Below are positions 1-64,000 of a stretch of DNA of 64,000 bases, piece by piece. The position numbers were made by a program, and so were the translations under genes. This stretch comes from Cryobacterium sp. PH31-L1 (GTDB taxonomy: Bacteria; Actinomycetota; Actinomycetes; Actinomycetales; Microbacteriaceae), in the NCBI RefSeq assembly GCF_030063145.1, contig NZ_JASISM010000007.1, positions 62,001-126,000 on the forward strand, in the 5' to 3' direction. The notes beneath the pieces were generated by a model, which worked only from the letters and a program-made list of their open reading frames with translations, was not told where the DNA came from and did no database searches. The number at the start of each line of letters is the position of its first letter. Position 1 is the first letter of the stretch.

Positions 1-1
1 T

Positions 2-82
2 CGTCAGCACGGGTGGTACGTGTCGCCGCTGCTCTTCCTGGGGAATGTGCCGCGCGCGGTGTTGTTGCCCTCCGTGCCATAA
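2..82 (+). CDS. 3' end of an unidentified gene (truncated by window edge)
   Basis: An open frame enters from the left edge and stops at TAA 80-82. The last residues read WYVSPLLFLGNVPRAVLLP and then SVP, which is hydrophobic and not a signature I recognise. The segment is only 26 codons, so coding is plausible but unproven. It would converge with xerC, and the triple 16-bp repeat at 83-130 follows it directly. I cannot assign a function. Confidence 0.3.
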   Translation, partial: RQHGWYVSPLLFLGNVPRAVLLPSVP

Positions 83-130
83 CAGCGTCGTGCCCTGACA
101 GCGTCGTGCCCTGACAGCGTCGTGCCCTGA
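83..130. repeat. Three perfect 16-bp tandem repeats
   Basis: The unit CAGCGTCGTGCCCTGA occurs three times without mismatch at 83-98, 99-114 and 115-130. It lies between the stop of the left-edge frame and the stop of xerC. A second short direct repeat (GCGACCGCGC, twice) follows in 131-155. There is no inverted symmetry strong enough to call a terminator. Possible slippage-prone spacer or a protein-binding array; function unknown. Confidence 0.85.
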
Positions 131-163
131 GGGCGACCGCGCACGGCGACCGCGCCGTCGGGG

Positions 164-1099
164 TCAGGCGCGGGGGTGCGCGAGCCCGTAGCTCGCTTTC
201 AGGCGTTCCGCCGAGACGTGGGTATAGATCTGGGTGGTGCCGAGGCTGACGTGGCCGAGTAGCTCCTGCACCGCGCGCAGGTCGGCTCCGCCGTCGAGCA
301 GGTGGGTGGCGGCGGTGTGGCGCAGGGCGTGCGGTCCGGCCGGACCGGTTCCGGGGATTGCGTCGAGCAGGGCAGCAACGAGTCGGTAGACGCCGCGTAC
401 GCCGAGGCGTTGGCCTGTGCGGCCCAGGAACAACGCGGCGGCATTCGGTGCCGTCGCGATGTGGGGCGGCGTCTCGGCGTGTGCGAGAAGTGCGGGTCGA
501 GCCTGGCGCAGGTACTCGATGAGGGCGCGCTGCGCCGGTACTCCGAACGGAACCACGCGTTCCTTGGCGCCCTTGCCGGTGACCCGCACGGTCAGCCGAT
601 CCAGGTCGACGTCGGACAGGTCGAGGCCCACGAGCTCAGAAACGCGCAGCGCCGAGGCGTAAAGCAGCTCGACGATCGTAAGATCACGCTGCGCGAGGGC
701 CTCTCCCCCGGCGGCGCGGGCCGTCAGCAGATCGAGCAGCTCGGTCATCTGGGTGTGGGTGATGACCCGCGGCAGGGTGCGTCCCGGCTTCGGCGAGCGC
801 AGGCGTGCCGCCGGGTCAGCGCTGTCGTCGTGGCTGCGCGCCAGCCACGCGGTGAAGCTGCGCGCCGCCGCCGACCGACGGGCCAGGGTAGCCCGCGCCA
901 GGCCGGCCTGGGTGTCCACCCACAGCCATTCCCGCAGAAGTTCGAGACTCAGATCAGCGGATGCCGTAGCGCCGCGGTCGCGGGCAAACCCGGCCAGTTG
1001 GTTCAGGTCAGTGCGGTAGGCCCTCACCGTATGCGTCGAGTAGCCGCGCTCGGCGCTGAGGTAGAGCAGAAACTCATCGATGTCGTCGTTCAGCTGCAC
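164..1099 (-). CDS. xerC: Tyrosine recombinase XerC
   Basis: Site-specific recombinase that resolves chromosome dimers at dif together with XerD. The 311 residues match the usual XerC length. An N-terminal SAM-like core-binding domain (about 5-90) is followed by the catalytic domain, with Arg152 (LRVSEL), the HALRH block (His257, Arg260), GH at 282-283 (His283) and the nucleophile Tyr292 (QIYTH). The GTG start at 1099 has a GAAGGGA ribosome site nine bases upstream. It lies 13 bp behind the phosphoesterase, so the two are probably co-transcribed. Its place beyond dprA-yifB-yraN is the usual actinobacterial context and argues against a phage integrase. Confidence 0.93.
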   Translation of the reverse strand: MQLNDDIDEFLLYLSAERGYSTHTVRAYRTDLNQLAGFARDRGATASADLSLELLREWLWVDTQAGLARATLARRSAAARSFTAWLARSHDDSADPAARLRSPKPGRTLPRVITHTQMTELLDLLTARAAGGEALAQRDLTIVELLYASALRVSELVGLDLSDVDLDRLTVRVTGKGAKERVVPFGVPAQRALIEYLRQARPALLAHAETPPHIATAPNAAALFLGRTGQRLGVRGVYRLVAALLDAIPGTGPAGPHALRHTAATHLLDGGADLRAVQELLGHVSLGTTQIYTHVSAERLKASYGLAHPRA

Positions 1100-1112
1100 C
1101 CGGTCGTTCCCT

Positions 1113-2036
1113 TCACTGCTGGCGAGAAAAGGCTTCCCGACGGCCTTCCGGTGTGAGCTCGGCCAGCTGATCGACGTAGGCGGCCGAAAACTGTGTGACG
1201 GCGGCGAATTCTCCGATCGGCAGCTGGGAGTGGGTGATCTGGTCGGTGTAGACGTGAACGAGGTTGAGCGTCTGACCGCCGTTCACTCCGGTGAGTTCGC
1301 GGGCGGGGGCGCCGAGGTCCATCGTGTAGCAGGTGGCCGCAGCTACTGATACCGGGATACCGGCGAACAGACCTTGGGTGGAATAGTGCAGGTGCCCGCC
1401 GAGAATGGCCCGCACATCACTGCCCGCCAGAACAGCGGCCAGTCGCGGCTGGTCCTGCAGTTCGAGCACGCTCATCAACGGCAGCGGGGTGGGAATCGGC
1501 GGGTGGTGCAGGGCCAGAATTGACCCGAACGGGGACGGTGTGGACAGAACCGTGCTCAGCCAGTCGAGCTGGGCATCGGTGATCTCACCGTGGTGATAGC
1601 CCGGAACGCTCGTGTCCAGGGCTATGACGCGCAGGCCGTCGAGATCCAGCACCTGGTCGACGGGCTCCTGATCGACCGACTGCCCAGCGCCGCCCAATGA
1701 CGTCTCGCCGAGGAGCTCGGTACGAAACGGTTGGCGCTGATCGTGGTTTCCCATCACCCAGACGATCGCCGCGCCCCACTCGCCAGCGGCGGCCTCGACG
1801 ATGCCGCGAATGCGGCGGTAGGCACCCGCTTCGCCCCGATCGGCGACGTCACCGGTGAGGATGAGGGCGTCGGGGCGAATGCCTGAACGGCGCAGTTGCT
1901 CGAAGGCACGATGCACGGTCTGGTCGGTGTCGACGGCTCCGTACGGCGCGGCGCCATCGCCCAGAAAATGGGTGTCACTGACATGCACCAAAATTTTCTC
2001 GGCGGGCGCGTACTGACCCAGCTGCACGGCTGCCAT
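1113..2036 (-). CDS. Calcineurin-like metallophosphoesterase (CpdA-type)
   Basis: Cytosolic metal-dependent phosphodiesterase of 307 residues. The five metallophosphoesterase motifs are in order: SDTH near residue 20, LTGDVAD near 60, GNHD near 97, LHHPP in the middle and GGHLH near 214. The family includes the cAMP phosphodiesterase CpdA and Rv0805-like enzymes; the real substrate (cyclic nucleotide, UDP-sugar or other) cannot be read from the sequence. AAAGG lies six bases before the ATG at 2036. xerC follows after 13 bp. It is an accessory gene placed between dprA and xerC. Confidence 0.85.
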   Translation of the reverse strand: MAAVQLGQYAPAEKILVHVSDTHFLGDGAAPYGAVDTDQTVHRAFEQLRRSGIRPDALILTGDVADRGEAGAYRRIRGIVEAAAGEWGAAIVWVMGNHDQRQPFRTELLGETSLGGAGQSVDQEPVDQVLDLDGLRVIALDTSVPGYHHGEITDAQLDWLSTVLSTPSPFGSILALHHPPIPTPLPLMSVLELQDQPRLAAVLAGSDVRAILGGHLHYSTQGLFAGIPVSVAAATCYTMDLGAPARELTGVNGGQTLNLVHVYTDQITHSQLPIGEFAAVTQFSAAYVDQLAELTPEGRREAFSRQQ

Positions 2037-2086
2037 GAATCACCTTTCGTCGGTCTTCAGACTACGGGCAGCCACTGACAGCCGAG

Positions 2087-3409
2087 TCAGAACACCGGCA
2101 GCACCGACACCGTATCGTCGTCGTAATTGGTGATGCCCACCTTGCTGCCGTCGGGCGTGACCGCGAGGCTCGTCGGGGTACGCCCGACCGGAATACGACT
2201 GAGCACCCGGTTTGTCGCGGTACTGATCGTTACGACGGTGTTGCTCTCGGTGGACAGAACATAGAGTTTCGTTCCGTCCGGACTCACCGTCAGGGCGCCG
2301 GGGGCGGTGATGGCGATGCTGGCCCGCACCCGGTTAGTGGCGGTGTCGATGACCTCCACGGCATTCGACGGCCCAGTGAACAGGTCACGACCCAGGCTCG
2401 CGTAGACCGTCTTACCGTCGGGCGACGGTGCCGACGCGATCGGCGGGTGCGAGGTGTTGAACTCCCCCAGCGGTCCCTGGGGCGCGGCCGTGTCGATGAT
2501 CAGCACGCCGTAGTCGTCGCCGTTGCTCAGGTAGACCTTCTTGCGGTCAGCGCTCGGAGTTAGTTCACCGACCGGGGCACCGGTGAAGATCGGCTCGGCG
2601 AGGGAACGGGTGGCGATGGTCGCCACGCTGATATCGAACAGAGAGGGCGAACCCCCGATGTAAAGCGACTTGCCGTCGGGGGTGGCGACGAGGTCACCGC
2701 ACGCGCCGGTCTTGAAGGAATAGGCGACCGTGTTTGTGGCAATGTTCAGGGCGTAGATCTTTTCGTCGCTGCAGGTGCTCACGAACACCTGTTTCTGGTT
2801 GGTCGATACTGCGAGGGCTCGGGGGGTGCCGCCCAGCGGTATGGTCGCAACTACTTTGCCGGACACCGTGTCGATCACCGAGACTGTGCGGGCCCCGGCG
2901 TTGGCGACGTATGCCCAGCGGCCGTTTTTCGTCACGACGAGCTCGCGCGGATTGGCACCGACGGCGATCGTGGCCGGCGCGACTGGCCTGGTCGATGCGC
3001 TCGTCTTCGAGACTGTTTGATACCCGGTCTTGATGCCGCTGACGGTGACGGTGACGCGCTTGCCCACCTGGGTGTTGGAGGGAGTGAAAGTGGATGCCGA
3101 GGCGCCCGGAACCGCCACACCATTCACCTTCCAGCGGTAGGACAGCGTTACCGGTGCCGGTTTCCAGGTGCCCGGGGAGGCGGTCAGCCGCCGACCGGCC
3201 TGCGGTATTCCGCTGATGGTGGGAATCGGCGTCGCGGTCAACTGGCTGGCTGCGGGCTGAATCGCGGTCGGCTGGCTCAGCGTGCCCGGTGCGCTCATCA
3301 CGGTCGACGCGAGCGCCGCCGGAGCGGAGGCCAGGACGGCCGCTCCAACGGTTAGAACGGTCAGTGTGAAGCCGAGACCTCGACGTTGGACGGATACTGA
3401 TGCGCTCAT
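2087..3409 (-). CDS. Secreted beta-propeller (YVTN repeat) protein
   Basis: About 440 residues starting at MSASVSVQR. An N-terminal signal peptide (hydrophobic stretch ending ASAPAALAS) is followed by an Ig-like bacterial surface segment (about 60-140: AGRRLTASPGTW, YRWKVNG) and then six or seven YVTN-like propeller blades (WAYVANAGARTVSVIDTVSGKV, LYVLSTESNTVVTI, and others). Such proteins are exported and often cell-surface or substrate-binding; no enzymatic residues are evident. An upstream in-frame start exists at 3502, but the signal peptide and a GAAGTGG box before 3409 favour this one. It is transcribed away from the PLP decarboxylase. Its role is unknown. Confidence 0.75.
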   Translation of the reverse strand: MSASVSVQRRGLGFTLTVLTVGAAVLASAPAALASTVMSAPGTLSQPTAIQPAASQLTATPIPTISGIPQAGRRLTASPGTWKPAPVTLSYRWKVNGVAVPGASASTFTPSNTQVGKRVTVTVSGIKTGYQTVSKTSASTRPVAPATIAVGANPRELVVTKNGRWAYVANAGARTVSVIDTVSGKVVATIPLGGTPRALAVSTNQKQVFVSTCSDEKIYALNIATNTVAYSFKTGACGDLVATPDGKSLYIGGSPSLFDISVATIATRSLAEPIFTGAPVGELTPSADRKKVYLSNGDDYGVLIIDTAAPQGPLGEFNTSHPPIASAPSPDGKTVYASLGRDLFTGPSNAVEVIDTATNRVRASIAITAPGALTVSPDGTKLYVLSTESNTVVTISTATNRVLSRIPVGRTPTSLAVTPDGSKVGITNYDDDTVSVLPVF

Positions 3410-3468
3410 GACATCCACTTCTCTGAGAATGCTGACAGTCGACAGGGTGGGGCGATTGGCGATGTTGC

Positions 3469-3483
3469 GGGTTACAGTAACCC
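3469..3483. promoter_or_regulatory. 15-bp inverted repeat in divergent promoter region
   Basis: GGGTTAC-A-GTAACCC is a perfect inverted repeat centred between the propeller gene (start 3409) and the decarboxylase (start 3531). It lies about 36 bp upstream of the decarboxylase -10 box. Operator-like by position and symmetry; no regulator gene is adjacent. Confidence 0.4.
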
Positions 3484-3518
3484 CGTCACCGACCGGCGAC
3501 AAGGCCGGATGAGCGGGC

Positions 3519-3524
3519 TATCAT
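3519..3524 (+). promoter_or_regulatory. Leaderless -10 box (TATCAT) of the decarboxylase
   Basis: TATCAT ends six bases before the ATG at 3531 and no Shine-Dalgarno sequence is present, so transcription should start at or next to the A of ATG. The same geometry recurs at many genes in this window. Confidence 0.5.
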
Positions 3525-3530
3525 GGCGCC

Positions 3531-5024
3531 ATGTCTGCCCAGCCGGACGCCCATTCCGAGGCTCTGGAACGTGCGCTGCTGCACGCCCAAGCCTGGCTTG
3601 CGTCGCTCCCTTCCCGCCCGGTCGGCCCCCGCGTCGACGCCGACACCCTGGCCGCCCTGTCGGCCGGCCCACTGCCGCCGGACCCGACTCCCGCGGCAGA
3701 CGTCATCGATGAACTGGCGTCCTTCGCCGAACCCGGGCTGATGGCGATGCCGTCCGGCCGGTTCTTCGGCTGGGTCATCGGCGGAACCCTGCCGGCGGCC
3801 CTCGCGGCCGATTGGCTGGTCACCGCATGGGACCAGAATGCCGGAATGCGGTTCGCCACTCCCGCAACCGCCGTGCTCGAGGAGACCGCCGCTGGCTGGC
3901 TACTCGACCTGCTGGGGCTGCCGCCAGGAGCGGATGTCGGATTCACTACGGGCGCGACCATGGCCAATTTCGTCGGCCTCGCCGCCGGTCGGCAGTGGGT
4001 GCTCGAGCAGGCCGGGTGGGAGCTCGACCGGTACGGGCTGACCGGCGCTCCCCGGGTACGGGTCTTCGTGGGCTCCGAGCGTCACGAGGTCATCGATCTG
4101 ACCCTGCGCTACCTCGGTCTCGGTGCGCCGATCGTGGTCGACGCCGACGATGAGGGGCGGTTACGGCCCGACGCCCTCGCCGAGCTCCTGCGCGCCGGCT
4201 CCGGCCCCGCCATCGTCTGCCTGCAGGCCGGCAACGTGCATTCAGGAGCATCGGACCCGATGGGCGCAGCGATCGACGTGGCCCGCCAGCACGGAGCCTG
4301 GGTGCATGTCGACGGCGCGTTCGGCCTGTGGGCTGCGGCCAGTCCGCGGTTCCAGGACCAGCTGACCGGTCTGGAACGGGCCGATTCCTGGGCGACCGAC
4401 GCCCACAAGACCCTCAATGTTCCCTACGACTGCGGGGTGGCGATCGTGGCGCGGCCCGACGTGGTGCGACGAGTCTTCGGCGTTCACACCAGCTACCTCA
4501 TCGCCGCGGATGCTTCAGGCGAACGTCGGAGCCCCGGCGACCCGTTCGAGAAGGTGCCCGAGTTGTCCCGTCGGGCGCGAGGCGTTCCGGTCTGGGCCGC
4601 GCTTCGATCCCTTGGCCGCGCCGGCACGATTGCTCTGGTCGATGGTCTCGCGGCGAATGCCGGGGCCCTGGCCGAAGGACTTCGGGCCATGCCGGGCGTT
4701 GAGGTGCTCAACGAGGTCGTGTTCACGCAGGTGTGTGTGAGTTTCGGCAGCGACGATCGCACCCGACGAGTGACCCAGCAACTCATTGCCGACGGCTCCG
4801 CCTGGATGTCGGGGTCGCGCTGGCACGACCGAGACATCCTGCGCATTTCGGTGAGCAACTGGTCGACGGATGCCGCGGACGTCGCGCTCTCCCTCGCCGC
4901 AGTGGCGCGGGCCTGCGCGGCCGTGGATGCTGCCGCAGACACCGGTACGGAGAAGCGGCCGGCCGCGACCGCGGTTACCCCACCGGTTACGGCACCGCAC
5001 CGCTGGACCGAAGATCGCGACTGA
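3531..5024 (+). CDS. PLP-dependent group II decarboxylase family protein
   Basis: A 497-residue fold-type I pyridoxal-phosphate enzyme of the group II decarboxylase family (glutamate, tyrosine and aromatic amino acid decarboxylases). The PLP-binding lysine is Lys293 in DAHKTLNVPYDCG. GFTTGATMANFVGL (about 145) and HVDGAFGLW (about 255-263, with the aspartate that contacts the pyridine nitrogen) fit the family. Substrate is not predictable; relatives act on aromatic amino acids, glutamate or cysteine sulfinate, and some are lyases. The ATG at 3531 has a leaderless -10 box. It runs opposite to the flanking conserved genes and converges on dprA with 49 bp between stops, which suggests an accessory insertion. 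Confidence 0.85.
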   Translation: MSAQPDAHSEALERALLHAQAWLASLPSRPVGPRVDADTLAALSAGPLPPDPTPAADVIDELASFAEPGLMAMPSGRFFGWVIGGTLPAALAADWLVTAWDQNAGMRFATPATAVLEETAAGWLLDLLGLPPGADVGFTTGATMANFVGLAAGRQWVLEQAGWELDRYGLTGAPRVRVFVGSERHEVIDLTLRYLGLGAPIVVDADDEGRLRPDALAELLRAGSGPAIVCLQAGNVHSGASDPMGAAIDVARQHGAWVHVDGAFGLWAAASPRFQDQLTGLERADSWATDAHKTLNVPYDCGVAIVARPDVVRRVFGVHTSYLIAADASGERRSPGDPFEKVPELSRRARGVPVWAALRSLGRAGTIALVDGLAANAGALAEGLRAMPGVEVLNEVVFTQVCVSFGSDDRTRRVTQQLIADGSAWMSGSRWHDRDILRISVSNWSTDAADVALSLAAVARACAAVDAAADTGTEKRPAATAVTPPVTAPHRWTEDRD

Positions 5025-5073
5025 CGCACAGTTCTCGGCCCCTGTCCCTTTGGGCTCAATGGGCGCTCTGGCC

Positions 5074-6408
5074 CTACGCCCGCCGCACCCAGCCGGCTTC
5101 CCTCTCCTGGGCGGCCCCGTCGAGATCGAGCCCGCCAAGGGCACCGCGCACCGCCGCAGTTGACAGCCCGGCCCGACGCGACAGGTCGGCGACCGTGCGC
5201 GGCGAGCGCCCGCTCAGGGCATCGAACACACGGATCTGGTCGCTCGTGCGCGGTATCGGGCCAGGCCCGGCATCGGTGACAGCAAAGTCGAGGGGTACCT
5301 GGATCGATCGTTCCCCGACGAGCTCGGCCATCTCGGTCGGGCTGGTCACGCAGACCGCGGCGAACTCGCGAATGAGACGGTGGCAGCCGGCCGAGGTGGG
5401 GCTCGTGATCGGCCCCGGTACGGCACCGAGCGGCCGGCCCAGCGCGGACGCGTGTCCGGCCGTGTTGAGGGAGCCCGACCGCCAGCCGGCCTCCAGTACG
5501 ACCGTCGCAGCACTCGCTGCGGCAATCAACCGGTTTCTCTGCAGAAAGCGCCATTTGGTGGGTGCCGCGCCGCACGGCAGTTCGGAGATCACAGCCCCGG
5601 AGGCCACGATTCGGGTGAGTAGGGAGTCGTGGCCACTCGGGTAGAACCGGTCGACTCCCCCGGCCAGAAAGGCCACCGTTACGCCGTCGCTCGCGAGTGC
5701 GGCCCGATGGGCCATCCCGTCTATGCCATAGGCGGCGCCGGAGACGACCGCGAAACCGCGGTCGACCAACCCGGCCGAGGCTTCCATGGCGATGTGCTCC
5801 CCATACCCGGTGGCGGCCCGGGCGCCGACCAGCGCGATCGAGTTTGGGAGCGCGGCCAGGGCGCCGGGTACGCCGCGCCACCACAATGCGAGCGGCGTAT
5901 GTTGTTCGAGGTCGCCGAGCGATGACGGCCACAGGGCATCCGTGGCCAGCAGCAGCCGGGCATCGACACGGGCCGCTTGCTGCAGCGAGCGGATGACGTC
6001 ACCCGAGTTGAGCCGCGGCCGCCAGCGTTGCAGCCCCGCGTCGAGGGCCAGCTCCAGCTCGGCGCTGGTGGCGGCATCCGCTTCGGTGGGATCGGCGCTG
6101 GGACCGGCCGCAAAGACGATATCGGGCCCATCCGGGTCTTCGCTGAGCGCGTCTCGCACGAGCGCGCCGATGCGCACCGGACTCCACGACTCGAGAATGG
6201 CGGTCAGGGCCACGCTCGCGCCAAGGCTCGCCACGAGCAGGCCCGCCGTACCGTCACCGGGTTCGGCAATGCCCGACCAGGCCGCGCGGGCGAATACCTC
6301 GCCGGCCGCGGCGGAGCCAGCGTTGTCGCCAGCGTCAACCGGCATTCCACGGCGTACGCCCGCAGTGAGCTGACTCACCCGGGTTTCGTCGAGCCCGAAC
6401 AGCGTCAT
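5074..6408 (-). CDS. dprA: DNA processing protein DprA
   Basis: Loads RecA onto incoming single-stranded DNA in transformation and is widely conserved even in species not known to be competent. The 444 residues carry an N-terminal helical extension, the Rossmann-like DprA core (LVGARAATGYGE near 195, VVSGAAYGIDGMAH, FLAGGVDRFYP, ISELPCG, RNRLIAA) and a C-terminal winged-helix domain (about 380-440). The start overlaps the stop of yifB by four bases (ATGA), so translation is probably coupled in a yraN-yifB-dprA operon. Length and motifs are normal for an actinobacterial DprA. Confidence 0.95.
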   Translation of the reverse strand: MTLFGLDETRVSQLTAGVRRGMPVDAGDNAGSAAAGEVFARAAWSGIAEPGDGTAGLLVASLGASVALTAILESWSPVRIGALVRDALSEDPDGPDIVFAAGPSADPTEADAATSAELELALDAGLQRWRPRLNSGDVIRSLQQAARVDARLLLATDALWPSSLGDLEQHTPLALWWRGVPGALAALPNSIALVGARAATGYGEHIAMEASAGLVDRGFAVVSGAAYGIDGMAHRAALASDGVTVAFLAGGVDRFYPSGHDSLLTRIVASGAVISELPCGAAPTKWRFLQRNRLIAAASAATVVLEAGWRSGSLNTAGHASALGRPLGAVPGPITSPTSAGCHRLIREFAAVCVTSPTEMAELVGERSIQVPLDFAVTDAGPGPIPRTSDQIRVFDALSGRSPRTVADLSRRAGLSTAAVRGALGGLDLDGAAQEREAGWVRRA

Positions 6409-7937
6409 GATGATATTCCTTTGCGTAGATAGAGAGCTTGGCCGACCTGGTCAGGGCCGGGAATGGTGAGACCGTCGTAGTCGGCCAGGGTCCACGCGAT
6501 GCGCAGCACCCGGTCGTAACCGCGCATCGTGATTCCGCCACGTTCAAGCGCCCGGTCGAGGCCGGCGGTGGTGCTCGAGGCCAGGCGCACCGCCGCGCCG
6601 CGGAGCCAGGGGCCTGGAACCTGAGAGTTCAGGCTCCAGGCTGTGCTACGAAGTCGCTCCGCCGCGGCCGCCCGGGCAGTGACCACCCGCTCCCGGGCAA
6701 TGACACTCGTCATCCGCTGCGTGCCGGCGGCCAGGCGCAACTGGGCGGCGGTAATGCGTTTGACGTTGAGCTGAATATCGATGCGGTCAAGCAACGGCCC
6801 GGAGATGCGGGCGAGGTAGCGGCGCCGGGCGTTCGGCGGGCAGCTACAGCTCAGGTCGCCAGCGCCATATTGCCCGCACGGACATGGGTTGGCCGCCATC
6901 ACGAGCTGAAACCGCGCCGGAAAATGAGCCACGGCATTGGCGCGGTGAATGCTGATCCAGCCCGATTCGAGGGGCTGACGCAGGGCGTCGAGGACCGGCG
7001 AGGCGAATTCGGGAGCCTCATCGAGAAATAGCACTCCGTGCGAGGCCTGCGACGCGGCCCCCGGCCGAATCTGCCCGTTGCCACCGCCCACCATGGCGGC
7101 GGCCGTCGCGGTGTGATGGGGTGCCTCCCACGGCGGCCGGGTGATCAGCTCGCCCAGTCCCAGGCCGCTGAGCGAGCGCAGCGAGCTGACCTCGAGCGAG
7201 CTCGCCGGATCGAGGTCGGGCAACAGCCCGGGCAGGCGGGCCGCCAGCATTGTCTTACCGGCTCCGGGCGGGCCGAGCAGAAACACGTGATGCCCGCCGG
7301 CGGCGGCAATCTGCAGGGCCAAAATGGCGTCGTCGTTGCCGATCACATCGGCCAGGTCGGGCTCGGCCATCAGGTCGGTCGGCACTGTTGCGGCCAGAAT
7401 CGGCTCAACCGGTATCGGGGGCAGTTGGGCGCCGTGAAAGATCGCCGCATCGCGCAGCGACGTGACACCGATCACGCGGACGTCGGGCACGAGTCGGGCC
7501 TCGGCCTCGTTGCCGATCGGCACCATCACCGTGGTGTGACCGAGGCGGGCGGCCGTCATCACCCCGGGAAGAATGCCCGGCGTTGGCCGCAGCCGGCCGT
7601 CAAGGGCGAGCTCGCCGAAATGCACGACCTTACCGACCGATTCGCCCGAAACGGTGCTGTCAGCGGCGAGGCAGGCCAGAGCGATCGCGAGGTCGAAGCC
7701 GGCGCCGTGCTTGGGCAACGCGGCCGGCGACAGATTGATGGTGAGGCGGTGAACGGTGAGCGGGCATCCGCTGTTGGCGGCCGCTGCGCGCACCCGTTGC
7801 GTCGCCTGCGACAGGGCGGCGTCGGGCAGTCCGATCAGGATCATGCCGGGCAGCTGCGCCGAGATGTCGGCCTCGACCTCGACCAGAGCTCCGGTCAAGC
7901 CCAGCAGGGCGACGGCGTGGGTGCGGGCGATTCCCAT
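6405..7937 (-). CDS. YifB/ComM-family AAA+ ATPase (Mg-chelatase-like)
   Basis: A 510-residue ComM/YifB protein. ComM in Vibrio is a hexameric helicase that promotes branch migration during transformation. The N-terminal third resembles the Lon-type S5 fold (LPGMILIGLPDAALSQ), the middle has Walker A GPPGAGKTM (about 218) and Walker B LFLDEAPEF, and the magnesium-chelatase C-terminal domain includes the NPCPCGQYG cysteine motif. It overlaps dprA and yraN by a few bases at either end, as in most actinobacteria. The functional link with DprA is inferred from the family. Confidence 0.93.
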   Translation of the reverse strand: MGIARTHAVALLGLTGALVEVEADISAQLPGMILIGLPDAALSQATQRVRAAAANSGCPLTVHRLTINLSPAALPKHGAGFDLAIALACLAADSTVSGESVGKVVHFGELALDGRLRPTPGILPGVMTAARLGHTTVMVPIGNEAEARLVPDVRVIGVTSLRDAAIFHGAQLPPIPVEPILAATVPTDLMAEPDLADVIGNDDAILALQIAAAGGHHVFLLGPPGAGKTMLAARLPGLLPDLDPASSLEVSSLRSLSGLGLGELITRPPWEAPHHTATAAAMVGGGNGQIRPGAASQASHGVLFLDEAPEFASPVLDALRQPLESGWISIHRANAVAHFPARFQLVMAANPCPCGQYGAGDLSCSCPPNARRRYLARISGPLLDRIDIQLNVKRITAAQLRLAAGTQRMTSVIARERVVTARAAAAERLRSTAWSLNSQVPGPWLRGAAVRLASSTTAGLDRALERGGITMRGYDRVLRIAWTLADYDGLTIPGPDQVGQALYLRKGISS

Positions 7938-8293
7938 CAGAACACGCCCTCGAGGTGTTCAATGACCGGGTCGCGGCCCCGCGGGGCGATCACCGCGATG
8001 ACATCGAGTCGAATCTGGCGCGGCCATCGCTCGGCCGCCACGCACCACGCGGCGGCGAGACGACGCATTCGGGACAGCTTTTTCACGGTGATCGCCTCAA
8101 ACGGATGCCCGAAGCTCAGACTGCTGCGCGTCTTCACCTCGACGAAGACCACGGCAGCGCCCCGCTGCACGACGAGGTCGATCTCTCCCTCTGCGCACCG
8201 CCAGTTGCGGGTGAGGATGGTGTAGCCGGCACCCTGAAGAAAGAGCGCGGCTTGGTCTTCGCCGAGTTTGCCGAGTTCGTCTTTGCGCGCCAC
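7937..8293 (-). CDS. YraN/UPF0102 nuclease-fold protein
   Basis: A 118-residue protein of the YraN family, with a Holliday-junction-resolvase-like restriction endonuclease fold. The conserved core is GEDQAALFL near residue 11 and then EIDLV...VVFVEVKTR (about 37-57), the ExD-type metal-binding signature. The biochemical role of the family is unproven. The GTG start at 8293 has GGAGG six bases upstream. It is the first gene of the yraN-yifB-dprA operon; the 101 bp between it and the dehydrogenase stop show nothing notable. Confidence 0.9.
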   Translation of the reverse strand: MARKDELGKLGEDQAALFLQGAGYTILTRNWRCAEGEIDLVVQRGAAVVFVEVKTRSSLSFGHPFEAITVKKLSRMRRLAAAWCVAAERWPRQIRLDVIAVIAPRGRDPVIEHLEGVF

Positions 8294-8394
8294 GAGTGCC
8301 TCCGAGACCAGAGTGCGCGATCACGCACGGCCGCGGGTGGGCCGCCGCCACATTCGTGGACAGTCGCGCGGCCCTGGTACCTGTGGAGGACGGG

Positions 8395-9534
8395 CTATTC
8401 CTCGTGCATGACGAACAGTCGGCGCACGACCTCGCCGGCGACAAGCGCGTCCAGGCTCTCGTTGAGTTCGGCCAGCGGCCGGGTATCGGTGTGCAGCAGT
8501 TCGACCGGCAGCTTGCCGTCCCGCCACAGCTTGAGGTAGGCCGGAATGTCGCGGCCGGGCACGGAGTCACCCATATACGAGCCGAGAAGCCGGCGGCCCA
8601 GCCCGGCGAACTGCAGCGCCGGGGTGCTGATGGTCTGCTCGGGATGCGGCAGGCCCACAGAGACGAGCGCTCCGCCGCGGGTGAGCAGCGCCAGGCTGGC
8701 CTCCATCACCCGGGCACTGCCGACGGCCTCGATGGCGAGGTCGACGCCGTCGCCCGCGTATTCACGCACGAGGTCGGCCGCTTGGTCGGGCGAGCCGGCC
8801 TGATCGGCACCGCAGCGGAGGGCCAGCGCCTGTTTCTCGGGCAGCGGATCGATCGCGATCACGGTGGTGCCGGCCACCTGGGCGGCCGCCATGACGGCCA
8901 TCAGGCCGACCGCGCCGAGTCCGAACACGATCACCGACTGGTCTGACGTGAGGGCGCCGGTGTTCAGCACGGCGCCGATGCCGGTGAGGGCGGCGCAGCC
9001 GAACATGGCGGCCACGTCGAACGGTACGTCCTGGTCGATCGGCACCACCGATTCGCGGGCGACAACCGCGTACTGCGAGAAGGCGGAGACTCCGAGATGG
9101 TGGTTGATGCGCTCCCCCGCCGCGCTCGCCAGCACGGCCGGGCCGTGTAGCAGGTCACCCGTTCCGTTGGCCTCTGCACCACGGTGGCAGAGCGCCGGGC
9201 GCCCGGCCAGGCAGGCCCGACAGTCACCGCAGCTCGGCACGAACACCAGCACGACCCGATCGCCGACGGCCAGATCGTCGACGCCGTCACCGAGTGCGCT
9301 CACAGTGCCGGCGGCCTCGTGACCGAGCGCCATCGGCAGCGGCCGAATGCGTGACCCGTCGATGACCGAGAGGTCGGAGTGGCACAGGCTGGCGCGTTCG
9401 ATGCGCACGAGTACCTCACCGGCGCGCGGCGCCGGAACCGGAATCTGTTCGAGCGTCAACGGACGGCTCTCGGCGTAGGGCCGCGCTGCGCCGGCGTCGC
9501 GAAGAATCGTGCTGAGCATTGTTGCTGGAGTCAT
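8395..9534 (-). CDS. Zinc-dependent alcohol dehydrogenase
   Basis: A 379-residue medium-chain dehydrogenase. Catalytic zinc ligands are visible at LCHSD (about 51), GHE (about 73) and GCAALTG (about 175), and the structural zinc site is PSCGDCRACLAGRPALC (C-x2-C-x2-C-x7-C). The NAD-binding Rossmann motif is FGLGAVGL. The extra loop between the structural zinc site and the fold resembles class III and mycothiol- or glutathione-linked dehydrogenases, but the substrate is uncertain. The start lies 39 bp from the divergent F420-type gene, with its own leaderless -10 box. Confidence 0.88.
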   Translation of the reverse strand: MTPATMLSTILRDAGAARPYAESRPLTLEQIPVPAPRAGEVLVRIERASLCHSDLSVIDGSRIRPLPMALGHEAAGTVSALGDGVDDLAVGDRVVLVFVPSCGDCRACLAGRPALCHRGAEANGTGDLLHGPAVLASAAGERINHHLGVSAFSQYAVVARESVVPIDQDVPFDVAAMFGCAALTGIGAVLNTGALTSDQSVIVFGLGAVGLMAVMAAAQVAGTTVIAIDPLPEKQALALRCGADQAGSPDQAADLVREYAGDGVDLAIEAVGSARVMEASLALLTRGGALVSVGLPHPEQTISTPALQFAGLGRRLLGSYMGDSVPGRDIPAYLKLWRDGKLPVELLHTDTRPLAELNESLDALVAGEVVRRLFVMHEE

Positions 9535-9540
9535 TTCTCC

Positions 9541-9546
9541 AACCTA
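9541..9546 (-). promoter_or_regulatory. Leaderless -10 box (TAGGTT) of the alcohol dehydrogenase
   Basis: On the minus strand TAGGTT is followed by six bases (GGAGAA) and the ATG at 9534. The GGAGA is too close to the ATG to act as a normal ribosome site, so leaderless initiation is the better reading. Confidence 0.45.
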
Positions 9547-9561
9547 ACGCCCGACGCGACG

Positions 9562-9567
9562 TACGCT
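9562..9567 (+). promoter_or_regulatory. Leaderless -10 box (TACGCT) of the nitroreductase-family gene
   Basis: TACGCT ends exactly six bases before the ATG at 9574, with no ribosome site. It sits 15 bp from the oppositely oriented -10 box of the dehydrogenase. Confidence 0.5.
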
Positions 9568-9573
9568 GGGCCT

Positions 9574-10017
9574 ATGACTGTGCAGAACCGGCTGACCGAT
9601 CTGAGTATGCGCGCCATGAACGGCGTACACCGGATGCTGCTTTTCGTCTCCGGCGGACGCGTCGGCTGGACCATCGGCACCATGGCGGCTGTCGAGCTGC
9701 ACACGATCGGCCGCAGCAGCGGGAAGCGTCGGTCGACGATGCTCACGGCGCCGGTACAGGGCGGTGGGCGGTATGTGCTCGTGGCGTCCAAGGGAGGCGA
9801 CGACCGGCATCCGTTTTGGTACGGCAATCTCGTGGCCCAGCCCGATGTGGAGCTGACCGTTCGCGGGGTGACTCGGCCGTTTCGGGCGCGCACCGCGACA
9901 TCCGCTGAGAAAGCCGAGCTGTGGCCTCGCATCATCGCCGCCTACCCCGGCTACGGAGATTACCAGACGAAGACCGACCGCGACATCCCCGTGGTTATCT
10001 GCGAACCCCGCCCCTAG
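9574..10017 (+). CDS. F420H2-dependent nitroreductase (Ddn) family protein
   Basis: A 147-residue protein of the deazaflavin-dependent nitroreductase family (PF04075). Motifs include VELHTIGRSSGKRRSTML (about 48-65), YVLVASKGGDD and HPFWYGNLVAQPDVEL. Ddn relatives use reduced F420, though some members bind other flavins or heme. An in-frame upstream start at 9379 would add 65 residues antisense to the dehydrogenase; the start at 9574 is chosen for its leaderless -10 box and the normal family length. It is divergent from the dehydrogenase and convergent with gap. Confidence 0.82.
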   Translation: MTVQNRLTDLSMRAMNGVHRMLLFVSGGRVGWTIGTMAAVELHTIGRSSGKRRSTMLTAPVQGGGRYVLVASKGGDDRHPFWYGNLVAQPDVELTVRGVTRPFRARTATSAEKAELWPRIIAAYPGYGDYQTKTDRDIPVVICEPRP

Positions 10018-10064
10018 GCCAGCCGCGAAGTAGCGGCGGCGGATTCCCCGCGGAGTTGCGAGTT

Positions 10065-10123
10065 TCGAGGGTAAGCAAGGAAGTCCCGCGCGCCTTATTC
10101 GGGGCTTCCCTGCTTACCCTCGA
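10065..10123. repeat. Long imperfect hairpin (23-bp arms)
   Basis: Arms 10065-10087 and 10101-10123 pair at 21 of 23 positions around a 13-base loop. It lies downstream of the nitroreductase-family gene, between convergent genes. There is no T-run after either arm. It could act as a bidirectional transcription end or be a REP-like element; no second copy was seen in the window. Confidence 0.7.
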
Positions 10124-10202
10124 TGTCTGAACGAGGAGCTGGTGACCCGCCGACTCCGCGGGCCGCCAGCGGAACGCGAGCACACCCCCAGGCCCACCGC
10201 AC

Positions 10203-10256
10203 GAAAGTGGGCCCATGGCAGATCATGGGCCCACTTTCCGGGCCCGGGCCCGGAAA
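10203..10256. terminator. Intergenic hairpin plus palindrome, copy 1
   Basis: A 15-bp perfect stem (10203-10217 with 10224-10238, loop of six) runs into a 22-bp perfect palindrome (10235-10256) built on GGGCCCGGGCCC. It sits 10 bp before the stop of gap and faces the convergent upstream gene, as expected for a bidirectional terminator. A closely related copy lies at 29103-29151, also between convergent genes, with a T-A to C-G pair exchange in the stem. Confidence 0.7.
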
Positions 10257-10266
10257 GCTCGGGGTC

Positions 10267-11739
10267 CTAGGCGACCGGCTCGAGGGCCTCGACCACGATG
10301 GCCGGGAAGATCGGCGCGTGCACGCCGGACATCTCCTCGAGTACCCGAATCACCTGGCAGCTGTAGCCGTATTCGTTGTCGTACCAGACGTAGAGCACGA
10401 CCTTCTGGTCGGTGACGATCGTGGCGAGGCCATCGACGATGCCAGCGCGCCGCGAGCCGAGGAAATCGCTGGAGACCACCTCGGGCGAATCGATGAAGTC
10501 GATCTGGCGATGCAGCGAGGAGTGCAGCGACATCGTGCGCAGGTAGGTGTTGAGTTCGTCCTTGTCGGTGGGGAGAGCCAGATTGAGGTTGAGAATGGCC
10601 ATCGACACGTCGGGCGTGGGAACGCGGATCGCGTTGCCGGTGAGCTTGCCGGCCAGCTCAGGCAGTGCCTTCGCCACGGCCTTGGCCGCGCCGGTCTCCG
10701 TGATGACCATGTTGAGAGCTGCCGAACGCCCGCGGCGGTCTCCGGAGTGGAAGTTGTCGATGAGGTTCTGGTCATTGGTGAACGAGTGCACCGTCTCGAC
10801 GTGGCCGTCGATGATGCCGAAGCGGTCGTTGACGGCCTTGAGCACCGGTGTGATCGCGTTCGTGGTGCAGGACGCCGCGGTGATGATGCGGTCGGTCGGC
10901 AGAATGTCGGTGTGGTTGATGCCGTGCACGATGTTCTTCAGCATGCCCTTGCCCGGCGCCGTGAGCAGCACCCGCGCGACACTGGGGCATTTCAGGTGCT
11001 GGGACAGGCCTTCTTCGTCGCGCCACTTGCCGGTGTTGTCAACGACAATTGCGTCGTGGATGCCGTACTGGGTGTAGTCGACGCTGGCCGGGTCGCCGGA
11101 GTAGATCACCTGGATGAGGGTGCCGTTGGCGAGGATGGTGTTGTTCTCCTCGTCGATGGTGATCGTGCCCTCGAACGGGCCGTGTACCGAGTCGCGGCGC
11201 AGCAGGCTGGCCCGTTTGACGAGATCGTTGGCCGAGCCGCGGCGCACGACAATTGCGCGCAGGCGCAGGCCCTGCCCACCGCCGGCGTGTTCGATCAGGA
11301 TGCGCGCGAGCAGGCGCCCGATGCGGCCGAAACCGTAGAGCACGACGTCGGTGCTGGTGCGACCGTCGAGTCCGTGCTGGCCGACGACGTCGGCGAGTTC
11401 AGCGCGGAGGTATTCTTCCAGGGTGACGCGGTCGTCCTGCTCGCGAAAACCGAGCGCGAGGCGAGCGAGGTCGATTGACGCCGCCCCCAGATTGAGGCCG
11501 TCGATGGCCTGCAGAATGGGGAGGGTCTCTTCGAGCGGAAGCTCGACATCCGCTATGTGACGGGCGAAGCGATGTGCTTTGAGCAGGCCGACGACCGATT
11601 TGTTGACCAGACCGCGCCCATACACGCTCGTCACCACGGTGTTGTCCCGGTAGAGGCGCCCGATCAGGGGAATCATCGCCTCAGCGAGAGCCTCGCGGTT
11701 GCTCCACACAGCACGGGCACGATCAGCGTCCTGGATCAC
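10267..11739 (-). CDS. gap: Glyceraldehyde-3-phosphate dehydrogenase, long form
   Basis: Converts glyceraldehyde 3-phosphate to 1,3-bisphosphoglycerate in central metabolism. At 490 residues it is longer than the classical enzyme of about 335, because of an N-terminal extension of about 125 residues before the NAD-binding segment VVLYGFGRIGRLLARIL. The catalytic cysteine is Cys291 in AASCTTNAITP. DFLGSRRAGIVD and WYDNEYGYSCQV are conserved C-terminal blocks. Long-form enzymes occur in actinobacteria, usually beside a classical gap elsewhere; no pgk or tpi is nearby. Start is GTG with GGAAGG eight bases upstream. Cofactor preference and direction are unknown. Confidence 0.9.
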   Translation of the reverse strand: MIQDADRARAVWSNREALAEAMIPLIGRLYRDNTVVTSVYGRGLVNKSVVGLLKAHRFARHIADVELPLEETLPILQAIDGLNLGAASIDLARLALGFREQDDRVTLEEYLRAELADVVGQHGLDGRTSTDVVLYGFGRIGRLLARILIEHAGGGQGLRLRAIVVRRGSANDLVKRASLLRRDSVHGPFEGTITIDEENNTILANGTLIQVIYSGDPASVDYTQYGIHDAIVVDNTGKWRDEEGLSQHLKCPSVARVLLTAPGKGMLKNIVHGINHTDILPTDRIITAASCTTNAITPVLKAVNDRFGIIDGHVETVHSFTNDQNLIDNFHSGDRRGRSAALNMVITETGAAKAVAKALPELAGKLTGNAIRVPTPDVSMAILNLNLALPTDKDELNTYLRTMSLHSSLHRQIDFIDSPEVVSSDFLGSRRAGIVDGLATIVTDQKVVLYVWYDNEYGYSCQVIRVLEEMSGVHAPIFPAIVVEALEPVA

Positions 11740-11801
11740 AGGGTTGCCTTCCTAAACCTTCGTTGGCCTTGTCCGGCCACCCGAGGCCCCGGAGTCATTC
11801 C

Positions 11802-12125
11802 TTACTCGTCGAGCGCAAGTTCCTTGGGAAGTTCGAAGTCTTTCGACGCGAGCTCTTCCACGTTGACATCCTTGAAGGTGAGCACGCGCACCGATTTCAC
11901 GAATCGATCGGAGCGGTAGACATCCCAGACCCAGACATCCTTCATGGTCAGTTCAAAGTAGAAATCGTGTTCCGTGTCGCGGCGCACCAGTTCAACCTCG
12001 TTCGCGAGGTAGAAGCGTCGTTCGGTTTCGACGACGTACTGGAACTGACCAACGACGTCTCGATATTCCCGGTACAGGGCCAACTCGACCTCGCGGTCGT
12101 AGTCCTCGAATTCGTCTTCTTCCAT
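11802..12125 (-). CDS. DUF2469 family protein
   Basis: A 107-residue, acidic protein (MEEDEFEDYDREVELALYRE and onward) of the actinobacterial DUF2469 family. It shows no signal peptide or membrane segment. Neighbouring rnhB is its usual partner in actinobacteria and the two are 12 bp apart. TAAGAT lies nine bases before the ATG, so it may also have a leaderless promoter inside the end of rnhB. The function of the family is unknown. Confidence 0.88.
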   Translation of the reverse strand: MEEDEFEDYDREVELALYREYRDVVGQFQYVVETERRFYLANEVELVRRDTEHDFYFELTMKDVWVWDVYRSDRFVKSVRVLTFKDVNVEELASKDFELPKELALDE

Positions 12126-12137
12126 GGTGATCTCATC

Positions 12138-12782
12138 TTACGCCGAGATTTTGAGCCACGATTTTCGGTGTAGAGGGCTCGGCCCAAGCAGGTTGATCGC
12201 GCTCATGTGTGCCGCGCTGCCGTAGCCCTTGTTCGACGCCCAGCCATAGCCGGGAGTGTCGTCGTGTGCGGCAATCATCAGGTGGTCGCGGTGCACCTTG
12301 GCAATAACGGATGCCGCCGCCACCGACCCGCAATCCCGGTCGGCTTTGATGCGGGTCACGACGTTCAACGGGGTGGCCAAAGCCTTGTTCAGCCAGTCGT
12401 CACTGCCATCGAGCAGCACGATGCTGCCGGCCACATCCACACCCTGTGCGTGCAGATCGGACAGGGCACGCTTACCGGCCAGCCCGAGGCAAGTGATGAT
12501 ACCGAGCTCATCGACCTCGGCGGCCGAGGCGAGCCCGACGGCCGAGTGCGTCGCCCAGGCCGACGCGAGCGGCGCGAGCCGTTCTCGGCGCGATTCGCTG
12601 AGCATCTTGGAATCGCGCAGTCCCACCGGCATGGTCAGAACGGATGCGTTCACCGCGGCGAATCCTACGGCCACCGGCCCGGCGAGGGCGCCGCGGCCCA
12701 CCTCGTCACAGCCGATCACGAAGCGTGCGCCGGTGCGCAGCAGGTCGAACTCCACCTCGAGGGTGGGGTCGGACACCGCCAC
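12138..12782 (-). CDS. rnhB: Ribonuclease HII
   Basis: Removes ribonucleotides from DNA and RNA-DNA hybrids. The 214 residues carry the RNase HII signature IGCDEVGRGALAGPV (about 23-37, first catalytic Asp-Glu), the later DSKMLSESRRE block and LDGSDDW. A GTG start overlaps the lepB stop (TAGTG), so translation is likely coupled to lepB. Length and order lepB-rnhB-DUF2469 are typical. Confidence 0.95.
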   Translation of the reverse strand: MAVSDPTLEVEFDLLRTGARFVIGCDEVGRGALAGPVAVGFAAVNASVLTMPVGLRDSKMLSESRRERLAPLASAWATHSAVGLASAAEVDELGIITCLGLAGKRALSDLHAQGVDVAGSIVLLDGSDDWLNKALATPLNVVTRIKADRDCGSVAAASVIAKVHRDHLMIAAHDDTPGYGWASNKGYGSAAHMSAINLLGPSPLHRKSWLKISA

Positions 12783-13564
12783 TACTCGGAGCCCTTGTCG
12801 GCTTGTTCCACCTCGCGGAACACATCGGGGTAGTCATCCAGCCAGGCCCAGCGTGCCAACGGCCAACTCACGACGAGGGCTCGACCGACCACGTTCTCGA
12901 CCGGAACGTAACCCTTCCCTGCGGTATCGCCGTTGTAACGAGAATCCTTGGAGTTGTAGCGGTTGTCGCCCATCATCCAGAGCGAGTCCGCCGGGATGGT
13001 GACGTCGAAGTCGTCCTTGGAGACCTTTGTGTCTCCCGCCGGCAGCAGCACGTAGGCCGACTCGTCGAGCGGAATGTCGTTGACGCTCATCTGGCCGAGC
13101 GCGTTGCAGCATACGACATGGTCGCCGGGCAGCCCGATGACGCGTTTGATGAGGTGGTCGTTACTGTCTGGTGCCGAGAGCCCCACGACCGAGAGGAGCC
13201 AGTCAGCGCCGGCCACGATCGGGTTTTGCACCACGTCGGCCTGCGGCAGCAGCCATCCGCCCGGATCCTTGAACACGATGACGTCGCCGCGCTTGATCGG
13301 AATCAGCTTGGGTTCGAGCTGATTCACGATGATGCGGTCGTTGATCTGCAGGGTGTTCTCCATCGACCCGGAGGGGATATAGAACGACCGGATCAGGAAG
13401 GTCTTGATCAGGAAGGAGATGAGCAGTGCGACGACGAAAATGATCAGGAGGTCGCGGATGAACAGTAAGACGCTGCGCTTCTTGCTGGGCGCCTTCTTAC
13501 TGCGAGACTTCTTCGACCCTGTCACCCGATGATCGGACCTGGAGGCGAGCACTTCATCTGTCAT
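12782..13564 (-). CDS. lepB: Signal peptidase I
   Basis: Membrane serine protease that cleaves Sec and Tat signal peptides. The 260 residues have a basic cytoplasmic N-terminus rich in Lys, Arg and Ser (about 17-32), one transmembrane helix (about 34-59), the catalytic serine Ser67 in YIPSGSMENTL, and the catalytic lysine in the HLIKRVIGLPGDHV block. GDNRYNSKDSRY is the usual box E. It follows rplS after an 81-bp gap holding a strong hairpin, so it is probably expressed both by read-through and from a local start. Confidence 0.95.
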   Translation of the reverse strand: MTDEVLASRSDHRVTGSKKSRSKKAPSKKRSVLLFIRDLLIIFVVALLISFLIKTFLIRSFYIPSGSMENTLQINDRIIVNQLEPKLIPIKRGDVIVFKDPGGWLLPQADVVQNPIVAGADWLLSVVGLSAPDSNDHLIKRVIGLPGDHVVCCNALGQMSVNDIPLDESAYVLLPAGDTKVSKDDFDVTIPADSLWMMGDNRYNSKDSRYNGDTAGKGYVPVENVVGRALVVSWPLARWAWLDDYPDVFREVEQADKGSE

Positions 13565-13572
13565 TTAACCGC

Positions 13573-13609
13573 CTGAGCTCCCCATCAGTTTAGGTGATGG
13601 GGAGCTCAG
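13573..13609. terminator. 15-bp perfect hairpin between rplS and lepB
   Basis: Arms 13573-13587 and 13595-13609 pair perfectly (CTGAGCTCCCCATCA against its complement) around a seven-base loop. Position just beyond the rplS stop suggests partial termination or mRNA 3'-end protection. No T-run follows on the minus strand, so read-through into lepB is likely. Confidence 0.65.
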
Positions 13610-13645
13610 TGAAGAATCCGGTTGGATCTTTGGTTGGCGCGAGAG

Positions 13646-13987
13646 TTAGCGCTTTTCCTTGATCTTGGCCTTCTTGCCGCGCAAGTCGCGCAGGTAGTAC
13701 AGCTTGGCGCGACGAACGTCGCCGCGGGTCACGATCTCGATGTGGTCGATGACCGGGGAGTGCACCGGGAAGGTACGCTCGACGCCGATCTGAAAGCTGA
13801 CCTTGCGAACGCAGAACGTTTCGCGCACGCCTTCGCCGGAGCGGCCGATGACGACTCCCTGGAAGACCTGGATACGAGAGCGGGTTCCCTCAATGATGTT
13901 GACGTGAACCTTGACGGTGTCGCCCGCACGGAAGTCAGGAAGATCCTTCTTCAGTGATGGGGCATCTACTGCGTCGAGAATATGCAT
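13646..13987 (-). CDS. rplS: 50S ribosomal protein L19
   Basis: Structural protein of the large subunit at the subunit interface, 113 residues. [20 protein letters not shown] and [24 protein letters not shown] are the family core, ending in a basic KKAKIKEKR tail. In most bacteria it follows trmD directly; here a small membrane-protein gene lies between, and a 175-bp leader separates that gene from rplS. Confidence 0.97.
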
Positions 13988-14162
13988 GTTGTTTCGCTCT
14001 CTGTACCCGCCACAGGTCGACTACGCTAGGTGCTTCATTCGAAGCAATCAGTATGAGGATGTGCGCCGCACAAAGCAGGTTCCCCTGTGGCAGAGTCCTG
14101 CAGCGGCACAATCGCCTATTCTGCCATGAACTGCGCCCGGCCGCAAAGCGGGGCCCGATCGG
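13988..14162 (-). promoter_or_regulatory. 175-bp leader region of rplS
   Basis: The non-coding stretch before rplS holds a 13-bp palindrome (14060-14072, TGTGCG-C-CGCACA) and a small hairpin TGCTTC-ATTC-GAAGCA (14031-14046). The length and structures suggest a separate promoter and possibly a structured leader, which would uncouple L19 synthesis from trmD. I could not identify a convincing -10/-35 pair or a known L19 autoregulatory fold. Confidence 0.3.
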
Positions 14163-14729
14163 TCAGGGCCGGTCGCGCTTTTCTTCGATGATGATGGTCT
14201 CGGGGGTGCCGGGTCGGCCGAAGGGTGCACCGCGGTCAGGCAGTGGATGCTGCGGCCCGGCCGGTGAAGACTGGCCCGGCGCAGCCTGCCCGCGCGCCTG
14301 CTGTTCCACCAGGTCGACCATGGCGCGCACGCGGCGACGGGCGGTATCGAACAGCTCCCAGACGGCGAACCAGAACACGGCCAGCCCGCCGATGATGACG
14401 AGCACACTGAGCCAGCCAGCGGCATCCGTCGAAAAGGGAATGGCGATGATCAGCAGGTGCCAGAGGGCGAGCACGCCGACATCGGCGTAGGAGACCGCCC
14501 GGGTTTCGCGGACCTCCTTGCGCGCGTAGATGACGAGTGCCACCAGAAGCAGCCCGAGGCCGATCAGAACGGCTCCGAAGAAGATGCCCAGCACCGCCCA
14601 GGCACCGGAGCCGAATATGGCGGACCCGACGAGAAGCCAGAGCGGCAGGGCTCCGGCGGCAATGAATTGCCAGTGGTAGAAGGCACGGCGGATGATCACG
14701 ACCCCAAGTTTATCGACGGGGACTGACAC
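14163..14729 (-). CDS. Four-helix membrane protein of unknown function
   Basis: A 188-residue protein with about four hydrophobic segments (roughly 18-40, 43-67, 85-103 and 105-124) and a hydrophilic, Pro- and Arg-rich cytoplasmic tail ending TIIIEEKRDRP. No enzymatic motif is visible. The GTG start has AAGG four bases upstream. It begins 36 bp after trmD and likely shares its transcript. I do not recognise a named family. Confidence 0.6.
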   Translation of the reverse strand: MSVPVDKLGVVIIRRAFYHWQFIAAGALPLWLLVGSAIFGSGAWAVLGIFFGAVLIGLGLLLVALVIYARKEVRETRAVSYADVGVLALWHLLIIAIPFSTDAAGWLSVLVIIGGLAVFWFAVWELFDTARRRVRAMVDLVEQQARGQAAPGQSSPAGPQHPLPDRGAPFGRPGTPETIIIEEKRDRP

Positions 14730-14765
14730 TAACCTTGGCGTTCGCTGGAGGCAGAAGATTGTGCT

Positions 14766-15503
14766 TTAGTTTGTGCGCGGTAACAGATCGGGGCGCACCC
14801 GTTCGGTGCGTTCGATCTGCTGCTGGCGCCGCCAGGTGCTGATGGCGCCGTGATTTCCGCTGAGCAGAATCGGCGGCACGTCGAGGCCGCGCCAGCTGGC
14901 CGGCTTGGTGTAACTCGGGTATTCGAGCAGGCCGTCCTCGTGGGATTCCTCGACGAGGCTCGCCGGGTTGCCGACGACCCCGGGAATGAGTCGGCCGATC
15001 GCTTCGATCATGGCCATGACGGCGACCTCTCCCCCGTTGAGCACGTAGTCGCCGAGGCTGACCAGGCGCACCCGGCCGCGCTCTGAGTAGTGGTCGACCA
15101 CACGCTGGTCGATGCCCTCGTAGCGGCCGCAGCCGAAGACGAGGTGCTGCTCGAGGGAAAGATCACGGGCCATCGCCTGGGTGAACTGGTCGCCCGCCGG
15201 TGAGGGAAAGATGAGGATGGGGCCGCCCTCGGTCGGTGCAGCGGGCGGTGCAGCGGGCGGTGCAGCGGGCGCTTCGGCACCGAGGATCCCGTCGAGGGCT
15301 GCGCCCCAGGGCTCAGCCTTCATGACCATGCCGGCACCGCCGCCGTAGGGGGTGTCATCGACGGAGTGATGCCGGTCATGGGTGGAGTCGCGCAGATTGT
15401 GCACGCCCAGATCAATCAGTCCACTCTGCCGGGCCTTGCCGAGCAGTGACAGATCGAGCACATCGAAGAATTCGGGAAAAATGGTGACAATATCGATGCG
15501 CAT
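14766..15503 (-). CDS. trmD: tRNA (guanine-N1-)-methyltransferase TrmD
   Basis: Makes m1G37 in tRNAs, preventing frameshifts; usually essential. The deep trefoil-knot SAM site is visible as [16 protein letters not shown] and [17 protein letters not shown]. An Ala/Pro-rich linker (about 80-95) encoded by a 12-bp tandem repeat expands the loop before [14 protein letters not shown] 15503 (MRIDIVTIF) is preferred over TTG 15509. No ribosome site is seen, and cbiX stops nine bases upstream, so translation probably depends on cbiX. trmD is normally next to rimM; here a 6-kb nitrite-assimilation island separates them. Confidence 0.95.
15235..15270. repeat. 12-bp tandem repeat inside trmD (three copies)
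   Basis: GGTGCAGCGGGC is repeated perfectly at 15235-15246, 15247-15258 and 15259-15270. Being a multiple of three it stays in frame and encodes Ala-Pro-Pro-Ala-type repeats in a surface loop of TrmD. Copy number could vary by slippage without disrupting the enzyme. Confidence 0.9.
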
Positions 15504-15512
15504 GGTCAAATT

Positions 15513-16310
15513 CTAGAAGAGTCCGGCGCGCTCTCTCGCCTCTAGGTACCGGTCGAGCACCAGATCAACCAACGGAACGGGGGCGGATTCCCCCGGAACG
15601 AGCAGCGGAGCGGTGACCAGGTCGGCGCCGACGCTCTGGGAGCGGGTCAGGTCGAAGAAGAATCCGGGGGCCATGAGATAGGTGCTGACGGTGACGTTGG
15701 CGCTCCGGAGCCGTGCCCCGGTGACGGCGCAGGCCAGTCGGGGGGTGGCGGCCGAGAGAAAGCCAACGGTGACGCGCACGCCGAGGCGCTGTTCCAGCAG
15801 GGCTCCGACCGTGCGGCAGTCGTGCACGGCGCGTGCATCGCTCGAGCCGGCGGCAGCGAGCACGATCTCCTGGCCCGGTCCCCGCTTGTCGAACCCGTCA
15901 GCCAGAAGGCGCTGCACGAGCACATCGATGAGTCGGTCGTCCGGGCCGAGGGCGCGCGAGACTGCCGTCACACGGTCGTGCTCGCGGGTCTCACGCTGCA
16001 GGTCGACGTGCACGTGGTACCCGGCCGAGAGCAGCAGCGGCACCACGACGGCGGCGCAGTCCGGGCGTACCGCGCCGAGGCTCGCCGCGACATCCGGTTG
16101 CTGCACATCAACGAAGCCGCCGGTCACTGCCAGATCGGGGCGGGCAAGGGAGACTGCTGAGACGAGGGCTGCGATGGCGGCCTGGCCGTCAGGCGAGTTG
16201 GTGCCGTGTGAGATGGCGACGAGCGCGGCGGGCAGCAGCGTGCTGATCGCAGCGCGGCGCCCCAAGGTGCTGCGCCGTTCGGTGTCGCGCCGTTCCCCAA
16301 GCAGTGTCAT
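15513..16310 (-). CDS. cbiX: CbiX-type sirohydrochlorin chelatase
   Basis: Inserts metal (Fe for siroheme, Co in cobalamin pathways) into sirohydrochlorin. At 265 residues it is a two-domain CbiX-like protein: AISHGTNSPDGQAAI near residue 33 has the chelatase histidine, and PLLLSAGYHVHVDL (about 100) supplies the second metal-site histidines; the second half ends FFFDLTRSQS. Its ATG overlaps the nirD stop (ATGA) and trmD follows nine bases after its stop. Co-location with nirB, nirD and cobA indicates the iron-inserting siroheme role. The precorrin-2 dehydrogenase is not in this window. Confidence 0.82.
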   Translation of the reverse strand: MTLLGERRDTERRSTLGRRAAISTLLPAALVAISHGTNSPDGQAAIAALVSAVSLARPDLAVTGGFVDVQQPDVAASLGAVRPDCAAVVVPLLLSAGYHVHVDLQRETREHDRVTAVSRALGPDDRLIDVLVQRLLADGFDKRGPGQEIVLAAAGSSDARAVHDCRTVGALLEQRLGVRVTVGFLSAATPRLACAVTGARLRSANVTVSTYLMAPGFFFDLTRSQSVGADLVTAPLLVPGESAPVPLVDLVLDRYLEARERAGLF

Positions 16311-16687
16311 GCGGCAGCGAATAGTTCAGTCTCGACCGCGACCTCGATATAGCCGCCGACAATGCGGGTTTCGTAGGTGTTCAGCACGAGGGTGGGGTTG
16401 GTGAAGCATTCGCCGGTACCGAGGTCGTAGACCTCTTTGTGCAGCGGTGAAGCGATGGTGGGGCGGTCTCCTTTGGATCCGACGATGCCGCGGGCCATGA
16501 CGTTGGCCTCGGTGTGCGGGTCACGGTGGTCGACGGCGTAGATCTCGGTGGGCGAGAGCAGAAACAGGGCGATCTGCTTCATGCGAATCAGTGCGGCTTC
16601 GCCCCAGCTGGGTTCCAGATCGGTCACGGCGCAGGCGCGCTCCCAAACGACGGAAGGACGGGTCATCGTCATGTCTGTCATGGTCAT
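16307..16687 (-). CDS. nirD: Nitrite reductase [NAD(P)H] small subunit
   Basis: Small subunit of assimilatory NAD(P)H nitrite reductase, 126 residues. It has a Rieske-like fold but the cluster ligands are replaced (DPH and SPLH instead of CPH and CPLH), as is normal for NirD: see VDHRDPHTEANVMARGIVG and TIASPLHKEVYDL. The longer in-frame extension upstream is rejected, because GGGAG lies six to seven bases before ATG 16687. A likely -10 TACCGT sits at 16724-16729. It is transcribed divergently from nirB, an uncommon arrangement since nirB and nirD are usually adjacent in one operon, and continues into cbiX and trmD. Confidence 0.88.
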   Translation of the reverse strand: MTMTDMTMTRPSVVWERACAVTDLEPSWGEAALIRMKQIALFLLSPTEIYAVDHRDPHTEANVMARGIVGSKGDRPTIASPLHKEVYDLGTGECFTNPTLVLNTYETRIVGGYIEVAVETELFAAA

Positions 16688-16761
16688 CGTGCACTCCCGG
16701 GGGGTTCGTGTTGCCGTGCTCCCACGGTAGGCGAGCCATATTTCGGCCAGTCGCCCCCTAT

Positions 16762-16779
16762 GTTTCCCCCGAGTGAAAC
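16762..16779. promoter_or_regulatory. GTTTC-n8-GAAAC inverted repeat upstream of nirD
   Basis: GTTTC at 16762-16766 mirrors GAAAC at 16775-16779. It lies about 35 bp upstream of the candidate nirD -10 box, a typical activator position. It may be part of a GlnR or NnaR site; the assignment is speculative. Confidence 0.3.
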
Positions 16780-16827
16780 CCGCCTCACAGCGGGAACGCC
16801 GCACTGTGGGGCTTTCGACCAGTACGG

Positions 16828-16854
16828 GACACACGTGCGACACGAGGGTGAAAC
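16828..16854 (+). promoter_or_regulatory. GlnR-like box: three half-sites at 11-bp spacing
   Basis: GACAC (16828), GACAC (16839) and GAAAC (16850) occur at exact 11-bp intervals, fitting the GNNAC-n6-GNNAC pattern of actinobacterial GlnR sites (gTnAC-n6-GaAAC). The array ends ten bases before a candidate nirB -10 box, TACGCT at 16865-16870, so it would overlap or abut the -35 region. GlnR control of nirB is established in Streptomyces and Mycobacterium. The first two half-sites have A instead of T at position two. Confidence 0.45.
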
Positions 16855-16899
16855 TGCCCCGAACTACGCTCATGATCGCCCCGCTTTGAAAGGATGCTG

Positions 16900-19614
16900 A
16901 TGCCAGCTTCTCGTGAAACCGCCTCCGCGTATTCTGCCCCAGACGCTGCGGCTCCCGCTATCGAGTCGACGCACGCCGTCACATCGACGAGCCCAGCGGA
17001 TGCCGCCAGCGCCGATCAAGACGCACCGCGCCGCGTCATCGTGATCGGCGGCGGCCCGGCCGCGCACCGCCTCACCGATGCGCTGCACTCCCGCGACACC
17101 GAGCACGCCCTCTCGATCACCGTGCTGGCCGAAGAAAACCACCGACCGTACGACCGGGTCGCGCTGAGCCAGCGCCTGGCCGGCCTGATTGACCTCACGC
17201 TCGAGCCCACGGACCCGTGGGACAGCGCACGCATCGCGCTGCGCATCAACGAAGGGGCCACGAGCATCGACCGCACGCTGCGCACCGTGACGACGTCGAT
17301 TGGCGCCGTGCTGGAGTACGACGACCTCGTGCTCGCCACCGGGTCCAGCGCCCCCGTACCGAAGCTGCCCGGCCGCGAGCACATTCGGGTGTACCGAACC
17401 CTCGACGACGTCGACGCCCTCGTCGACGAACTCGCCTCACTCACCGTGTCGCTCGGCCGCACCCCCAAGGTCGTCGTGGCCGGCGGAGGTCTGCTCGGCC
17501 TTGAAGCGGCCGGCGGGCTGCACAAGCTCGGCGCCGAGTCGGCCATCGTGCACTCCGGCGGGTGGCTCATGTCCGCCCAGCTCGACGAGGGCGGCGGACA
17601 GGCCCTCGGCCGGCTCATCGTCGCCCAGGGCATCGAACTTCACCTCGGTACCCGCGCCCGCACCATCCTCACGAACGACGACAACACCGCCGTGACCGGC
17701 CTGCAGCTCGGTAACGGCCGCGACATCGCCGCCGACTTGGTCGTCTACGCGATCGGCATCTCGCCGCGCGACGAACTGGCCCGCGATGCCGGGCTCACCG
17801 TGGGCGCCCGCGGCGGCGTGACGATCGGCAACGACTGCCGCACCAGCGACCCGAGCATCTGGGCAATCGGCGAGGTCGCCAGCTGGAACGATCGCTGCGT
17901 GGGCCTCGTCGCCCCGGCCAATGCCATGGCCGAGGTCGTCGCCGACCGTCTGCTCGGTGGCATCGCCGAATTCACCACCGTCGACGACGCCACCAAGCTC
18001 AAACTCTCCGGCGTCGACGTCGCGAGCCTCGGCGACGCCCTGGCCACGACGCCCGGATCCCTCGAAATCGTCTACGCCGACCCGGCCCGCGGGCTGTACC
18101 AAAAGCTCGTCATGACCGACGACGCCAAAACCCTGCTCGGCGGCATCTTCGTCGGCGACGCCACCCCCTATTCCGCGCTTCGCCCGATGGTCGGCCGCGA
18201 ACTCAGCAGCGAACCCGCCGCCTACCTGTCGGCGGCCGGTGTCGAGGCTCCGGCCGGCGATGAACTGCCCGATGACGCCCTGGTCTGCTCCTGCAACATG
18301 GTCTCGGCCGGGGCTGTGCGCGGGGCTGTGCGCGGCGACGAGCCCGGAACGGAAAATGCTCGTGACGCCTGCACTGAACTGGGCGCCCTCAAGGTCTGCA
18401 CCCGCGCCGGCACCCAGTGCGGATCGTGCGTGCCGCTGGTCAAGAAGATCCTGGAGGCCGATCTGACGGCATCCGGTCAAACGGTGTCACACGCACTGTG
18501 CGAACACTTCGACCTGAGCCGCCAGGAGCTATTCGAATCGGTGCGGGTGCTGGGGCTCGTTTCGAGCGACGAGATCTTCTCCCGCTTCGGCACCGGCCGC
18601 GGCTGCGATGTCTGCAAGCCCGCCGTCGGTTCCATTCTGGCCAGCCAGAACACGTCGTACATTCTGGATGCCGGCCGCGGCACCCTGCAGGATACCAACG
18701 ACCGCGCCATGGCCAACATGCAGAAGGACGGCACCTACTCGGTGGTCCCCCGAATTCCCGGCGGCGAGATCACGCCGACCAAGCTGGCGGTGATCGCCCA
18801 GGTCGCGCTCGACTTCGACCTCTATACCAAGATCACCGGCGGACAGCGCATCGACCTGTTCGGCGCCCGGTTGGAGCAGCTGCCCGACATCTGGCGCATC
18901 TTGGTGGACGCCGGCTTCGAGTCGGGGCAGGCCTACGGCAAAGCGCTGCGCAACGTGAAGTCCTGCGTCGGCTCCACCTGGTGCCGGTTCGGAGTGCAGG
19001 ATGCCGTCGGCCTCGCCATTCGACTCGAATTGCGCTATCGCGGCTTGCGCGCGCCGCACAAGTTCAAGTTCGGGGTGTCGGGCTGCGCCCGCGAATGCGC
19101 CGAAGCCCGGGCCAAGGACGTCGGCATCATCGCGAGCGACAACGGCTGGAACATGTACGTCGGCGGCAATGGCGGTTTCCAGCCGGCGCACGGGCAGCTG
19201 CTCGCGACCGACCTCGACGAAGAAACCCTGATCAAGTACATCGACCGCTACATGATGTACTACATCCGCACGGCCGATCGGATGCAGCGCACCGCGCGCT
19301 GGATGGAAGACTTGGAGGGCGGCCTCGACCACGTGCGCGACGTCGTCATCAATGACTCGCTTGGACTGGCCCAGCAGCTCGAGCAGGCCATGCTCGCCCA
19401 CGTCGACAACTACGAAGACGAGTGGGCAGCAACCCTCGCCGACCCGGAACGACTGCGCCGGTTTCGTTCTTTCGTGAACGCTCCAACCGAACCAGACCCG
19501 AGCATCGCGCTCGTTACGGAGCGTGACCAAATAAGGCCGGCGACCCCGGCCGAACGAGCCTCGCCCGGTACTGTTCTATTAAGTGGAAGCCGCATTCCCG
19601 TTCGAAAAGAGTAA
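16900..19614 (+). CDS. nirB: Nitrite reductase [NAD(P)H] large subunit
   Basis: Reduces nitrite to ammonium in the cytoplasm. Order of domains: FAD/NAD(P)H-binding reductase (about 45-330, VIVIGGGPAAHRLTDAL), BFD-like [2Fe-2S] segments (CSCN at 463, CTRAGTQCGSCVP, then GCDVCKPAVGS), and the siroheme/[4Fe-4S] nitrite reductase domain with Cys689, Cys695, Cys729 and Cys733 (CVGSTWC...GCAREC). About 904 residues, slightly longer than usual owing to an N-terminal Ala/Ser-rich extension. ATG 16900 is preferred to ATG 16894 because the ribosome site GAAAGGA would overlap the latter. It heads nirB-cobA-nnaR. Confidence 0.95.
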   Translation: MPASRETASAYSAPDAAAPAIESTHAVTSTSPADAASADQDAPRRVIVIGGGPAAHRLTDALHSRDTEHALSITVLAEENHRPYDRVALSQRLAGLIDLTLEPTDPWDSARIALRINEGATSIDRTLRTVTTSIGAVLEYDDLVLATGSSAPVPKLPGREHIRVYRTLDDVDALVDELASLTVSLGRTPKVVVAGGGLLGLEAAGGLHKLGAESAIVHSGGWLMSAQLDEGGGQALGRLIVAQGIELHLGTRARTILTNDDNTAVTGLQLGNGRDIAADLVVYAIGISPRDELARDAGLTVGARGGVTIGNDCRTSDPSIWAIGEVASWNDRCVGLVAPANAMAEVVADRLLGGIAEFTTVDDATKLKLSGVDVASLGDALATTPGSLEIVYADPARGLYQKLVMTDDAKTLLGGIFVGDATPYSALRPMVGRELSSEPAAYLSAAGVEAPAGDELPDDALVCSCNMVSAGAVRGAVRGDEPGTENARDACTELGALKVCTRAGTQCGSCVPLVKKILEADLTASGQTVSHALCEHFDLSRQELFESVRVLGLVSSDEIFSRFGTGRGCDVCKPAVGSILASQNTSYILDAGRGTLQDTNDRAMANMQKDGTYSVVPRIPGGEITPTKLAVIAQVALDFDLYTKITGGQRIDLFGARLEQLPDIWRILVDAGFESGQAYGKALRNVKSCVGSTWCRFGVQDAVGLAIRLELRYRGLRAPHKFKFGVSGCARECAEARAKDVGIIASDNGWNMYVGGNGGFQPAHGQLLATDLDEETLIKYIDRYMMYYIRTADRMQRTARWMEDLEGGLDHVRDVVINDSLGLAQQLEQAMLAHVDNYEDEWAATLADPERLRRFRSFVNAPTEPDPSIALVTERDQIRPATPAERASPGTVLLSGSRIPVRKE

Positions 19615-19618
19615 GCAA

Positions 19619-20458
19619 ATGACAGCCCAGAGTTCCCGTACGGCTGGGTCAGTCAGCTCTAGTTCAGTAGCCGCCGGCCCAGTGACCACCGGCCCCGTCA
19701 CCCTGGTGGGTGGCGGCCCAGGTACCGCTGAACTGCTGACCTTGGCCGCCGTGACCGCCCTCGCGCAAGCGGATGTCGTGTTGTTCGACCGCCTGGCGCC
19801 GAGCGACGACCTCGCCTCCCTGGCACCCCAGGCGACGCTCATCGACGTCGGCAAACGCGCCGGCAGCCACCCGGTGTCGCAGACCGGCATCGAAGAGCTC
19901 ATGGTCGAGCATGCCCTCGCCGGCAAACGCGTCGTGCGGCTCAAAGGCGGCGACCCCTACGTCTTCGGCCGCGGCAGTGAAGAAGTGCTCGCCTGCCACC
20001 GCAACGGAATCGCCGTGACCGTCATCTCCGGCGTCACGAGCGCGATCGCGGTGCCGGCCGCTGCCGGAATTCCGCTGACCCACCGCGGTATCAGCCACGC
20101 CTTCACCGTGATCAGCGGCCACGCACCGCTCACCGACAACGAACTCGAAGGGCTCACCCTGCTCGGCAGCACCATCGTGGTCCTGATGGGCGTCGGCACC
20201 CTGCCGACCCTCAGCCAGGGACTGCTCCGCCACGGCATGGCGGCCGAGATGCCGGTGGCCATTATCGAACGCGGTTTCAGCGCCACCCAGCGCAGCACTG
20301 TGAGCACACTGTCTGCGGTGCTGGCCGATGCCGCTACCGCCGGCGTGCGCAGCCCCGCCGTGCTGGTCGTCGGTGAGGTCGTACGCCTCGCCTACAGCGG
20401 CGACGCCGCCGCCGAGGACCTCGTGGCCCGAGCGGCCGAGTTCGCGAGCACCGACTGA
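19619..20458 (+). CDS. cobA: Uroporphyrinogen-III C-methyltransferase
   Basis: Makes precorrin-2 from uroporphyrinogen III, the first step towards siroheme. The 279 residues have the SUMT signatures VTLVGGGPGTAELLTL near the N-terminus, VLFDRLAP, GKRAGSH and VVRLKGGDPYVFGRGSEE. There is no N-terminal CysG dehydrogenase/chelatase domain, consistent with a separate CbiX. ATG 19619 lies five bases after the nirB stop; a GTG at 19583 would overlap nirB. The Ser/Thr-rich first 20 residues look like a flexible extension. It is co-transcribed with nirB and the regulator. Confidence 0.92.
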   Translation: MTAQSSRTAGSVSSSSVAAGPVTTGPVTLVGGGPGTAELLTLAAVTALAQADVVLFDRLAPSDDLASLAPQATLIDVGKRAGSHPVSQTGIEELMVEHALAGKRVVRLKGGDPYVFGRGSEEVLACHRNGIAVTVISGVTSAIAVPAAAGIPLTHRGISHAFTVISGHAPLTDNELEGLTLLGSTIVVLMGVGTLPTLSQGLLRHGMAAEMPVAIIERGFSATQRSTVSTLSAVLADAATAGVRSPAVLVVGEVVRLAYSGDAAAEDLVARAAEFASTD

Positions 20459-21654
20459 TGACGGAAATGAACGATGTGTCCGCACCCGATCTGCACGGGC
20501 ACCACGTACGCATGCCGGGAGCCATCGAGCCGATCGAGGTCGCGGCACCGTTTCTGCAGCCGAACCAGCTCGAGGGATTTCGCATCGGGGTCACGAGCGA
20601 TCGGCGTTCCAGCGACCTGATCGACGCCTTTGAGCGGCGCGGTGCGCGCGTCGTGCACGCACCGACTCTGCGCATCGCGCACTCGCAGCAGGACGGCCCC
20701 CTACTCGACGACACCCGCACCATGATCGCCGCGCGACCGGATATTCTGCTGGCGACCACCGGTTACGGAGTGCGCCGCTGGTTCGAGGTGGCCGAGGCCG
20801 ACGGTCTCGGCTCCGCGCTGACCGACGCCCTGGCCGAGACGACCATCCTGGTGCGCGGGCCGAAAGCTCGGGGCGGCATTCGGGCAACCGGTCTCAATGA
20901 CTCCGGGATGAGCGATTCGGAGACGACGGCGTCGCTCGTCGACAAGGTTCTGGCCGAATACCCGCCCGGGCTCACGATCGGAATCCAGGTGCACGGCGCC
21001 ACCGACGAACAACAGCTCGACCGGCTGCGCGCGGTTCACGAACGCGTGCTCGTCGTCGCGCCGTACCGGTGGATCGCCGTCGATGACACCGACGAGAGGG
21101 TGTACAAGCTGGTCGAGGCTATTTGTGCCCGCCAGCTGGACTGCGTCACGTTTACGAGCGCGCCGGCCGTGCACGCCCTGTTCACTGCGGCGGAAGGCAT
21201 GGACGTCTATCCTCAGCTCATCGCGGCGCTGCAGACCGAGGTCTGCGCGGCCGCCGTTGGCCCGGTGACCAGTGCCCCGCTCATTGCAGCGGGCATCGCG
21301 CCGATTCAGCCGACCCGGTTTCGCATGGGCGCGCTGATTCGACTGGTCTGCGAACACCTCGAGCAGAACATGATCGAGCGGGTTGAGACCCAGAACGGTC
21401 TCGTGCAGTTGCGCGGCGGGGTCGTGCAGGTCGGCGAGGATCGCATTCAGCTGCCGCCGACCGCCCTCGCCATTCTGCGCGCCCTCGTACGGGCACGAGG
21501 GGCGGTGGTCTCCCGTGAGGATCTCACGCTGGCCCTGGCCGGCGACTCCGACGATCACGCCATGGAGGTTTCGCTCAGCCGCCTCCGGCAGACGCTCGGC
21601 ACTCCCGGACTGGTAGCGACCGTGGTCAAGCGCGGCTATCGCCTGAACGTGTAG
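20458..21654 (+). CDS. nnaR: NnaR-like regulator (HemD-like domain plus winged helix)
   Basis: A 398-residue protein with a uroporphyrinogen-III synthase-like domain (about 35-300: GFRIGVTSDRRSSDLIDAFERRGARVVHAPTL, ATTGYGVRRW, FTSAPAVHALF) joined to a C-terminal OmpR-type winged helix (about 310-398: RIQLPPTALAILRALV, VSLSRLRQTLGTP, VVKRGYRLNV). This architecture matches NnaR, which activates nitrate/nitrite genes with GlnR in Streptomyces and Mycobacterium smegmatis. Location at the end of nirB-cobA (ATGA overlap with cobA) supports regulator over enzyme. Whether the HemD domain still catalyses or senses a tetrapyrrole is unknown. Confidence 0.78.
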   Translation: MTEMNDVSAPDLHGHHVRMPGAIEPIEVAAPFLQPNQLEGFRIGVTSDRRSSDLIDAFERRGARVVHAPTLRIAHSQQDGPLLDDTRTMIAARPDILLATTGYGVRRWFEVAEADGLGSALTDALAETTILVRGPKARGGIRATGLNDSGMSDSETTASLVDKVLAEYPPGLTIGIQVHGATDEQQLDRLRAVHERVLVVAPYRWIAVDDTDERVYKLVEAICARQLDCVTFTSAPAVHALFTAAEGMDVYPQLIAALQTEVCAAAVGPVTSAPLIAAGIAPIQPTRFRMGALIRLVCEHLEQNMIERVETQNGLVQLRGGVVQVGEDRIQLPPTALAILRALVRARGAVVSREDLTLALAGDSDDHAMEVSLSRLRQTLGTPGLVATVVKRGYRLNV

Positions 21655-21668
21655 CTCTCGGCACACAA

Positions 21669-21712
21669 ATGCCGGGCTCTCCCACTGTGAATGCAGTGGC
21701 AGAACCCGGCAT
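21669..21712. terminator. Bidirectional hairpin terminator between nnaR and rimM
   Basis: ATGCCGGG (21669-21676) pairs with CCCGGCAT (21705-21712). The stem continues inward with TCT/AGA and CCACTG/CAGTGG (21682-21687 with 21694-21699) and a six-base loop, giving about 17 pairs with two internal mismatches. It sits in the 76-bp gap between convergent genes. Confidence 0.8.
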
Positions 21713-21730
21713 AAGTACGGGAAACGAGCG

Positions 21731-22366
21731 TTAGGGGCGGTCGGTCTCGGCAGCGGATGCCGCGGCATCCGTTTCAGAGTCAGTTCCACGAGCAGGCTCG
21801 GCGTCAGCCGGATCTTCGGGCAGCTCTTCGAGCAGCCCGGGCGGCGGCGTGATCGTGACCAGGCCGTTTTTCACGTCGACGCTCGGCACGATGGCCTTCA
21901 CGAACGGGATCATGACGTCGCCGGTGGGCGTTTTCACGATCAACAAATCTTGCGCGGGCATGTGCTCGAGGCGACCGATGGTGCCGATGCGCACACCGTC
22001 ACGCATGACGGCGAGGCCGACCAGCTGGTGGTCGTACCAGGCGTCTTCTTCATCCGACTGCTCGGCGACGTCCGCGTCGATCCAGAGGATCGCCTTCGCG
22101 AGCGTTTCCGCCGTTGAACGGTCGGGGACATCCTTGAAAAACCCGACCGCGTGCTGGTTGTACCAGCGCAGCTCGACGAGTTCGATCGTCTTGCCGTGCC
22201 AGGCCGAACCGGTCGGAACCTGCAGGGTGAACACGGCGCCCGGGACGAAACGTCGTCCCGGGTCATCCGTGAACAGTTCCAGCTTGATTGCTCCCTTGAG
22301 GCCGTGAGCTTTGGTCAGGCGCCCCACCCGGAGTTGCTGGGTGCGGTCCTTCTCGCTGTCGGACAC
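21731..22366 (-). CDS. rimM: Ribosome maturation factor RimM
   Basis: Assists 16S processing and 30S head assembly through S19. The 211 residues have the N-terminal RimM beta-barrel (LRVGRLTKAHGLKGAIKLELFTDDP) and the PRC-barrel (WYDHQLVGLAVMRDGVRIGTIGRLEHMPAQDLLIVKT...VMIPFVKAIVPSVD), plus an acidic Ala/Glu-rich tail. The start is GTG at 22366, four bases after the khpA stop; the in-frame upstream extension lies inside khpA and is rejected. trmD should follow in the ancestral order but is displaced by the nitrite island. Confidence 0.93.
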   Translation of the reverse strand: MSDSEKDRTQQLRVGRLTKAHGLKGAIKLELFTDDPGRRFVPGAVFTLQVPTGSAWHGKTIELVELRWYNQHAVGFFKDVPDRSTAETLAKAILWIDADVAEQSDEEDAWYDHQLVGLAVMRDGVRIGTIGRLEHMPAQDLLIVKTPTGDVMIPFVKAIVPSVDVKNGLVTITPPPGLLEELPEDPADAEPARGTDSETDAAASAAETDRP

Positions 22367-22370
22367 CGGT

Positions 22371-22607
22371 CTAAAAATCGGTGTCGACGACGTCGACGCG
22401 AACGCGTCGACCATCGGCCAGAGCTGCAACGAGGGTACGCAGGGCCTTAGCTGTGCGACCCGCACGACCAATGACCCGGCCGAGATCCTCGGGGTTCACA
22501 CGAACCTCGAGCACCTCGCCTCTTGCAGAATTCTTTTCTGCAACGTGAACATCGTCCGGGTGATCAACGATCCCCTTGACGAGGTGTTCGAGCGCGGGAG
22601 CAAGCAA
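22371..22607 (-). CDS. khpA: KH-domain RNA-binding protein KhpA
   Basis: A 78-residue single-KH protein (formerly YlqC). The KH core VNPEDLGRVIGRAGRTAKALRTLV contains the expected GxxG loop (GRAG). KhpA with KhpB affects cell division and sRNA handling in Gram-positive bacteria; in actinobacteria the role is unclear. It lies between rpsP (three-base gap) and rimM (four-base gap) in the standard order. Confidence 0.93.
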   Translation of the reverse strand: MLAPALEHLVKGIVDHPDDVHVAEKNSARGEVLEVRVNPEDLGRVIGRAGRTAKALRTLVAALADGRRVRVDVVDTDF

Positions 22608-22610
22608 CAG

Positions 22611-23015
22611 TTACGCCTCTTCGGTTGCTTCGGCAGCAACCTCGGGGGCCTTGGCGACCGGCTTCTCGGCCTTGGGCTTGAGAACCGGCTTCTTCTTTTC
22701 GTCAGCGACGAAAGCGACCTTCGGTTCCTTCACCTTGACGGTGCTCTTGGCGTTCTTGTCGCCCTTGAAGATGCCCCAGTCGCCCGTGAGCTTGAGGAGT
22801 GCAGCAACCTGCTCGGTCGGCTGAGCGCCGACGCTGAGCCAGTACTGCGCCCGAGCGGACTTGACCTCGATGACCGAGGGCTCCTCCGTGGGGTGGTAGA
22901 TGCCGATTTCTTCGATGACACGACCGTCGCGCTTGGTGCGCGCGTCGGCAACGACAATGCGGTAGTACGGTGCACGGATCTTGCCCATGCGCTTCAGACG
23001 GATTTTGACAGCCAC
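22611..23015 (-). CDS. rpsP: 30S ribosomal protein S16
   Basis: Small-subunit protein, 134 residues. The N-terminal 80 residues are canonical ([33 protein letters not shown]), followed by an Ala/Lys/Glu-rich extension of about 50 residues typical of actinobacterial S16. GTG start with GGAG upstream. It is the first gene of rpsP-khpA-rimM; its promoter must lie in 23016-23216, shared with the divergent ligase gene. Confidence 0.96.
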
Positions 23016-23144
23016 AATTCTCCAGTGTTAATTCGTAGTTTGGCGAACCTTGGGCCGTGAGCGTGGGGGCACACTCGGCATAAGCTCTATAGGATCACGT
23101 TGCACCGAGATAGAGGGTCGGGCACAACGGATCGCGACTAATCA

Positions 23145-23175
23145 TTGTGTCAGAGATTGCTGTCATTGTGATAAT
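23145..23175 (+). promoter_or_regulatory. Candidate promoter of the glutamate-cysteine ligase family gene
   Basis: TTGTGT at 23145-23150 and GATAAT at 23170-23175 are separated by 19 bp and lie about 40 bp upstream of the GTG start. The -10 matches the consensus at five of six positions; the spacing is long. The rest of the 200-bp divergent gap shows no clear structure. Confidence 0.3.
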
Positions 23176-23216
23176 CGAACCTCAACGGCCGTCACCGGTC
23201 CACCCAAGGAGCACCC

Positions 23217-24353
23217 GTGCCACTCGACTTCGCCCGATCTGCCCGCTCGACCGTGGGCATCGAGTGGGAGGTCGCCCTCGTCGACCGCGAGACCGGCGAT
23301 CTGGCAAATATCGCCGACCAGGTGCTCGACGCCCTGCGCGGCCCCGACGGTTCGGTCCACCCCACGATCACGGGTGAGCTGCTGCTCAACACGGTCGAGC
23401 TGGTTTCCGGCGTGCACGACACCGTCGGCCACGCGGTAGCGGATGTCGCCGGCCAGCTCGGCGAGGTACGTCGCGTTCTGGAAGGTCGCGAGGTGGACGT
23501 GATCTGTAGCGGATCGCATCCGTTTGCGCAGTGGTTCGACCAGACCATCACCGACAAGGCTCGGTATCACAAGCTGATCGACCGCACGCAGTGGTGGGGG
23601 CGCAACATGATGATCTGGGGTATCCACGTGCACGTCGGCATCGAGGACAAGGCCAAGGTCATTCCCATCATGAACGGCCTGCTCACCTACGTGCCGCACC
23701 TGCAGGCGCTCAGCGCATCGAGCCCGTTCTGGGCCGGCGTCGACACCGGCTACGCGAGCAATCGCTCGCTCATGTTCCAGCAGCTTCCAACCGCCGGCCT
23801 GCCGTGGGACCTGCCCGACTGGGAGGCCTGGGAACGCTACGTCGACGACATGGCGGTGACCGGCATCATCGAGGACGTCACCGAAGTGCGCTGGGATATT
23901 CGCCCGTCACCACGCTGGGGCACGATCGAAGTGCGCGTCTGCGACGGCGTCTCCACCACCGTGGAGCTCGGCGCGATCGCCGCGTTCATCCAGTGCCTGG
24001 TCGAGTGGATGTCCACCCGCCTCGATGCGGGCGAAGACGTACCGCGCATGCAGCCGTGGTTCGTGCGTGAAAACAAGTGGCGGGCGGCCCGCTATGGGCT
24101 GGGCGCCGAGATCATCCTCGATGCTGCCGGTGCCGAATGCCTGGTAACGGATGACGTGCGTCGCCTCATCGAGACGCTCTCCCCCACCGCGGAGCGCCTC
24201 GGCTGCCTGCCGGAGCTGCTCGGCCTCCACCGCATCATCGACGAGGGCGGCAGCTCCCAGCGTCAGCTCGCTGTCGCGGCTGCCCACGGCGACAGCCTCC
24301 CCGCGGTCGTCGCGGCCCTGAGCCACGAACTGGCCGAGGGGCTCGGAAAGTAG
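23217..24353 (+). CDS. Glutamate-cysteine ligase family protein (GCS2/YbdK type)
   Basis: A 378-residue ATP-dependent carboxylate-amine ligase. VGIEWEVALVDRETGDL (about 13-29) holds the metal- and glutamate-binding acidic residues, WWGRNMMIWGIHVHVGIED (about 122-140) is the central motif, and RWDIRPSPRWGTIEVRVCDG (about 224-243) is the conserved C-terminal block. Members make gamma-glutamylcysteine (for example ergothioneine EgtA relatives) or unknown gamma-glutamyl amides. GTG start with AAGGA upstream. It is an accessory gene on the plus strand between rpsP and ffh. Substrate is uncertain. Confidence 0.85.
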   Translation: MPLDFARSARSTVGIEWEVALVDRETGDLANIADQVLDALRGPDGSVHPTITGELLLNTVELVSGVHDTVGHAVADVAGQLGEVRRVLEGREVDVICSGSHPFAQWFDQTITDKARYHKLIDRTQWWGRNMMIWGIHVHVGIEDKAKVIPIMNGLLTYVPHLQALSASSPFWAGVDTGYASNRSLMFQQLPTAGLPWDLPDWEAWERYVDDMAVTGIIEDVTEVRWDIRPSPRWGTIEVRVCDGVSTTVELGAIAAFIQCLVEWMSTRLDAGEDVPRMQPWFVRENKWRAARYGLGAEIILDAAGAECLVTDDVRRLIETLSPTAERLGCLPELLGLHRIIDEGGSSQRQLAVAAAHGDSLPAVVAALSHELAEGLGK

Positions 24354-24378
24354 CGATCAGGCATCCGCTCTGCACGGT

Positions 24379-25167
24379 TTACGCGTTCTTGCTGTCGCGC
24401 CAGGCCAGCCAGTCGGTGGCCGGGCCGAGGTCGTAGTCGGGGCCGGTGATGCCGACCGTGAACAGGCGAGTGCCGAGGTCGTAGAGTGCGTCGGCGTCTT
24501 GCACGGTGCGACCGCGCAGCTCGGTGGAGATCTCGATCTCATTGATATCGCGGCCGACCTCATCGCACCAGGCACCGAGCACGCCGAGCTTGTGCTCGAG
24601 CACTTCGGGGTTCGAGAACGAGTGCCAGATGTCGGCGTGCTGGGCCACGATGCGCAGGGTTTTCTTCTCGCCGCCGCCGCCAATGAGCACCGGGATGTCA
24701 CGGGTGGGCGGCGGGTTGAGCTTAGCCCAGCGAGCCTCGATGCGATTGAGGCTGTCATCGAGGGCGTTCAGCCTCGTTCCGGGCGTGCCGAACTCGTAGC
24801 CGTACTCCTGGTAATCGCGCTCGAACCAGCCGGCGCCGGTGCCGAAGATGAAACGTCCGTCGCTGATGTGATCGATCGTGCGGGCCATGTCGGCCTGCAG
24901 GTCGGCGTTGCGGTAGCTGTTGCAGTTGACCAGGGCACCGAATTCGAGGGTCGTGGTCTGCTCGGCCCAGGCGGCGAGGATGGTCCACGATTCAAAGTGC
25001 AGGCCATCCGGCTCGCCGGTGAGCGGAAAGAAGTGGTCCCAGTTGAAGGCGATGTCGGCGCCGAGCGCCTCGACCTCGGTAAGAGTGTCGCGAATCTTGG
25101 AATACTGGGCGTGCTGCGGGGCGATCTGCACGCCGAGGCGCACGCTATGGTTCGTCGTTGAGGTCAT
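24379..25167 (-). CDS. LLM-class F420-dependent oxidoreductase
   Basis: A 262-residue luciferase-like TIM-barrel protein. VRLGVQIAPQHAQYSKI at the N-terminus, DIAFNWDHFFPL (about 39-50), RFIFGTGAGWFERDYQEYGYEF (about 104-125) and PVLIGGGGEKKTLRIVAQHADIWH (about 160-183) are typical of the F420-using branch. Substrate is unknown. A leaderless -10 box precedes the ATG. It is convergent with the ligase gene and precedes nothing on its own strand until ypically distant genes, so it is probably monocistronic. Confidence 0.85.
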   Translation of the reverse strand: MTSTTNHSVRLGVQIAPQHAQYSKIRDTLTEVEALGADIAFNWDHFFPLTGEPDGLHFESWTILAAWAEQTTTLEFGALVNCNSYRNADLQADMARTIDHISDGRFIFGTGAGWFERDYQEYGYEFGTPGTRLNALDDSLNRIEARWAKLNPPPTRDIPVLIGGGGEKKTLRIVAQHADIWHSFSNPEVLEHKLGVLGAWCDEVGRDINEIEISTELRGRTVQDADALYDLGTRLFTVGITGPDYDLGPATDWLAWRDSKNA

Positions 25168-25173
25168 GCATCC

Positions 25174-25179
25174 AGCCTA
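25174..25179 (-). promoter_or_regulatory. Leaderless -10 box (TAGGCT) of the LLM oxidoreductase
   Basis: Minus-strand TAGGCT is separated from the ATG at 25167 by six bases (GGATGC), with no ribosome site. Confidence 0.5.
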
Positions 25180-25285
25180 TGGCCGTGCCCCGTGCGGGTC
25201 GCGACCCCCGCTGACGAATTCAGCGCGGGTTCCCAGCCTGCTCGTCGGGCCGATCTTGTGGCCACGGGCCCAGTTTGTGAGCTGG

Positions 25286-25318
25286 GCTTGTGGACGGGGC
25301 TGTGCACCGTCCACAAGC
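25286..25318 (-). terminator. ffh terminator hairpin
   Basis: GCTTGTGGACGG (25286-25297) pairs perfectly with 25307-25318 around a nine-base loop. It begins six bases beyond the ffh stop codon on the minus strand. No T-run follows, as is common in high-GC actinobacteria. Confidence 0.7.
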
Positions 25319-25323
25319 GGATG

Positions 25324-26910
25324 CTACCGGCCGAGCATTTTCTGCAGCGCGGCCACTTCCTCTTCGGTCGGGCCGCCGGCCTTGCCCTTGCCGGGCTGGG
25401 CGCCGGAGCCGAGGCCGAAACCCGAGCCCGCGGCATCCGAAGCAGTCTCGCTCGCGGGCTTGACGCCCGAGGCGATCGCGGCGTTCTCGGCGGCACGCTT
25501 GGCCGGGTTGCCCGACTTGGAGCCCTTCTTCTTGGCCACCGGCTTGGGCTTGCCGCCGTAACCGGCGCCGGGGATCTGGCCCATGCCGGGAATGTTGGGC
25601 ATGCCGCCCTTGGCGACGGTTTTCATCATTTTGGCGGCCTGCTCGAAACGCTGAACGAGCTGGTTGACCTCGGTGACGCTCGAGCCGGAGCCGCGCGCGA
25701 TGCGCAGGCGACGCGATCCGTTGAGCAGCTTCGGCGTGGTGCGCTCCAACTTGGTCATCGACTGGATGATCGCCTCTGTACGTACGATCTCGCGCTCGTC
25801 GAAGTTTTCCAGCTGCGCCTTCATGGCGCCGGCGCCGGGGAGCATGCTCATCATCTTCTTGATCGAGCCCATGTTGCGCAGCTGCTGCATCTGGCCGAGG
25901 AAGTCGTCGAGAGTAAAGGTGTCAGTCGCGAACTTCTCGGCGACCTTGCGGGCTTCGTCTTCGTCGAACGCGCCCTGCGCCTGCTCGATCAGGGTGAGGA
26001 TGTCACCGAGGTCGAGGATGCGGCCGGCCATGCGGTCGGGGTGGAACGGTTCGAAGTCGTCGAGCCCCTCACCGGTCGAGGCGAACATGATCGGGCGTCC
26101 GGTGAGCGAAGCGACCGAGAGTGCGGCGCCACCGCGGGCGTCACCGTCGAGCTTGGTCAGCACGACACCGGTGAAGTCGACGCCATCCTGGAACGCCTTG
26201 GCCGTGGCGACTGCGTCCTGGCCGATCATGGCATCAATGACGAAGAGCACCTCGTCGGGATCGATCGCCTTGCGGATGTTCGCGGCCTGCTTCATGAGCT
26301 CGGCGTCAACACCGAGGCGTCCCGCGGTGTCCACGATGACGACGTCGTGCACCTTCTGCAGGGCGTACTTCACGCCGTCGCGGGCGACCTTGACCGGGTC
26401 ACCGACGCCGTTGCCGGGCTCGGGCGCGTAAACGGCGACGCCGGCCTGCCTGGCGACGACCTCGAGCTGCGTGACGGCGTTCGGGCGCTGCAGGTCGGCC
26501 GCGACGAGCAGCGGGGTGTGGCCGTCTTTGGCGAGCCACTTGGCGAGCTTGCCGGCGAGGGTGGTCTTACCCGCACCCTGCAGGCCAGCGAGCATGATGA
26601 TGGTCGGCGGCTTCTTAGCGAATTCCAGCCGACGCTGCTGACCACCGAGAATCGTGATGAGTTCGTCGTTGACGATCTGCACGACCTGCTGGGCCGGGTT
26701 CAGGGCCTTGCTGACCTCGTCGCCGAGGGCGCGCTCGCGCACCTTGCCGGTGAAGTCCTTGACGACCTCGAGGGCGACGTCGGCGTCGAGAAGGGCGCGA
26801 CGAATCTCGCGAACGGTGCCGTCGACATCCGCTGCGCTGAGCTTGCCCTTGGTGCGAAGGTTTTTGAACGTCTCGGCAAGACGATCTGAGAGGTTTCCAA
26901 AAGTAGCCAT
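25324..26910 (-). CDS. ffh: Signal recognition particle protein Ffh
   Basis: GTPase that, with 4.5S RNA, delivers nascent membrane proteins to FtsY. The 528 residues contain the N domain (LSDRLAETFKNLRTKGKLSAADVD), G domain (GLQGAGKTTLAGKLA near 107, VDTAGRLGVD, TKLDGDARGGAAL, FASTGEGLDDFEPFHPDRMAGRILDLGD) and the Met-rich M domain (about 330-435), followed by a low-complexity Gly/Lys/Ala tail of about 85 residues. No SRP RNA gene was found in the window. Confidence 0.97.
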   Translation of the reverse strand: MATFGNLSDRLAETFKNLRTKGKLSAADVDGTVREIRRALLDADVALEVVKDFTGKVRERALGDEVSKALNPAQQVVQIVNDELITILGGQQRRLEFAKKPPTIIMLAGLQGAGKTTLAGKLAKWLAKDGHTPLLVAADLQRPNAVTQLEVVARQAGVAVYAPEPGNGVGDPVKVARDGVKYALQKVHDVVIVDTAGRLGVDAELMKQAANIRKAIDPDEVLFVIDAMIGQDAVATAKAFQDGVDFTGVVLTKLDGDARGGAALSVASLTGRPIMFASTGEGLDDFEPFHPDRMAGRILDLGDILTLIEQAQGAFDEDEARKVAEKFATDTFTLDDFLGQMQQLRNMGSIKKMMSMLPGAGAMKAQLENFDEREIVRTEAIIQSMTKLERTTPKLLNGSRRLRIARGSGSSVTEVNQLVQRFEQAAKMMKTVAKGGMPNIPGMGQIPGAGYGGKPKPVAKKKGSKSGNPAKRAAENAAIASGVKPASETASDAAGSGFGLGSGAQPGKGKAGGPTEEEVAALQKMLGR

Positions 26911-26917
26911 GATGATT

Positions 26918-27517
26918 TCAGTTTATCGGCCCAATTGCGCTCGGTGCGATCAGTCGCTCGACCGCATGCACCACGTTGGCCCGGCGCGCCGCCACCACTG
27001 CCGGGGCGACGGGGTTGCCGCGCGGCACCACGGCTCCGGGCTCGTGCATCCAGGCCGACGCGATGCCGAAGATGAGGGTCATCAGCTGAACCGGATCCCA
27101 CGCAGCGTCGACCCGTCCCGCCTCCTGCGCCAAACGGATGCGCCGCACCTGTTCGTCGCGATAGCCCAGCATGACTTCGAGGGCCGGCAGCCACGTGCCG
27201 TCGGTTTCGAGCCGGGCCCAGTCGATCATGCGCAGGTGGTCGCCGTGCAGCACCGCGTGATCAAACAGGGCACCGGCGAAGGCCGGTACGTCATGGGCGG
27301 TGAGCACGGCGTCGCTCGCGAACTCGCGCAGGTTCACTTCCAACACCTCGAGGAACAGCTGCTGCTTGTCCGAGTAATAGGCGTACAGGCGTTCCTTGCT
27401 CGCCTGCGCGTTCTTCGCGATGCGGTCGATGCGTGCCCCGGCCAGTCCGTAAGCGGCGAATTCAGCGCGCGCCGCCTCGAGAATGCGGGTCTGGGGGTCT
27501 GCTCCGTCGCGTGCCAT
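26918..27517 (-). CDS. TetR-family transcriptional regulator
   Basis: A 199-residue repressor-type protein. The N-terminal helix-turn-helix is TRILEAARAEFAAYGLAGARIDRIAKNAQASKERLYAYYSDKQQLF (about 8-53); the ligand-binding domain resembles the TetR_C_29-like group. ATG 27517 is chosen because TATAGT lies exactly six bases upstream and the longer frame would run through the operator. It is divergent from an MFS exporter with a 30-bp palindrome between them, so it likely represses itself and the exporter until an efflux substrate binds. Confidence 0.88.
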   Translation of the reverse strand: MARDGADPQTRILEAARAEFAAYGLAGARIDRIAKNAQASKERLYAYYSDKQQLFLEVLEVNLREFASDAVLTAHDVPAFAGALFDHAVLHGDHLRMIDWARLETDGTWLPALEVMLGYRDEQVRRIRLAQEAGRVDAAWDPVQLMTLIFGIASAWMHEPGAVVPRGNPVAPAVVAARRANVVHAVERLIAPSAIGPIN

Positions 27518-27523
27518 GATTTC

Positions 27524-27529
27524 ACTATA
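27524..27529 (-). promoter_or_regulatory. Leaderless -10 box (TATAGT) of the TetR gene
   Basis: Minus-strand TATAGT lies six bases (GAAATC) before the ATG at 27517. The adjacent operator would cover the -35 region. Confidence 0.55.
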
Positions 27530-27532
27530 GTT

Positions 27533-27562
27533 CATACAAAACGAACTAGTTCGTTCGGTATG
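27533..27562. promoter_or_regulatory. 30-bp palindromic TetR operator
   Basis: The outer arms CATAC (27533-27537) and GTATG (27558-27562) and the perfect 16-bp core AACGAACTAGTTCGTT (27540-27555) share one exact centre; only two base pairs per side-symmetric set (four bases) break the symmetry. It lies between the two -10 boxes of the divergent regulator and exporter and covers both -35 regions, the classic position for a TetR operator. Confidence 0.8.
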
Positions 27563-27567
27563 CACGA

Positions 27568-27573
27568 TAGAGT
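27568..27573 (+). promoter_or_regulatory. Leaderless -10 box (TAGAGT) of the MFS exporter
   Basis: TAGAGT is followed by seven bases and the ATG at 27581. This supports 27581 as the start rather than the ATG at 27560, which lies inside the operator. Confidence 0.5.
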
Positions 27574-27580
27574 CGAACTC

Positions 27581-29074
27581 ATGCCCGGTATCAGCACAAA
27601 TCAGTCCAGTTCCGCTCCGCCCGCGTCGAGTGCCACCACGCCCCACCCCCGAAAGTGGCTGCTGCTCGCCATTGTCGCGCTCGCCCAGCTCACCGTCGTG
27701 CTCGACGGCACCATCGTGAACATCGCACTCCCCCAGGCGCAGGAAACGCTCGGCATGACCGACGGTGACCGCACCTGGGTCGTCACCCTGTACTCGCTCG
27801 TATTCGGCGCGCTACTGCTGCTCGGCGGGCGCATCGCCGATTTCTGGGGTCGCAAGCGTTCGTTCATCGTGGGCATGGCCGGGTTCGCCATCGCCTCCGC
27901 CCTCGGTGGTGCAGCCCAGAGCACCTGGGAGTTACTCGCCGCCCGCGGCCTGCAGGGACTGTTCGCAGCCCTGCTCGCTCCGGCCTCGCTCGCCCTGCTC
28001 ACGGTGAACTTTCCCGGCGGCAAGGACCGCATCAAGGCGTTCGCCGTCTATGGCGCTATCGCCGGTGGCGGTGCAGCTGTTGGCCTCATCCTCGGCGGCG
28101 TGCTCACCGAATATGCGAGCTGGCGCTGGTGCCTCTACGTGAACGTGCCGATCGCCATCGTGGCGATTGCCGCTGCGATCCCGGTCATCCGCGAGAGTAA
28201 AGCGCACGGCGACACCCGGTATGACGTGCCGGGAGCTGTTCTCGTGGCGCTCGGCCTCGGATCTCTGGTGTTCGGCTTCGCCCAGGCGGAGAACGGGTGG
28301 GGCACCTGGCCGGTGCTGGTGTGCCTGCCTCTGGGACTGGTGTTGCTTGGACTGTTCGTGTTGGTGGAAAGTCGGAGCAATCATCCGCTGCTGCCGCTTC
28401 GCATCATGGCGAACAAGGTGCGCGGCGGCGCGTTTCTGACGGCCCTGCTATCCGGCGCAGCACTACTCGGCGGGCTCCTCTTCCTCACGCTCTACTTTCA
28501 GATCGTGCTGGGCTACACCCCGATCCAGTCGGGCCTTGCTTCGCTGCCGATGACCGTGACGATCATGATCGGTGCCGGCGTGCTGTCAAAGTTTCTGGCC
28601 AGCACCGGCGTACGCATTCCGATGACCGTGGGACCGATCGTCGGCGCATCCGGGTTGCTCTGGCTGACCGGCATCACGGTCGGCGGCAACTACGCGCTCG
28701 AAGTGCTGCCCGGGCTGATTCTGCTCGGTGCCGGCCTCGCGATGATCTTCGTGCCGCTGCAGAACGTGGCGCTGTCGGGGATCGCCGAGCATGATGCCGG
28801 TGCGGCGAGCGCGGCCGTGACGGCCATGCAGCAGATCGGCGGATCGCTCGGAACAGCCCTGTTCACGGCGCTGTACACCGCCGCTGTGAGTTCGTATCTG
28901 GTCGACAGGGTACCGTCACAGGCCGTGCAACTCGGTGCTCTCGTGAGCGGATACCAGTCCGCTTTTCTGTGGGCGGCCGTCATCATCTTCGCGGCGGGGC
29001 CCATTGCGTTCTTCCTGGTGCGCCCGCGCAAGGAGGACCTGCTCGGCGCGGGGTCTGTGATTCACCTGGGGTAG
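27581..29074 (+). CDS. MFS drug exporter, DHA2 (14-helix) type
   Basis: A 497-residue proton-driven exporter with about 14 hydrophobic segments. Family motifs: LAQLTVVLDGTIVNIALPQAQ in helix 1 (motif D1), LLLGGRIADFWGRKRSF in the loop after helix 2 (motif A), and a glycine-rich helix 5 AVYGAIAGGGAAVGLILGGVL (motif C, exporters). Relatives export antibiotics, dyes or lipids. The open frame continues far upstream antisense to ffh but this start has the leaderless -10. It is controlled by the divergent TetR gene and ends in a hairpin shared with the gap locus. Confidence 0.9.
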   Translation: MPGISTNQSSSAPPASSATTPHPRKWLLLAIVALAQLTVVLDGTIVNIALPQAQETLGMTDGDRTWVVTLYSLVFGALLLLGGRIADFWGRKRSFIVGMAGFAIASALGGAAQSTWELLAARGLQGLFAALLAPASLALLTVNFPGGKDRIKAFAVYGAIAGGGAAVGLILGGVLTEYASWRWCLYVNVPIAIVAIAAAIPVIRESKAHGDTRYDVPGAVLVALGLGSLVFGFAQAENGWGTWPVLVCLPLGLVLLGLFVLVESRSNHPLLPLRIMANKVRGGAFLTALLSGAALLGGLLFLTLYFQIVLGYTPIQSGLASLPMTVTIMIGAGVLSKFLASTGVRIPMTVGPIVGASGLLWLTGITVGGNYALEVLPGLILLGAGLAMIFVPLQNVALSGIAEHDAGAASAAVTAMQQIGGSLGTALFTALYTAAVSSYLVDRVPSQAVQLGALVSGYQSAFLWAAVIIFAAGPIAFFLVRPRKEDLLGAGSVIHLG

Positions 29075-29102
29075 CCGGCGCGGGCACCGGCCCACCTTAG
29101 AG

Positions 29103-29151
29103 AAGCGGGCCCACGATAGATCATGGGCCCGCTTTCCGGGCCCGGGCCCGG
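29103..29151. terminator. Intergenic hairpin plus palindrome, copy 2
   Basis: Stem 29103-29113 with 29124-29134 (11 pairs, ten-base loop) runs into the 16-bp palindrome 29136-29151 built on CCGGGCCC. It is about 85 percent identical to the element at 10203-10256, and one stem pair is T-A there but C-G here. Both copies lie between convergent genes, here the MFS exporter and the DUF2004 protein. A shared GGCCCACC precedes both. Confidence 0.7.
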
Positions 29152-29161
29152 TACAGAAAGG

Positions 29162-29665
29162 TTAGCTGTCGAGGGCTACCAGCACGGTGTCGCCGTGCAC
29201 GTCGATCGTGACGACGAGCAGGCCGTCGGTATCGTCGGGACTGATGGCGTACTCGAGCACGGCGAAGTGCGCCTCGCTGCCGTTGTGGTGCGGGTGGAAG
29301 CCGATCCGCTGCAGGCGCAGGGAGCGCAGAAAGTCGATCTGCTGGTCTCCAGAGTCCCAGATGATGGCGTTCTCAATCGCCTCCTGGTCCATTTCGTCGA
29401 GCTGCTCGGCGATGTACTGGCTGGTCACCGACACCTCAGCCGACAGGTCGGCCACCAGCGACTCGCGCACCTGCGAGTCGAGGTCCTCCATCGCGCCGAT
29501 CATGGCTGCGGCAATATCCAGAGCCTCGGCGGTCACCGATTCTTCATCGGGCGAGCTGAGATCGACTTCGACGCTCTGGTCACCGAGTTCGGCCGACTCC
29601 GACCAGTAGACCTCGCCCTCGTCTTCGTCGCCGAGAATTCCGAAGAAATCGTGTTCGATGCTCAT
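29162..29665 (-). CDS. DUF2004-type acidic protein of unknown function
   Basis: A 167-residue cytosolic, strongly acidic protein (DEDEGEVYWSESAELGD near the N-terminus) with a C-terminal alpha/beta segment (LRSLRLQRIGFHPHHNG, FAVLEYAISPDDTDGLLVVTID). It resembles the DUF2004 group found across actinobacteria and elsewhere, whose role is unknown. It starts 22 bp after the ftsY stop and is probably in the ftsY transcript. Confidence 0.65.
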   Translation of the reverse strand: MSIEHDFFGILGDEDEGEVYWSESAELGDQSVEVDLSSPDEESVTAEALDIAAAMIGAMEDLDSQVRESLVADLSAEVSVTSQYIAEQLDEMDQEAIENAIIWDSGDQQIDFLRSLRLQRIGFHPHHNGSEAHFAVLEYAISPDDTDGLLVVTIDVHGDTVLVALDS

Positions 29666-29687
29666 ATCGCTCCCTTAATGTTGTCCA

Positions 29688-30563
29688 TCAGCCGACGAGT
29701 TTCTGCGCGAACACGTGCGGGGTGAACCCGGTGAGGTCGTTGATGCCCTCACCCTGCCCGACGAGTTTGATCGGGATGCCCGTTTTCTCCTGCACGGCCA
29801 GCACGAAGCCGCCGCGGGCTGAGCCGTCAAGCTTGGTCAGCACGAGCCCGGTCACTCCGGCATGTTCGATGAACGCCTCGGCCTGGGCGAGCCCGTTTTG
29901 ACCGGTCGTGGCGTCGAGCACGAGCAGCACCTCGGCGATCGGGCCCTGCTTCTCAACGACGCGGCGAATCTTGGTGAGCTCGTCCATCAGCCCGCCCTTG
30001 GTCTGCAACCGTCCGGCGGTGTCGATGAGCACGATTTCTATGCCCTCGTTCTTCGCCTTCTCGACGGTTTGAAAGGCGACGGATGCCGGATCCTGGCCGG
30101 TCATCTGCGGCTTGACGATTTGCGCACCGGCGCGTTCGGCCCAGGTCGACAGCTGCTCGACCGCGCCGGCGCGGAACGTGTCGGCGGCCCCGATCACGAC
30201 GCTGCGACCGTAGGTGCCCAGAAACTTGGCGAACTTGCCGATCGTCGTGGTCTTGCCCACGCCGTTCACCCCGACGACCAGCACGACGGCGGGGCGCTCG
30301 GACAGCGTCAGGGTGGAGTCGAGAACCGAGAGCCGCTCTTCGATGCCTTCGCGGAGCATCCGTTGAAGATCTGTCGGATCAGTCGTGTGGTACTTGGCGA
30401 CCTTGGCGCGCAGATCGGCGATGACGGCTTCGGTTAAATTCGGGCCGAAGTCGGCCTGCAGCAGGGCATCCTCGAGGTCGCCCCAGGTGTCAGCGTCGAT
30501 GGTCTTCTTCGCGAACATTCCGCGCAGTGCGCCGGAGAGGGACCAGGGGGTGCGTTCAGCCAT
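29688..30563 (-). CDS. ftsY: Signal recognition particle receptor FtsY
   Basis: Membrane-associated GTPase that receives Ffh-ribosome complexes. At 291 residues it is a short form with only the N and G domains and no acidic A domain. Motifs: VGVNGVGKTTTIGKFAKFL (about 99-117), IGAADTFRAGAVEQLSTWAER, LIDTAGRLQTKGGLM, LTKLDGSARGGFVLAVQE, GQGEGINDLTGFTPHVF. A leaderless -10 box precedes the ATG. In the ancestral order smc would lie immediately upstream; the sulfate-assimilation operon separates them here. Confidence 0.96.
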   Translation of the reverse strand: MAERTPWSLSGALRGMFAKKTIDADTWGDLEDALLQADFGPNLTEAVIADLRAKVAKYHTTDPTDLQRMLREGIEERLSVLDSTLTLSERPAVVLVVGVNGVGKTTTIGKFAKFLGTYGRSVVIGAADTFRAGAVEQLSTWAERAGAQIVKPQMTGQDPASVAFQTVEKAKNEGIEIVLIDTAGRLQTKGGLMDELTKIRRVVEKQGPIAEVLLVLDATTGQNGLAQAEAFIEHAGVTGLVLTKLDGSARGGFVLAVQEKTGIPIKLVGQGEGINDLTGFTPHVFAQKLVG

Positions 30564-30569
30564 GCCCCT

Positions 30570-30575
30570 AGCCTA
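30570..30575 (-). promoter_or_regulatory. Leaderless -10 box (TAGGCT) of ftsY
   Basis: Minus-strand TAGGCT ends six bases (AGGGGC) before the ATG at 30563. The same TAGGCT-N6-ATG arrangement occurs at the LLM oxidoreductase. Confidence 0.45.
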
Positions 30576-30644
30576 CGGGGACGGCGACGGCTTGCGCGGC
30601 GACCGGTTACCCGGCTGGCGCTTGACACGTTCCGCGCAACCTGT

Positions 30645-30679
30645 GTGACGCCGCGTGACAGTGTGTGACAGCACGTGAC
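30645..30679 (+). promoter_or_regulatory. Four GTGAC direct repeats at exact 10-bp spacing
   Basis: GTGAC begins at 30645, 30655, 30665 and 30675, i.e. one per helical turn on the same face; three of the four are followed by A or G and two are preceded by T. The array ends about 37 bp upstream of the candidate -35 of the sulfite reductase operon. It looks like a cooperative activator or repressor array. The 10-bp period differs from the 11-bp GlnR and PhoP patterns. Confidence 0.55.
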
Positions 30680-30715
30680 CGGCTCGCTGCCCCGTATTCG
30701 TGCGGCGCAGTAGCG

Positions 30716-30745
30716 TTGACGTCGTTGCTTCGGATCCCAAATACC
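30716..30745 (+). promoter_or_regulatory. Candidate promoter of the sulfate-assimilation operon
   Basis: TTGACG at 30716-30721 is followed after 17-18 bp by AATACC at about 30740-30745. The -35 is good, the -10 weak. Transcription would begin near 30752, just before the ribosome site GAGGGAG (30763-30769). Confidence 0.35.
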
Positions 30746-30775
30746 GAGGCGGCGCCGCAAACCGAGGGAGCCGAC

Positions 30776-32536
30776 GTGCCGAACGAAACCGAGACGGTGC
30801 CCACCGTTGCAGCCGGGGCCGGCAGCGCACCAGCAGCCGCCAAGCTAACCGCGGCCCGCCCGCCACGGCCCTCAACGCGCCCGAACGGCCAGTGGAAGAT
30901 CGACGGCACCGAACCACTCAACGGCAACGAGGTCTGGAAGCAGGTCGACAATGGCCTCGCCGTGCGCGACCGCATCGAACAGATTTACTCCAAGCGGGGT
31001 TTCGACTCCATCGACGGCACCGACCTGCACGGCCGTTTTCGCTGGTGGGGCCTGTACACCCAGCGGAAGCCCGGCATCGACGGCGGCAAGACCGCCACCC
31101 TCGAAGCCGAGGAACTAGAAGACCGCTACTTCATGCTGCGCGTGCGCATCGACGGCGGCCAGCTCACCACCGAGCAGACCCGGGTGATCGGTGAGGTCTC
31201 GCGCGATTTCGGCCGCGACACCGCCGACATCACCGACCGCCAGAACATTCAACTGCACTGGATCCAGATCGAGGACATGCCCGAAATCTGGCGTCGCCTC
31301 GAAGCCGTCGGACTCGAGACCACCCAGGCCTGCGGCGACGTGCCGCGCGTGTTCCTCGGTTCCCCCGTTGCGGGTATCGCCGCCGACGAGTTGATCGACC
31401 CCACCGAGTCGATCAACGAACTCGCCCGCAAGTATCTCGGCACCGACGAATTCGCGAACCTGCCGCGCAAGTTCAAGACCGCCATCACCGGCCACCCCAG
31501 CCAGGACGTCGTACACGAGATCAACGACATCGGCCTCGTCGCCGTCGAACACCCCGAACTCGGTATCGGCTACGACCTCTGGGTCGGCGGCGCGCTGAGC
31601 ACCACCCCGCGCCTGGCCGAACGTCTCGGCGCGTTCGTGGCCGAAGACAAGGTGTCCGAGGTGTGGCGGGGCGTCGCATCCATTTTTCGGGACTACGGCT
31701 ACCGCCGCCTGCGCGGTAAGGCACGCCTGAAGTTTCTGCTCGCCGAGTGGGGCACCGAGAAATTCCGTCGTATTCTCGAAGACGAATATCTCGGCTACAC
31801 CCTGCCCGACGGACCCGCCGCACCCCGCCCGAAGACCCAGGGCGACCACATCGGCGTGCACAAGCAGAAGGACGGCCGCTTTTACATCGGCGTCGCGCCG
31901 TTTGTCGGCCGTGTCTCCGGCCAGACCCTCACCAAGCTCGCCGACCTGCTCGAAGCCCACGGCTCCAGCCGGCTGCGCACGACGCCGCACCAGAAGATCG
32001 TGGTGCTCGACGTCGCCGAAGAGCACGTCGAACCTCTGATCGCGGCGCTCGACGAGATCGGCCTCTCGGCCCGCCCGAGCCTGTTCCGCCGCTCCACCGT
32101 CGCCTGCACCGGCATTGAATTCTGCAAGCTCGCCATCGTCGAGACCAAGCAGTCCGCAACGGATGCCATCCTCGAGTTGGAGAAGCGTCTCGCCGACATC
32201 GACGCCCCACACCCGATCACCCTGCACGTGAACGGATGCCCCAACTCCTGCGCCCGAATTCAGACCGCGGACATCGGGCTCAAGGGACAGCTACTGCCGG
32301 ACGGCAGCGGCGGCTCCACCCCCGGCTTCCAGGTGCACCTGGGCGGCGGACTCGCCTCGGTGGATCGGGACGAGGCCGGACTCGGTCGGACGGTGCGTGG
32401 ACTCAAGGTGACCGCCGAGGACCTGGCTGACTACGTCGAACGCCTCGTGCGCCGTTTTCTGGCCGCCCGCATCGCCGACGATGACGAAACCTTTGCCCAG
32501 TGGGCGCACCGCGCCGACGAGGAGGACCTCACATGA
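30776..32536 (+). CDS. sir: Ferredoxin-dependent sulfite reductase
   Basis: Reduces sulfite to sulfide with siroheme and a [4Fe-4S] cluster, about 586 residues. The duplicated nitrite/sulfite reductase fold is visible; cluster ligands are Cys444 and Cys450 (CTGIEFC) and Cys488 and Cys492 (CPNSC). RQNIQLHWIQIEDMPEIW and TTPHQKIVVLDV belong to the ferredoxin-like half-domains. Nitrite reductase NirA is the closest alternative, but the operon with cysH, cysD and cysN fixes sulfite as substrate. GTG 30776 is chosen for GAGGGAG seven bases upstream. It overlaps cysH by four bases (ATGA). Confidence 0.9.
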   Translation: MPNETETVPTVAAGAGSAPAAAKLTAARPPRPSTRPNGQWKIDGTEPLNGNEVWKQVDNGLAVRDRIEQIYSKRGFDSIDGTDLHGRFRWWGLYTQRKPGIDGGKTATLEAEELEDRYFMLRVRIDGGQLTTEQTRVIGEVSRDFGRDTADITDRQNIQLHWIQIEDMPEIWRRLEAVGLETTQACGDVPRVFLGSPVAGIAADELIDPTESINELARKYLGTDEFANLPRKFKTAITGHPSQDVVHEINDIGLVAVEHPELGIGYDLWVGGALSTTPRLAERLGAFVAEDKVSEVWRGVASIFRDYGYRRLRGKARLKFLLAEWGTEKFRRILEDEYLGYTLPDGPAAPRPKTQGDHIGVHKQKDGRFYIGVAPFVGRVSGQTLTKLADLLEAHGSSRLRTTPHQKIVVLDVAEEHVEPLIAALDEIGLSARPSLFRRSTVACTGIEFCKLAIVETKQSATDAILELEKRLADIDAPHPITLHVNGCPNSCARIQTADIGLKGQLLPDGSGGSTPGFQVHLGGGLASVDRDEAGLGRTVRGLKVTAEDLADYVERLVRRFLAARIADDDETFAQWAHRADEEDLT

Positions 32537-33327
32537 GCGCCATCAATCTGAACGCCGTCAAACGGGAGGCCGCGGCATCCGCTGCCCCCGCCCGCACGCT
32601 GCTGCCGCGCCGGCCGGCCGCCGAGCTGCAGGCCTTGGCCGAAGCCGGCTCGGCCGAACTGGCGCAGGCCGCAGCGGCCAACGGCCGGGAAGCCACCGCC
32701 GCGGAGGTCGTCGCCTGGGTCGCGCGCAATTTCGGCGCCGACTCGGTTGCTGTCGCCTGCTCCATGGCCGATGCGGTGCTGCCCGAGATCGTGTCGACGC
32801 AGCTGCCCGGCGTGGACGTCTTGTTTCTCGACACCGGCTACCACTTTGCCGAAACCTACGAGACCCGCGACGCGGTCGCCGCCGCCCTGCCGGTCACCGT
32901 CGTTGACGTACTGCCGCTCACCACCGTGCCGGAGCAGGACGCCCTGCACGGCGCCGAACTGTTCGCCCGCGACCCCAACGCCTGCTGCGCGATGCGCAAG
33001 GTCGAACCGTTGCAGCGCTCCCTCGGCGGTTACGAACTGTGGTTCACCGGTGTGCGCCGCGATGAAGCCCCCACCCGCGCCAACACGCCGCTGGTCACCT
33101 GGGACGAACGCAACGGCCTGGTCAAGGTCAACCCGGTCGCGGCCTGGAGCTACGACGAACTGATGGACTACGCCACCCTGAATCATGTCCCGGTGAACGT
33201 GCTTCTTTCGCAGGGCTACCCCTCCATTGGTTGTGCCCCCTGCACCCAGCCCGTCGCGGCCGGTGCTGACCCCCGTTCCGGCCGCTGGGCCACCCTCGAG
33301 AAGACAGAATGCGGGCTCCACCTATGA
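32533..33327 (+). CDS. cysH: Adenylylsulfate (APS) reductase
   Basis: Reduces activated sulfate to sulfite. The 264 residues hold the PP-loop-like region (VACSMADAVLPEIV), and the cluster cysteines Cys151, Cys152 (ACCAMRK), Cys234 and Cys237 (CAPC), plus the catalytic Cys260 in ECGLH. The CC...CxxC set marks a [4Fe-4S] APS reductase rather than a PAPS reductase, in agreement with the absence of an APS kinase in the operon. Start overlaps the sir stop and stop overlaps the cysD start, each by four bases. Confidence 0.92.
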   Translation: MSAINLNAVKREAAASAAPARTLLPRRPAAELQALAEAGSAELAQAAAANGREATAAEVVAWVARNFGADSVAVACSMADAVLPEIVSTQLPGVDVLFLDTGYHFAETYETRDAVAAALPVTVVDVLPLTTVPEQDALHGAELFARDPNACCAMRKVEPLQRSLGGYELWFTGVRRDEAPTRANTPLVTWDERNGLVKVNPVAAWSYDELMDYATLNHVPVNVLLSQGYPSIGCAPCTQPVAAGADPRSGRWATLEKTECGLHL

Positions 33328-34232
33328 CCATCACAACCCACCGCCTCTCCGAACTCGACGTGCTCGAGAGCGAAGCGATCCACATCATTCGCGAGGTCGT
33401 CGCCGAGTTCGAACGCCCGGTTTTGATGTTCAGTGGCGGCAAGGACTCCGTCGTCGTGCTGCACCTCGCCGCCAAGGCGTTCTGGCCGGGCAAGATTCCT
33501 TTCACACTGCTGCACGTGGACACCGGCCACAACTTTCCCGAGGTTCTGAAGTTTCGCGACCAGACCGTCGCCGCCCACGGCGTGCGCCTGACGGTCGCCA
33601 AGGTGCAGGACTACATCGACGACGGACGCCTGGTGGAGCGCGCCGACGGCACTCGCAACCCGTTGCAGACCCTGCCACTGCTCGACGCGATCGCGGCCGG
33701 TCGGCACGACGCCGTCTTCGGCGGTGCCCGTCGCGACGAAGACAAGGCACGCGCCAAGGAACGCATCCTCTCGCTGCGCGACGAATTCGGCCAGTGGGAC
33801 CCGCGCAACCAGCGCCCCGAACTGTGGAACCTCTACAACGGACGCCACACCGTCGGCCAGCACGTGCGCGCCTTCCCGATCAGCAACTGGACCGAACTCA
33901 ACGTCTGGCGTTACATCGAACGCGAAAACATCGAGCTGCCCCCGCTGTACTACGCCCACCAGCGTGAGGTCTACCGCCGCGACAACATGTGGCGCTCGGT
34001 CAGCCCCGTCAGCCTGCCCCGCGCCGACGAAACCGTCGAAACACGCACGGTGCGCTACCGCACCGTGGGCGATATGAGCTGCACCGGCGCGGTCGACTCG
34101 AATGCGGCATCCGTCGCCGACGTCGTGCGCGAAGTCGGCGTGAGCACGATCACCGAACGAGGCGCCACCCGCGCCGACGACCGCATCTCTGAGGCCGCCA
34201 TGGAAGACCGCAAGAAGGAAGGATATTTCTAA
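33324..34232 (+). CDS. cysD: Sulfate adenylyltransferase subunit 2
   Basis: Catalytic subunit of ATP sulfurylase, making APS from ATP and sulfate. The 302 residues contain the PP-loop MFSGGKDSVVVLHLAAKAF (about 34-52), LLHVDTGHNFPE, FGGARRDEDKARAKER (about 131-146) and the C-terminal RYRTVGDMSCTGAV. ATG 33324 overlaps the cysH stop. Its partner cysN normally follows immediately, but here a binding-protein gene intervenes, and cysD ends with TAATG overlap into it. Confidence 0.95.
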   Translation: MTITTHRLSELDVLESEAIHIIREVVAEFERPVLMFSGGKDSVVVLHLAAKAFWPGKIPFTLLHVDTGHNFPEVLKFRDQTVAAHGVRLTVAKVQDYIDDGRLVERADGTRNPLQTLPLLDAIAAGRHDAVFGGARRDEDKARAKERILSLRDEFGQWDPRNQRPELWNLYNGRHTVGQHVRAFPISNWTELNVWRYIERENIELPPLYYAHQREVYRRDNMWRSVSPVSLPRADETVETRTVRYRTVGDMSCTGAVDSNAASVADVVREVGVSTITERGATRADDRISEAAMEDRKKEGYF

Positions 34233-35293
34233 TGAAGAATTCGCTCAGTCTGGGCGCCCTCATGCTCGGAACCGCCCTTCTCCTAAGCGGATGCGCGACC
34301 TCGGTCAGCGCCGAGCCCGCCACCGACCAGGGACCAGCCGCCGAACTGCGCCTCGGCTACTTCGACAACGTCACCCACGCCGCCGCGCTCGTGGGCCTGC
34401 AGAACGACTTCTTCGAGGACGCCCTCGGCGATACCACGCTGAGTTCCCAGATCTTCAGCGCCGGGCCGTCTGCCGTTGAGGCCCTGAGCGCCGGCGCGAT
34501 CGACGCCGCCTACATCGGCCCCAGCCCTGCCGTGAACACCTTTGTGCAGAGTGGCGGCCAGTCGGCGGTCATCGTGGCCGGAGCCGCCAGCGGCGGTGCA
34601 GCGCTCGTCGTGCGCGACGGCATTGACACCCCGGGCGACCTGGCCGGTACCACTCTCGCGACGCCCCAGCTCGGCAATACCCAGGATGTCGCCCTGCGCT
34701 CCTGGCTCGGCGACGAGGGCTATGAGACCAGCACGATCGGCGGCGGCGACGTCACCGTCTCACCGGGCGACAATGCGCAGACCCTGACCCTGTTTCAAAG
34801 TGGCAAGATCGACGGCGCCTGGCTACCCGAGCCGTGGGTATCCCGGCTCGTCCTCGAAGGCGGCGGTCACGTTCTGGTGAACGAAGCCGATCTGTGGGAC
34901 AACGGCGACTTTCCGACCACCGTGCTCCTCGTGCGTAAGGCCTTTCTCGAGGAGCACCCCGATACCGTGAGCGCCCTGCTCGAGGGTCACGTCACCGCCA
35001 TGGACTGGCTCACCCAGAACCCAGCCGAGGCCGGGGCCGCTATCAACGCCAAGCTTAAAACCGACACCGGTAAGGCCCTCGCCGACGACGTTCTAGCCCG
35101 GGCCCTGACCGAAGTGACGTTCAACGTCGACCCACTGGCCTCGACCTTTCCGGTCTCACTCGCCGAAGCGGTCACGGCCGGCCTCGCTAAAGACGGCGAC
35201 CTGAACGGCCTGTTCAACGTGGCGCTGCTCAACGCCGTGCTGGTGAAAAATGCAGAAGAACCGGTCTCGGCCGACGGATTGGGAACGGAATAA
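34232..35293 (+). CDS. ABC transporter substrate-binding lipoprotein (SsuA/NrtA/TauA type)
   Basis: A 353-residue extracytoplasmic binding protein anchored by a lipobox (LLLSGC, lipidated Cys about 21). The fold family is that of aliphatic sulfonate, taurine and nitrate binding proteins: LRLGYFDNVTHAAALVGLQNDFF, ALSAGAIDAAYIGPSPAVNTFV, GTTLATPQLGNTQDVALRSWL. It partners the ATPase and permease genes downstream of cysN. No sulfonate monooxygenase (ssuD, tauD) is present, so sulfate or another oxyanion is as likely as a sulfonate. Its insertion between cysD and cysN is unusual. Confidence 0.85.
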   Translation: MKNSLSLGALMLGTALLLSGCATSVSAEPATDQGPAAELRLGYFDNVTHAAALVGLQNDFFEDALGDTTLSSQIFSAGPSAVEALSAGAIDAAYIGPSPAVNTFVQSGGQSAVIVAGAASGGAALVVRDGIDTPGDLAGTTLATPQLGNTQDVALRSWLGDEGYETSTIGGGDVTVSPGDNAQTLTLFQSGKIDGAWLPEPWVSRLVLEGGGHVLVNEADLWDNGDFPTTVLLVRKAFLEEHPDTVSALLEGHVTAMDWLTQNPAEAGAAINAKLKTDTGKALADDVLARALTEVTFNVDPLASTFPVSLAEAVTAGLAKDGDLNGLFNVALLNAVLVKNAEEPVSADGLGTE

Positions 35294-35296
35294 CAG

Positions 35297-36709
35297 ATGA
35301 CCCTCACCATTGACACCCAGGCGAAAGCCGAAGAAGCCGCCGTCGCCGCACCCGTTGGCACCCTGTTTCGCTTCGCGACGGCTGGTTCGGTCGACGACGG
35401 CAAGTCCACCCTGGTGGGCCGCCTGCTGCACGACTCGAAGGCCATCCTCGCCGACCAGCTCGAAGCGGTCACCCGCACCTCCACCGAGCGCGGCTTCGGC
35501 GGCGAGGGCGGCGGCATCGACTTCGCACTGCTGACCGACGGTCTGCGGGCCGAACGCGAACAGGGCATCACCATCGACGTGGCCTACCGCTACTTCGCCA
35601 CGCCCACGCGGTCCTTCATCCTCGCCGACTGCCCCGGCCACGTGCAGTACACCCGCAACATGGTCACCGGCGCCACCACAGCGGATGCCGTCATCATGCT
35701 CATCGACGCCCGCAAGGGCGTACTGGAGCAGACGCGTCGGCACCTCAGCGTCGTCGCCCTGCTGCGAGTGCCGCACGTGATCATCGCGGTCAACAAGATC
35801 GACCTGCTGGACTACGACGAGGCCGCGTACATGGAGGTGGAGGCATCCGTTCGTCTCGTCACCGCCGAGGTCGGTATCGAAGCAGTTCATGTGATTCCGG
35901 TGTCGGCCCTGGTCGGCGACAACGTCGTCGACCGCTCCGAGCGCACCCCCTGGTATGGCGGTCCGAGCCTGCTCGAACTGCTTGAAACGCTCACCGTGAT
36001 CGACGATCTCGACGCGTCGGGCCGAGCCACCGAGGCGTTCCGGTTGCCGGTGCAGCTCGTTCTGCGCCCGCAGGGCGCGGTCGTCGTCGCCCCCGAACTC
36101 GCCGACTCCTACCGTGACTACCGGGCCTACGCCGGGCAGGTGGCGAGCGGCAGCATCAAGGTCGGCGACACCGTGAGTGTTGAGCCGGGCGGCGGCACCA
36201 GTACCGTCACCGGCATCGACTTCGCCGGGGTTGCACTTGACGAAGCCTTCGCGCCGCAGTCGATCGCCGTGCGCCTGGCCGACGACCTCGACATCGCCCG
36301 GGGCGCGGTGATTGCCGCCGCCGGCAGCCTGCCGCCGGTCACCCGCACCCTCGAGGCCGACCTGTTCTGGCTCGACCCGCGCCCACTCGCACCGGGCGCC
36401 CGCGTACTCGTGAAGTTCGGTACGACCGTGATGCAGGCTCTGATCAGCGAGGTCACCGGTCGGCTCGACCTGACCACGCTCGGCGCCCAGCCGGCCACGA
36501 GCCTGGCCGTGAACGATATCGGGCAGGCCAGCATCCGCTTGTCGCGCGATCTGCCGGTGGAGCGTTACGCGCAGAATCGTCGCTCCGGCGCGTTCCTGGT
36601 CATTCACCCGCAGGACGGCGCAACCCTCGCCGCCGGCATCGTCACCGCGCCCGGCGAGCCGACCCGTGCCGGCGATGGTTCGGGCGCAGGGTCGGAAGTG
36701 TCACCGTGA
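35297..36709 (+). CDS. cysN: Sulfate adenylyltransferase subunit 1 (GTPase)
   Basis: Regulatory GTPase of ATP sulfurylase that couples GTP hydrolysis to APS synthesis. The 470 residues contain GSVDDGKSTLVGRLLHDSK (about 34-52), the switch aspartate region DCPGHVQYTRNMVTGATTAD, NKIDLLDYDE and beta-barrel domains II and III to the end. There is no fused APS kinase (CysC), matching the APS-type CysH. The start lies three bases after the stop of the binding-protein gene; the stop overlaps the ATPase GTG start. Confidence 0.95.
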   Translation: MTLTIDTQAKAEEAAVAAPVGTLFRFATAGSVDDGKSTLVGRLLHDSKAILADQLEAVTRTSTERGFGGEGGGIDFALLTDGLRAEREQGITIDVAYRYFATPTRSFILADCPGHVQYTRNMVTGATTADAVIMLIDARKGVLEQTRRHLSVVALLRVPHVIIAVNKIDLLDYDEAAYMEVEASVRLVTAEVGIEAVHVIPVSALVGDNVVDRSERTPWYGGPSLLELLETLTVIDDLDASGRATEAFRLPVQLVLRPQGAVVVAPELADSYRDYRAYAGQVASGSIKVGDTVSVEPGGGTSTVTGIDFAGVALDEAFAPQSIAVRLADDLDIARGAVIAAAGSLPPVTRTLEADLFWLDPRPLAPGARVLVKFGTTVMQALISEVTGRLDLTTLGAQPATSLAVNDIGQASIRLSRDLPVERYAQNRRSGAFLVIHPQDGATLAAGIVTAPGEPTRAGDGSGAGSEVSP

Positions 36710-37491
36710 GTGCGCTGACGAACATTGCCGTGGCGCCGACCCCGACCGCGCTTGAACCGGCCGCCATCACGGTTGATGCTCTCGGCAAGCGCTACGGTAC
36801 CGGCCCGCTCGTGCTCGACAACATCAACCTGTCGATCGAGCCCGGCCAGTTCGTCTGCTTGCTCGGCGCAAGCGGATGCGGCAAGTCCACGCTGCTGAAC
36901 ATCATCGCCGGCCTGGAGAAGCCGACAGAGGGCGCCGTCACCGTGGCGAGCGGCAAGGCCGCCGTCATGTTCCAGGACGCCGCCCTGTTCCCGTGGCTGA
37001 CCGCGGGCCGCAACGTTGAACTCGCCCTCAAGCTCGGCGGGGTCCCCCGCAAGGACCGCCGCGCCGACGCCCTCGAACTGCTCGACCTGGTCAACCTCGC
37101 CGACGCCGCCGACAAGCGCCCGCACGAACTCTCCGGCGGCATGCGACAGCGCGTTGCCCTGGCACGCTCGCTGGCACAGGACCGCAAGGTGCTGCTCATG
37201 GACGAACCGTTCGCCGCCCTCGACGCCATCACCCGCGATCTGCTGCACGAGGAGCTGGAACGGGTCTGGCGGCAGACCGGCCGCACCATCGTCTTCGTCA
37301 CCCACAACGTGCGGGAAGCCGCCCGGCTGGGCGAACGCATCCTGCTGATGTCCTCCCGCCCCGGCCGCATCGTCAACGAGTGGACCATCACCGACGCCGG
37401 CTCACGCCGCATCGAATCCCCCGAAGTCGCCCGTCTGAGCGATGAAATCACCGACCAGTTGCGACAGGAGATCCGCCGCAATGCCGCTTGA
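36706..37491 (+). CDS. ABC transporter ATPase (SsuB/TauB/NrtD type)
   Basis: A 261-residue nucleotide-binding subunit. Walker A LLGASGCGKSTLLNIIAGL (about 53-71), Q-loop MFQDAALFPWL, signature LSGGMRQRVALARSLAQ, Walker B VLLMDEPFAALD, and the switch histidine in VFVTHNVREA. The GTG start overlaps the cysN stop, and the permease start overlaps its own stop by 11 bases, so the two are tightly coupled. It energises uptake of the substrate captured by the lipoprotein encoded before cysN. Confidence 0.92.
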   Translation: MSALTNIAVAPTPTALEPAAITVDALGKRYGTGPLVLDNINLSIEPGQFVCLLGASGCGKSTLLNIIAGLEKPTEGAVTVASGKAAVMFQDAALFPWLTAGRNVELALKLGGVPRKDRRADALELLDLVNLADAADKRPHELSGGMRQRVALARSLAQDRKVLLMDEPFAALDAITRDLLHEELERVWRQTGRTIVFVTHNVREAARLGERILLMSSRPGRIVNEWTITDAGSRRIESPEVARLSDEITDQLRQEIRRNAA

Positions 37492-38386
37492 CACCCGTAC
37501 CGCAACGGCCCACGATCCGAGCCACGACGAACTGCGTCGTCTCGAAGCCGGACTGGATTCGCTGCAGGCCGTCCCCGAAAGCCCGCGCGGTGCCTTTCGA
37601 CGAACCCTGGACGGTTTTCTGCCGCCCATTTTGCTGCTCATCGGGCTCGTCCTCGCCTGGCAGGTCTACATTCTCATCGTCAAACCGCGCCCCGATCTGA
37701 TCCCCGGACCCCTCGATGTGTTCGGCGCCCTGGTGAGCGCGTGGAACAGCGACCGCCTGCAGCTCGCGGTGACGACGAGCCTCGAACGCGGCGGGCTCGG
37801 CTTTATCATCGCCGTGGCCATAGGCACCCCGATCGGACTGCTGCTGGCGGAATGCCGACCAGTGCGACGAGCGCTCGGTCCGCTGTTGTCGGGCCTGCAG
37901 GTGCTGCCCTCGGTCGCCTGGGTGCCCGCCGCCATCATCTGGTTCGGCCTCAGCGACGCCACCGTGTACTTCGTGATCCTGATGGGCGCTGTGCCCTCCA
38001 TCGCCAATGGGCTCGTCTCCGGCGTCGACCAGATTCCGCCGCAGCTGCGCCGCGTTGGCACGGTCCTCGGAGCGTCGCGCGTGCAAATGGCGACCCTCGT
38101 GGTGCTGCCGGCTGCCCTGCCGGGCTACTTCTCCGGTCTTAAACAGGGCTGGGCCTTTGCCTGGCGCTCCCTGATGGCCGCGGAGATCATCGTGATCGGC
38201 GGCGACATCGGGTTCGGTCTCGGATCGATGCTGCACTTGAGCCGCGAGCTCGCCGACCTGTCCGGGGTGCTCGCCACCATCCTGGTGATCCTCTTCGTCG
38301 GCATCCTGGTCGAACTCGTCATTTTCGCGCCGATCGAGCGCCGATTGCTGCGCCGCCGCGGACTCATGGCCGCCGGCCTGCGATGA
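37481..38386 (+). CDS. ABC transporter permease (SsuC/TauC type)
   Basis: A 301-residue inner-membrane subunit with about six transmembrane segments. The cytoplasmic coupling loop GTVLGASRVQMATLVVLPAALPGYFSGLKQGWAFAWR carries the EAA-like motif typical of BPD_transp_1 permeases for sulfonate, taurine and nitrate. ATG 37481 is used; a longer frame starting at 37442 would sit entirely inside the ATPase gene. It ends 46 bp before fprA, whose ribosome site lies in that gap. Confidence 0.9.
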   Translation: MPLDTRTATAHDPSHDELRRLEAGLDSLQAVPESPRGAFRRTLDGFLPPILLLIGLVLAWQVYILIVKPRPDLIPGPLDVFGALVSAWNSDRLQLAVTTSLERGGLGFIIAVAIGTPIGLLLAECRPVRRALGPLLSGLQVLPSVAWVPAAIIWFGLSDATVYFVILMGAVPSIANGLVSGVDQIPPQLRRVGTVLGASRVQMATLVVLPAALPGYFSGLKQGWAFAWRSLMAAEIIVIGGDIGFGLGSMLHLSRELADLSGVLATILVILFVGILVELVIFAPIERRLLRRRGLMAAGLR

Positions 38387-38432
38387 CCTGCGCGCATCCA
38401 CTTGTCTTCGTCCCTCGTTTGAAAGGCCCGTC

Positions 38433-39833
38433 ATGACCCCCGCTCCCTCTGCCCTGCGCGTTGCCATTATCGGCGCCGGCCCGGCCGGCATCTACGCAGG
38501 CAACATTCTGAACCGACTCGTGCTGGAGGCCGGCCACGAGGTGACCATCGACCTGTTCGATTCGCTGCCGGCCCCGTACGGTCTGATTCGCTACGGCGTC
38601 GCTCCCGATCACCCGCGCATCAAGGGCATCGTGAAGTCGCTGCAGGAGATGCTTGACGCAGGCACGATTCGTTTCATCGGCAACGTCACCTACGGCACCG
38701 ACCTCACCCTGGCCGACCTGCGGGAGCACTACCACGCGGTCATCTTCGCGACCGGCGCCATTCTCGACGCCCCGCTCGTGATCCCCGGCATCGAACTGCC
38801 CGGCTCCTTCGGTGCCGCCGACTTCGTCTCCTGGTACGACGGCCACCCCGACGTTCCGCAGGAGTGGCCGCTCGACGCGACCGATGTCGCCGTCATTGGC
38901 AATGGCAACGTGGCCCTCGACGTCGCCCGCATTCTGGCCAAGCACGCCGACGATCTGCTCACCACCGACATCCCGGCATCGGTCTACGCCGGGCTGGCTG
39001 GCTCCCCGATCACCGACGTGCACGTGTTCGGCCGCCGCGGGCCATCGCAGGTGAAATTCACCCCGATCGAGCTGCGCGAACTCGCCGACATCCCCGACGT
39101 CGACCTCATTGTCTACGCCGAAGATTTCACGCCCGATTCACACAGCGAGCAGTTGGTCGCCAGTAACAACCAGGTCAAGATTATGACCCGCACGCTGAAC
39201 GGATGGCTCACCAAGGCACCGCTCGGCGCCTCGCGTCGCCTGCACCTGCACTTTCTGCACGCGCCGCTCGAGGTGTACGGCGACGGTCGGGTGGAAGGCA
39301 TCCGTTTTGAGCGCACCGAACACACCGGAGACGGCGGCGTGCGACCGACCGGCGTCATCGTGGATTACCCGGTGCAGGCCGTATATCGCGCAGTCGGCTA
39401 CCGCGGCAGCGCCCTCACCGAGGTGCCGTTCGATGCCGTGCGCGGCGTTATTCCCAACGACGGCGGCCGCGTGCTCGATGCGGCCGGAGAGCCTCTTGCT
39501 GGCCTGTACGCCACCGGCTGGATCAAGCGCGGCCCGGTCGGCCTCATCGGACACACCAAGGGTGATGCGCTGGAGACCGTGACGAGGCTCGTGGCCGATC
39601 TGCCGGTGCTGGTTTCGGAGGATAAGGCAGACGACTCAACCGAGACGATCCTGGCGCTGCTTGAAGCGCGCAGAGTGGAATACACGACCTGGGCCGGCTG
39701 GCGCACCCTGGACGCGCACGAGCAGTTACTCGGCGCGCAGGATCTGGTCACTCCCGGCCGGGAGCGCGTCAAGGTGATCTCCCGGGCCGAACAGGTCGCG
39801 ATCTCGCGCACGGAAGCGTTGCTGACGCTGTGA
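38433..39833 (+). CDS. fprA: Ferredoxin-NADP+ reductase, FprA type
   Basis: A 466-residue flavoprotein of the adrenodoxin-reductase-like FprA family. FAD motif [17 protein letters not shown] (about 10-26), [18 protein letters not shown]-binding [17 protein letters not shown] (about 150-166) and [18 protein letters not shown] (FAD C-terminal contact). It can pass electrons from NADPH to the ferredoxin encoded next, and thereby to the ferredoxin-dependent sulfite reductase at the head of the operon. GAAAGG precedes the ATG. It overlaps the ferredoxin gene by four bases. Confidence 0.93.
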
Positions 39834-40147
39834 CCTATGTGATCGCACTGCCCTGTGTCGATGTGAAAGATCGTGCCTGCATCGACGAATGCCCGGTGGA
39901 CTGCATTTATGAGGGCGAACGCTCCCTCTACATCCATCCAGACGAGTGCGTCGACTGCGGAGCCTGCGAACCGGTCTGCCCGGTCGAGGCCATCTACTAC
40001 GAAGACGACCTGCCCGAACAGTGGGCCGACTACTACAAGGCCAACGTCGAATTCTTCGATGACCTCGGCTCCCCGGGAGGCGCCGCCAAGGTCGGCGTAC
40101 TCGCCAAGGACCACCCCGTCATCTCCGCACTGCCGCCGCAGGCATAG
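39830..40147 (+). CDS. fdxA: Seven-iron ferredoxin
   Basis: A 105-residue [3Fe-4S][4Fe-4S] ferredoxin. Cysteines lie at [21 protein letters not shown] (first cluster) and [20 protein letters not shown] (second cluster), followed by the usual C-terminal [18 protein letters not shown] start overlapping the fprA stop. As the last gene of the sulfate operon it is the obvious electron donor to the sulfite reductase; direct evidence is lacking. Confidence 0.93.
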
Positions 40148-40148
40148 G

Positions 40149-40172
40149 GCGCCTGCATCGACAATTAGGCGC
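40149..40172. terminator. Weak hairpin between fdxA and smc
   Basis: GCGCCT (40149-40154) pairs with AGGCGC (40167-40172) around a 12-base loop in the 36-bp gap between convergent genes. It is short, so termination here is only a possibility. Confidence 0.3.
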
Positions 40173-40183
40173 GCACCCGCGGG

Positions 40184-43100
40184 TCAACCGACCGCAGCAT
40201 CGGCCCGTTCCTCGGCGCGGGTTCCGACCCGCTGGCCGACGACTGCGGAGACCCCGTCTTGCCGCATACTGACGCCGTAGAGGGCATCCGCTATTTCCAT
40301 GGTGCGTTTCTGGTGTGTGATCACGATGAGCTGGCTGGTCTCGCGCAGGTCCTCGAAGATGGTGAGCAACCGGCCGAGGTTGGCGTCGTCGAGCGCGGCT
40401 TCGACCTCGTCCATGATGTAGAACGGGCTCGGGCGGGCCTTGAAGATGGCGATCAGCAGCGCGACCGCGGCGAGTGAGCGTTCACCGCCGGAGAGCAGCG
40501 ACAGCCGCTCGATCTTTTTACCGGCCGGTTTCACCGACACCTCGATGCCGGACGTGAGCGGGTCGTCGGGGTCGGTGAGCCAGATGCTGCCGCTTCCGCC
40601 GGGAAACAGCACCGGGAACACGTCGGCGAAGGCCGCCTGGGTGTCATCGAACGCGGCCGAGAAGATGGTCTGCATCTTCTCGTCGATGTCCGCGATGATC
40701 GTGAGCAGGTCGCTACGGGTTTCTGTGAGGTCGGTGAGCTGCTCGGTGAGAAAGCGGTGCCGCTGCTCGAGGGCTGCGAATTCTTCGAGGGCCAGCGGGT
40801 TGACGCGCCCCAGCTGACCGAGCTTGCGTTCGGCGACCGAGAACCGTTTCTGCTGCTCGGCCCGATCAAAGCGGATGCCCCCGGCCGCGCCGCCCGCTGT
40901 ACCCCCTGGCGGAACTAGCTGGTCGGGGCCGTATTCGCCGACGAGCACGTCTTCGGTGAGACCCAGTTCGCTGCTCGCACGTTCCAACAGGGCCGCGAGG
41001 TGCAGCTTCTTCTCGTAGATTTCGAGTTCGAGTCCGTGCACGTTTTCGGTGATCGCGGCCAGCCGCTCGCGCAGCACGTTCTGGCCCTGCCGAAGCTGCT
41101 GCAGTTCGGTGTTCTGGCTCGCCCGTTCGGATTCAGCGCTCGCTAGCTGAATCCGGGCCTCGGCGACGGAGCGGTCGGCCGCGGCCAGCACGGCCGGAAG
41201 CGCCTCGGCGACGCGGGAGGCGGCCTCCACTTGACGGCGGCGAATGACGGCGCGACGCGCTGCCGCCTCGGCGGCCGTGCGGTCGTCCTCGAGCCGTTCC
41301 GTGAGTGTTGCGACGCGGGACGCGCCTGCGCGCACGCGTTCACGGGCGGTTTCCACCTGAAGCCGGGTCTCGACCTCGGTCTCGCGGGCCGCCTCAAGTT
41401 CGGCGTACAGGGCGTCCCGCAGGGTCGCGTCGAGGATGGGCCGCGGCTGGGACCGGGCGGTGTGAAGAGCAGCGGCTGCCCGCGCCGCGACAGCCTCGGC
41501 TTGGGTGAGCGCCGTGCTCGCGAGCTGCAGTGCGGCGGAGACCCGGTCGACGTCGGCGCCGGCGGCATCCGCTTGCACCACGAGTCGTCCGCGACGTTCG
41601 GTCACCGTGGCAAGCTGGGCTTCGAAGGCGCGCAGGGCAGCCCGCGCACTTCCCGACTGCTCCTTGTAGGCCTGCAACAGGGTGCGCTGTTCGGAAAACT
41701 CACAGCGCACCCGTTCGATCTGCGAGGTGACGCCCGCGAGCCTCTCGGCCGCCACGTCTCGCTCCGCAACGAGTTCGAGCTTGCTCTGTCTGGCGCCGGA
41801 CCCGCCGCTCACGACCCACGGGCTCAAGACCTCGCCGGCCAGCGTGATGAGCGTGAGACCCTGAGTCAGCTCGGCCGCTCGGGCCACGGCAAGATCGTCG
41901 GCGATGACGGTCTGAGCCAGCAGGCCGCACAGGCCGGCCGGGCCGTGGATGACCGAATTCGCCCAGCGGATGCCCGTCTGCGCACCTAATTCGATAGTCG
42001 GCGCCGCGCTGTCGTCGCCGTCGGCCACGATCAGCTCAACGCGCCCGAAGTCGTCGTTTTCGGCCTGAACGAGGGCAGCCAGGGCGGCGTCGCGGTTGTC
42101 GGCGAGCACGGCATCGGCAAGAGATCCGAGGGCGGCAGCGATCGCCGCTTCGAACCCCGGTTGTACGCGCACGTGGTCGGCCACGAGGCCACGGATGCCG
42201 TCCAGCTTCGCACCTAACAACGCCGAGGAGCCGTCTTTCTGATCGAGCGCGAGGGAGAACGCACCCTGCCGTGCCGCCTGGGCGTCCCGTTCCCGCTCAT
42301 GGCCGTGCAGCTCGTCGCGTAGACGCTCCACCTCGGCCTCAACGCCCTGAACTGCAGTCTGCGCCTGCTCGAAGGCCTCGGCCAGCTCGCCGGAATCCGG
42401 TTCACCGACGGGCGCAGCGGACCGCAACTCGTCAAGTTGCAGCTGCGCCTTCATGCTGCGTTCGGTCGCCGCGTCACGGGCATTCTGCTGCCGCAACTGC
42501 TCACCACGAACGGCAGCCAGCCGTGATGCTGCCGTCTCGGATTGCCCGGTCAGGTGGGAGATTTCGAGGTCGTGCCGAGAGACGAGTGCTGCCTGGGCTG
42601 CAATGTCTTCGTCGACCGCGTCGAGCCTCGACCGGGCGTCCACGCTCTGCACTCTGGCGGCTTCCCAGGCGATTTGAGCGGCGCCGATGCCCGCGCGGAG
42701 CTGCTCTACCTCGGCCGCAGCCTCGGTCAGCATGGTGGGGGTGACGCTCGAGACGAGGCCGGTCGACTCGGCCTCCGATCCCAATAATGCCAGCCGCTGG
42801 TTGGCCAGGGTGAAGAGCCCCCGTAATCGTTCCTGCACCGATTCCAGGGCATAGCTGGTGCGGCGTGCCAGGTCGACGGCATCTCCCACCTGGACGAGCT
42901 CGAGCCGCTCGACCCGAGCCTGTTTCTGCGAAAGCTGCTCCTGCAGCACGACCCGCTCGGTGTGGCGTTCACTCTCGGTGCGATTGTGCGCATCGAGCGC
43001 GGTGCGCAGCGCCACGACATCGTCAGCGAGCAGGCGGGCACGGGCATCTCGCACGACGGCGGCGATGGTCTGAGCCTCCCGCGCGATTTCAGCCTGGTGT

Positions 43101-43717
43101 CCGAGCGGTTTGAGCTGGCGGCGAATCTCTCCCGCGAGGTCGCTCAACCGCGTGAGGTTGGTCTGCATGGCGTCGAGCTTGCGCAGGGTTTTTTCTTTGC
43201 GGCGACGGTGTTTGAGAATGCCGGCGGCCTCTTCGATGAAGCCGCGACGCTCCTCGGGGCTTGCTCGCAGCACGGCGTCGAGCTGGCCCTGCCCGACGAT
43301 GACGTGCATCTCACGGCCAAGGCCGGAGTCGCTGAGCAATTCTTGTACGTCGAGCAGCCGGCAAGTGCGCCCGTTGATGGCGTACTCGCTCGCGCCGTTG
43401 CGAAAAAGCGTGCGTGAAATGGTGACTTCGGAGTAATCGATCGGCAGGACGCCGTCGCTGTTGTCGATGGTGAGGATGACCTCGGCCCGGCCGAGCGGAC
43501 CGCGGGTCGACGTGCCGGCGAAGATGACGTCTTCCATCTTGCCGCCGCGCAGGGTTTTCACGCCCTGCTCCCCCATCACCCAGGCGAGGGCGTCGACGAC
43601 GTTGGACTTGCCCGACCCGTTCGGACCGACGACACAGGTGACGCCGGGCTCGAACGCGAACGTCGTCGGCTGGGCGAACGACTTGAACCCCTTGAGGGTG
43701 AGGCTCTTCAAGTACAA
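40184..43717 (-). CDS. smc: Chromosome segregation protein SMC
   Basis: ATPase that organises and segregates the chromosome with ScpA and ScpB. The 1177 residues have Walker A GPNGSGKSNVVDALAWV (about 32-48), long coiled coils (about 170-490 and 665-1010), a hinge (about 505-650) and the C-terminal head with signature LSGGERSLAAVALLIAIFKA and Walker B PFYIMDEVEAALDDAN. The start is TTG at 43717 with GAAAGGG seven bases upstream. The usual downstream partner ftsY is separated by the plus-strand sulfate operon. Confidence 0.97.
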   Translation of the reverse strand: MYLKSLTLKGFKSFAQPTTFAFEPGVTCVVGPNGSGKSNVVDALAWVMGEQGVKTLRGGKMEDVIFAGTSTRGPLGRAEVILTIDNSDGVLPIDYSEVTISRTLFRNGASEYAINGRTCRLLDVQELLSDSGLGREMHVIVGQGQLDAVLRASPEERRGFIEEAAGILKHRRRKEKTLRKLDAMQTNLTRLSDLAGEIRRQLKPLGHQAEIAREAQTIAAVVRDARARLLADDVVALRTALDAHNRTESERHTERVVLQEQLSQKQARVERLELVQVGDAVDLARRTSYALESVQERLRGLFTLANQRLALLGSEAESTGLVSSVTPTMLTEAAAEVEQLRAGIGAAQIAWEAARVQSVDARSRLDAVDEDIAAQAALVSRHDLEISHLTGQSETAASRLAAVRGEQLRQQNARDAATERSMKAQLQLDELRSAAPVGEPDSGELAEAFEQAQTAVQGVEAEVERLRDELHGHERERDAQAARQGAFSLALDQKDGSSALLGAKLDGIRGLVADHVRVQPGFEAAIAAALGSLADAVLADNRDAALAALVQAENDDFGRVELIVADGDDSAAPTIELGAQTGIRWANSVIHGPAGLCGLLAQTVIADDLAVARAAELTQGLTLITLAGEVLSPWVVSGGSGARQSKLELVAERDVAAERLAGVTSQIERVRCEFSEQRTLLQAYKEQSGSARAALRAFEAQLATVTERRGRLVVQADAAGADVDRVSAALQLASTALTQAEAVAARAAAALHTARSQPRPILDATLRDALYAELEAARETEVETRLQVETARERVRAGASRVATLTERLEDDRTAAEAAARRAVIRRRQVEAASRVAEALPAVLAAADRSVAEARIQLASAESERASQNTELQQLRQGQNVLRERLAAITENVHGLELEIYEKKLHLAALLERASSELGLTEDVLVGEYGPDQLVPPGGTAGGAAGGIRFDRAEQQKRFSVAERKLGQLGRVNPLALEEFAALEQRHRFLTEQLTDLTETRSDLLTIIADIDEKMQTIFSAAFDDTQAAFADVFPVLFPGGSGSIWLTDPDDPLTSGIEVSVKPAGKKIERLSLLSGGERSLAAVALLIAIFKARPSPFYIMDEVEAALDDANLGRLLTIFEDLRETSQLIVITHQKRTMEIADALYGVSMRQDGVSAVVGQRVGTRAEERADAAVG

Positions 43718-43848
43718 CTTAAGACCCTTTCGGTTGTCGGCCGCGATCCTGGTCTCGGGGCTGGTTCAACGGTACCGTGACCGACCGACAGTGGCCGGGA
43801 CATCCGCTGGTCGCGGAGTGTGGCGTGCACAACCGCGGAGTTTCGCAT

Positions 43849-43854
43849 TACTCT
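43849..43854 (+). promoter_or_regulatory. Leaderless -10 box (TACTCT) of the GNAT gene
   Basis: TACTCT ends eight bases before the ATG at 43863 and no ribosome site is present. The gap to smc (145 bp) shows nothing else of note. Confidence 0.4.
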
Positions 43855-43862
43855 GGCGCAGC

Positions 43863-44975
43863 ATGAGCGACTTCTCGATCGATGAACTCGTCATTCCGGC
43901 ATCACCGAACGCGCCCAGCTGGCCGGATTTTGAGGCGGCCGTCCACGTTCGCAACATCATCGAGGCCGAGGGTTTCGGCACGAACGACCTGCAGTACTCG
44001 GCGGCCGAGCTGCTTCCCGGGTGGCTCAACACGAAATATGACCCCAAGCGCATGTTCGTGGCACGCGTCGCCGGAGCTGTCGTCGGCCGGGCCGCCTATG
44101 AGACCTTGCCGGGCCCGAACGACGATCATGCCTGGCTGATCGCACAGGTACTGCCAGCTTGGCGCAATCGCGGCATCGGCACCGCCCTCGCCGATCGCGT
44201 CGAACTGCTCGCCGCCACTCAGAATCGGCACGAACTGATCGTGTACACGGTGTCCGCGGAGGCCGCGGGCGAACGCCTGACCGCACCGACCGGTTTCGGT
44301 TCGGTCCCGCTCGGAAACTCCGAAGTGCGATTTCTCCTCGCCCGCGGCTACCGGCTCGAGCAGGTGGAACGCGGCAGCCGACTCGAACTGCCCGCCGACA
44401 AGACCCTGCTCCGACGCTTTCGAGCGGATGCCGCGGCGCACGCCGGCGGCGACTACACCGTGCATTGTTGGAGTGAGGAGACTCCCCCGCGCTGGCGCGA
44501 CGATCTCGCTCTGCTCTATACGCGCATGAGCACGGATGCCCCCACGGCCGGCCTCGAAGAGCCCGAGGACGTCTGGACCGCCGAACGGCTGGTCGACGAG
44601 GAGACTTCCCGCGTCGGCAGCCCACGTCGAATGCTCACCGCGGCCGCGCTGCACGAGCCGAGCGGTCGCCTCGTCGCGTTCACCCAGCTCTCGGTGCCAG
44701 CTGAAAGTGACCGCTCCGTCGGTCAGGAGGACACGCTCGTGCTGCGCGAGCATCGCGGGCACCGCCTCGGCATGCTGCTGAAGAGCGCGAATCTGGAGTA
44801 TCTCGCGCAGGAGAGCCCCGGGCATCCGTCGGTGACGACTTTCAACGCCGAAGAGAACCGGCACATACTTGAGGTCAACGAGGCGCTCGGCTTCGTACCG
44901 ATGGGTTATGAGGGCGCCTGGAAACGTGTCGTGCCGCTGACGGACGAATCCATCGAATCCTCCGATTCGAGGTAA
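43863..44975 (+). CDS. Double-domain GNAT acetyltransferase
   Basis: A 370-residue protein with two GNAT folds. The first (about 20-170) has the acetyl-CoA motif WLIAQVLPAWRNRGIGTALADRVE; the second (about 200-355) has LVLREHRGHRLGMLLKSANLEYL and FNAEENRHILEVNEALGFVPMGYEG. Tandem GNAT proteins include mycothiol synthase MshD and many actinobacterial proteins of unknown substrate; the sequence does not decide. The open frame extends upstream antisense to smc, but the -10 box and a normal N-terminus support 43863. TAATG overlap leads towards the membrane protein. Confidence 0.8.
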   Translation: MSDFSIDELVIPASPNAPSWPDFEAAVHVRNIIEAEGFGTNDLQYSAAELLPGWLNTKYDPKRMFVARVAGAVVGRAAYETLPGPNDDHAWLIAQVLPAWRNRGIGTALADRVELLAATQNRHELIVYTVSAEAAGERLTAPTGFGSVPLGNSEVRFLLARGYRLEQVERGSRLELPADKTLLRRFRADAAAHAGGDYTVHCWSEETPPRWRDDLALLYTRMSTDAPTAGLEEPEDVWTAERLVDEETSRVGSPRRMLTAAALHEPSGRLVAFTQLSVPAESDRSVGQEDTLVLREHRGHRLGMLLKSANLEYLAQESPGHPSVTTFNAEENRHILEVNEALGFVPMGYEGAWKRVVPLTDESIESSDSR

Positions 44976-45010
44976 TGCTAGCCTGGCGGTTTCAGGCTGA
45001 GGGGGTTCTG

Positions 45011-45538
45011 GTGAGCGTACCTGCACGGATGAAAGCGATAGGGCCGGTGTCATACCTGGTCGTCGGGATGCTCGCGGCGATCGTCGGACTGCTGCCCTGG
45101 CTGGTCACCGGGATGCACCTTCCCATCCAGAATTTGTGGGCCGCCGACTCCGTGCCCGAGGACATGCCGATCGCCCTACTGCCGTTCAGCCAGTACACGA
45201 TCACCCTCGTCGTCGCGGTGGTTGTGACCGGGTCAGCGCTCGCCGTGGCCTGGTGCGGCCTGGCATCGGGTGGTCGGGTGGCTGGGGCTATCGTCAGTTT
45301 TCTCGCCCTCTGGATCGGACCGACACTGTTCACGGCAGTCAGCGCCGCCGCGGGAACTCGTGTGCTCGCCGCCTACCCGGCCGAGATGCGCGACTACGGT
45401 GTGCAGGTGTTCTTCAGCGCGCTGGGCGGGAAGGGCGGATCAATCGCGCTCCTGATCCCGGCGGTCATCGTGATGGTCCTCGGCTTGGCAGTGCGCCGGG
45501 CACTGCGGCGCCGGCGCCTCCAGGTGGCTCTGGCCTGA
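45011..45538 (+). CDS. Small membrane protein of unknown function
   Basis: About 175 residues with four hydrophobic segments (roughly 10-30, 54-78, 84-105 and 142-162) and a basic C-terminus (RRALRRRRLQ). No family recognised. GTG 45011 is preferred because GAGGGGG lies five to six bases upstream; an ATG at 44975 overlapping the GNAT stop is possible. It is convergent with mutM, 24 bp between stops. Whether it works with the GNAT protein is unknown. Confidence 0.6.
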   Translation: MSVPARMKAIGPVSYLVVGMLAAIVGLLPWLVTGMHLPIQNLWAADSVPEDMPIALLPFSQYTITLVVAVVVTGSALAVAWCGLASGGRVAGAIVSFLALWIGPTLFTAVSAAAGTRVLAAYPAEMRDYGVQVFFSALGGKGGSIALLIPAVIVMVLGLAVRRALRRRRLQVALA

Positions 45539-45562
45539 CGCCCCGGCGACCTCGCCGTACGG

Positions 45563-46474
45563 CTACCGCAGGCGCTGGCAGCGCGGACAGAAGTGCGAGC
45601 CGCGGTTCATGAACTGCTCGCGTACCAGAAGGGTGCCGCAGCGGGAGCACGGCGTTCCCTGTCGGCCGTAAACTTCCAGGCTGTGCGCGAAATACCCGGA
45701 CTTCCCGTTCACGTTCACGTACTGGGCGTCGAAACTGGTGCCGCCCTCGGCGAGAGCACGCTCCAGAATGGTCCGTACTGCCGCGAGCAGCGCCTTCGCT
45801 TCGGCGCGCGACAGCGACGCGGCCGGCTGCTCGTAGTGGATGCGCGCGGCGAACAGGGCCTCGTCCGCGTAGATATTGCCGATGCCGCTGATCAGGTTCT
45901 GGTCGAGCAGCGCCCGCTTGATGCCGGTGTTCTTCCGTGCCAGGGCCGCCAGAAACAGTTGAGGCGAGAACGACGGGTCGATCGGGTCGCGAGCAATGTG
46001 CGCGACCTGCGACGGAAGGCGGTGCTGCCACGCGGCATCCGCTGAACGCAGCCCCGAGTAGCCGCCGGGCAGCCCGTCGCTCGTGGCGAGCATAGCGTCG
46101 ACGGCCATGCTGCCGAAGATTCGCTGGTCGACGAAATTGACCCAGAGCTCGCCGTGGGTCGGGTGTTCCAACGTCAAGCGGATGCGCAACATACGATCCA
46201 CCGCCGCGCCCGGCGTGCGCAGCAGCACCTGACCGCTCATTCCAAGGTGGATGACGAGTGCCCGGTCGCTATCGAGGGGAAGCCACAAAAACTTGCCCCG
46301 GCGCACGGCGGCGAGAATTCGGCGCCCCGTGAGCTGCTCGGCGAACGATCCCGCCGCCGAAACATGGCGGCGCAGGGAACGTTCATCGAAGATTTCCACC
46401 CCGGTGACCAGCGCCCGGGTGACCGCCGGTTGCAGGCCGGAGCGCACGACCTCGACCTCGGGAAGTTCCGGCAC
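45563..46474 (-). CDS. mutM: Formamidopyrimidine-DNA glycosylase
   Basis: Removes 8-oxoguanine and formamidopyrimidines from DNA. The 303 residues begin PELPEVEVVRSGL after a GTG-encoded Met, giving the catalytic Pro2 and Glu3. The conserved lysine is in RRGKFLWLPL, and the C-terminal zinc finger is CSRCGTLLVREQFMNRGSHFCPRC. The frame extends upstream into rnc but the catalytic N-terminal proline fixes the start at 46474, four bases after the rnc stop. The rpmF-rnc-mutM order is standard. Confidence 0.95.
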   Translation of the reverse strand: MPELPEVEVVRSGLQPAVTRALVTGVEIFDERSLRRHVSAAGSFAEQLTGRRILAAVRRGKFLWLPLDSDRALVIHLGMSGQVLLRTPGAAVDRMLRIRLTLEHPTHGELWVNFVDQRIFGSMAVDAMLATSDGLPGGYSGLRSADAAWQHRLPSQVAHIARDPIDPSFSPQLFLAALARKNTGIKRALLDQNLISGIGNIYADEALFAARIHYEQPAASLSRAEAKALLAAVRTILERALAEGGTSFDAQYVNVNGKSGYFAHSLEVYGRQGTPCSRCGTLLVREQFMNRGSHFCPRCQRLR

Positions 46475-46478
46475 AGGG

Positions 46479-47171
46479 TTAAAGCGCGTTGAGCTGGTCG
46501 ATGGCGCCGCGGGCCGCGGCCATTTCTGCGAATTTCTTGCTCGGGCCGACGCCCTGGGCGTTGACGGACGAGCCGATGTCGACGGTCGCGACGAACACCT
46601 TGGAGTGATCGGGACCGCTGGCTTCGAGCGTGTAGACGGGAACGCCGACGCCTTTACTCGCGGCGAGTTCCTGCAGGCTCGTCTTCGGGTCCATCGACAC
46701 ACCGAAGTGGCCCGGTTCGGCCAGGAGGGGCTCGATCAGGCGCAACACGAACGCGGTGGCGACGTCGCCACCGGCGTCGAGGAACGTCGCTCCGATGAGC
46801 GCTTCGACGGTATCGGCCAGAATGGAGGCCTTATCGCGCCCGCCGGTGAGGATTTCGCCTCGGCCGAGTCGAATGTATTCGCCCAGGCCCAGGCCGCGAG
46901 CGATCTGCGCCAGCGCGGCCGTGGAGACCAGGCTGGCCCGGCGCTTGGCCAGGTGGCCCTCATCAAGGTCGGGGTAGGTGCGATAGAGCATCACCGTGAC
47001 GGCCTGACCCAGAATCGAGTCGCCCAGAAATTCGAGACGCTCGTTGGTGGGAATACCGCCGTTTTCATACGCAAAAGACCGGTGGGTCAGAGCAAGCTCC
47101 AGAATCACCGGTTCAATCTGCACTCCGAGGGTCGCCAACAGGGGCGACCGCTCGGTATCAACGTTTTTCAT
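46479..47171 (-). CDS. rnc: Ribonuclease III
   Basis: Cleaves double-stranded RNA in rRNA processing and mRNA turnover. The 230 residues contain the signature NERLEFLGDSILG (about 42-54), the second acidic site DTVEALIGATFLDAGG, and a C-terminal double-stranded RNA-binding domain (about 155-225: DPKTSLQELAASKG, PVYTLEASGPDHSKVFVATVDIG). GGAG lies nine bases before the ATG. It follows rpmF by 32 bp. Confidence 0.96.
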   Translation of the reverse strand: MKNVDTERSPLLATLGVQIEPVILELALTHRSFAYENGGIPTNERLEFLGDSILGQAVTVMLYRTYPDLDEGHLAKRRASLVSTAALAQIARGLGLGEYIRLGRGEILTGGRDKASILADTVEALIGATFLDAGGDVATAFVLRLIEPLLAEPGHFGVSMDPKTSLQELAASKGVGVPVYTLEASGPDHSKVFVATVDIGSSVNAQGVGPSKKFAEMAAARGAIDQLNAL

Positions 47172-47203
47172 CGACCGATCTCCGGCCCATCGAAAGCAGC
47201 GAC

Positions 47204-47407
47204 TTAAATGTCGGCGACTTTACGGCCCTTGTATTCCATGAACAACGGGGTGCCGGTGGAGTCGGTGACAACCTTGGCGCGGTGCGGCAGGCTGTAGACA
47301 ACCTTGCCGCCCTCCATGGTCTTCACGAGTGTGGGAGGCGTGGCCTTCCACTGCGCGCGACGCGAGTGAGTGTTGGAACGCGACATCTTGCGCTTCGGAA
47401 CTGCCAT
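47204..47407 (-). CDS. rpmF: 50S ribosomal protein L32
   Basis: Large-subunit protein of 67 residues beginning [19 protein letters not shown] and continuing through [10 protein letters not shown]. It has no CxxC zinc-binding cysteines, i.e. it is the zinc-independent form. It follows the DUF177 gene directly, as almost everywhere. Confidence 0.96.
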
Positions 47408-47409
47408 GA

Positions 47410-47988
47410 CTACTTCTCTTCTCTGCTGTCTGAAACATGGATGTCCGCACCCATGCCTGTGTTTGTGTCTGTGGAAGCCGTAAACCCCGCAAGCGCTGAC
47501 CACCGGGGATCGTAGCGCTCGTCGGAAACGAGTTCAGGTAGTTCGGCAAGCGGTTGACCGGTCTCACTGTCAAGACCAGGGCAATCTCGCCGGCATACCG
47601 GCTGGAACGGAAGTGCTAACACTACCGCGTCCCGGATCAAAGATTCCAAATCGACATGGTCGTCAAGAATCTCAAACTCGAAGGCTTCCTCCTGAGGATA
47701 ACCGAAAAGCTCGGCAAACTGAACTCGAACCGGCAGGTCGATGTCTTTGAGGCATCGGCCGCACTCTCCGAGCGCCCGCGCGTACACCTCGATGCTCACC
47801 AGGATCCCCTCGTGCATCGCCTCGAGGCGCAGCTCAGTCGACAGCGTCGAACCGGCTTTCACTGCCACCAGGCCCGCGCCGAGGTCGTCGGGAACGACTA
47901 TATCGAGGTGGCGTTCGTGCATGGTGCCCGGGCGGTTGATCAGGTCACGCACGTCGACCGTGTACGGCGTCTTCTTGAACTTAGTCAC
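47410..47988 (-). CDS. DUF177/YceD family protein
   Basis: A 192-residue DUF177 protein, the conserved partner upstream of rpmF. Family relatives (YceD in E. coli, plant homologues) are linked to 23S rRNA processing or accumulation. The core is [32 protein letters not shown] and the C-terminal [16 protein letters not shown] 47988 is preferred over 48036 because TACAAT lies eight bases upstream and the family normally begins near this residue; the longer frame would overlap the transglutaminase gene. Confidence 0.85.
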
Positions 47989-47996
47989 GGTCGTAA

Positions 47997-48002
47997 ATTG
48001 TA
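47997..48002 (-). promoter_or_regulatory. -10 box (TACAAT) of the DUF177-rpmF-rnc-mutM group
   Basis: Minus-strand TACAAT lies eight bases before the GTG at 47988, one of the best -10 matches in the window. It sits just beyond the transglutaminase stop and would give a near-leaderless transcript for DUF177 and rpmF. Confidence 0.5.
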
Positions 48003-48025
48003 CGCGCTGCGCGTGGGAGGTTCGT

Positions 48026-50425
48026 TCAGGGAGCAATCGTGCGGGCGCGACGATCTCCGCGCAGCACCGCGGTCAGGGTGGCGAACAGCGACGTCGGCGC
48101 ATAGTTTGCCCGCAAACGGATGCCCGTACTCGCGCCGCCGTGCAGCCTCCGCAGTACCAGGGTCAGGTCGGCGGCGAGAGTGTCGGCCCGCACGGGCGAC
48201 CGGTCGAAACGCGACCGCTCCAGCGCGAGGAGCACCCGTTCGAGAGCCTCCGTGGACGCTGGGTCGAGGATTCCGAGGCGCTCCAGCCGGCCGGCGAACG
48301 CTCGCGGCGTGTCGGTGATCGGCGTCGGTATGCCGTGATCGAGACTGGTGTGCTGCAGCTCGATCCAGGCCAGGCCGGCGCCAGCGCCTCCGGAGCGGAT
48401 GCGCCGCACCCGCGAGCGACGCAGTATCCGTCTGCTGACACCGGGCAGAAGAAGCAGCAAGAGACCCAGTGCGCTGAACCCGAGTACGGCGAGCAGGTTG
48501 CTGGCCTCGACGCTCTGCGGCGTGGTACCGCGTTCCAGGGCGGAATCGTCGGCCAGCCGGTCGGGGCTGAGCCCGGGAGCACCCGTGGCGGCGGCGCCAC
48601 CGGGCGTGGTCGTCGGCGTGCCGACATCCGCTGCCTGCTCATAGTTGGGGACGGTACCGCGGCCGGGCGTCGGCTCGAATCTCACCCAGCCGATTCCCAC
48701 GAAATACAGTTCAGGCCAGGCGTGCAGGTCGTGCGAGTCCACGTTGTACTGCCCGAGCCCCTGCTCGAGGTCTTGGGATTTGACGCCGGGCAGGTAGCCG
48801 AGCGAGACGCGGGACGGAATGCCGAGGGTACGTGCCATCGCCGCCATCGCGGAGGCGAAATGCACGCAGTACCCGCGCTTTTCCTGCAGGAACACACCGA
48901 TCACATCCACTCCCCCGCCGTCGTAGCCGTCTTCAACGGGCGCGTCGGTGTCATAGATGAAGTCGCTGCTGCGCAGATAGTCCTGAATGGCGACGGCAGC
49001 GTCATAGTTCGATGTCGTTTCCGCCGTCACCTGCCGGGCAGTTTCCTCGATGATCGGCGGCGGTTCGACCGGCAGTTGCAGATTGCCCAGGACGCTCGCC
49101 GGATAGTCGGTGCTGGAGCGCCGCAGTTGCTCGGCGGTGGGTTTCAACTCCAGGGACGACACCGTGTATTCCTGGCCGAGGGTGTTCGCCGTTACACTCG
49201 CGATCGCCCGGGTGCGGCTGTCCCAGTACCAGCGACCGGTGAGGCCCTCGATGCTGGTGGCGCGGGCCGGCGCAGGCAGCCAATGGCTGTTGACGCCCTC
49301 GATGACGACCGATGTCGACGCTGGCACCGTTTTCACGTTGGCGTCGAGCCCGAATGGCCTCTGAATGTCGTCGACGGTATTGCGCACGTCTGCCCCGTCG
49401 ATGCGCGCCGTCCAGGTCAACCCGATGACCTCATCGAGGGTGAGCAGCGTGAAATAAGGCTGCTGGGTGCCCGTCGAGGTGTAGTGAAATGCCGGTCCGG
49501 CCTTGGGCCGACGCAGGTCCTGCCCGAGATTGATCATCGGGCTCACGCCGCTGCCGAACAACAGACCGCCCGGCCGGGCCGTGACCAGCCCCCCGGCCGT
49601 GAACGCCGGCGCGACGGTGCTCAGCACCAGTGCACCCACGATGGCCAGGGAGCCCACCATGAGTGCGCCGCCGACCGGACCGGGGCCGCGCTGCCGCTCG
49701 GGGCGGTGCGCCAGCGTAGCGCGCGGACCGGTCGGAGGGCGCCGTGCCTCCTGGGTACGACGCACGTACACGTCCACCCGGAGCAGCAGCAGAAAAGCGA
49801 TAGCTGCCGCCAAGAGCGCGCCGATGTCGGCGCCGTCGTCAATAATGAAGCCCGGCGCCAAGAGGGGCACGAGCCCCCCCGCTGCTCCGATGGCCGGCCA
49901 ACGCAGGGTCACGGCAAGCAGGTCCATGATGACGGATATCAGCCCGGTTCCGCCCGCCAGCAAAAAGAGGATGCCGACGGTCACCTCGGCAGGTGTGCTC
50001 TGTTGGGCGATGGAGTCGCCACCGGCCGCGATCAACCCGCCGAACACGCCGACTGTCTCGGGCGTCGGAATCAGCCAGAGCAGGCCGGTTCCGCCGCCGA
50101 ACAGCAGCGTCAGGATGCCGACCAGCACCGCAACGTTTGCCACCGGCACGATCGGGCGGGGCACACCGAGGCGACGCCACAGGGCGGCGCCGACCAGGAC
50201 GGCGGCGGCGACACCCGCGCACACCCACCACCACGCGCTGCCGCGCAGCAGCGGTCCGAGGGCAGCGCAGCAGATCAGCAGCAGCACCAGCAAACTGAGA
50301 GCGAGCGGCCAGAGCGCGGCAGCTCGCCCGCCGCGCCGACTGCGGGGCGCCCGAGGCGGGCTCACCTGGCGTACGGGCGGCCGGGAATCTGCGGCCGGCG
50401 CCTCCTGGGCAACCAGGCTAGTCAT
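48026..50425 (-). CDS. TgpA-type transmembrane transglutaminase-like protein
   Basis: A 799-residue membrane protein with about seven N-terminal transmembrane helices, a large extracytoplasmic transglutaminase-like domain with catalytic Cys in RGYCVHFASAMAAMARTLGIPSR and His in DSHDLHAWPELYFVGIGWVRFEPTPG, one further helix near residue 640 and a cytoplasmic DUF4129-like C-terminus. Related proteins are part of MoxR-DUF58-transglutaminase loci; roles in envelope processing are suspected. ATG 50425 has GAGGAG seven bases upstream and overlaps the DUF58 stop. Confidence 0.88.
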   Translation of the reverse strand: MTSLVAQEAPAADSRPPVRQVSPPRAPRSRRGGRAAALWPLALSLLVLLLICCAALGPLLRGSAWWWVCAGVAAAVLVGAALWRRLGVPRPIVPVANVAVLVGILTLLFGGGTGLLWLIPTPETVGVFGGLIAAGGDSIAQQSTPAEVTVGILFLLAGGTGLISVIMDLLAVTLRWPAIGAAGGLVPLLAPGFIIDDGADIGALLAAAIAFLLLLRVDVYVRRTQEARRPPTGPRATLAHRPERQRGPGPVGGALMVGSLAIVGALVLSTVAPAFTAGGLVTARPGGLLFGSGVSPMINLGQDLRRPKAGPAFHYTSTGTQQPYFTLLTLDEVIGLTWTARIDGADVRNTVDDIQRPFGLDANVKTVPASTSVVIEGVNSHWLPAPARATSIEGLTGRWYWDSRTRAIASVTANTLGQEYTVSSLELKPTAEQLRRSSTDYPASVLGNLQLPVEPPPIIEETARQVTAETTSNYDAAVAIQDYLRSSDFIYDTDAPVEDGYDGGGVDVIGVFLQEKRGYCVHFASAMAAMARTLGIPSRVSLGYLPGVKSQDLEQGLGQYNVDSHDLHAWPELYFVGIGWVRFEPTPGRGTVPNYEQAADVGTPTTTPGGAAATGAPGLSPDRLADDSALERGTTPQSVEASNLLAVLGFSALGLLLLLLPGVSRRILRRSRVRRIRSGGAGAGLAWIELQHTSLDHGIPTPITDTPRAFAGRLERLGILDPASTEALERVLLALERSRFDRSPVRADTLAADLTLVLRRLHGGASTGIRLRANYAPTSLFATLTAVLRGDRRARTIAP

Positions 50426-51797
50426 GGCTGGCTCCTCGCTCCCCACTCACGTCGTTCCACACGTCTTCCAGGTTCTCGGTCGTGGCCAGCTCCACACAGC
50501 GCCACCCGGCGGCCTGCAAGCGGTCGCGGGCCGGCACCCCGACCGTTCGTTGCACCAACGCGACGGCGGGCTCACAGTGACGCGCGAGGGCAACGAGATC
50601 GTCGACATCCGCTTCGGACACGCTCACGAGCATCGCGAACGTCGGAAGAGATGGCTGCGCCCCCCGGAGGGCTGCACGCAGCGGCGCCCTGCGCTCTGCG
50701 GCCAGGCGAACGCTGCGGGTCGGCCATGGAACCGGCACGACACTGGCCAGGGCTTCCAGCAGGGCGCGATCACCGCCGGGGGCCCGAAAAGTGGCCGGCA
50801 CGTCGCCGTGCAGCCCGCCCAGGGTCTGTTGGTCGCCCGGCAGCATCTGGCTGGCACCCAGCTCGATCACCTCGACCCGGTATCCGGCGTCGAGCAGGTG
50901 CACACCGACGGATGCTGCCAGCTCGATCTCGAGTTCAAATCCGGCCACAAGGTGCGGCGGAACATGCCCGGCGCCAAGCCCGGCCGCGCCGGCGAGGGTC
51001 GTATCGAGCACGACGCGGGCCTCCGGATTGCTGCGCTGCTCCTCTTGACGCACCATGATTTCGCCGTGCCGGGCGGTGGCCGGCCAGTTCACCCGACGCA
51101 GGGCATCCCCGGGGCGATATTCGCGGGCGATGAGTTCGTCGGAGGTGGGGGTGGCTTGGCGCACGAGTTCTCGAATGGACCCGTCGTTGCTGGACTGGGC
51201 GAGGCCATTACCCGGGAGCGGCGTCACGCGCGGCGTCACGATCAGGTCGTGGGGTGAGCCGGCATGTCGGTCGCTGTGCGCGAAACCGAACGGGTCCTGG
51301 CGTGACACGCGGAGCGGACCAACGTCGTAGACGCCGCGATGGCGCGGCACGACGGAGTACTCCAGACGCACGGTGTCGCCGGTCGCGCCGCTTCGACTAA
51401 CGAGGGGGAGGATGGCCGCCGGAGGCGCCTCCACTCCGGGTGATGGGGTGTCAGCCCACCAGGCGCCACTGAGCGGAGTTGCCGAGAGGTTGCGCAGCTG
51501 CAACGAAACCACGCTCTCACCACCGACCGGAACGATCGGCGGCCGAAAGACCCGGGTGACTTCGACCCGGGCCGGGCGGAGCGAAACGTAACCGGCGGCG
51601 ACGAGCGGAGCCACGATCATCAGGCTGCCCACGAACAGCATGTCACGGCTGTTGACCAGCATTGCGTTGGCAAACAGCACGACGCCGGCGGCCAGAACAA
51701 CCCAGCCGCGCAGGGTGAGACGCGTGGCGAATCGGGCTGCCATCCGCGTGTACCAGTCGGCATTGACCAGTCCGGGTTCTTTCACCCCGCGTGCCAT
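50418..51797 (-). CDS. DUF58 domain protein
   Basis: A 459-residue protein with two N-terminal transmembrane helices (about 33-75) and the DUF58 signature DELIAREYRPGDALRRVNWPATARHGEIMVRQEE (about 240-273), next to a VWA-like fold. It is the standard partner of MoxR ATPases and may serve as the substrate or scaffold. It starts two bases after the moxR stop and overlaps the transglutaminase gene. The specific target of this MoxR system is unknown. Confidence 0.88.
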   Translation of the reverse strand: MARGVKEPGLVNADWYTRMAARFATRLTLRGWVVLAAGVVLFANAMLVNSRDMLFVGSLMIVAPLVAAGYVSLRPARVEVTRVFRPPIVPVGGESVVSLQLRNLSATPLSGAWWADTPSPGVEAPPAAILPLVSRSGATGDTVRLEYSVVPRHRGVYDVGPLRVSRQDPFGFAHSDRHAGSPHDLIVTPRVTPLPGNGLAQSSNDGSIRELVRQATPTSDELIAREYRPGDALRRVNWPATARHGEIMVRQEEQRSNPEARVVLDTTLAGAAGLGAGHVPPHLVAGFELEIELAASVGVHLLDAGYRVEVIELGASQMLPGDQQTLGGLHGDVPATFRAPGGDRALLEALASVVPVPWPTRSVRLAAERRAPLRAALRGAQPSLPTFAMLVSVSEADVDDLVALARHCEPAVALVQRTVGVPARDRLQAAGWRCVELATTENLEDVWNDVSGERGASHD

Positions 51798-51799
51798 GA

Positions 51800-52909
51800 C
51801 TACGACGCTCCGGTAGATCCAACGGCCCGCACCAGCGGCACCGATCGGGTCAGAGCGGATGCCGCGACACCGACCGGCACCGGCGTGTCAGCAAGGATTC
51901 GACGCACGATGTCGTCGATCACCGGACCGCTGTCCTGGTGGTGGTGGCCGAGCGCCCGGCTGGTGGGGACCAACCGATGGCCGAGAACGGCCACGGCGAG
52001 CGAGTCGATGTCGTCGGGCAGCACGTAGTCCCGACCGTTCAAGGCCGCCTGGGCCTTCGCCGCACGGATGAGTTGCAGGGTCGCGCGCGGGCTGGCCCCG
52101 AGACGCAGGTCGCGATCGTCGCGGGTGGCCCGCACCAGATTGACCGCATACTCCTTGACCGCACCGGAGGCGAAGACTCCTCGCGCCGTGAGCATCATGT
52201 CGCGCAGGGTCTCCCCCGACACCACGGCCGAGATCAGTGCGAGCGGGCTGTGCGTGTCGCGCGAGTCGAGCATCGCGAGCTCAGAGTCGGGGTCGGGGTA
52301 CCCCATGGAGATGCGGGCCATAAACCGGTCCCGCTGCGCTTCCGGAAGGGCGTACGTCCCTTCCATCTCGATCGGGTTCTGGGTGGCGATGACGGTGAAC
52401 GGCAGCGCCAGCGGGTAGGTGACGCCGTCGACGGTGACCTGGCGTTCCTCCATCGATTCCAGTAGCGCCGACTGGGTTTTCGGACTCGCCCGGTTGATCT
52501 CGTCACCGATGACGATGTTGGCGAACACCGGGCCTGGCTTGAATTCGAACCGACGCTCGGCCTGATTGAACACCGACACCCCGGTCACATCGGAGGGCAG
52601 CAGGTCGGGGGTGAACTGAATTCGCCCGACCGTGCAGTCCACTGAGCGGGCGAGAGCTTTGGCCAGCATGGTCTTGCCGACGCCGGGCACATCCTCGATC
52701 AGCAGGTGCCCCTCGGCCAGCAGAACGGTCAGGGCGATCTGCACGGCCTCGTGCTTACCATCGATGACCGTTTCGACGTTGCGCATGATCGCGCGCCCGG
52801 CTTCCTGCAGTTCGCTCAGGTCAACCATTGTGTCAGAGTCATTCGACGGAACCGACGCGAGTTCCGCCCTGCTTGAATCGGTGGAGGAGCGAGTCGGTTT
52901 GAGGTTCAT
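51800..52909 (-). CDS. moxR: MoxR-family AAA+ ATPase
   Basis: A 369-residue chaperone-like ATPase. Walker [17 protein letters not shown] (about 73-88), Walker [28 protein letters not shown] (about 131-157), sensor-1 [22 protein letters not shown]. The first 27 residues are a low-complexity extension. MoxR proteins remodel or activate partners with VWA domains. The start overlaps the coaD stop by four bases, so it is probably transcribed with coaD upstream and DUF58 and transglutaminase downstream. Confidence 0.92.
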
Positions 52910-53394
52910 ACCCGCGAACGCTCCAGATATTCCGCCACGGCCCGAGGCACGTAGGGCGAGACATCGCCGCCGAGACCGGCCACCTGGCGTACCAAGGAGC
53001 TGGAGACGTGGGCGTTGGCCGGGTCGGGCAGTAGAAAGACCGTTTCTACCGCCGCCAGATTGCGATTCACGATCGCCATGGGCGTCTCGTAGGCCACGTC
53101 AACCTGCGAACGGATGCCCTTCACCAGAACGCTCGCACCGACATCCATGCAGTAGTCGACGAGCAGACCCATGCTCCAGCTGGCGACCACAATATTGGTC
53201 GGGAGCCCGGCTTCTCTGATGGCCTGTTCCAGCAGCGACACGCGCTGGCTGATCGGCAACAGGGCCGATTTGTCGGGGTTATGCACCACGAGCACATGGA
53301 GCTCGTCGAACAGGCCGGCCGCGCGATCGATCACGTCCAAGTGGCCCAGGGTGACGGGGTCAAATGATCCAGGGACAACGGCGATCCTGCGCAT
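52906..53394 (-). CDS. coaD: Phosphopantetheine adenylyltransferase
   Basis: Fourth step of coenzyme A synthesis. The 162 residues have [19 protein letters not shown] (the TxGH nucleotidyltransferase motif), [21 protein letters not shown] and [22 protein letters not shown] 53394 is preferred to GTG 53400 because TAGGGT lies exactly six bases upstream and the family begins at this Met. It follows recG by 65 bp. Confidence 0.95.
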
Positions 53395-53400
53395 GATCAC

Positions 53401-53406
53401 ACCCTA
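53401..53406 (-). promoter_or_regulatory. Leaderless -10 box (TAGGGT) of coaD
   Basis: Minus-strand TAGGGT ends six bases (GTGATC) before the ATG at 53394. Confidence 0.45.
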
Positions 53407-53459
53407 CTGCCAGACGCTGACGGAACGCTGCCCGATGCATCCGCTTTGCGTGGACATAA

Positions 53460-55712
53460 TCAGCCTTTGTTGAGCCAGCTGCGTTCGGAATCGTTCAGGC
53501 GGCGCGCGATCGCATCGCGCAGGGCCGCATTGGTACGGATGCCCGGATCGCCCGTCACCAGATGGAAGGCCGCCTGTCGCACCTCCGCGATCAGGTCACC
53601 GTCGACTGCGACCCGCAGGAAACGCAGTTTCGAGCCGTCACCCGATTGCAGATCGCCGAGCACGTTGCCTTCGCGGCGCAGGGCGAGGTCGAGCTCGGCG
53701 AGCGCAAAACCATCAAGCGTCGCGGCGACATCGCCGATGCGCTGGCGGGCCGGCGACCCAGTGCGGGAGGTGGTGACCAACAAGCACAACCCCGGCACGG
53801 GCCCGCGCCCGACGCGACCGCGCAACTGGTGCAGCTGAGATACGCCGAAACGATCGGCATCGAGCACCACCATGGCCGAGGCGTTCGGCACGTCGACACC
53901 CACCTCGATGACGGTCGTGGCCACGAGAACATCGATCTCACCGGCGGCAAACGACCGCATAATGGTGTCTTTCTCGTCGCTCGTCATACGCCCGTGCAGG
54001 GCCTCCAGACGATAGGGGGTGAGCGTCGGTACGCCGCGCATGCCTTCGAGGACCTCTTCCACATTGAACAGCGGGCCGGACTTCTCTCCGTGCGACGGTT
54101 CGATTCCGACCAGGTCAGCGGGGACTTCCTCAATTTCTGCCGGAGAAATCGCCGGACAGACCACGAAGCCCTGACGCCCGAGGGCGAGCTCCTGCGCCAG
54201 GCTCGCCCATACCCGCCCGAACAGGGCTCCGTTCTCGCCCATGGGCACCACGACACTGCGGATACCCTGGCGCCCGGAGGGCAGCATTCGAATGGTACTC
54301 ACGTCGAGGTCGCCGAACACTGTCATGGCGATCGTGCGCGGAATGGGCGTGGCCGTCATGACCAGTACGTGCGGCGGTTGCGCGCCCTTCAACCTCAGGG
54401 TTTCGCGCTGGTCGACGCCGAACCGGTGCTGTTCGTCGATGACGATCAAACCGAGGTCGAAGAACGTCACGGTGTCGCTGAGCAGGGCGTGGGTGCCGAT
54501 CACGATGCGCGACTGACCCGACACTGTGCGGAGCAGTGCCTTACGCTTCTGAGCGACCGGCAGCTTGCCGGTCAGTAGTGTCGGCATAAGTTCGGCCGCG
54601 AGGTCAGGGCCCAGAAGCGTCGTTATCGACCGCAGATGCTGTGCAGCCAGCACTTCGGTAGGTGCCAGCAACGCCGTCTGGCCCCCGCTGTCGGCCACGG
54701 CGAGCATGGCCCGCAGGGCAACAACGGTCTTGCCCGAACCGACCTCACCCTGAAGTAGCCGGTTCATGGGGCCAGACCGGGCCATGTCGCTGGCGATCTC
54801 GGCCGCACAGGTTTCCTGGTCGACCGTCAGTACGAACGGCAGGGTCGCGTCAAAGCGTTCGAGGTACCCGCCAGGGGTGGACACGCGCGGCCGGGTTCGG
54901 CGTTCCCGCGCGAGACTGTGCCGCTGCATGAGCGCGCACTGCAGTACCCAGGCCTCGGTGAACCGCAACGTCTCCTCCGCGGCCATCCACTGTTTTGGAT
55001 TGTCGGGGCTGTGAATCCAGCGGATGGCCTGAGTGTGGTCGAGCAGACCGTGTTCGATCCGCATGTCTTGGGGAACCGGGTCGGGCAGGTTACCCACGCG
55101 TTGCAGGACCTGGTCAATGAGGGTCTGCAGGGTCCAGCTCGGCGCAGCAGCGGTAGCCGAGTAGATCGGAATGAGCGGCTTGAGCATCAACTGCAGGGAG
55201 GGGTTTTCGCGTGCCTCGTCTTCTTCGGTTTCGAAGGTTTGATAGGTGGGGTTAGCCAGTTGGCTCCCCCCCTGGTAGTGGCGAACCTTGCCGGAAAAGC
55301 TGCCGCGCAAGCCGGGCCGAAGCTGCTTGAGGCGCCACTCCTGGCTGTTCTTTCCGAAAAACGTAAGCGTGAATTGACCCCCGCCGTCGGAAATGACCAC
55401 CTCGACGATCGTGCCGGGCCGCGATGACATGCGCTTCTCGTGTACAGAGATGATGTCGGCGATAACCGTGATGTTGGCGCCGGGCGTGAGCTGGTTGAGC
55501 GGCCGGAGCACCTCGCGGTCTGCGTAGTCGCGCGGGTAGTGGCTGAGCAGGTCATTGACGGTCAAAAACCCGAACGCCTTTGCGAGTGCTGTCGCTTTGA
55601 GTGCACCGAGGGCAGTTTTCAGGCTGCTGTCGGGCGTGAGGGGTGCAAGCTGGGGTGCGGGCAGGGAACCCTCGTTGAATTCGGGGCCACTGGCAGCACT
55701 CGAACCGGTCAT
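53460..55712 (-). CDS. recG: ATP-dependent DNA helicase RecG
   Basis: Fork-reversal and branch-migration helicase of 750 residues. The N-terminal wedge/OB region (about 40-230) precedes the helicase domains: LQGEVGSGKTVVALRAML (Walker A), LAPTEVLAAQHLRSI, IVIDEQHRFGVDQRE (DEQH box), VMTATPIPRTIAMTVFGDLDVS, and the C-terminal ATTVIEVGVDVPNASAMVVLDADRFG with HQLRGRVGRG. A leaderless -10 lies six bases before the ATG. It is divergent from rsmD with 50 bp between them. Confidence 0.96.
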   Translation of the reverse strand: MTGSSAASGPEFNEGSLPAPQLAPLTPDSSLKTALGALKATALAKAFGFLTVNDLLSHYPRDYADREVLRPLNQLTPGANITVIADIISVHEKRMSSRPGTIVEVVISDGGGQFTLTFFGKNSQEWRLKQLRPGLRGSFSGKVRHYQGGSQLANPTYQTFETEEDEARENPSLQLMLKPLIPIYSATAAAPSWTLQTLIDQVLQRVGNLPDPVPQDMRIEHGLLDHTQAIRWIHSPDNPKQWMAAEETLRFTEAWVLQCALMQRHSLARERRTRPRVSTPGGYLERFDATLPFVLTVDQETCAAEIASDMARSGPMNRLLQGEVGSGKTVVALRAMLAVADSGGQTALLAPTEVLAAQHLRSITTLLGPDLAAELMPTLLTGKLPVAQKRKALLRTVSGQSRIVIGTHALLSDTVTFFDLGLIVIDEQHRFGVDQRETLRLKGAQPPHVLVMTATPIPRTIAMTVFGDLDVSTIRMLPSGRQGIRSVVVPMGENGALFGRVWASLAQELALGRQGFVVCPAISPAEIEEVPADLVGIEPSHGEKSGPLFNVEEVLEGMRGVPTLTPYRLEALHGRMTSDEKDTIMRSFAAGEIDVLVATTVIEVGVDVPNASAMVVLDADRFGVSQLHQLRGRVGRGPVPGLCLLVTTSRTGSPARQRIGDVAATLDGFALAELDLALRREGNVLGDLQSGDGSKLRFLRVAVDGDLIAEVRQAAFHLVTGDPGIRTNAALRDAIARRLNDSERSWLNKG

Positions 55713-55718
55713 GGTTCC

Positions 55719-55724
55719 ATCGTA
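55719..55724 (-). promoter_or_regulatory. Leaderless -10 box (TACGAT) of recG
   Basis: Minus-strand TACGAT is followed by GGAACC and then the ATG at 55712. Confidence 0.45.
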
Positions 55725-55747
55725 AACCGGGCCTCTGACACGGCAGC

Positions 55748-55753
55748 TAGGCT
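55748..55753 (+). promoter_or_regulatory. -10 box (TAGGCT) of rsmD
   Basis: TAGGCT lies nine bases before the ATG at 55763 with no ribosome site; the transcript would have at most two or three leader bases. Confidence 0.4.
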
Positions 55754-55762
55754 CGATACGTT

Positions 55763-56338
55763 ATGACGCGAATTATTTCCGGGTTTGCCGGCTCCCTGAC
55801 TTTGGCGGTTCCGAAATCGGGCACCCGGCCGACCAGCGACCGGGTGCGCGAGGCCATCTTCTCGGCACTCGACTCTCGCGAAGCCTTGCACGGCGTGCGC
55901 GTTCTCGACCTGTACGCCGGATCGGGCGCTCTGGGACTCGAAGCAGCGAGCCGCGGGGCGCGAGTGGTGACGCTGGTCGAGAACAGTTACGGCGCGGCGG
56001 CCATGTGCCGCAAGAACGGCGAGGCCGTGCAGCGGTCAGCCCCGAAAGGTGCAGAACTGAAGATTACGGTGTCGTCACAGGCCGTGCAGTCGTTCCTGGC
56101 GGCCACCAAGGACGGCTTCGATGTCGTCTTCATCGACCCGCCGTATGACCTCACCGAGGTTGAGCTCGGGCACAATCTGAGTGCGTTGGCCCCGCTCCTG
56201 GCCGACGACGCGCTCGTGGTGCTGGAGCGCAGTTCCCGCTCGCCCGAGCCGGAATGGGGTCCCGGGCTCGAGCTCGATCGCCGCAAGGACTACGGCGACA
56301 CGACCGTCTGGTATGCCTCTCCACCTGAACTGAATTAG
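55763..56338 (+). CDS. rsmD: 16S rRNA (guanine966-N2)-methyltransferase
   Basis: Methylates G966 of 16S rRNA. The 191 residues have KSGTRPTSDRVREAIFSAL, the SAM-binding LDLYAGSGALGLEAASRGA (about 49-67) and the N-methyltransferase motif DVVFIDPPYDL (about 121-131). Convergent with thiL: the two stop codons overlap by four bases on opposite strands (56335-56338). Confidence 0.95.
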   Translation: MTRIISGFAGSLTLAVPKSGTRPTSDRVREAIFSALDSREALHGVRVLDLYAGSGALGLEAASRGARVVTLVENSYGAAAMCRKNGEAVQRSAPKGAELKITVSSQAVQSFLAATKDGFDVVFIDPPYDLTEVELGHNLSALAPLLADDALVVLERSSRSPEPEWGPGLELDRRKDYGDTTVWYASPPELN

Positions 56339-57369
56339 CCCGCCGCGCCGTCCCAGCCTCGATAAGGGTCCCAGCCGCCCTGATCGTGCGGGGCACCGTC
56401 GACGGTGATCATGCCCGCGTTCGAAGCGGATGCCGCCACAACCGTTCCGAGGCGCCGAAAGCCCGCCGGCAGAACGGCGTCCGGCGGGAAAGTTGCCAGC
56501 AGCCCGTGGTCTTCGCCGCCTCCAAGTGCGACCTCGATGCGGTCGCCCAGGCTCGCGGAGTCAAAATCGATGCCCACTCCGCTGGCACGCGCGATGCGCC
56601 CGGCGTCGATGGCGAGACCATCGGACAGGTCGAGCATGGCGGTTGCGCCGGCGAGGGCTGCGATCGGTCCGCTCGCAATCGGCGGCACGGGGGCGAGCTG
56701 AGCGGCCACTTCGGTAGGGTGCGCGAGCTTGAGCGCGTTGGCGCGGTCAATGTTGGGTACTCCGTTGGCGTCGACGCCCAAGCGAAACAGCAGCTCGAGA
56801 CCGCGACCGGCGTCGCCGAGCAGCCCGCAGAGCGATACAACGTCGCCGGGGCGCGCGCCCGAGCGCAATACGGGGGCACGGCCCTCCAAGTCGCCGAACG
56901 CCGTCACGGCCAGCGTGAGGGCGTCTGACGCGGACAGGTCGCCGCCGACCACCCCGCAGCCGGGCGCCAGCGCCTCGCAGCAGTCCCGCAGCCCGTCGGC
57001 GATGCCCTCGAGCACCGCCACGGGCGTCGACGGCGGCGCCGCAATCGCTACGACGAGGGCGGTCGGTCGGGCACCCATTGCCGCAACGTCGGAGAGGTTC
57101 GTGGCCGCGGCTTTCCAGCCGAGGTCATGCGGCGTCGACCAGGCCAGACGAAAATCCGGGCCCTGAATCATCATGTCGGTCGTCACCACGAAGCGTCCGT
57201 CGGGCGCTGCGATGACCGCAGCATCGTCACCCGGGCCGAGCAGTTGCGCGGCTGCGGTCGGCAGCCGCGGGAAGATTCGGCCGAGTACGGCGCCTTCGCT
57301 CAGGTCGGCGAGCGTTTCGGCGGCGGCGGTATGCGGGGCTGAACGCGGGGCATCCGCAGCGGTTGTCAT
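56335..57369 (-). CDS. thiL: Thiamine-monophosphate kinase
   Basis: Phosphorylates thiamine monophosphate to the active diphosphate. The 344 residues contain GPGDDAAVIAAPDGRFVVTTDMMIQGPDF (about 46-74, metal-binding aspartates), WKAAATNLSDVAAMGARP and LDLSDGLAIDAGRIA. The in-frame extension upstream to 57402 is rejected because ATG 57369 has a leaderless TACCGT box. It is divergent from the DUF3515 gene with only 24 bp between starts. Confidence 0.94.
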   Translation of the reverse strand: MTTAADAPRSAPHTAAAETLADLSEGAVLGRIFPRLPTAAAQLLGPGDDAAVIAAPDGRFVVTTDMMIQGPDFRLAWSTPHDLGWKAAATNLSDVAAMGARPTALVVAIAAPPSTPVAVLEGIADGLRDCCEALAPGCGVVGGDLSASDALTLAVTAFGDLEGRAPVLRSGARPGDVVSLCGLLGDAGRGLELLFRLGVDANGVPNIDRANALKLAHPTEVAAQLAPVPPIASGPIAALAGATAMLDLSDGLAIDAGRIARASGVGIDFDSASLGDRIEVALGGGEDHGLLATFPPDAVLPAGFRRLGTVVAASASNAGMITVDGAPHDQGGWDPYRGWDGAAG

Positions 57370-57376
57370 GTAAGAA

Positions 57377-57382
57377 ACGGTA
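57377..57382 (-). promoter_or_regulatory. Leaderless -10 box (TACCGT) of thiL, overlapping its neighbour's
   Basis: Minus-strand TACCGT is followed by seven bases and the thiL ATG at 57369. It shares bases 57381-57382 with the oppositely directed -10 box of the DUF3515 gene. Confidence 0.45.
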
Positions 57383-57386
57383 GCCT
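57381..57386 (+). promoter_or_regulatory. Leaderless -10 box (TAGCCT) of the DUF3515 gene
   Basis: TAGCCT ends seven bases before the ATG at 57394, with no ribosome site. It overlaps the thiL -10 box by two bases. Confidence 0.45.
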
Positions 57387-57393
57387 GAATACG

Positions 57394-57918
57394 ATGTCTC
57401 ACCCATTCCTGCTCCTGCGCTTCGCTCCCCGTCGTTCCGTCGCCATCGTCACCGCGCTCGCGGGCTCACTGCTGCTGGCCGGCTGCGCGGCCGCCGTGCC
57501 GCTCACCCCGGCCGCCGATGCCACCAACGTGGCCTGCGCCGACGTGATCGTGCACCTGCCGTCCACCGTCGCCGACCAGCCGTCACGCGAAACCAACGCC
57601 CAGGCGACCGGCGCCTGGGGCGACCCGGCAGCCGTACTGCTTCACTGTGGCGTGACGGTGCCCGGGCCCACGACCGAGCCCTGCCTGAACATCAACGGCA
57701 TCGACTGGATCGAAGATGACTCGGACGCCCCGACCTACCGGTACACGACCTACGGGCGCGACCCGGCCATCGAGGTCGTCATCGATTCCGAAGCGGTGAG
57801 CGGCTCGACGGCGCTGGTAGACGTGGCCAATGCGGTCGGGTATGTTCCGGCGACCGGCGCCTGTGTCGGCGCCGAAGACGTGCAGCTACCCACCGACGGG
57901 GCGACGACGGCGCCGTAG
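57394..57918 (+). CDS. DUF3515 family lipoprotein
   Basis: A 174-residue secreted protein with a basic N-terminus, a hydrophobic core and a lipobox SLLLAGC (lipidated Cys near 31). The mature part (CADVIVHLPSTVADQ, GDPAAVLLHCGVTVPGPTTEPCLNINGIDWIED) matches DUF3515, found beside ddl and thiL across actinobacteria, function unknown. Four or more cysteines in the mature part may form disulfides. It converges with ddl, 33 bp between stops. Confidence 0.85.
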   Translation: MSHPFLLLRFAPRRSVAIVTALAGSLLLAGCAAAVPLTPAADATNVACADVIVHLPSTVADQPSRETNAQATGAWGDPAAVLLHCGVTVPGPTTEPCLNINGIDWIEDDSDAPTYRYTTYGRDPAIEVVIDSEAVSGSTALVDVANAVGYVPATGACVGAEDVQLPTDGATTAP

Positions 57919-57951
57919 CCCCGTCTTATGAGGCCGCTCATGGCGATCGGG

Positions 57952-59049
57952 TCAGGAACCGTGGCGGGCGTGGGCGATGGCCACCGCGATGAGCTCGTGG
58001 ATCAGCTCGGGGTAGGTGTAGCCGCTGGCCAGCCAGCAGCTCGGGAACATCGAGATGCTCGTGAAGCCGGGCATGGTGTTGATCTCGTTGATCACCCAGC
58101 CCGCCTGCGTGAGAAAGAAGTCCACTCGGGCCAGGCCTGCGCCGCCGATGGCTTCGAACGCCCGAATCGCCAGCCGTTGTACCTCGGCCAGCTCCTCCGC
58201 CGACAAGAGAGCGGGGCAGACCAGGTCGACCCCCGGTGCGTCGAGGTATTTCGCGGCGAAGTCGTAGAAGTCACGGCCGGTTACGACGACCTCGCCGGCC
58301 ACTGAGGCGCGGGTCGGCTCCCCCGGGCGTCCCTGCAGCACTGCAATTTCGAGTTCGCGGCCGATGAGCCCGGATTCGATCAATACCTTGTTGTCTTGGG
58401 CGAGCCCCACCGTCATGGCCTCGGCCAGTTGCTCGGGCGTCGACACCCGACTGACGCCGACGCTCGACCCAGCACGCGCCGGCTTCACGAAGGCGGGCAG
58501 GCCGAGCTGTTCCAGGGCAGCGTAGCCCATCCCGGGCGCCTGCGCCCAGTCATCCGCTGTCAGGGTGCGCCACGGCGCCACCGGCAATGCCGCCTGCTGA
58601 AAGACGGTCTTGGCGAAGTGTTTGTCCATACCCAAAGCGGATGCCAGCACTCCCGACCCGACATACGGCAGGCCGAGCAGGTCGAGCATGCCCTGAATTG
58701 TGCCGTCCTCGCCGAACGGTCCATGCAAAATCGGGAATATGAGGTCGACCGAGCCGAGCGACCGCTCACCGGCGGCGTCGACGACGGTCAGTTCCCGGGT
58801 CGACCCGCTCTCGGGCCAGCGCACCCGGGTGCCGTTGTCGGCGACCACGGGCAGAGCTGAGGCGTTCAGGGCGAACTTGGCCGGGTCGTTGTCTTCCAGC
58901 ACAAACGCCCCGTCACGGGTGATTCCCACCGGAATGACCGTGTAACGATCAGGGTCGAGGGCTGCCAGCACTCCGCCCGCCGTTGCGCAGCTGATCGAGT
59001 GTTCGCTGGAACGCCCTCCAAAGAGAAGCACCACCGTGAGCTTGTCCAT
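57952..59049 (-). CDS. ddl: D-alanine--D-alanine ligase
   Basis: ATP-grasp ligase making the D-Ala-D-Ala end of peptidoglycan precursors. The 365 residues begin VVLLFGGRSSEHSISCATAGGVL, with HGPFGEDGTIQGMLDLLGLPYVGSGVLASALGMDK (about 108-142), FVKPARAGSSVGVSRV and the C-terminal RVDFFLTQAGWVINEINTMPGFTSISMFP (metal ligands). ATG 59049 has GAAAGGAC eight bases upstream. Its first 34 codons overlap the extended 3' end of gpsA in another frame. Confidence 0.95.
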   Translation of the reverse strand: MDKLTVVLLFGGRSSEHSISCATAGGVLAALDPDRYTVIPVGITRDGAFVLEDNDPAKFALNASALPVVADNGTRVRWPESGSTRELTVVDAAGERSLGSVDLIFPILHGPFGEDGTIQGMLDLLGLPYVGSGVLASALGMDKHFAKTVFQQAALPVAPWRTLTADDWAQAPGMGYAALEQLGLPAFVKPARAGSSVGVSRVSTPEQLAEAMTVGLAQDNKVLIESGLIGRELEIAVLQGRPGEPTRASVAGEVVVTGRDFYDFAAKYLDAPGVDLVCPALLSAEELAEVQRLAIRAFEAIGGAGLARVDFFLTQAGWVINEINTMPGFTSISMFPSCWLASGYTYPELIHELIAVAIAHARHGS

Positions 59050-60100
59050 CGTCAAGTGTCCTTTCGCCCTGCGGTTCGCCGGAGTCTGTTGTGAGGTGCG
59101 GCGCAATGTCGCGGGGGTTGAGTGTGCCGTCGAGCACCTGACGTACCTGTTCGACGATGGGCATGTCGACGCCCTTGGCGCGGGCAAGCTCGAGAACGGG
59201 CTTTACCGAGGCGAGGCCTTCGGTGGTCTGCTGCATCTGCTTGACGACGTCGTTGATGCTGTACCCCTGGCCGAGCAGCCGCCCGGCCGTGTTGTTGCGG
59301 GACAGCGGCGACTGGCAGGTGGCGATGAGGTCACCGAGACCAGCCAAGCCGGCCAGCGTCTCGGCCTGAGCGCCGTAGGCCACCGCGAAGTCGGTCATTT
59401 CGACCAGTCCACGGGTGATGATCGACGCCTTGGTGTTTTCGCCAAAGCCGACGCCGTCGACGATGCCGATGGCCACCGCGATGAGGTTCTTGAGCACGCC
59501 GCCGAATTCGGTGCCGATGACGTCGGTGTTGATGTAGGAACGAAAATAGCGGTTGGTCGCCAGTTTGGCCACGGCCTGCGCGGTCTCCAGGCTCACCGAG
59601 GAGACGACGGCCCCCGTGGGTTGTTCCTTGGCGATTTCGAGCGCGAGGTTCGGCCCGCTGATCGCGGCAATGCGAGCGGGGTCGATGTGCAGCACCTCTT
59701 CGATCACCGTGCTCATGCGCATACCGGTGGAGCGCTCGACGCCCTTCATGAGCGAGATGACGATCGCGTTCGCGGCCAGGTACGGTTCGACCTGTTTGAG
59801 GTTCTCCCGCAGGGACTGGCTGGGCACAGAGACGAAGACCATTTCGGCGCCGGCCAGTGCCAGGTCGAGGCGACTCGTGGCGCGCAGGCCCACCGGCAGG
59901 TTCACGCCGGGCAGGTAGTCGCTGTTGCGGCGGGCTTCGGAGATTTCTCGGGCCAACTCGGGGCGGCGGGCCCACAGAACGACGTCGGCGCCGCCATCCG
60001 TCAGAATCTTGGCGAAGGTGGTTCCCCAACTGCCAGCACCGAGAACGGCCACCCTGGTGCCTGGTTGGATCTTGGGCAGCTGGGGGGTTCTAGGCTTCAA
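58949..60100 (-). CDS. gpsA: Glycerol-3-phosphate dehydrogenase [NAD(P)+]
   Basis: Makes sn-glycerol 3-phosphate for phospholipids. Core motifs: VAVLGAGSWGTTFAKIL (about 17-33), SLMKGVERSTGMRMS, SGPNLALEIAKEQPTG, GTEFGGVLKNLIAVAIGIVDG (catalytic Lys) and TRGLVEMTDFAVAYGAQAETLAGLAGLGDLIATC. At 383 residues it is about 45 longer than usual: the last 33 residues are read from inside ddl, a 101-bp overlap. The start is TTG at 60100, 11 bases inside plsC; the ribosome site is weak. A lost stop or a frameshift near 59050 could explain the extension. Confidence 0.93.
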   Translation of the reverse strand: MKPRTPQLPKIQPGTRVAVLGAGSWGTTFAKILTDGGADVVLWARRPELAREISEARRNSDYLPGVNLPVGLRATSRLDLALAGAEMVFVSVPSQSLRENLKQVEPYLAANAIVISLMKGVERSTGMRMSTVIEEVLHIDPARIAAISGPNLALEIAKEQPTGAVVSSVSLETAQAVAKLATNRYFRSYINTDVIGTEFGGVLKNLIAVAIGIVDGVGFGENTKASIITRGLVEMTDFAVAYGAQAETLAGLAGLGDLIATCQSPLSRNNTAGRLLGQGYSINDVVKQMQQTTEGLASVKPVLELARAKGVDMPIVEQVRQVLDGTLNPRDIAPHLTTDSGEPQGERTLDDGQAHGGASLWRAFQRTLDQLRNGGRSAGSPRP

Positions 60101-60887
60101 AACGGCCTGTCTCTTTCTGGTTGTGCTCCGACGGGTTCCAGCGCTTGACCGGAGCCTTCTCGCCGCGCAGGTCTTCGAGCAGCGCCGTGATGGCGACCAT
60201 CACGACCGCTGTCGCCTCGTTGAGCGTGGCAGTGTCGAGGCTGCGCCCCCGAAACTGGGAGAGGTCGAGCGGGTCGCCGATCTTCACCGTGATGGTTTTG
60301 CGCGGAAACAGACTGATCTTCTTGGAATACCGCGGCATCAGCTTCTGCGTACCCCAGTGGGCGGCCGGCACGATCGGAATGCCCTGTTCGAGCGCGATGC
60401 GCACGGCTCCGGTCTTGCCGCGCATCGGCCACAGTTCGGGGTCACGGGTGAGTGAGCCTTCCGGGTAGACGACCACGATCTGGCCTTTTTCGACCAGGCG
60501 CTGGGCGGCCTTGACCGGTTCGCTGCCGCGCACCGATCCGCCGCGCTGCACCGGAATCTGGCCCGATTTGGTCAGTACCCAGCCGATGACCGGAATCTTG
60601 AAAACGGATGCCTTGGCCAGAAACCGCGGCAGCCGCCCCAGCTTCCAAGCCACGACTCCCATGACCACTGGATCGATCTCGCTGTAGTGGTTCGGCGAGA
60701 AGACGAACGCACCGCTGCGCGGAAACTTGTGCGCGTCGATGATCTCGTAGCGGGCCGCGAGGTTCATCACCGGCAGGATCAGCCCGGCAAGAATCCAGAA
60801 CGCGCTCGGCCGGCTCTTTTCCGAACGGATTCGGGTCGGCGACGGCGGAGACTCGGGGGTTTCTGGCACGTCGTTGTTTTCAGGCAC
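60090..60887 (-). CDS. plsC: 1-acyl-glycerol-3-phosphate acyltransferase (PlsC family)
   Basis: Acylates lysophosphatidic acid in membrane lipid synthesis. The 265 residues have one likely N-terminal membrane segment (ILAGLILPVMNLA), the catalytic NHYSEID block (HX4D, about 66-72), KIPVIGWVLTKSGQIPVQRG, and VYPEGSLTRDPELWPMRGKTGAVRIALEQGIPIVPAAHWG (EGS motif). GTG start with AAGGA upstream, seven bases after the murA stop; it overlaps gpsA. murA-plsC-gpsA-ddl is a common actinobacterial order linking wall and lipid synthesis. Confidence 0.92.
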   Translation of the reverse strand: MPENNDVPETPESPPSPTRIRSEKSRPSAFWILAGLILPVMNLAARYEIIDAHKFPRSGAFVFSPNHYSEIDPVVMGVVAWKLGRLPRFLAKASVFKIPVIGWVLTKSGQIPVQRGGSVRGSEPVKAAQRLVEKGQIVVVYPEGSLTRDPELWPMRGKTGAVRIALEQGIPIVPAAHWGTQKLMPRYSKKISLFPRKTITVKIGDPLDLSQFRGRSLDTATLNEATAVVMVAITALLEDLRGEKAPVKRWNPSEHNQKETGRFEA

Positions 60888-60894
60888 GCGCCTA

Positions 60895-62334
60895 TTATCC
60901 TTCGAGATCGAAGTCCGCCCCCAAAAGCCGCAGCTTGCCGATGAAGTTCTCGTAGCCTCGGCTGATGATTCCCACGTTGCTGACCGTACTGGTGCCCTCG
61001 GCGCTGAGTGCCGCGATCAGGTGGCTGAAGCCGCCGCGCAGGTCGGGCACGACGATGTCAGCTCCGTGCAGCTTCGTCGGCCCGGTGATGACAGCTGAGT
61101 GGTTGAAGTTGCGCTGGCCGAACCGGCAGGGGTGGCCGCCGAGGCATTCCTTGTGGATCTGAATGGTCGCGCCCATTTCCACCAGGGCGTCGACGAAGCC
61201 GAACCGCTGCTCGTAGACGGTCTCGTGCACGATGGAGGTGCCGTGCGCCTTGGTGAGGGCGATGACGAGCGGCTGCTGCCAGTCGGTCATGAAGCCGGGG
61301 TGAACATCCGTTTCGATGATGACGGGCTTCAGGTCGCCGCCCGGGTGATAAAAGCGAATGCCGTCGTCGCAGATATCGAAAGCGCCGCCGACCTTGCGGA
61401 AGACGTTGAGGAAGGTGATCATTTCGGGCTGGCGGGCGCCGCCGACGAAGATGTCACCGTCGGTGGCGAGGGCGGCAGCAGCCCAGCTGGCGGCCTCGTT
61501 GCGGTCGAACAGTGCGCGGTGGTTGTAGCCCATGAGGCGTTCAACGCCCTCGATGCGAATCACGCGGTCGGTGTCGACCGTGATGATGGCACCCATCTTC
61601 TGCAAAATATTGATGAGATCCATGATCTCGGGCTCGATTGCCGCGCCCTTGAGTTCGGTGATGCCGTCGGCACGCACCGCGGTGAGCAGCACCTGCTCTG
61701 TGGCCCCGACGCTCGGGTACGGCAGTTCGAGCTTGGCGCCCTTGAGACCGTTCGGTGCCGACATGCGGATGCCGTTGGGCTGCTTCTCGACGACCGCACC
61801 GAACTTGCGCAGCACCTCGAGATGAAAGTCGATCGGGCGATCGCCGATGCGGCAGCCGCCGAGGTCGGGGATGAACGCCTCGCCGAGCCGGTGCAGCAGC
61901 GGTCCGCAGAACAGGATCGGGATGCGGCTCGATCCGGCGTGGGCGTCGATCGCGGCGAAGTGCGCGCTCTCCACGTCAACCGGGTCGAGGATGAGGGTTC
62001 CATCTTCATCACCCTCGGTGACCTTGACGCCGTGCACCTCCAGCAGCCCGCGAACGATCCGAACATCGCTGATATTCGGAACGTCCTTGAGTACGCTGGG
62101 GGTTTCACCGAGCAGGGCAGCGACCATGGCCTTGGTGACGAGATTCTTCGCCCCCTTCACCTCGATGCGACCGACCAGCGGAATGCCGCCGCGAATGGTG
62201 ATCTTGTCGGCGGTGAGGCCAACGGCTGCCCCGTGGTTCTGGGCACTCCCGCGTTCGTTCGCGTCGTCGTGCTGCCGGGCGTCGTTCAAATTCTTCGCTT
62301 CTTGATCACGCCGGGCTTCGCTGAGAGTGCTCAC
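60895..62334 (-). CDS. murA: UDP-N-acetylglucosamine 1-carboxyvinyltransferase
   Basis: First committed step of peptidoglycan synthesis. The 479-residue protein has VKGAKNLVTKAMVAALL (about 60-76, Lys-Asn pair), the fosfomycin-target cysteine in DLGGCRIGDRPIDFH (about 165-179) and the C-terminal DLRGGFSHLIAALSAEGTS. The GTG at 62334 gives an N-terminal extension of about 45 hydrophilic residues (NLNDARQHDDANERG) beyond the typical start; no later start codon before TADKITIRGG is obvious, so the extension may be real. It begins 19 bp after the leuD stop. Confidence 0.94.
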   Translation of the reverse strand: MSTLSEARRDQEAKNLNDARQHDDANERGSAQNHGAAVGLTADKITIRGGIPLVGRIEVKGAKNLVTKAMVAALLGETPSVLKDVPNISDVRIVRGLLEVHGVKVTEGDEDGTLILDPVDVESAHFAAIDAHAGSSRIPILFCGPLLHRLGEAFIPDLGGCRIGDRPIDFHLEVLRKFGAVVEKQPNGIRMSAPNGLKGAKLELPYPSVGATEQVLLTAVRADGITELKGAAIEPEIMDLINILQKMGAIITVDTDRVIRIEGVERLMGYNHRALFDRNEAASWAAAALATDGDIFVGGARQPEMITFLNVFRKVGGAFDICDDGIRFYHPGGDLKPVIIETDVHPGFMTDWQQPLVIALTKAHGTSIVHETVYEQRFGFVDALVEMGATIQIHKECLGGHPCRFGQRNFNHSAVITGPTKLHGADIVVPDLRGGFSHLIAALSAEGTSTVSNVGIISRGYENFIGKLRLLGADFDLEG

Positions 62335-62353
62335 AAAAATACCTGTCTTCGTG

Positions 62354-62971
62354 TTACTTGGAGATTGATTCCGGCGACAGCGCGGGAAGGGTTCGGGGCA
62401 ACCATGGCTCTCGCGTCGCTTCGAATTCATTGATCCGCGCTTCGTCACGCAGGGTCAGACCGATGTCATCGAGACCTTCGAGCAGCCGCCATCTAGTGTA
62501 ATCGTCGATTTCGAAATTCACGGTCAGATCCCCGACACGCACTGTTTTACTCACCAGATCCACGGTCAACTCAACGCCAGGATCGCACTCGAGAAGGTTC
62601 CACAGGGTTTCGGCGTCCGCTTCGCTGATCTGGCCGGCGAGCAGGCCCTGCTTGCCGGAGTTGCCGCGAAAGATGTCGCCGAAGCGGGGGCTGAGCACCA
62701 CGTCGAAGCCGTAGTCGCGCAGGGCCCACACGGCGTGTTCGCGGGAGGAGCCGATGCCGAAGTCGGCGCCGGCGACGAGCACGCGACCGCCCTGGTATTC
62801 CTTTTTGTTGATGACGAAGTCCGGGTCGAGGCGCCAGGCAGCGAACAGCGCGTCTTCAAAGCCGGTGCGCGTGACGCGCTTGAGGTGCACGGCCGGGATG
62901 ATCTGGTCGGTGTCGACGTTGGAACGGCGCAGCGGCACCGCAACTCCGGTGACGGTGGTGAATTTCTGCAT
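62354..62971 (-). CDS. leuD: 3-isopropylmalate dehydratase small subunit
   Basis: Swivelling domain of isopropylmalate isomerase in leucine synthesis. The 205 residues begin [33 protein letters not shown] and contain [48 protein letters not shown] (about 75-122). ATG 62971 lies next to the leuC stop and has GGAG upstream, so the pair is translationally coupled. Confidence 0.96.
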
Positions 62972-62972
62972 G

Positions 62973-64000
62973 CTACTGATCTCCATCCTGAACGAGGTCC
63001 CACGGGCTCGAGAGCGTGCCGCGAACGGCCGTGGCGGCCGCGACGAGCGGGGACACCAAATGGGTACGCCCGCCCTTACCCTGTCGTCCCTCAAAGTTTC
63101 GGTTGCTGGTCGAGGCGCAGCGCTCTCCGGGTTCGAGCTGGTCGGGGTTCATTCCGAGGCACATCGAACAGCCGGCGAACCGCCATTCGGCGCCGAAATC
63201 GAGGAAGATCTTGTCGAGTCCCTCGGCTTCGGCCTCGATGCGCACCCGGGCGGAGCCGGGAACGACCATCATGCGCAGTCCCTCGGCCTTGGTCTTGCCC
63301 TTGATGATCTCGGCGGCGGCGCGCAGGTCTTCGACCCGGCTGTTCGTGCAGGAACCGAGAAAAACTGTGTCGACCCGAATGTCCTTCATCGGGGTGCCGG
63401 CCGTGAGGTCCATGTATTCCAGGGCCCGCTCAGCGGCCGAACGCTCGTTGGCGTCGATGATGTCGGCGGGGTTCGGGACGGATCCGCTCAGGGACACGCC
63501 CTGACCGGGGTTGGTTCCCCAGGTGACGAATGGCTCGAGCTCGTTGGCGTCGATGATGACCTCCGCGTCGTAGCTCGCGCCCTCATCGGTGGCCAGGGTC
63601 TGCCAGTAGGCGACAGCGGCATCCCAGTCAGCGCCGCGGGGCGCGTGGGCACGTCCTTCGAGGTAGTCGTAGGTCACCTGGTCGGGGGCGACCATGCCGG
63701 CGCGCGCGCCGGCCTCGATCGACATGTTGCAGATGGTCATGCGCCCCTCCATGGAGAGGGCGCGAATGGCCTCACCACGGTATTCGAGCACATAGCCGGC
63801 TCCCCCGCCGGTGCCGATTTTGGCGATCACGGCGAGGATGATGTCCTTCGCGGTGACCCCGGTGCGCAGGGCACCGTTGACCGTGATGGCCATGGTCTTG
63901 AACGGGTTTAGCGGCAGCGTCTGGGTGGCCATGACGTGCTCGACCTCGCTCGTGCCGATGCCGAGCGCCATGGCACCGAAGGCGCCATGGGTGGAGGTGT
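62973..64000 (-). CDS. leuC: 3-isopropylmalate dehydratase large subunit (5' truncated by window edge)
   Basis: C-terminal 342 codons of the aconitase-type large subunit; the remaining N-terminal third lies beyond 64000. At the edge the frame reads [20 protein letters not shown], an internal block of the family, so the in-frame Met codons there are not starts. [4Fe-4S] ligands are the cysteine in [20 protein letters not shown] and the pair in [12 protein letters not shown]. LeuC and LeuD form the isomerase that converts 2- to 3-isopropylmalate. The promoter is outside the window. Confidence 0.96.

Follow-up and report, generated by a model that had tools for sequence, protein, structure and literature searches.

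A ten-nucleotide word abundant in Cryobacterium and much of the Microbacteriaceae: a candidate DNA uptake sequence

The word ARCGGATGYC occurred 1,513 times (747 forward and 766 reverse) in the genome of Cryobacterium sp. PH31-L1, versus 39 matches (15 and 24) to the reversed-pattern control; the count covers 3,662,145 bases in 33 contigs. We think that much of the family Microbacteriaceae probably shares a DNA uptake sequence and that this word is its dialect in Cryobacterium, a reading that comes from genome comparisons.

Abundance and specificity of the word

The window, i.e. the whole analysed stretch of 64 kb, contained 41 copies of CGGATGCC (both strands counted), versus 6.33 expected from 100 dinucleotide shuffles of the window (sd 2.31, maximum 15); the full consensus ARCGGATGYC had 37 sites there (Table 1). 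An earlier note, made from the letters of the window, had given about 40 copies of CGGATGCC; its list was near-complete, lacking one copy (61766, plus strand), with 38 of its 40 positions exact and two off by one (18469 for 18468; 41563 for 41564). The preceding dinucleotide, described as nearly always AG, AA or GA, was one of these in 33 of the 41 copies (AG 17, AA 11, GA 5); the remaining copies had CA (3), TG (2), TA, TT or AC (one each). The recurring C-to-T variant mentioned in the note, AGCGGATGTC, was found nine times, and our gene calls agree in placing site 24360 between genes. The note had left room for a normal frequency in the rest of the genome, which the genome-wide count contradicts. 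The short word has about 2,000 copies in this cold-living bacterium.

The motif differs from its own reverse complement, i.e. it is non-palindromic. Its letters are tightly specified: AAGCGGATGCC had 28 copies in 464 kb versus 0.3 expected, and single changes of it within ARCGGATG had 0 to 5 copies each, with the exception of A at R (19 copies). Substitution counts in the 464 kb indicated looser positions at the first A and the final two bases. An unconstrained EM motif search converged on codon periodicity and was dropped.

One could suspect that codon pairs, amino-acid usage or mutational bias produce the motif artefactually, as a single reading frame, A-RCG-GAT-GYC, accounts for 80 of the 160 sites that 428 kb of coding sequence contained. 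The codon-preserving null proposed in the note was run: synonymous codon shuffling produced 8.1 sites on average (maximum 17, 60 shuffles), thus about 8 of the 160. A stricter null, also keeping the bases at codon junctions, gave 38 (maximum 46, 40 shuffles), about one quarter of the count. However, the motif was enriched in five of the six reading frames (1 copy versus 0.8 expected in the sixth) and in intergenic DNA as well (24 copies versus 0.63 in shuffles), its density between genes being about that inside genes. Genome G122 had 46 intergenic copies versus 3.4 expected and 246 coding copies versus 46.6. Furthermore, enrichment was absent on a plasmid residing in the same cell as a motif-rich chromosome (G017, see below). 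The coding nulls, the G017 plasmid and the intergenic counts speak against an artefact as the source of the main effect, and we regard this explanation as very improbable.

Table 1. Motif copies and motif-bearing genes in the 64-kb window
Feature	Position	Strand	Basis
motif AGCGGATGCC	956..965	+	pattern match
motif AGCGGATGTC	3929..3938	+	pattern match
core CGGATGCC, other flank	4867..4874	+	pattern match
dprA, DNA processing/transformation; ubiquitous gene; contains motif copies	5074..6408	-	TIGR00732
core CGGATGCC, other flank	5935..5942	-	pattern match
motif AGCGGATGCC inside dprA	6073..6082	-	pattern match
yifB/comM family ATPase gene; contains one motif copy	6405..7937	-	TIGR00368
motif AGCGGATGCC inside yifB/comM	7763..7772	-	pattern match
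motif AACGGATGCC	8100..8109	+	pattern match
motif AACGGATGCC	9806..9815	-	pattern match
motif AGCGGATGTC	9897..9906	-	pattern match
motif AGCGGATGTC	11545..11554	-	pattern match
motif AACGGATGCC	12306..12315	+	pattern match
core CGGATGCC, other flank	14421..14428	-	pattern match
motif AGCGGATGCC	16995..17004	+	pattern match
core CGGATGCC, other flank	18468..18475	-	pattern match
motif AGCGGATGTC	19768..19777	+	pattern match
convergent inverted motif pair (21752-21761 +, 21764-21773 -)	21752..21773	.	hairpin near called ORF's 3' end; fold z -3.43
motif AGCGGATGTC	23438..23447	+	pattern match
motif AGCGGATGCC, intergenic	24360..24369	-	pattern match
core CGGATGCC, other flank	25432..25439	-	pattern match
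motif AGCGGATGTC	26824..26833	-	pattern match
core CGGATGCC, other flank	30080..30087	+	pattern match
motif AACGGATGCC	32158..32167	+	pattern match
motif AACGGATGCC	32231..32240	+	pattern match
motif AGCGGATGCC	32574..32583	-	pattern match
core CGGATGCC, other flank	34106..34113	-	pattern match
motif AGCGGATGCC	35680..35689	+	pattern match
motif AACGGATGCC	35842..35851	-	pattern match
motif AACGGATGCC	39297..39306	-	pattern match
motif AGCGGATGCC inside smc	40283..40292	-	pattern match
motif AGCGGATGCC inside smc	40870..40879	+	pattern match
motif AGCGGATGCC inside smc	41564..41573	-	pattern match
motif AGCGGATGCC inside smc	41965..41974	+	pattern match
core CGGATGCC, other flank	42192..42199	+	pattern match
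motif AGCGGATGTC, intergenic	43799..43808	-	pattern match
motif AGCGGATGCC	44423..44432	+	pattern match
core CGGATGCC, other flank	44533..44540	+	pattern match
core CGGATGCC, other flank	44821..44828	-	pattern match
motif AGCGGATGCC	46034..46043	-	pattern match
motif AACGGATGCC	48115..48124	+	pattern match
motif AGCGGATGTC	48623..48632	-	pattern match
motif AGCGGATGTC	50604..50613	-	pattern match
motif AGCGGATGCC	51854..51863	+	pattern match
motif AACGGATGCC	53109..53118	+	pattern match
core CGGATGCC, other flank, inside recG	53536..53543	+	pattern match
motif AGCGGATGCC	56425..56434	+	pattern match
core CGGATGCC, other flank	57349..57356	-	pattern match
motif AGCGGATGCC, intergenic per own gene calls	58636..58645	+	pattern match
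motif AACGGATGCC	60603..60612	+	pattern match
core CGGATGCC, absent from the earlier note's list	61766..61773	+	pattern match

Strand, pairing and conservation of sites

That there is no obvious strand bias, as the note had it, holds for the genome as a whole (see the counts above) and for G122 (147 and 148 copies); the family core was nearly symmetric too in G116 (2011 and 2030; 116 control matches) and G199 (1975 and 2118; 230 control matches). When chromosome halves were compared, without a located oriC, strand counts in G122 were 68/66 and 79/82 (p 0.8); G017 departed from the note's claim by a mild tilt between halves, 81/68 and 40/62 (Fisher p 0.02), which may follow gene orientation. 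A run of motifs on one strand of contig C11 turned out to be a listing effect; stretches L001-L012 show both strands.

Neighbouring copies closer than 60 bp tended to face each other: with the word CGGATGC there were 12 convergent, 4 divergent and 2 same-way pairs, and with GGATGCC in G122 16, 8 and 4. Tested against one quarter, the excess of convergent pairs had p ~0.0003 in each sample. Those lying wholly between genes were few in the two samples (tandem 1 and 4; tail-to-tail 1 and 0). All four inspected pairs fold into hairpins, and for two the fold was clearly better than in shuffled sequence; no clear T-run was seen at the few hairpins inspected. As intergenic convergent pairs are few and clear T-runs were not seen, terminators seem to be a less common use of the word here than they are in Neisseria.

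These data bear on the possibility of a Chi-like site regulating an end-processing enzyme of AddAB, AdnAB or RecBCD type. Such a site could have the observed high copy number, over-representation, lineage variation and low density on plasmid-like replicons, as well as the tilt in G017; also, AGCGG at the motif start resembles the Chi of Bacillus subtilis. However, Chi sites have a polarity and are found mostly on the leading strand, whereas the strands of G122 are equal in both halves and the tilt in G017 is small; moreover, convergent pairs would block both directions. We consider a Chi-like role quite unlikely.

Motif sites were conserved between species: the mean fraction of species (up to 14) with identical letters was 0.59 at 12 motif sites; for 16 words with one mismatch it was 0.35, and for 2,481 further words 0.31. 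Among 11 genomes that are less related or mostly motif-poor, 15 of 59 sites were retained (summed by hand).

Plasmid-like replicons were sparse in the motif. On the best-tested plasmid, G017 C2, which encodes relaxase and IS110 genes, it was not enriched: 7 sites in 80 kb versus 251 in 400 kb of the G017 chromosome. Density was low too, in small samples, on the second contigs of G016 and G005 (plasmid status not established) and on three small contigs from other genera. On one housekeeping contig of G149, 12 copies were expected and 5 seen; density thus differs from place to place, and plasmid samples of small size are subject to noise.

Range within the family and competence genes

Of 85 Microbacteriaceae genera, each represented by one genome, 46 had CGGATGCC at least 5-fold above control and 27 had it enriched <3-fold. 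Motif-rich lineages carried from hundreds to ~4,000 copies per genome, the latter being the highest CGGATGCC copy number among relatives. Families of the same order outside Microbacteriaceae had no strong CGGATGCC enrichment; the highest value among 184 genomes from other families was ~4-fold, as judged by eye. Samples of 20-90 kb gave no strong GGATGCC signal in Leifsonia (four pooled loci), G075, G090, G073, G110 and G069. Lineages had dialects, with a constant core and lineage-specific flanks (in a comparison not placed on a tree), and between species of one genus the motif density varied ninefold, from 44 to 413 per Mb. The pools of C. sinapicolor and C. tepidiphilum consisted of two overlapping loci of one genome each, hence their counts are inflated. 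That the motif is common to much of Microbacteriaceae had been missed in the earlier note.

A nucleoid-organising word would be an abundant internal site for a chromosome protein, selected and unrelated to DNA entry; the spread along sampled chromosomes, the conserved sites and the sparse plasmid-like replicons would fit such an architectural site. HIP1 of cyanobacteria, GCGATCGC, is also short and occurs in great numbers throughout a lineage; however, it is palindromic and the Microbacteriaceae motif is not. The ninefold density range in one genus and the 27 genera (of 85) in which the core is enriched <3-fold would be odd for an architectural need, and uptake sequences typically have convergent pairs and dialects; we know of no protein binding the word. 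An explanation of the HIP1 kind thus seems unlikely to us, if worth keeping in mind.

If a DNA methyltransferase or a restriction system recognised the word, its lack of palindromy would be no surprise, since type III and IIL enzymes typically have such targets. Target words of these systems, however, are neutral or avoided, and here we saw up to 40-fold enrichment spanning coding and non-coding DNA in dozens of genera, so that we give this explanation hardly any weight.

Among the four options named in the note, an uptake sequence fits best, since it agrees with the near strand symmetry, dialects, convergent pairs, sparse plasmid-like replicons and resident competence apparatus; a strongly polar recombination or segregation site is disfavoured, and a 40-fold enrichment is not what one would expect of a methylation target.

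As to the competence apparatus, this Cryobacterium genome contains dprA as well as type IV pilus genes in three operons (gene presence alone); comM, the family of another motif-bearing gene of the window, is linked to transformation. Matches to ComEC were found in 245 of 249 Microbacteriaceae genomes and to ComEA-type HHH in 246 (170 above the curated cut-off). Being near-universal, these matches do not tell motif-rich genera from motif-poor ones, and their presence as the cause of this difference was unsupported.

Pilus gene content correlated with motif density, with exceptions and with kinship ignored. The core was at least 5-fold enriched in 31 of 45 genera with PilC-type matches and in 15 of 40 without (Fisher p 0.005, kinship ignored); for the full word at least 3-fold enriched the association was weak (24 of 45 and 15 of 40, Fisher p 0.19). 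In 37 Cryobacterium, PilM copy number (split matches merged by hand) correlated with motif density at rho 0.66, kinship ignored. The exceptions included (i) motif-rich G062 (8-fold core) with zero PF00482 matches; (ii) G102 (8-fold) and G066 (9-fold core) with one marginal PF00482 match each; (iii) G022 with 804 motifs and zero PilM matches.

A candidate uptake sequence among known systems

To our knowledge, uptake sequences are restricted to two Gram-negative families, and sequence-specific DNA uptake has never been demonstrated in a Gram-positive bacterium. We favour the reading that the Microbacteriaceae word would be the first DNA uptake sequence in Gram-positive bacteria. In open-licence literature (titles and abstract openings), the matches listed included no uptake word for Actinobacteria, Gram-positives, Microbacteriaceae or Micrococcus, nor the motif letters as whole words.

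Word-bearing double-stranded DNA from the environment would be bound by a DNA receptor at the cell surface (candidates: ComEA itself, or a minor pilin from the type IV or Tad pili) and passed on to ComEA and ComEC, through which a single strand would be imported; DprA/RecA would then recombine this strand. Since better-matching fragments would enter more often, recombination could slowly spread and preserve the word in the core chromosome, with plasmids lagging behind. Receptor and word would drift jointly, giving rise to dialects that favour uptake from close kin.

A broader proposal, to which we give about even chances, is that a whole Gram-positive family does sequence-specific uptake, with genus dialects acting as exchange barriers. 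The reader of the word may then be a new, non-pilin receptor, perhaps ComEA, because some motif-rich genomes have no recognisable pilus platform genes.

It has long been asked why DNA uptake exists in bacteria and why self-marking of DNA is confined to some of them. An uptake word here would mean that such words arose independently in a Gram-positive family, one that has dozens of genera and several dialects; motif-rich and motif-poor sisters, with competence genes throughout, would make a natural experiment on the origin, spread and loss of such words. One could also speculate that word-tagged DNA might render these bacteria of soil, ice and water transformable.

An actinobacterial parallel in competence, transformation of Micrococcus luteus, also employs ComEA/ComEC with a pilus, but uses Tad/Flp pili; the term 'uptake sequence' is absent from the text of that paper (PMC4322843). 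A Veillonella genome screen reported zero words of at least 10 bp at at least 100 copies (excerpt of PMC5397411).

Known uptake sequences, as described in excerpts of PMC2346458, PMC3630211 and PMC1852404, have comparable symmetry, orientation bias of neighbouring copies, dialects and a core. The Pasteurellaceae USS, AAAGTGCGGT with variant ACAAGCGGTC, resembles the Microbacteriaceae motif in size, copy number, lack of general orientation bias, family range and word variants (excerpt of PMC2346458). It differs in word, phylum and cell envelope, and in the gene-quintile position bias reported for it (same excerpt); a bias toward gene ends was not seen in our motif, as judged by eye. The letters AAGCGG shared by ACAAGCGGTC-type USS and the Microbacteriaceae motif look like a coincidence.

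The Neisseriaceae DUS, GCCGTCTGAA and its dialects, is read by ComP, a minor type IV pilin (excerpts of PMC3630211 and PMC6370729). It belongs to another phylum and is another word, whereas Microbacteriaceae are high-GC Gram-positives with no outer membrane, have only receptor candidates and seem to make weaker use of the word in terminators. The likeness to the Microbacteriaceae motif, according to the same excerpts (PMC3630211, PMC6370729), lies in a length of ~10 bp, thousands of copies, close pairs and family-wide dialects around a fixed short core.

Abundance of the word and coding constraint

The 8-nt core CGGATGCC occurs 41 times in the window against 6.3 in dinucleotide shuffles, and a k-mer ranking made without prior choice returned, as its top 8-, 9- and 10-mers, pieces of one word, ARCGGATGYC. 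The earlier note had located about 40 copies by reading the window alone; 38 of its 40 positions were exact, two were off by one and one copy was missed. It had also asked about the rest of the genome: in 3.66 Mb we counted 747 forward and 766 reverse copies of the full word, compared with 15 and 24 of the reversed pattern (control). Among the genes scanned in the window are common core genes (dprA, smc, recG, murA, nirB, cysN and yifB/comM); dprA and yifB, named earlier, were both found by the gene scan.

The word is strict in most of its bases. AAGCGGATGCC had 28 copies in 464 kb against 0.3 expected; single-base changes anywhere in its ARCGGATG left 0 to 5 copies, except for A at R (19). 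The two positions that follow tolerate more change (first C to T, 8 copies; second C to T, 14, or to G, 9), and the leading A is free.

One could suppose that such an excess merely follows from coding. Over 484 kb of this genome, in which 445 genes were called, 160 coding sites were observed against 8.1 (maximum 17) under synonymous codon shuffling, the kind of null model proposed in the earlier note; a stricter shuffle preserving codon junctions gave 38 (maximum 46). The excess was seen in five of six frames, strongest for A|RCG|GAT|GYC and its antisense counterpart, with 1 site against 0.8 in the sixth; this, with the 24 intergenic sites against 0.63 in shuffles, agrees with the earlier view that no single amino acid preference lies behind the word. 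Intergenic density (0.43 per kb) was similar to that of genes (0.37 per kb), and in a relative, G122, the core was denser in intergenic (1.12 per kb) than in coding DNA (0.69 per kb). As codon shuffles fall short and intergenic DNA is also dense, the excess does not stem mainly from coding bias.

Arrangement, retention and replicons

Copies at most 60 bp apart were oriented as 12 convergent, 4 divergent and 2 same-way pairs in this genome and as 16, 8 and 4 in G122; the convergent excess had p about 0.0003 in each genome against one quarter. Four inspected pairs were hairpin folds (z −1.7, −3.4, −3.4 and −1.6). The absence of obvious strand bias noted earlier held for the genome-wide totals and for both halves of the G122 chromosome (68/66 and 79/82), but less well for another relative, G017, where totals were 121/130 and the halves mildly unlike (81/68 and 40/62, p 0.02); there, gene orientation seems by appearance to shift in the same sense. 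Halves were taken along the chromosome. Near-even strands in G122 and only a mild tilt in G017 therefore argue against strong Chi- or KOPS-like polarity.

Conservation of sites between related species, another question of the earlier note, was assessed in one 20 kb region around comEC. Sites of this genome were kept in 115 of 170 aligned species–site cells among 14 motif-rich Cryobacterium species (9-mer background 0.25 to 0.53), and in 15 of 59 among 11 more genomes, most of which are poor in the motif or less closely related (background 0.12 to 0.18). At the 12 of 15 sites sufficiently aligned in the 14 species, the share of identical species was 0.59, against 0.35 at 16 one-mismatch words (p 0.017) and 0.31 at 2481 other words (p 0.0005); sites in this sample are thus retained beyond background.

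The second replicon of G017 (187 kb, carrying genes for a relaxase and for an IS110 transposase) had 7 sites in 80 kb, compared with 251 in 400 kb of chromosome, and showed no enrichment of CGGATGCC in those 80 kb (8 against 9 for the control). The second contigs of G016 and G005, which may be plasmids, were lower as well: that of G016 had 6 sites in 80 kb, compared with 15 in 80 kb of its chromosome, and that of G005 had none in 40 kb, compared with 16 in 80 kb of its chromosome. Three small contigs from other genera had 4, 3 and 0 against genome-mean expectations of 11.7, 11.0 and 7.3; a housekeeping contig of G149 was low too (5 against 12).

Range and dialects

All 36 other Cryobacterium genomes exceeded the control, with 155 to 1573 copies of the full word, which was raised in many genera among 249 Microbacteriaceae genomes; in 23 genomes of the same order but outside this family, counts were 19 to 67. 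With one genome per genus, the core exceeded its reversed control at least 3-fold in 58 of 85 genera, at least 5-fold in 46 and at least 10-fold in 25, and was below 1.5-fold in nine. Counts were highest in G199 (4093 in 4.3 Mb) and G116 (4041 in 3.9 Mb), and near control in the reduced genomes G069, G072 and G118. In 184 genomes of the order's other families the core-to-control ratio, judged by eye, was 0.3 to about 4 (highest G443, 3.9, and G346, 3.8).

Unsupervised k-mer ranking of 20–60 kb samples, some short, and of named loci showed one core with flanks varying between lineages (see table).

Other iterated words were also seen. In G110 (genus g73; L145, L163) CGGATGCC falls below control (43 against 115) and GTGGATCG is iterated. 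G094 (L144, L162), of a genus without GGATGCC signal, carries GGAGGCGCGG, possibly a far dialect, with GGAGGCGC 39 times in 40 kb against 7 expected. In 60 kb of G088 (L135, L155, L169) the palindromic word GTCTCGAGAC was counted 40 times over both strands, which corresponds to about 20 places, and G067 (L134, L154) has GGGTTGAGGA 10 times in 40 kb alongside the normal motif. AGCGTCGAGC, counted 18 times in two overlapping loci of one genome (C. sinapicolor/G012; L042, L091) and so about half that, is probably a local repeat. In G069 (1.4 Mb; L150, L166), which lacks GGATGCC yet has the best ComEC score in the family sample, the most enriched 8-mer was ACACCGAT (12 against 1.3).

Features and dialects by genome or position (G, genomes of relatives; L, individual loci)
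Feature	Genome or position	Remark
Convergent hairpin pair	window 21752-21773	one of four inspected pairs
Type IV pilus operon	L007:1-8400	the three operons are divergent and separate, within about 60 kb
Type IV pilus operon	L009:1-11000	
Type IV pilus operon	L009:9800-19400	
Large multidomain protein and small WXG100-like protein	L007:9466-20000	adjoin pilus operon (by eye); suggests a type VII secretion locus
Dialect AACGGATGCC	G061	
Dialect GACGGATGC(C)	Glaciibacter superstes, C. sinapicolor, G084, G138	
Dialect CGGATGCCGCG	Microterricola pindariensis, G199, G147	
Dialect GGATGCC then T, C or G	G116	
Dialect GGATGCCC	Subtercola	
Dialect TGGATGCGG	one Leifsonia	possible only

Competence genes and a putative uptake sequence

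In this genome comEA and comEC adjoin genes read by eye as holA and leucyl-tRNA synthetase; its comEA scored under the TIGR01259 cut-off and above that of TIGR00426. A genome scan with this ComEC protein gave 63 loci, the nearest in Cryobacterium flavum (94% identity, best segment) and C. aureum (90%), which places the window in Cryobacterium, family Microbacteriaceae. The three type IV pilus operons of this genome gave matches over cut-off to PilC, pilin N-methylation motifs, PilM and the T2SSE ATPase, and PilO-, PilX- and PilV-like matches below it.

Among 37 Cryobacterium genomes, PilM copies followed motif density (rho 0.66, ignoring kinship), yet G022, with 804 motifs, had no PilM match; a PilM type with a split profile match was present in 10 of the 37, none of which had fewer than 233 motifs per Mb. 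Among the 85 genera, again ignoring kinship, the core was enriched at least 5-fold in 31 of 45 with a PilC-type match (T2SSF, PF00482) and 15 of 40 lacking one (Fisher p 0.005). When the trait was enrichment of the full word, at 3-fold or more, the association was weak (24 of 45 and 15 of 40, p 0.19). G062 combined 8-fold core enrichment with zero T2SSF matches.

As described in PMC3630211, PMC1852404 and PMC2346458, DNA uptake sequences are marked by near symmetry, abundance, dialects around a fixed core, convergent pairs, scarcity on plasmid-like replicons and conserved sites. Because these features occur together here, we favor, with moderate confidence, a putative DNA uptake sequence, one of the functions offered in the earlier note, as the most likely explanation of ARCGGATGYC. 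Motif-bearing DNA would be bound at the surface by a hypothetical receptor, and recombination would thereby be biased. Among the weakest points of the uptake reading is that ComEA and ComEC are nearly universal, motif-poor genera included: ComEC was found in 245 of 249 family genomes and a ComEA-type HHH region in 246 (170 of these over the curated cut-off), the 0.9 Mb genome included.

The literature matches listed included no actinobacterial or Gram-positive uptake word. Uptake sequences are a known kind of element; new here, if the reading is true, would be the phylum, the envelope type and, possibly, the reader.
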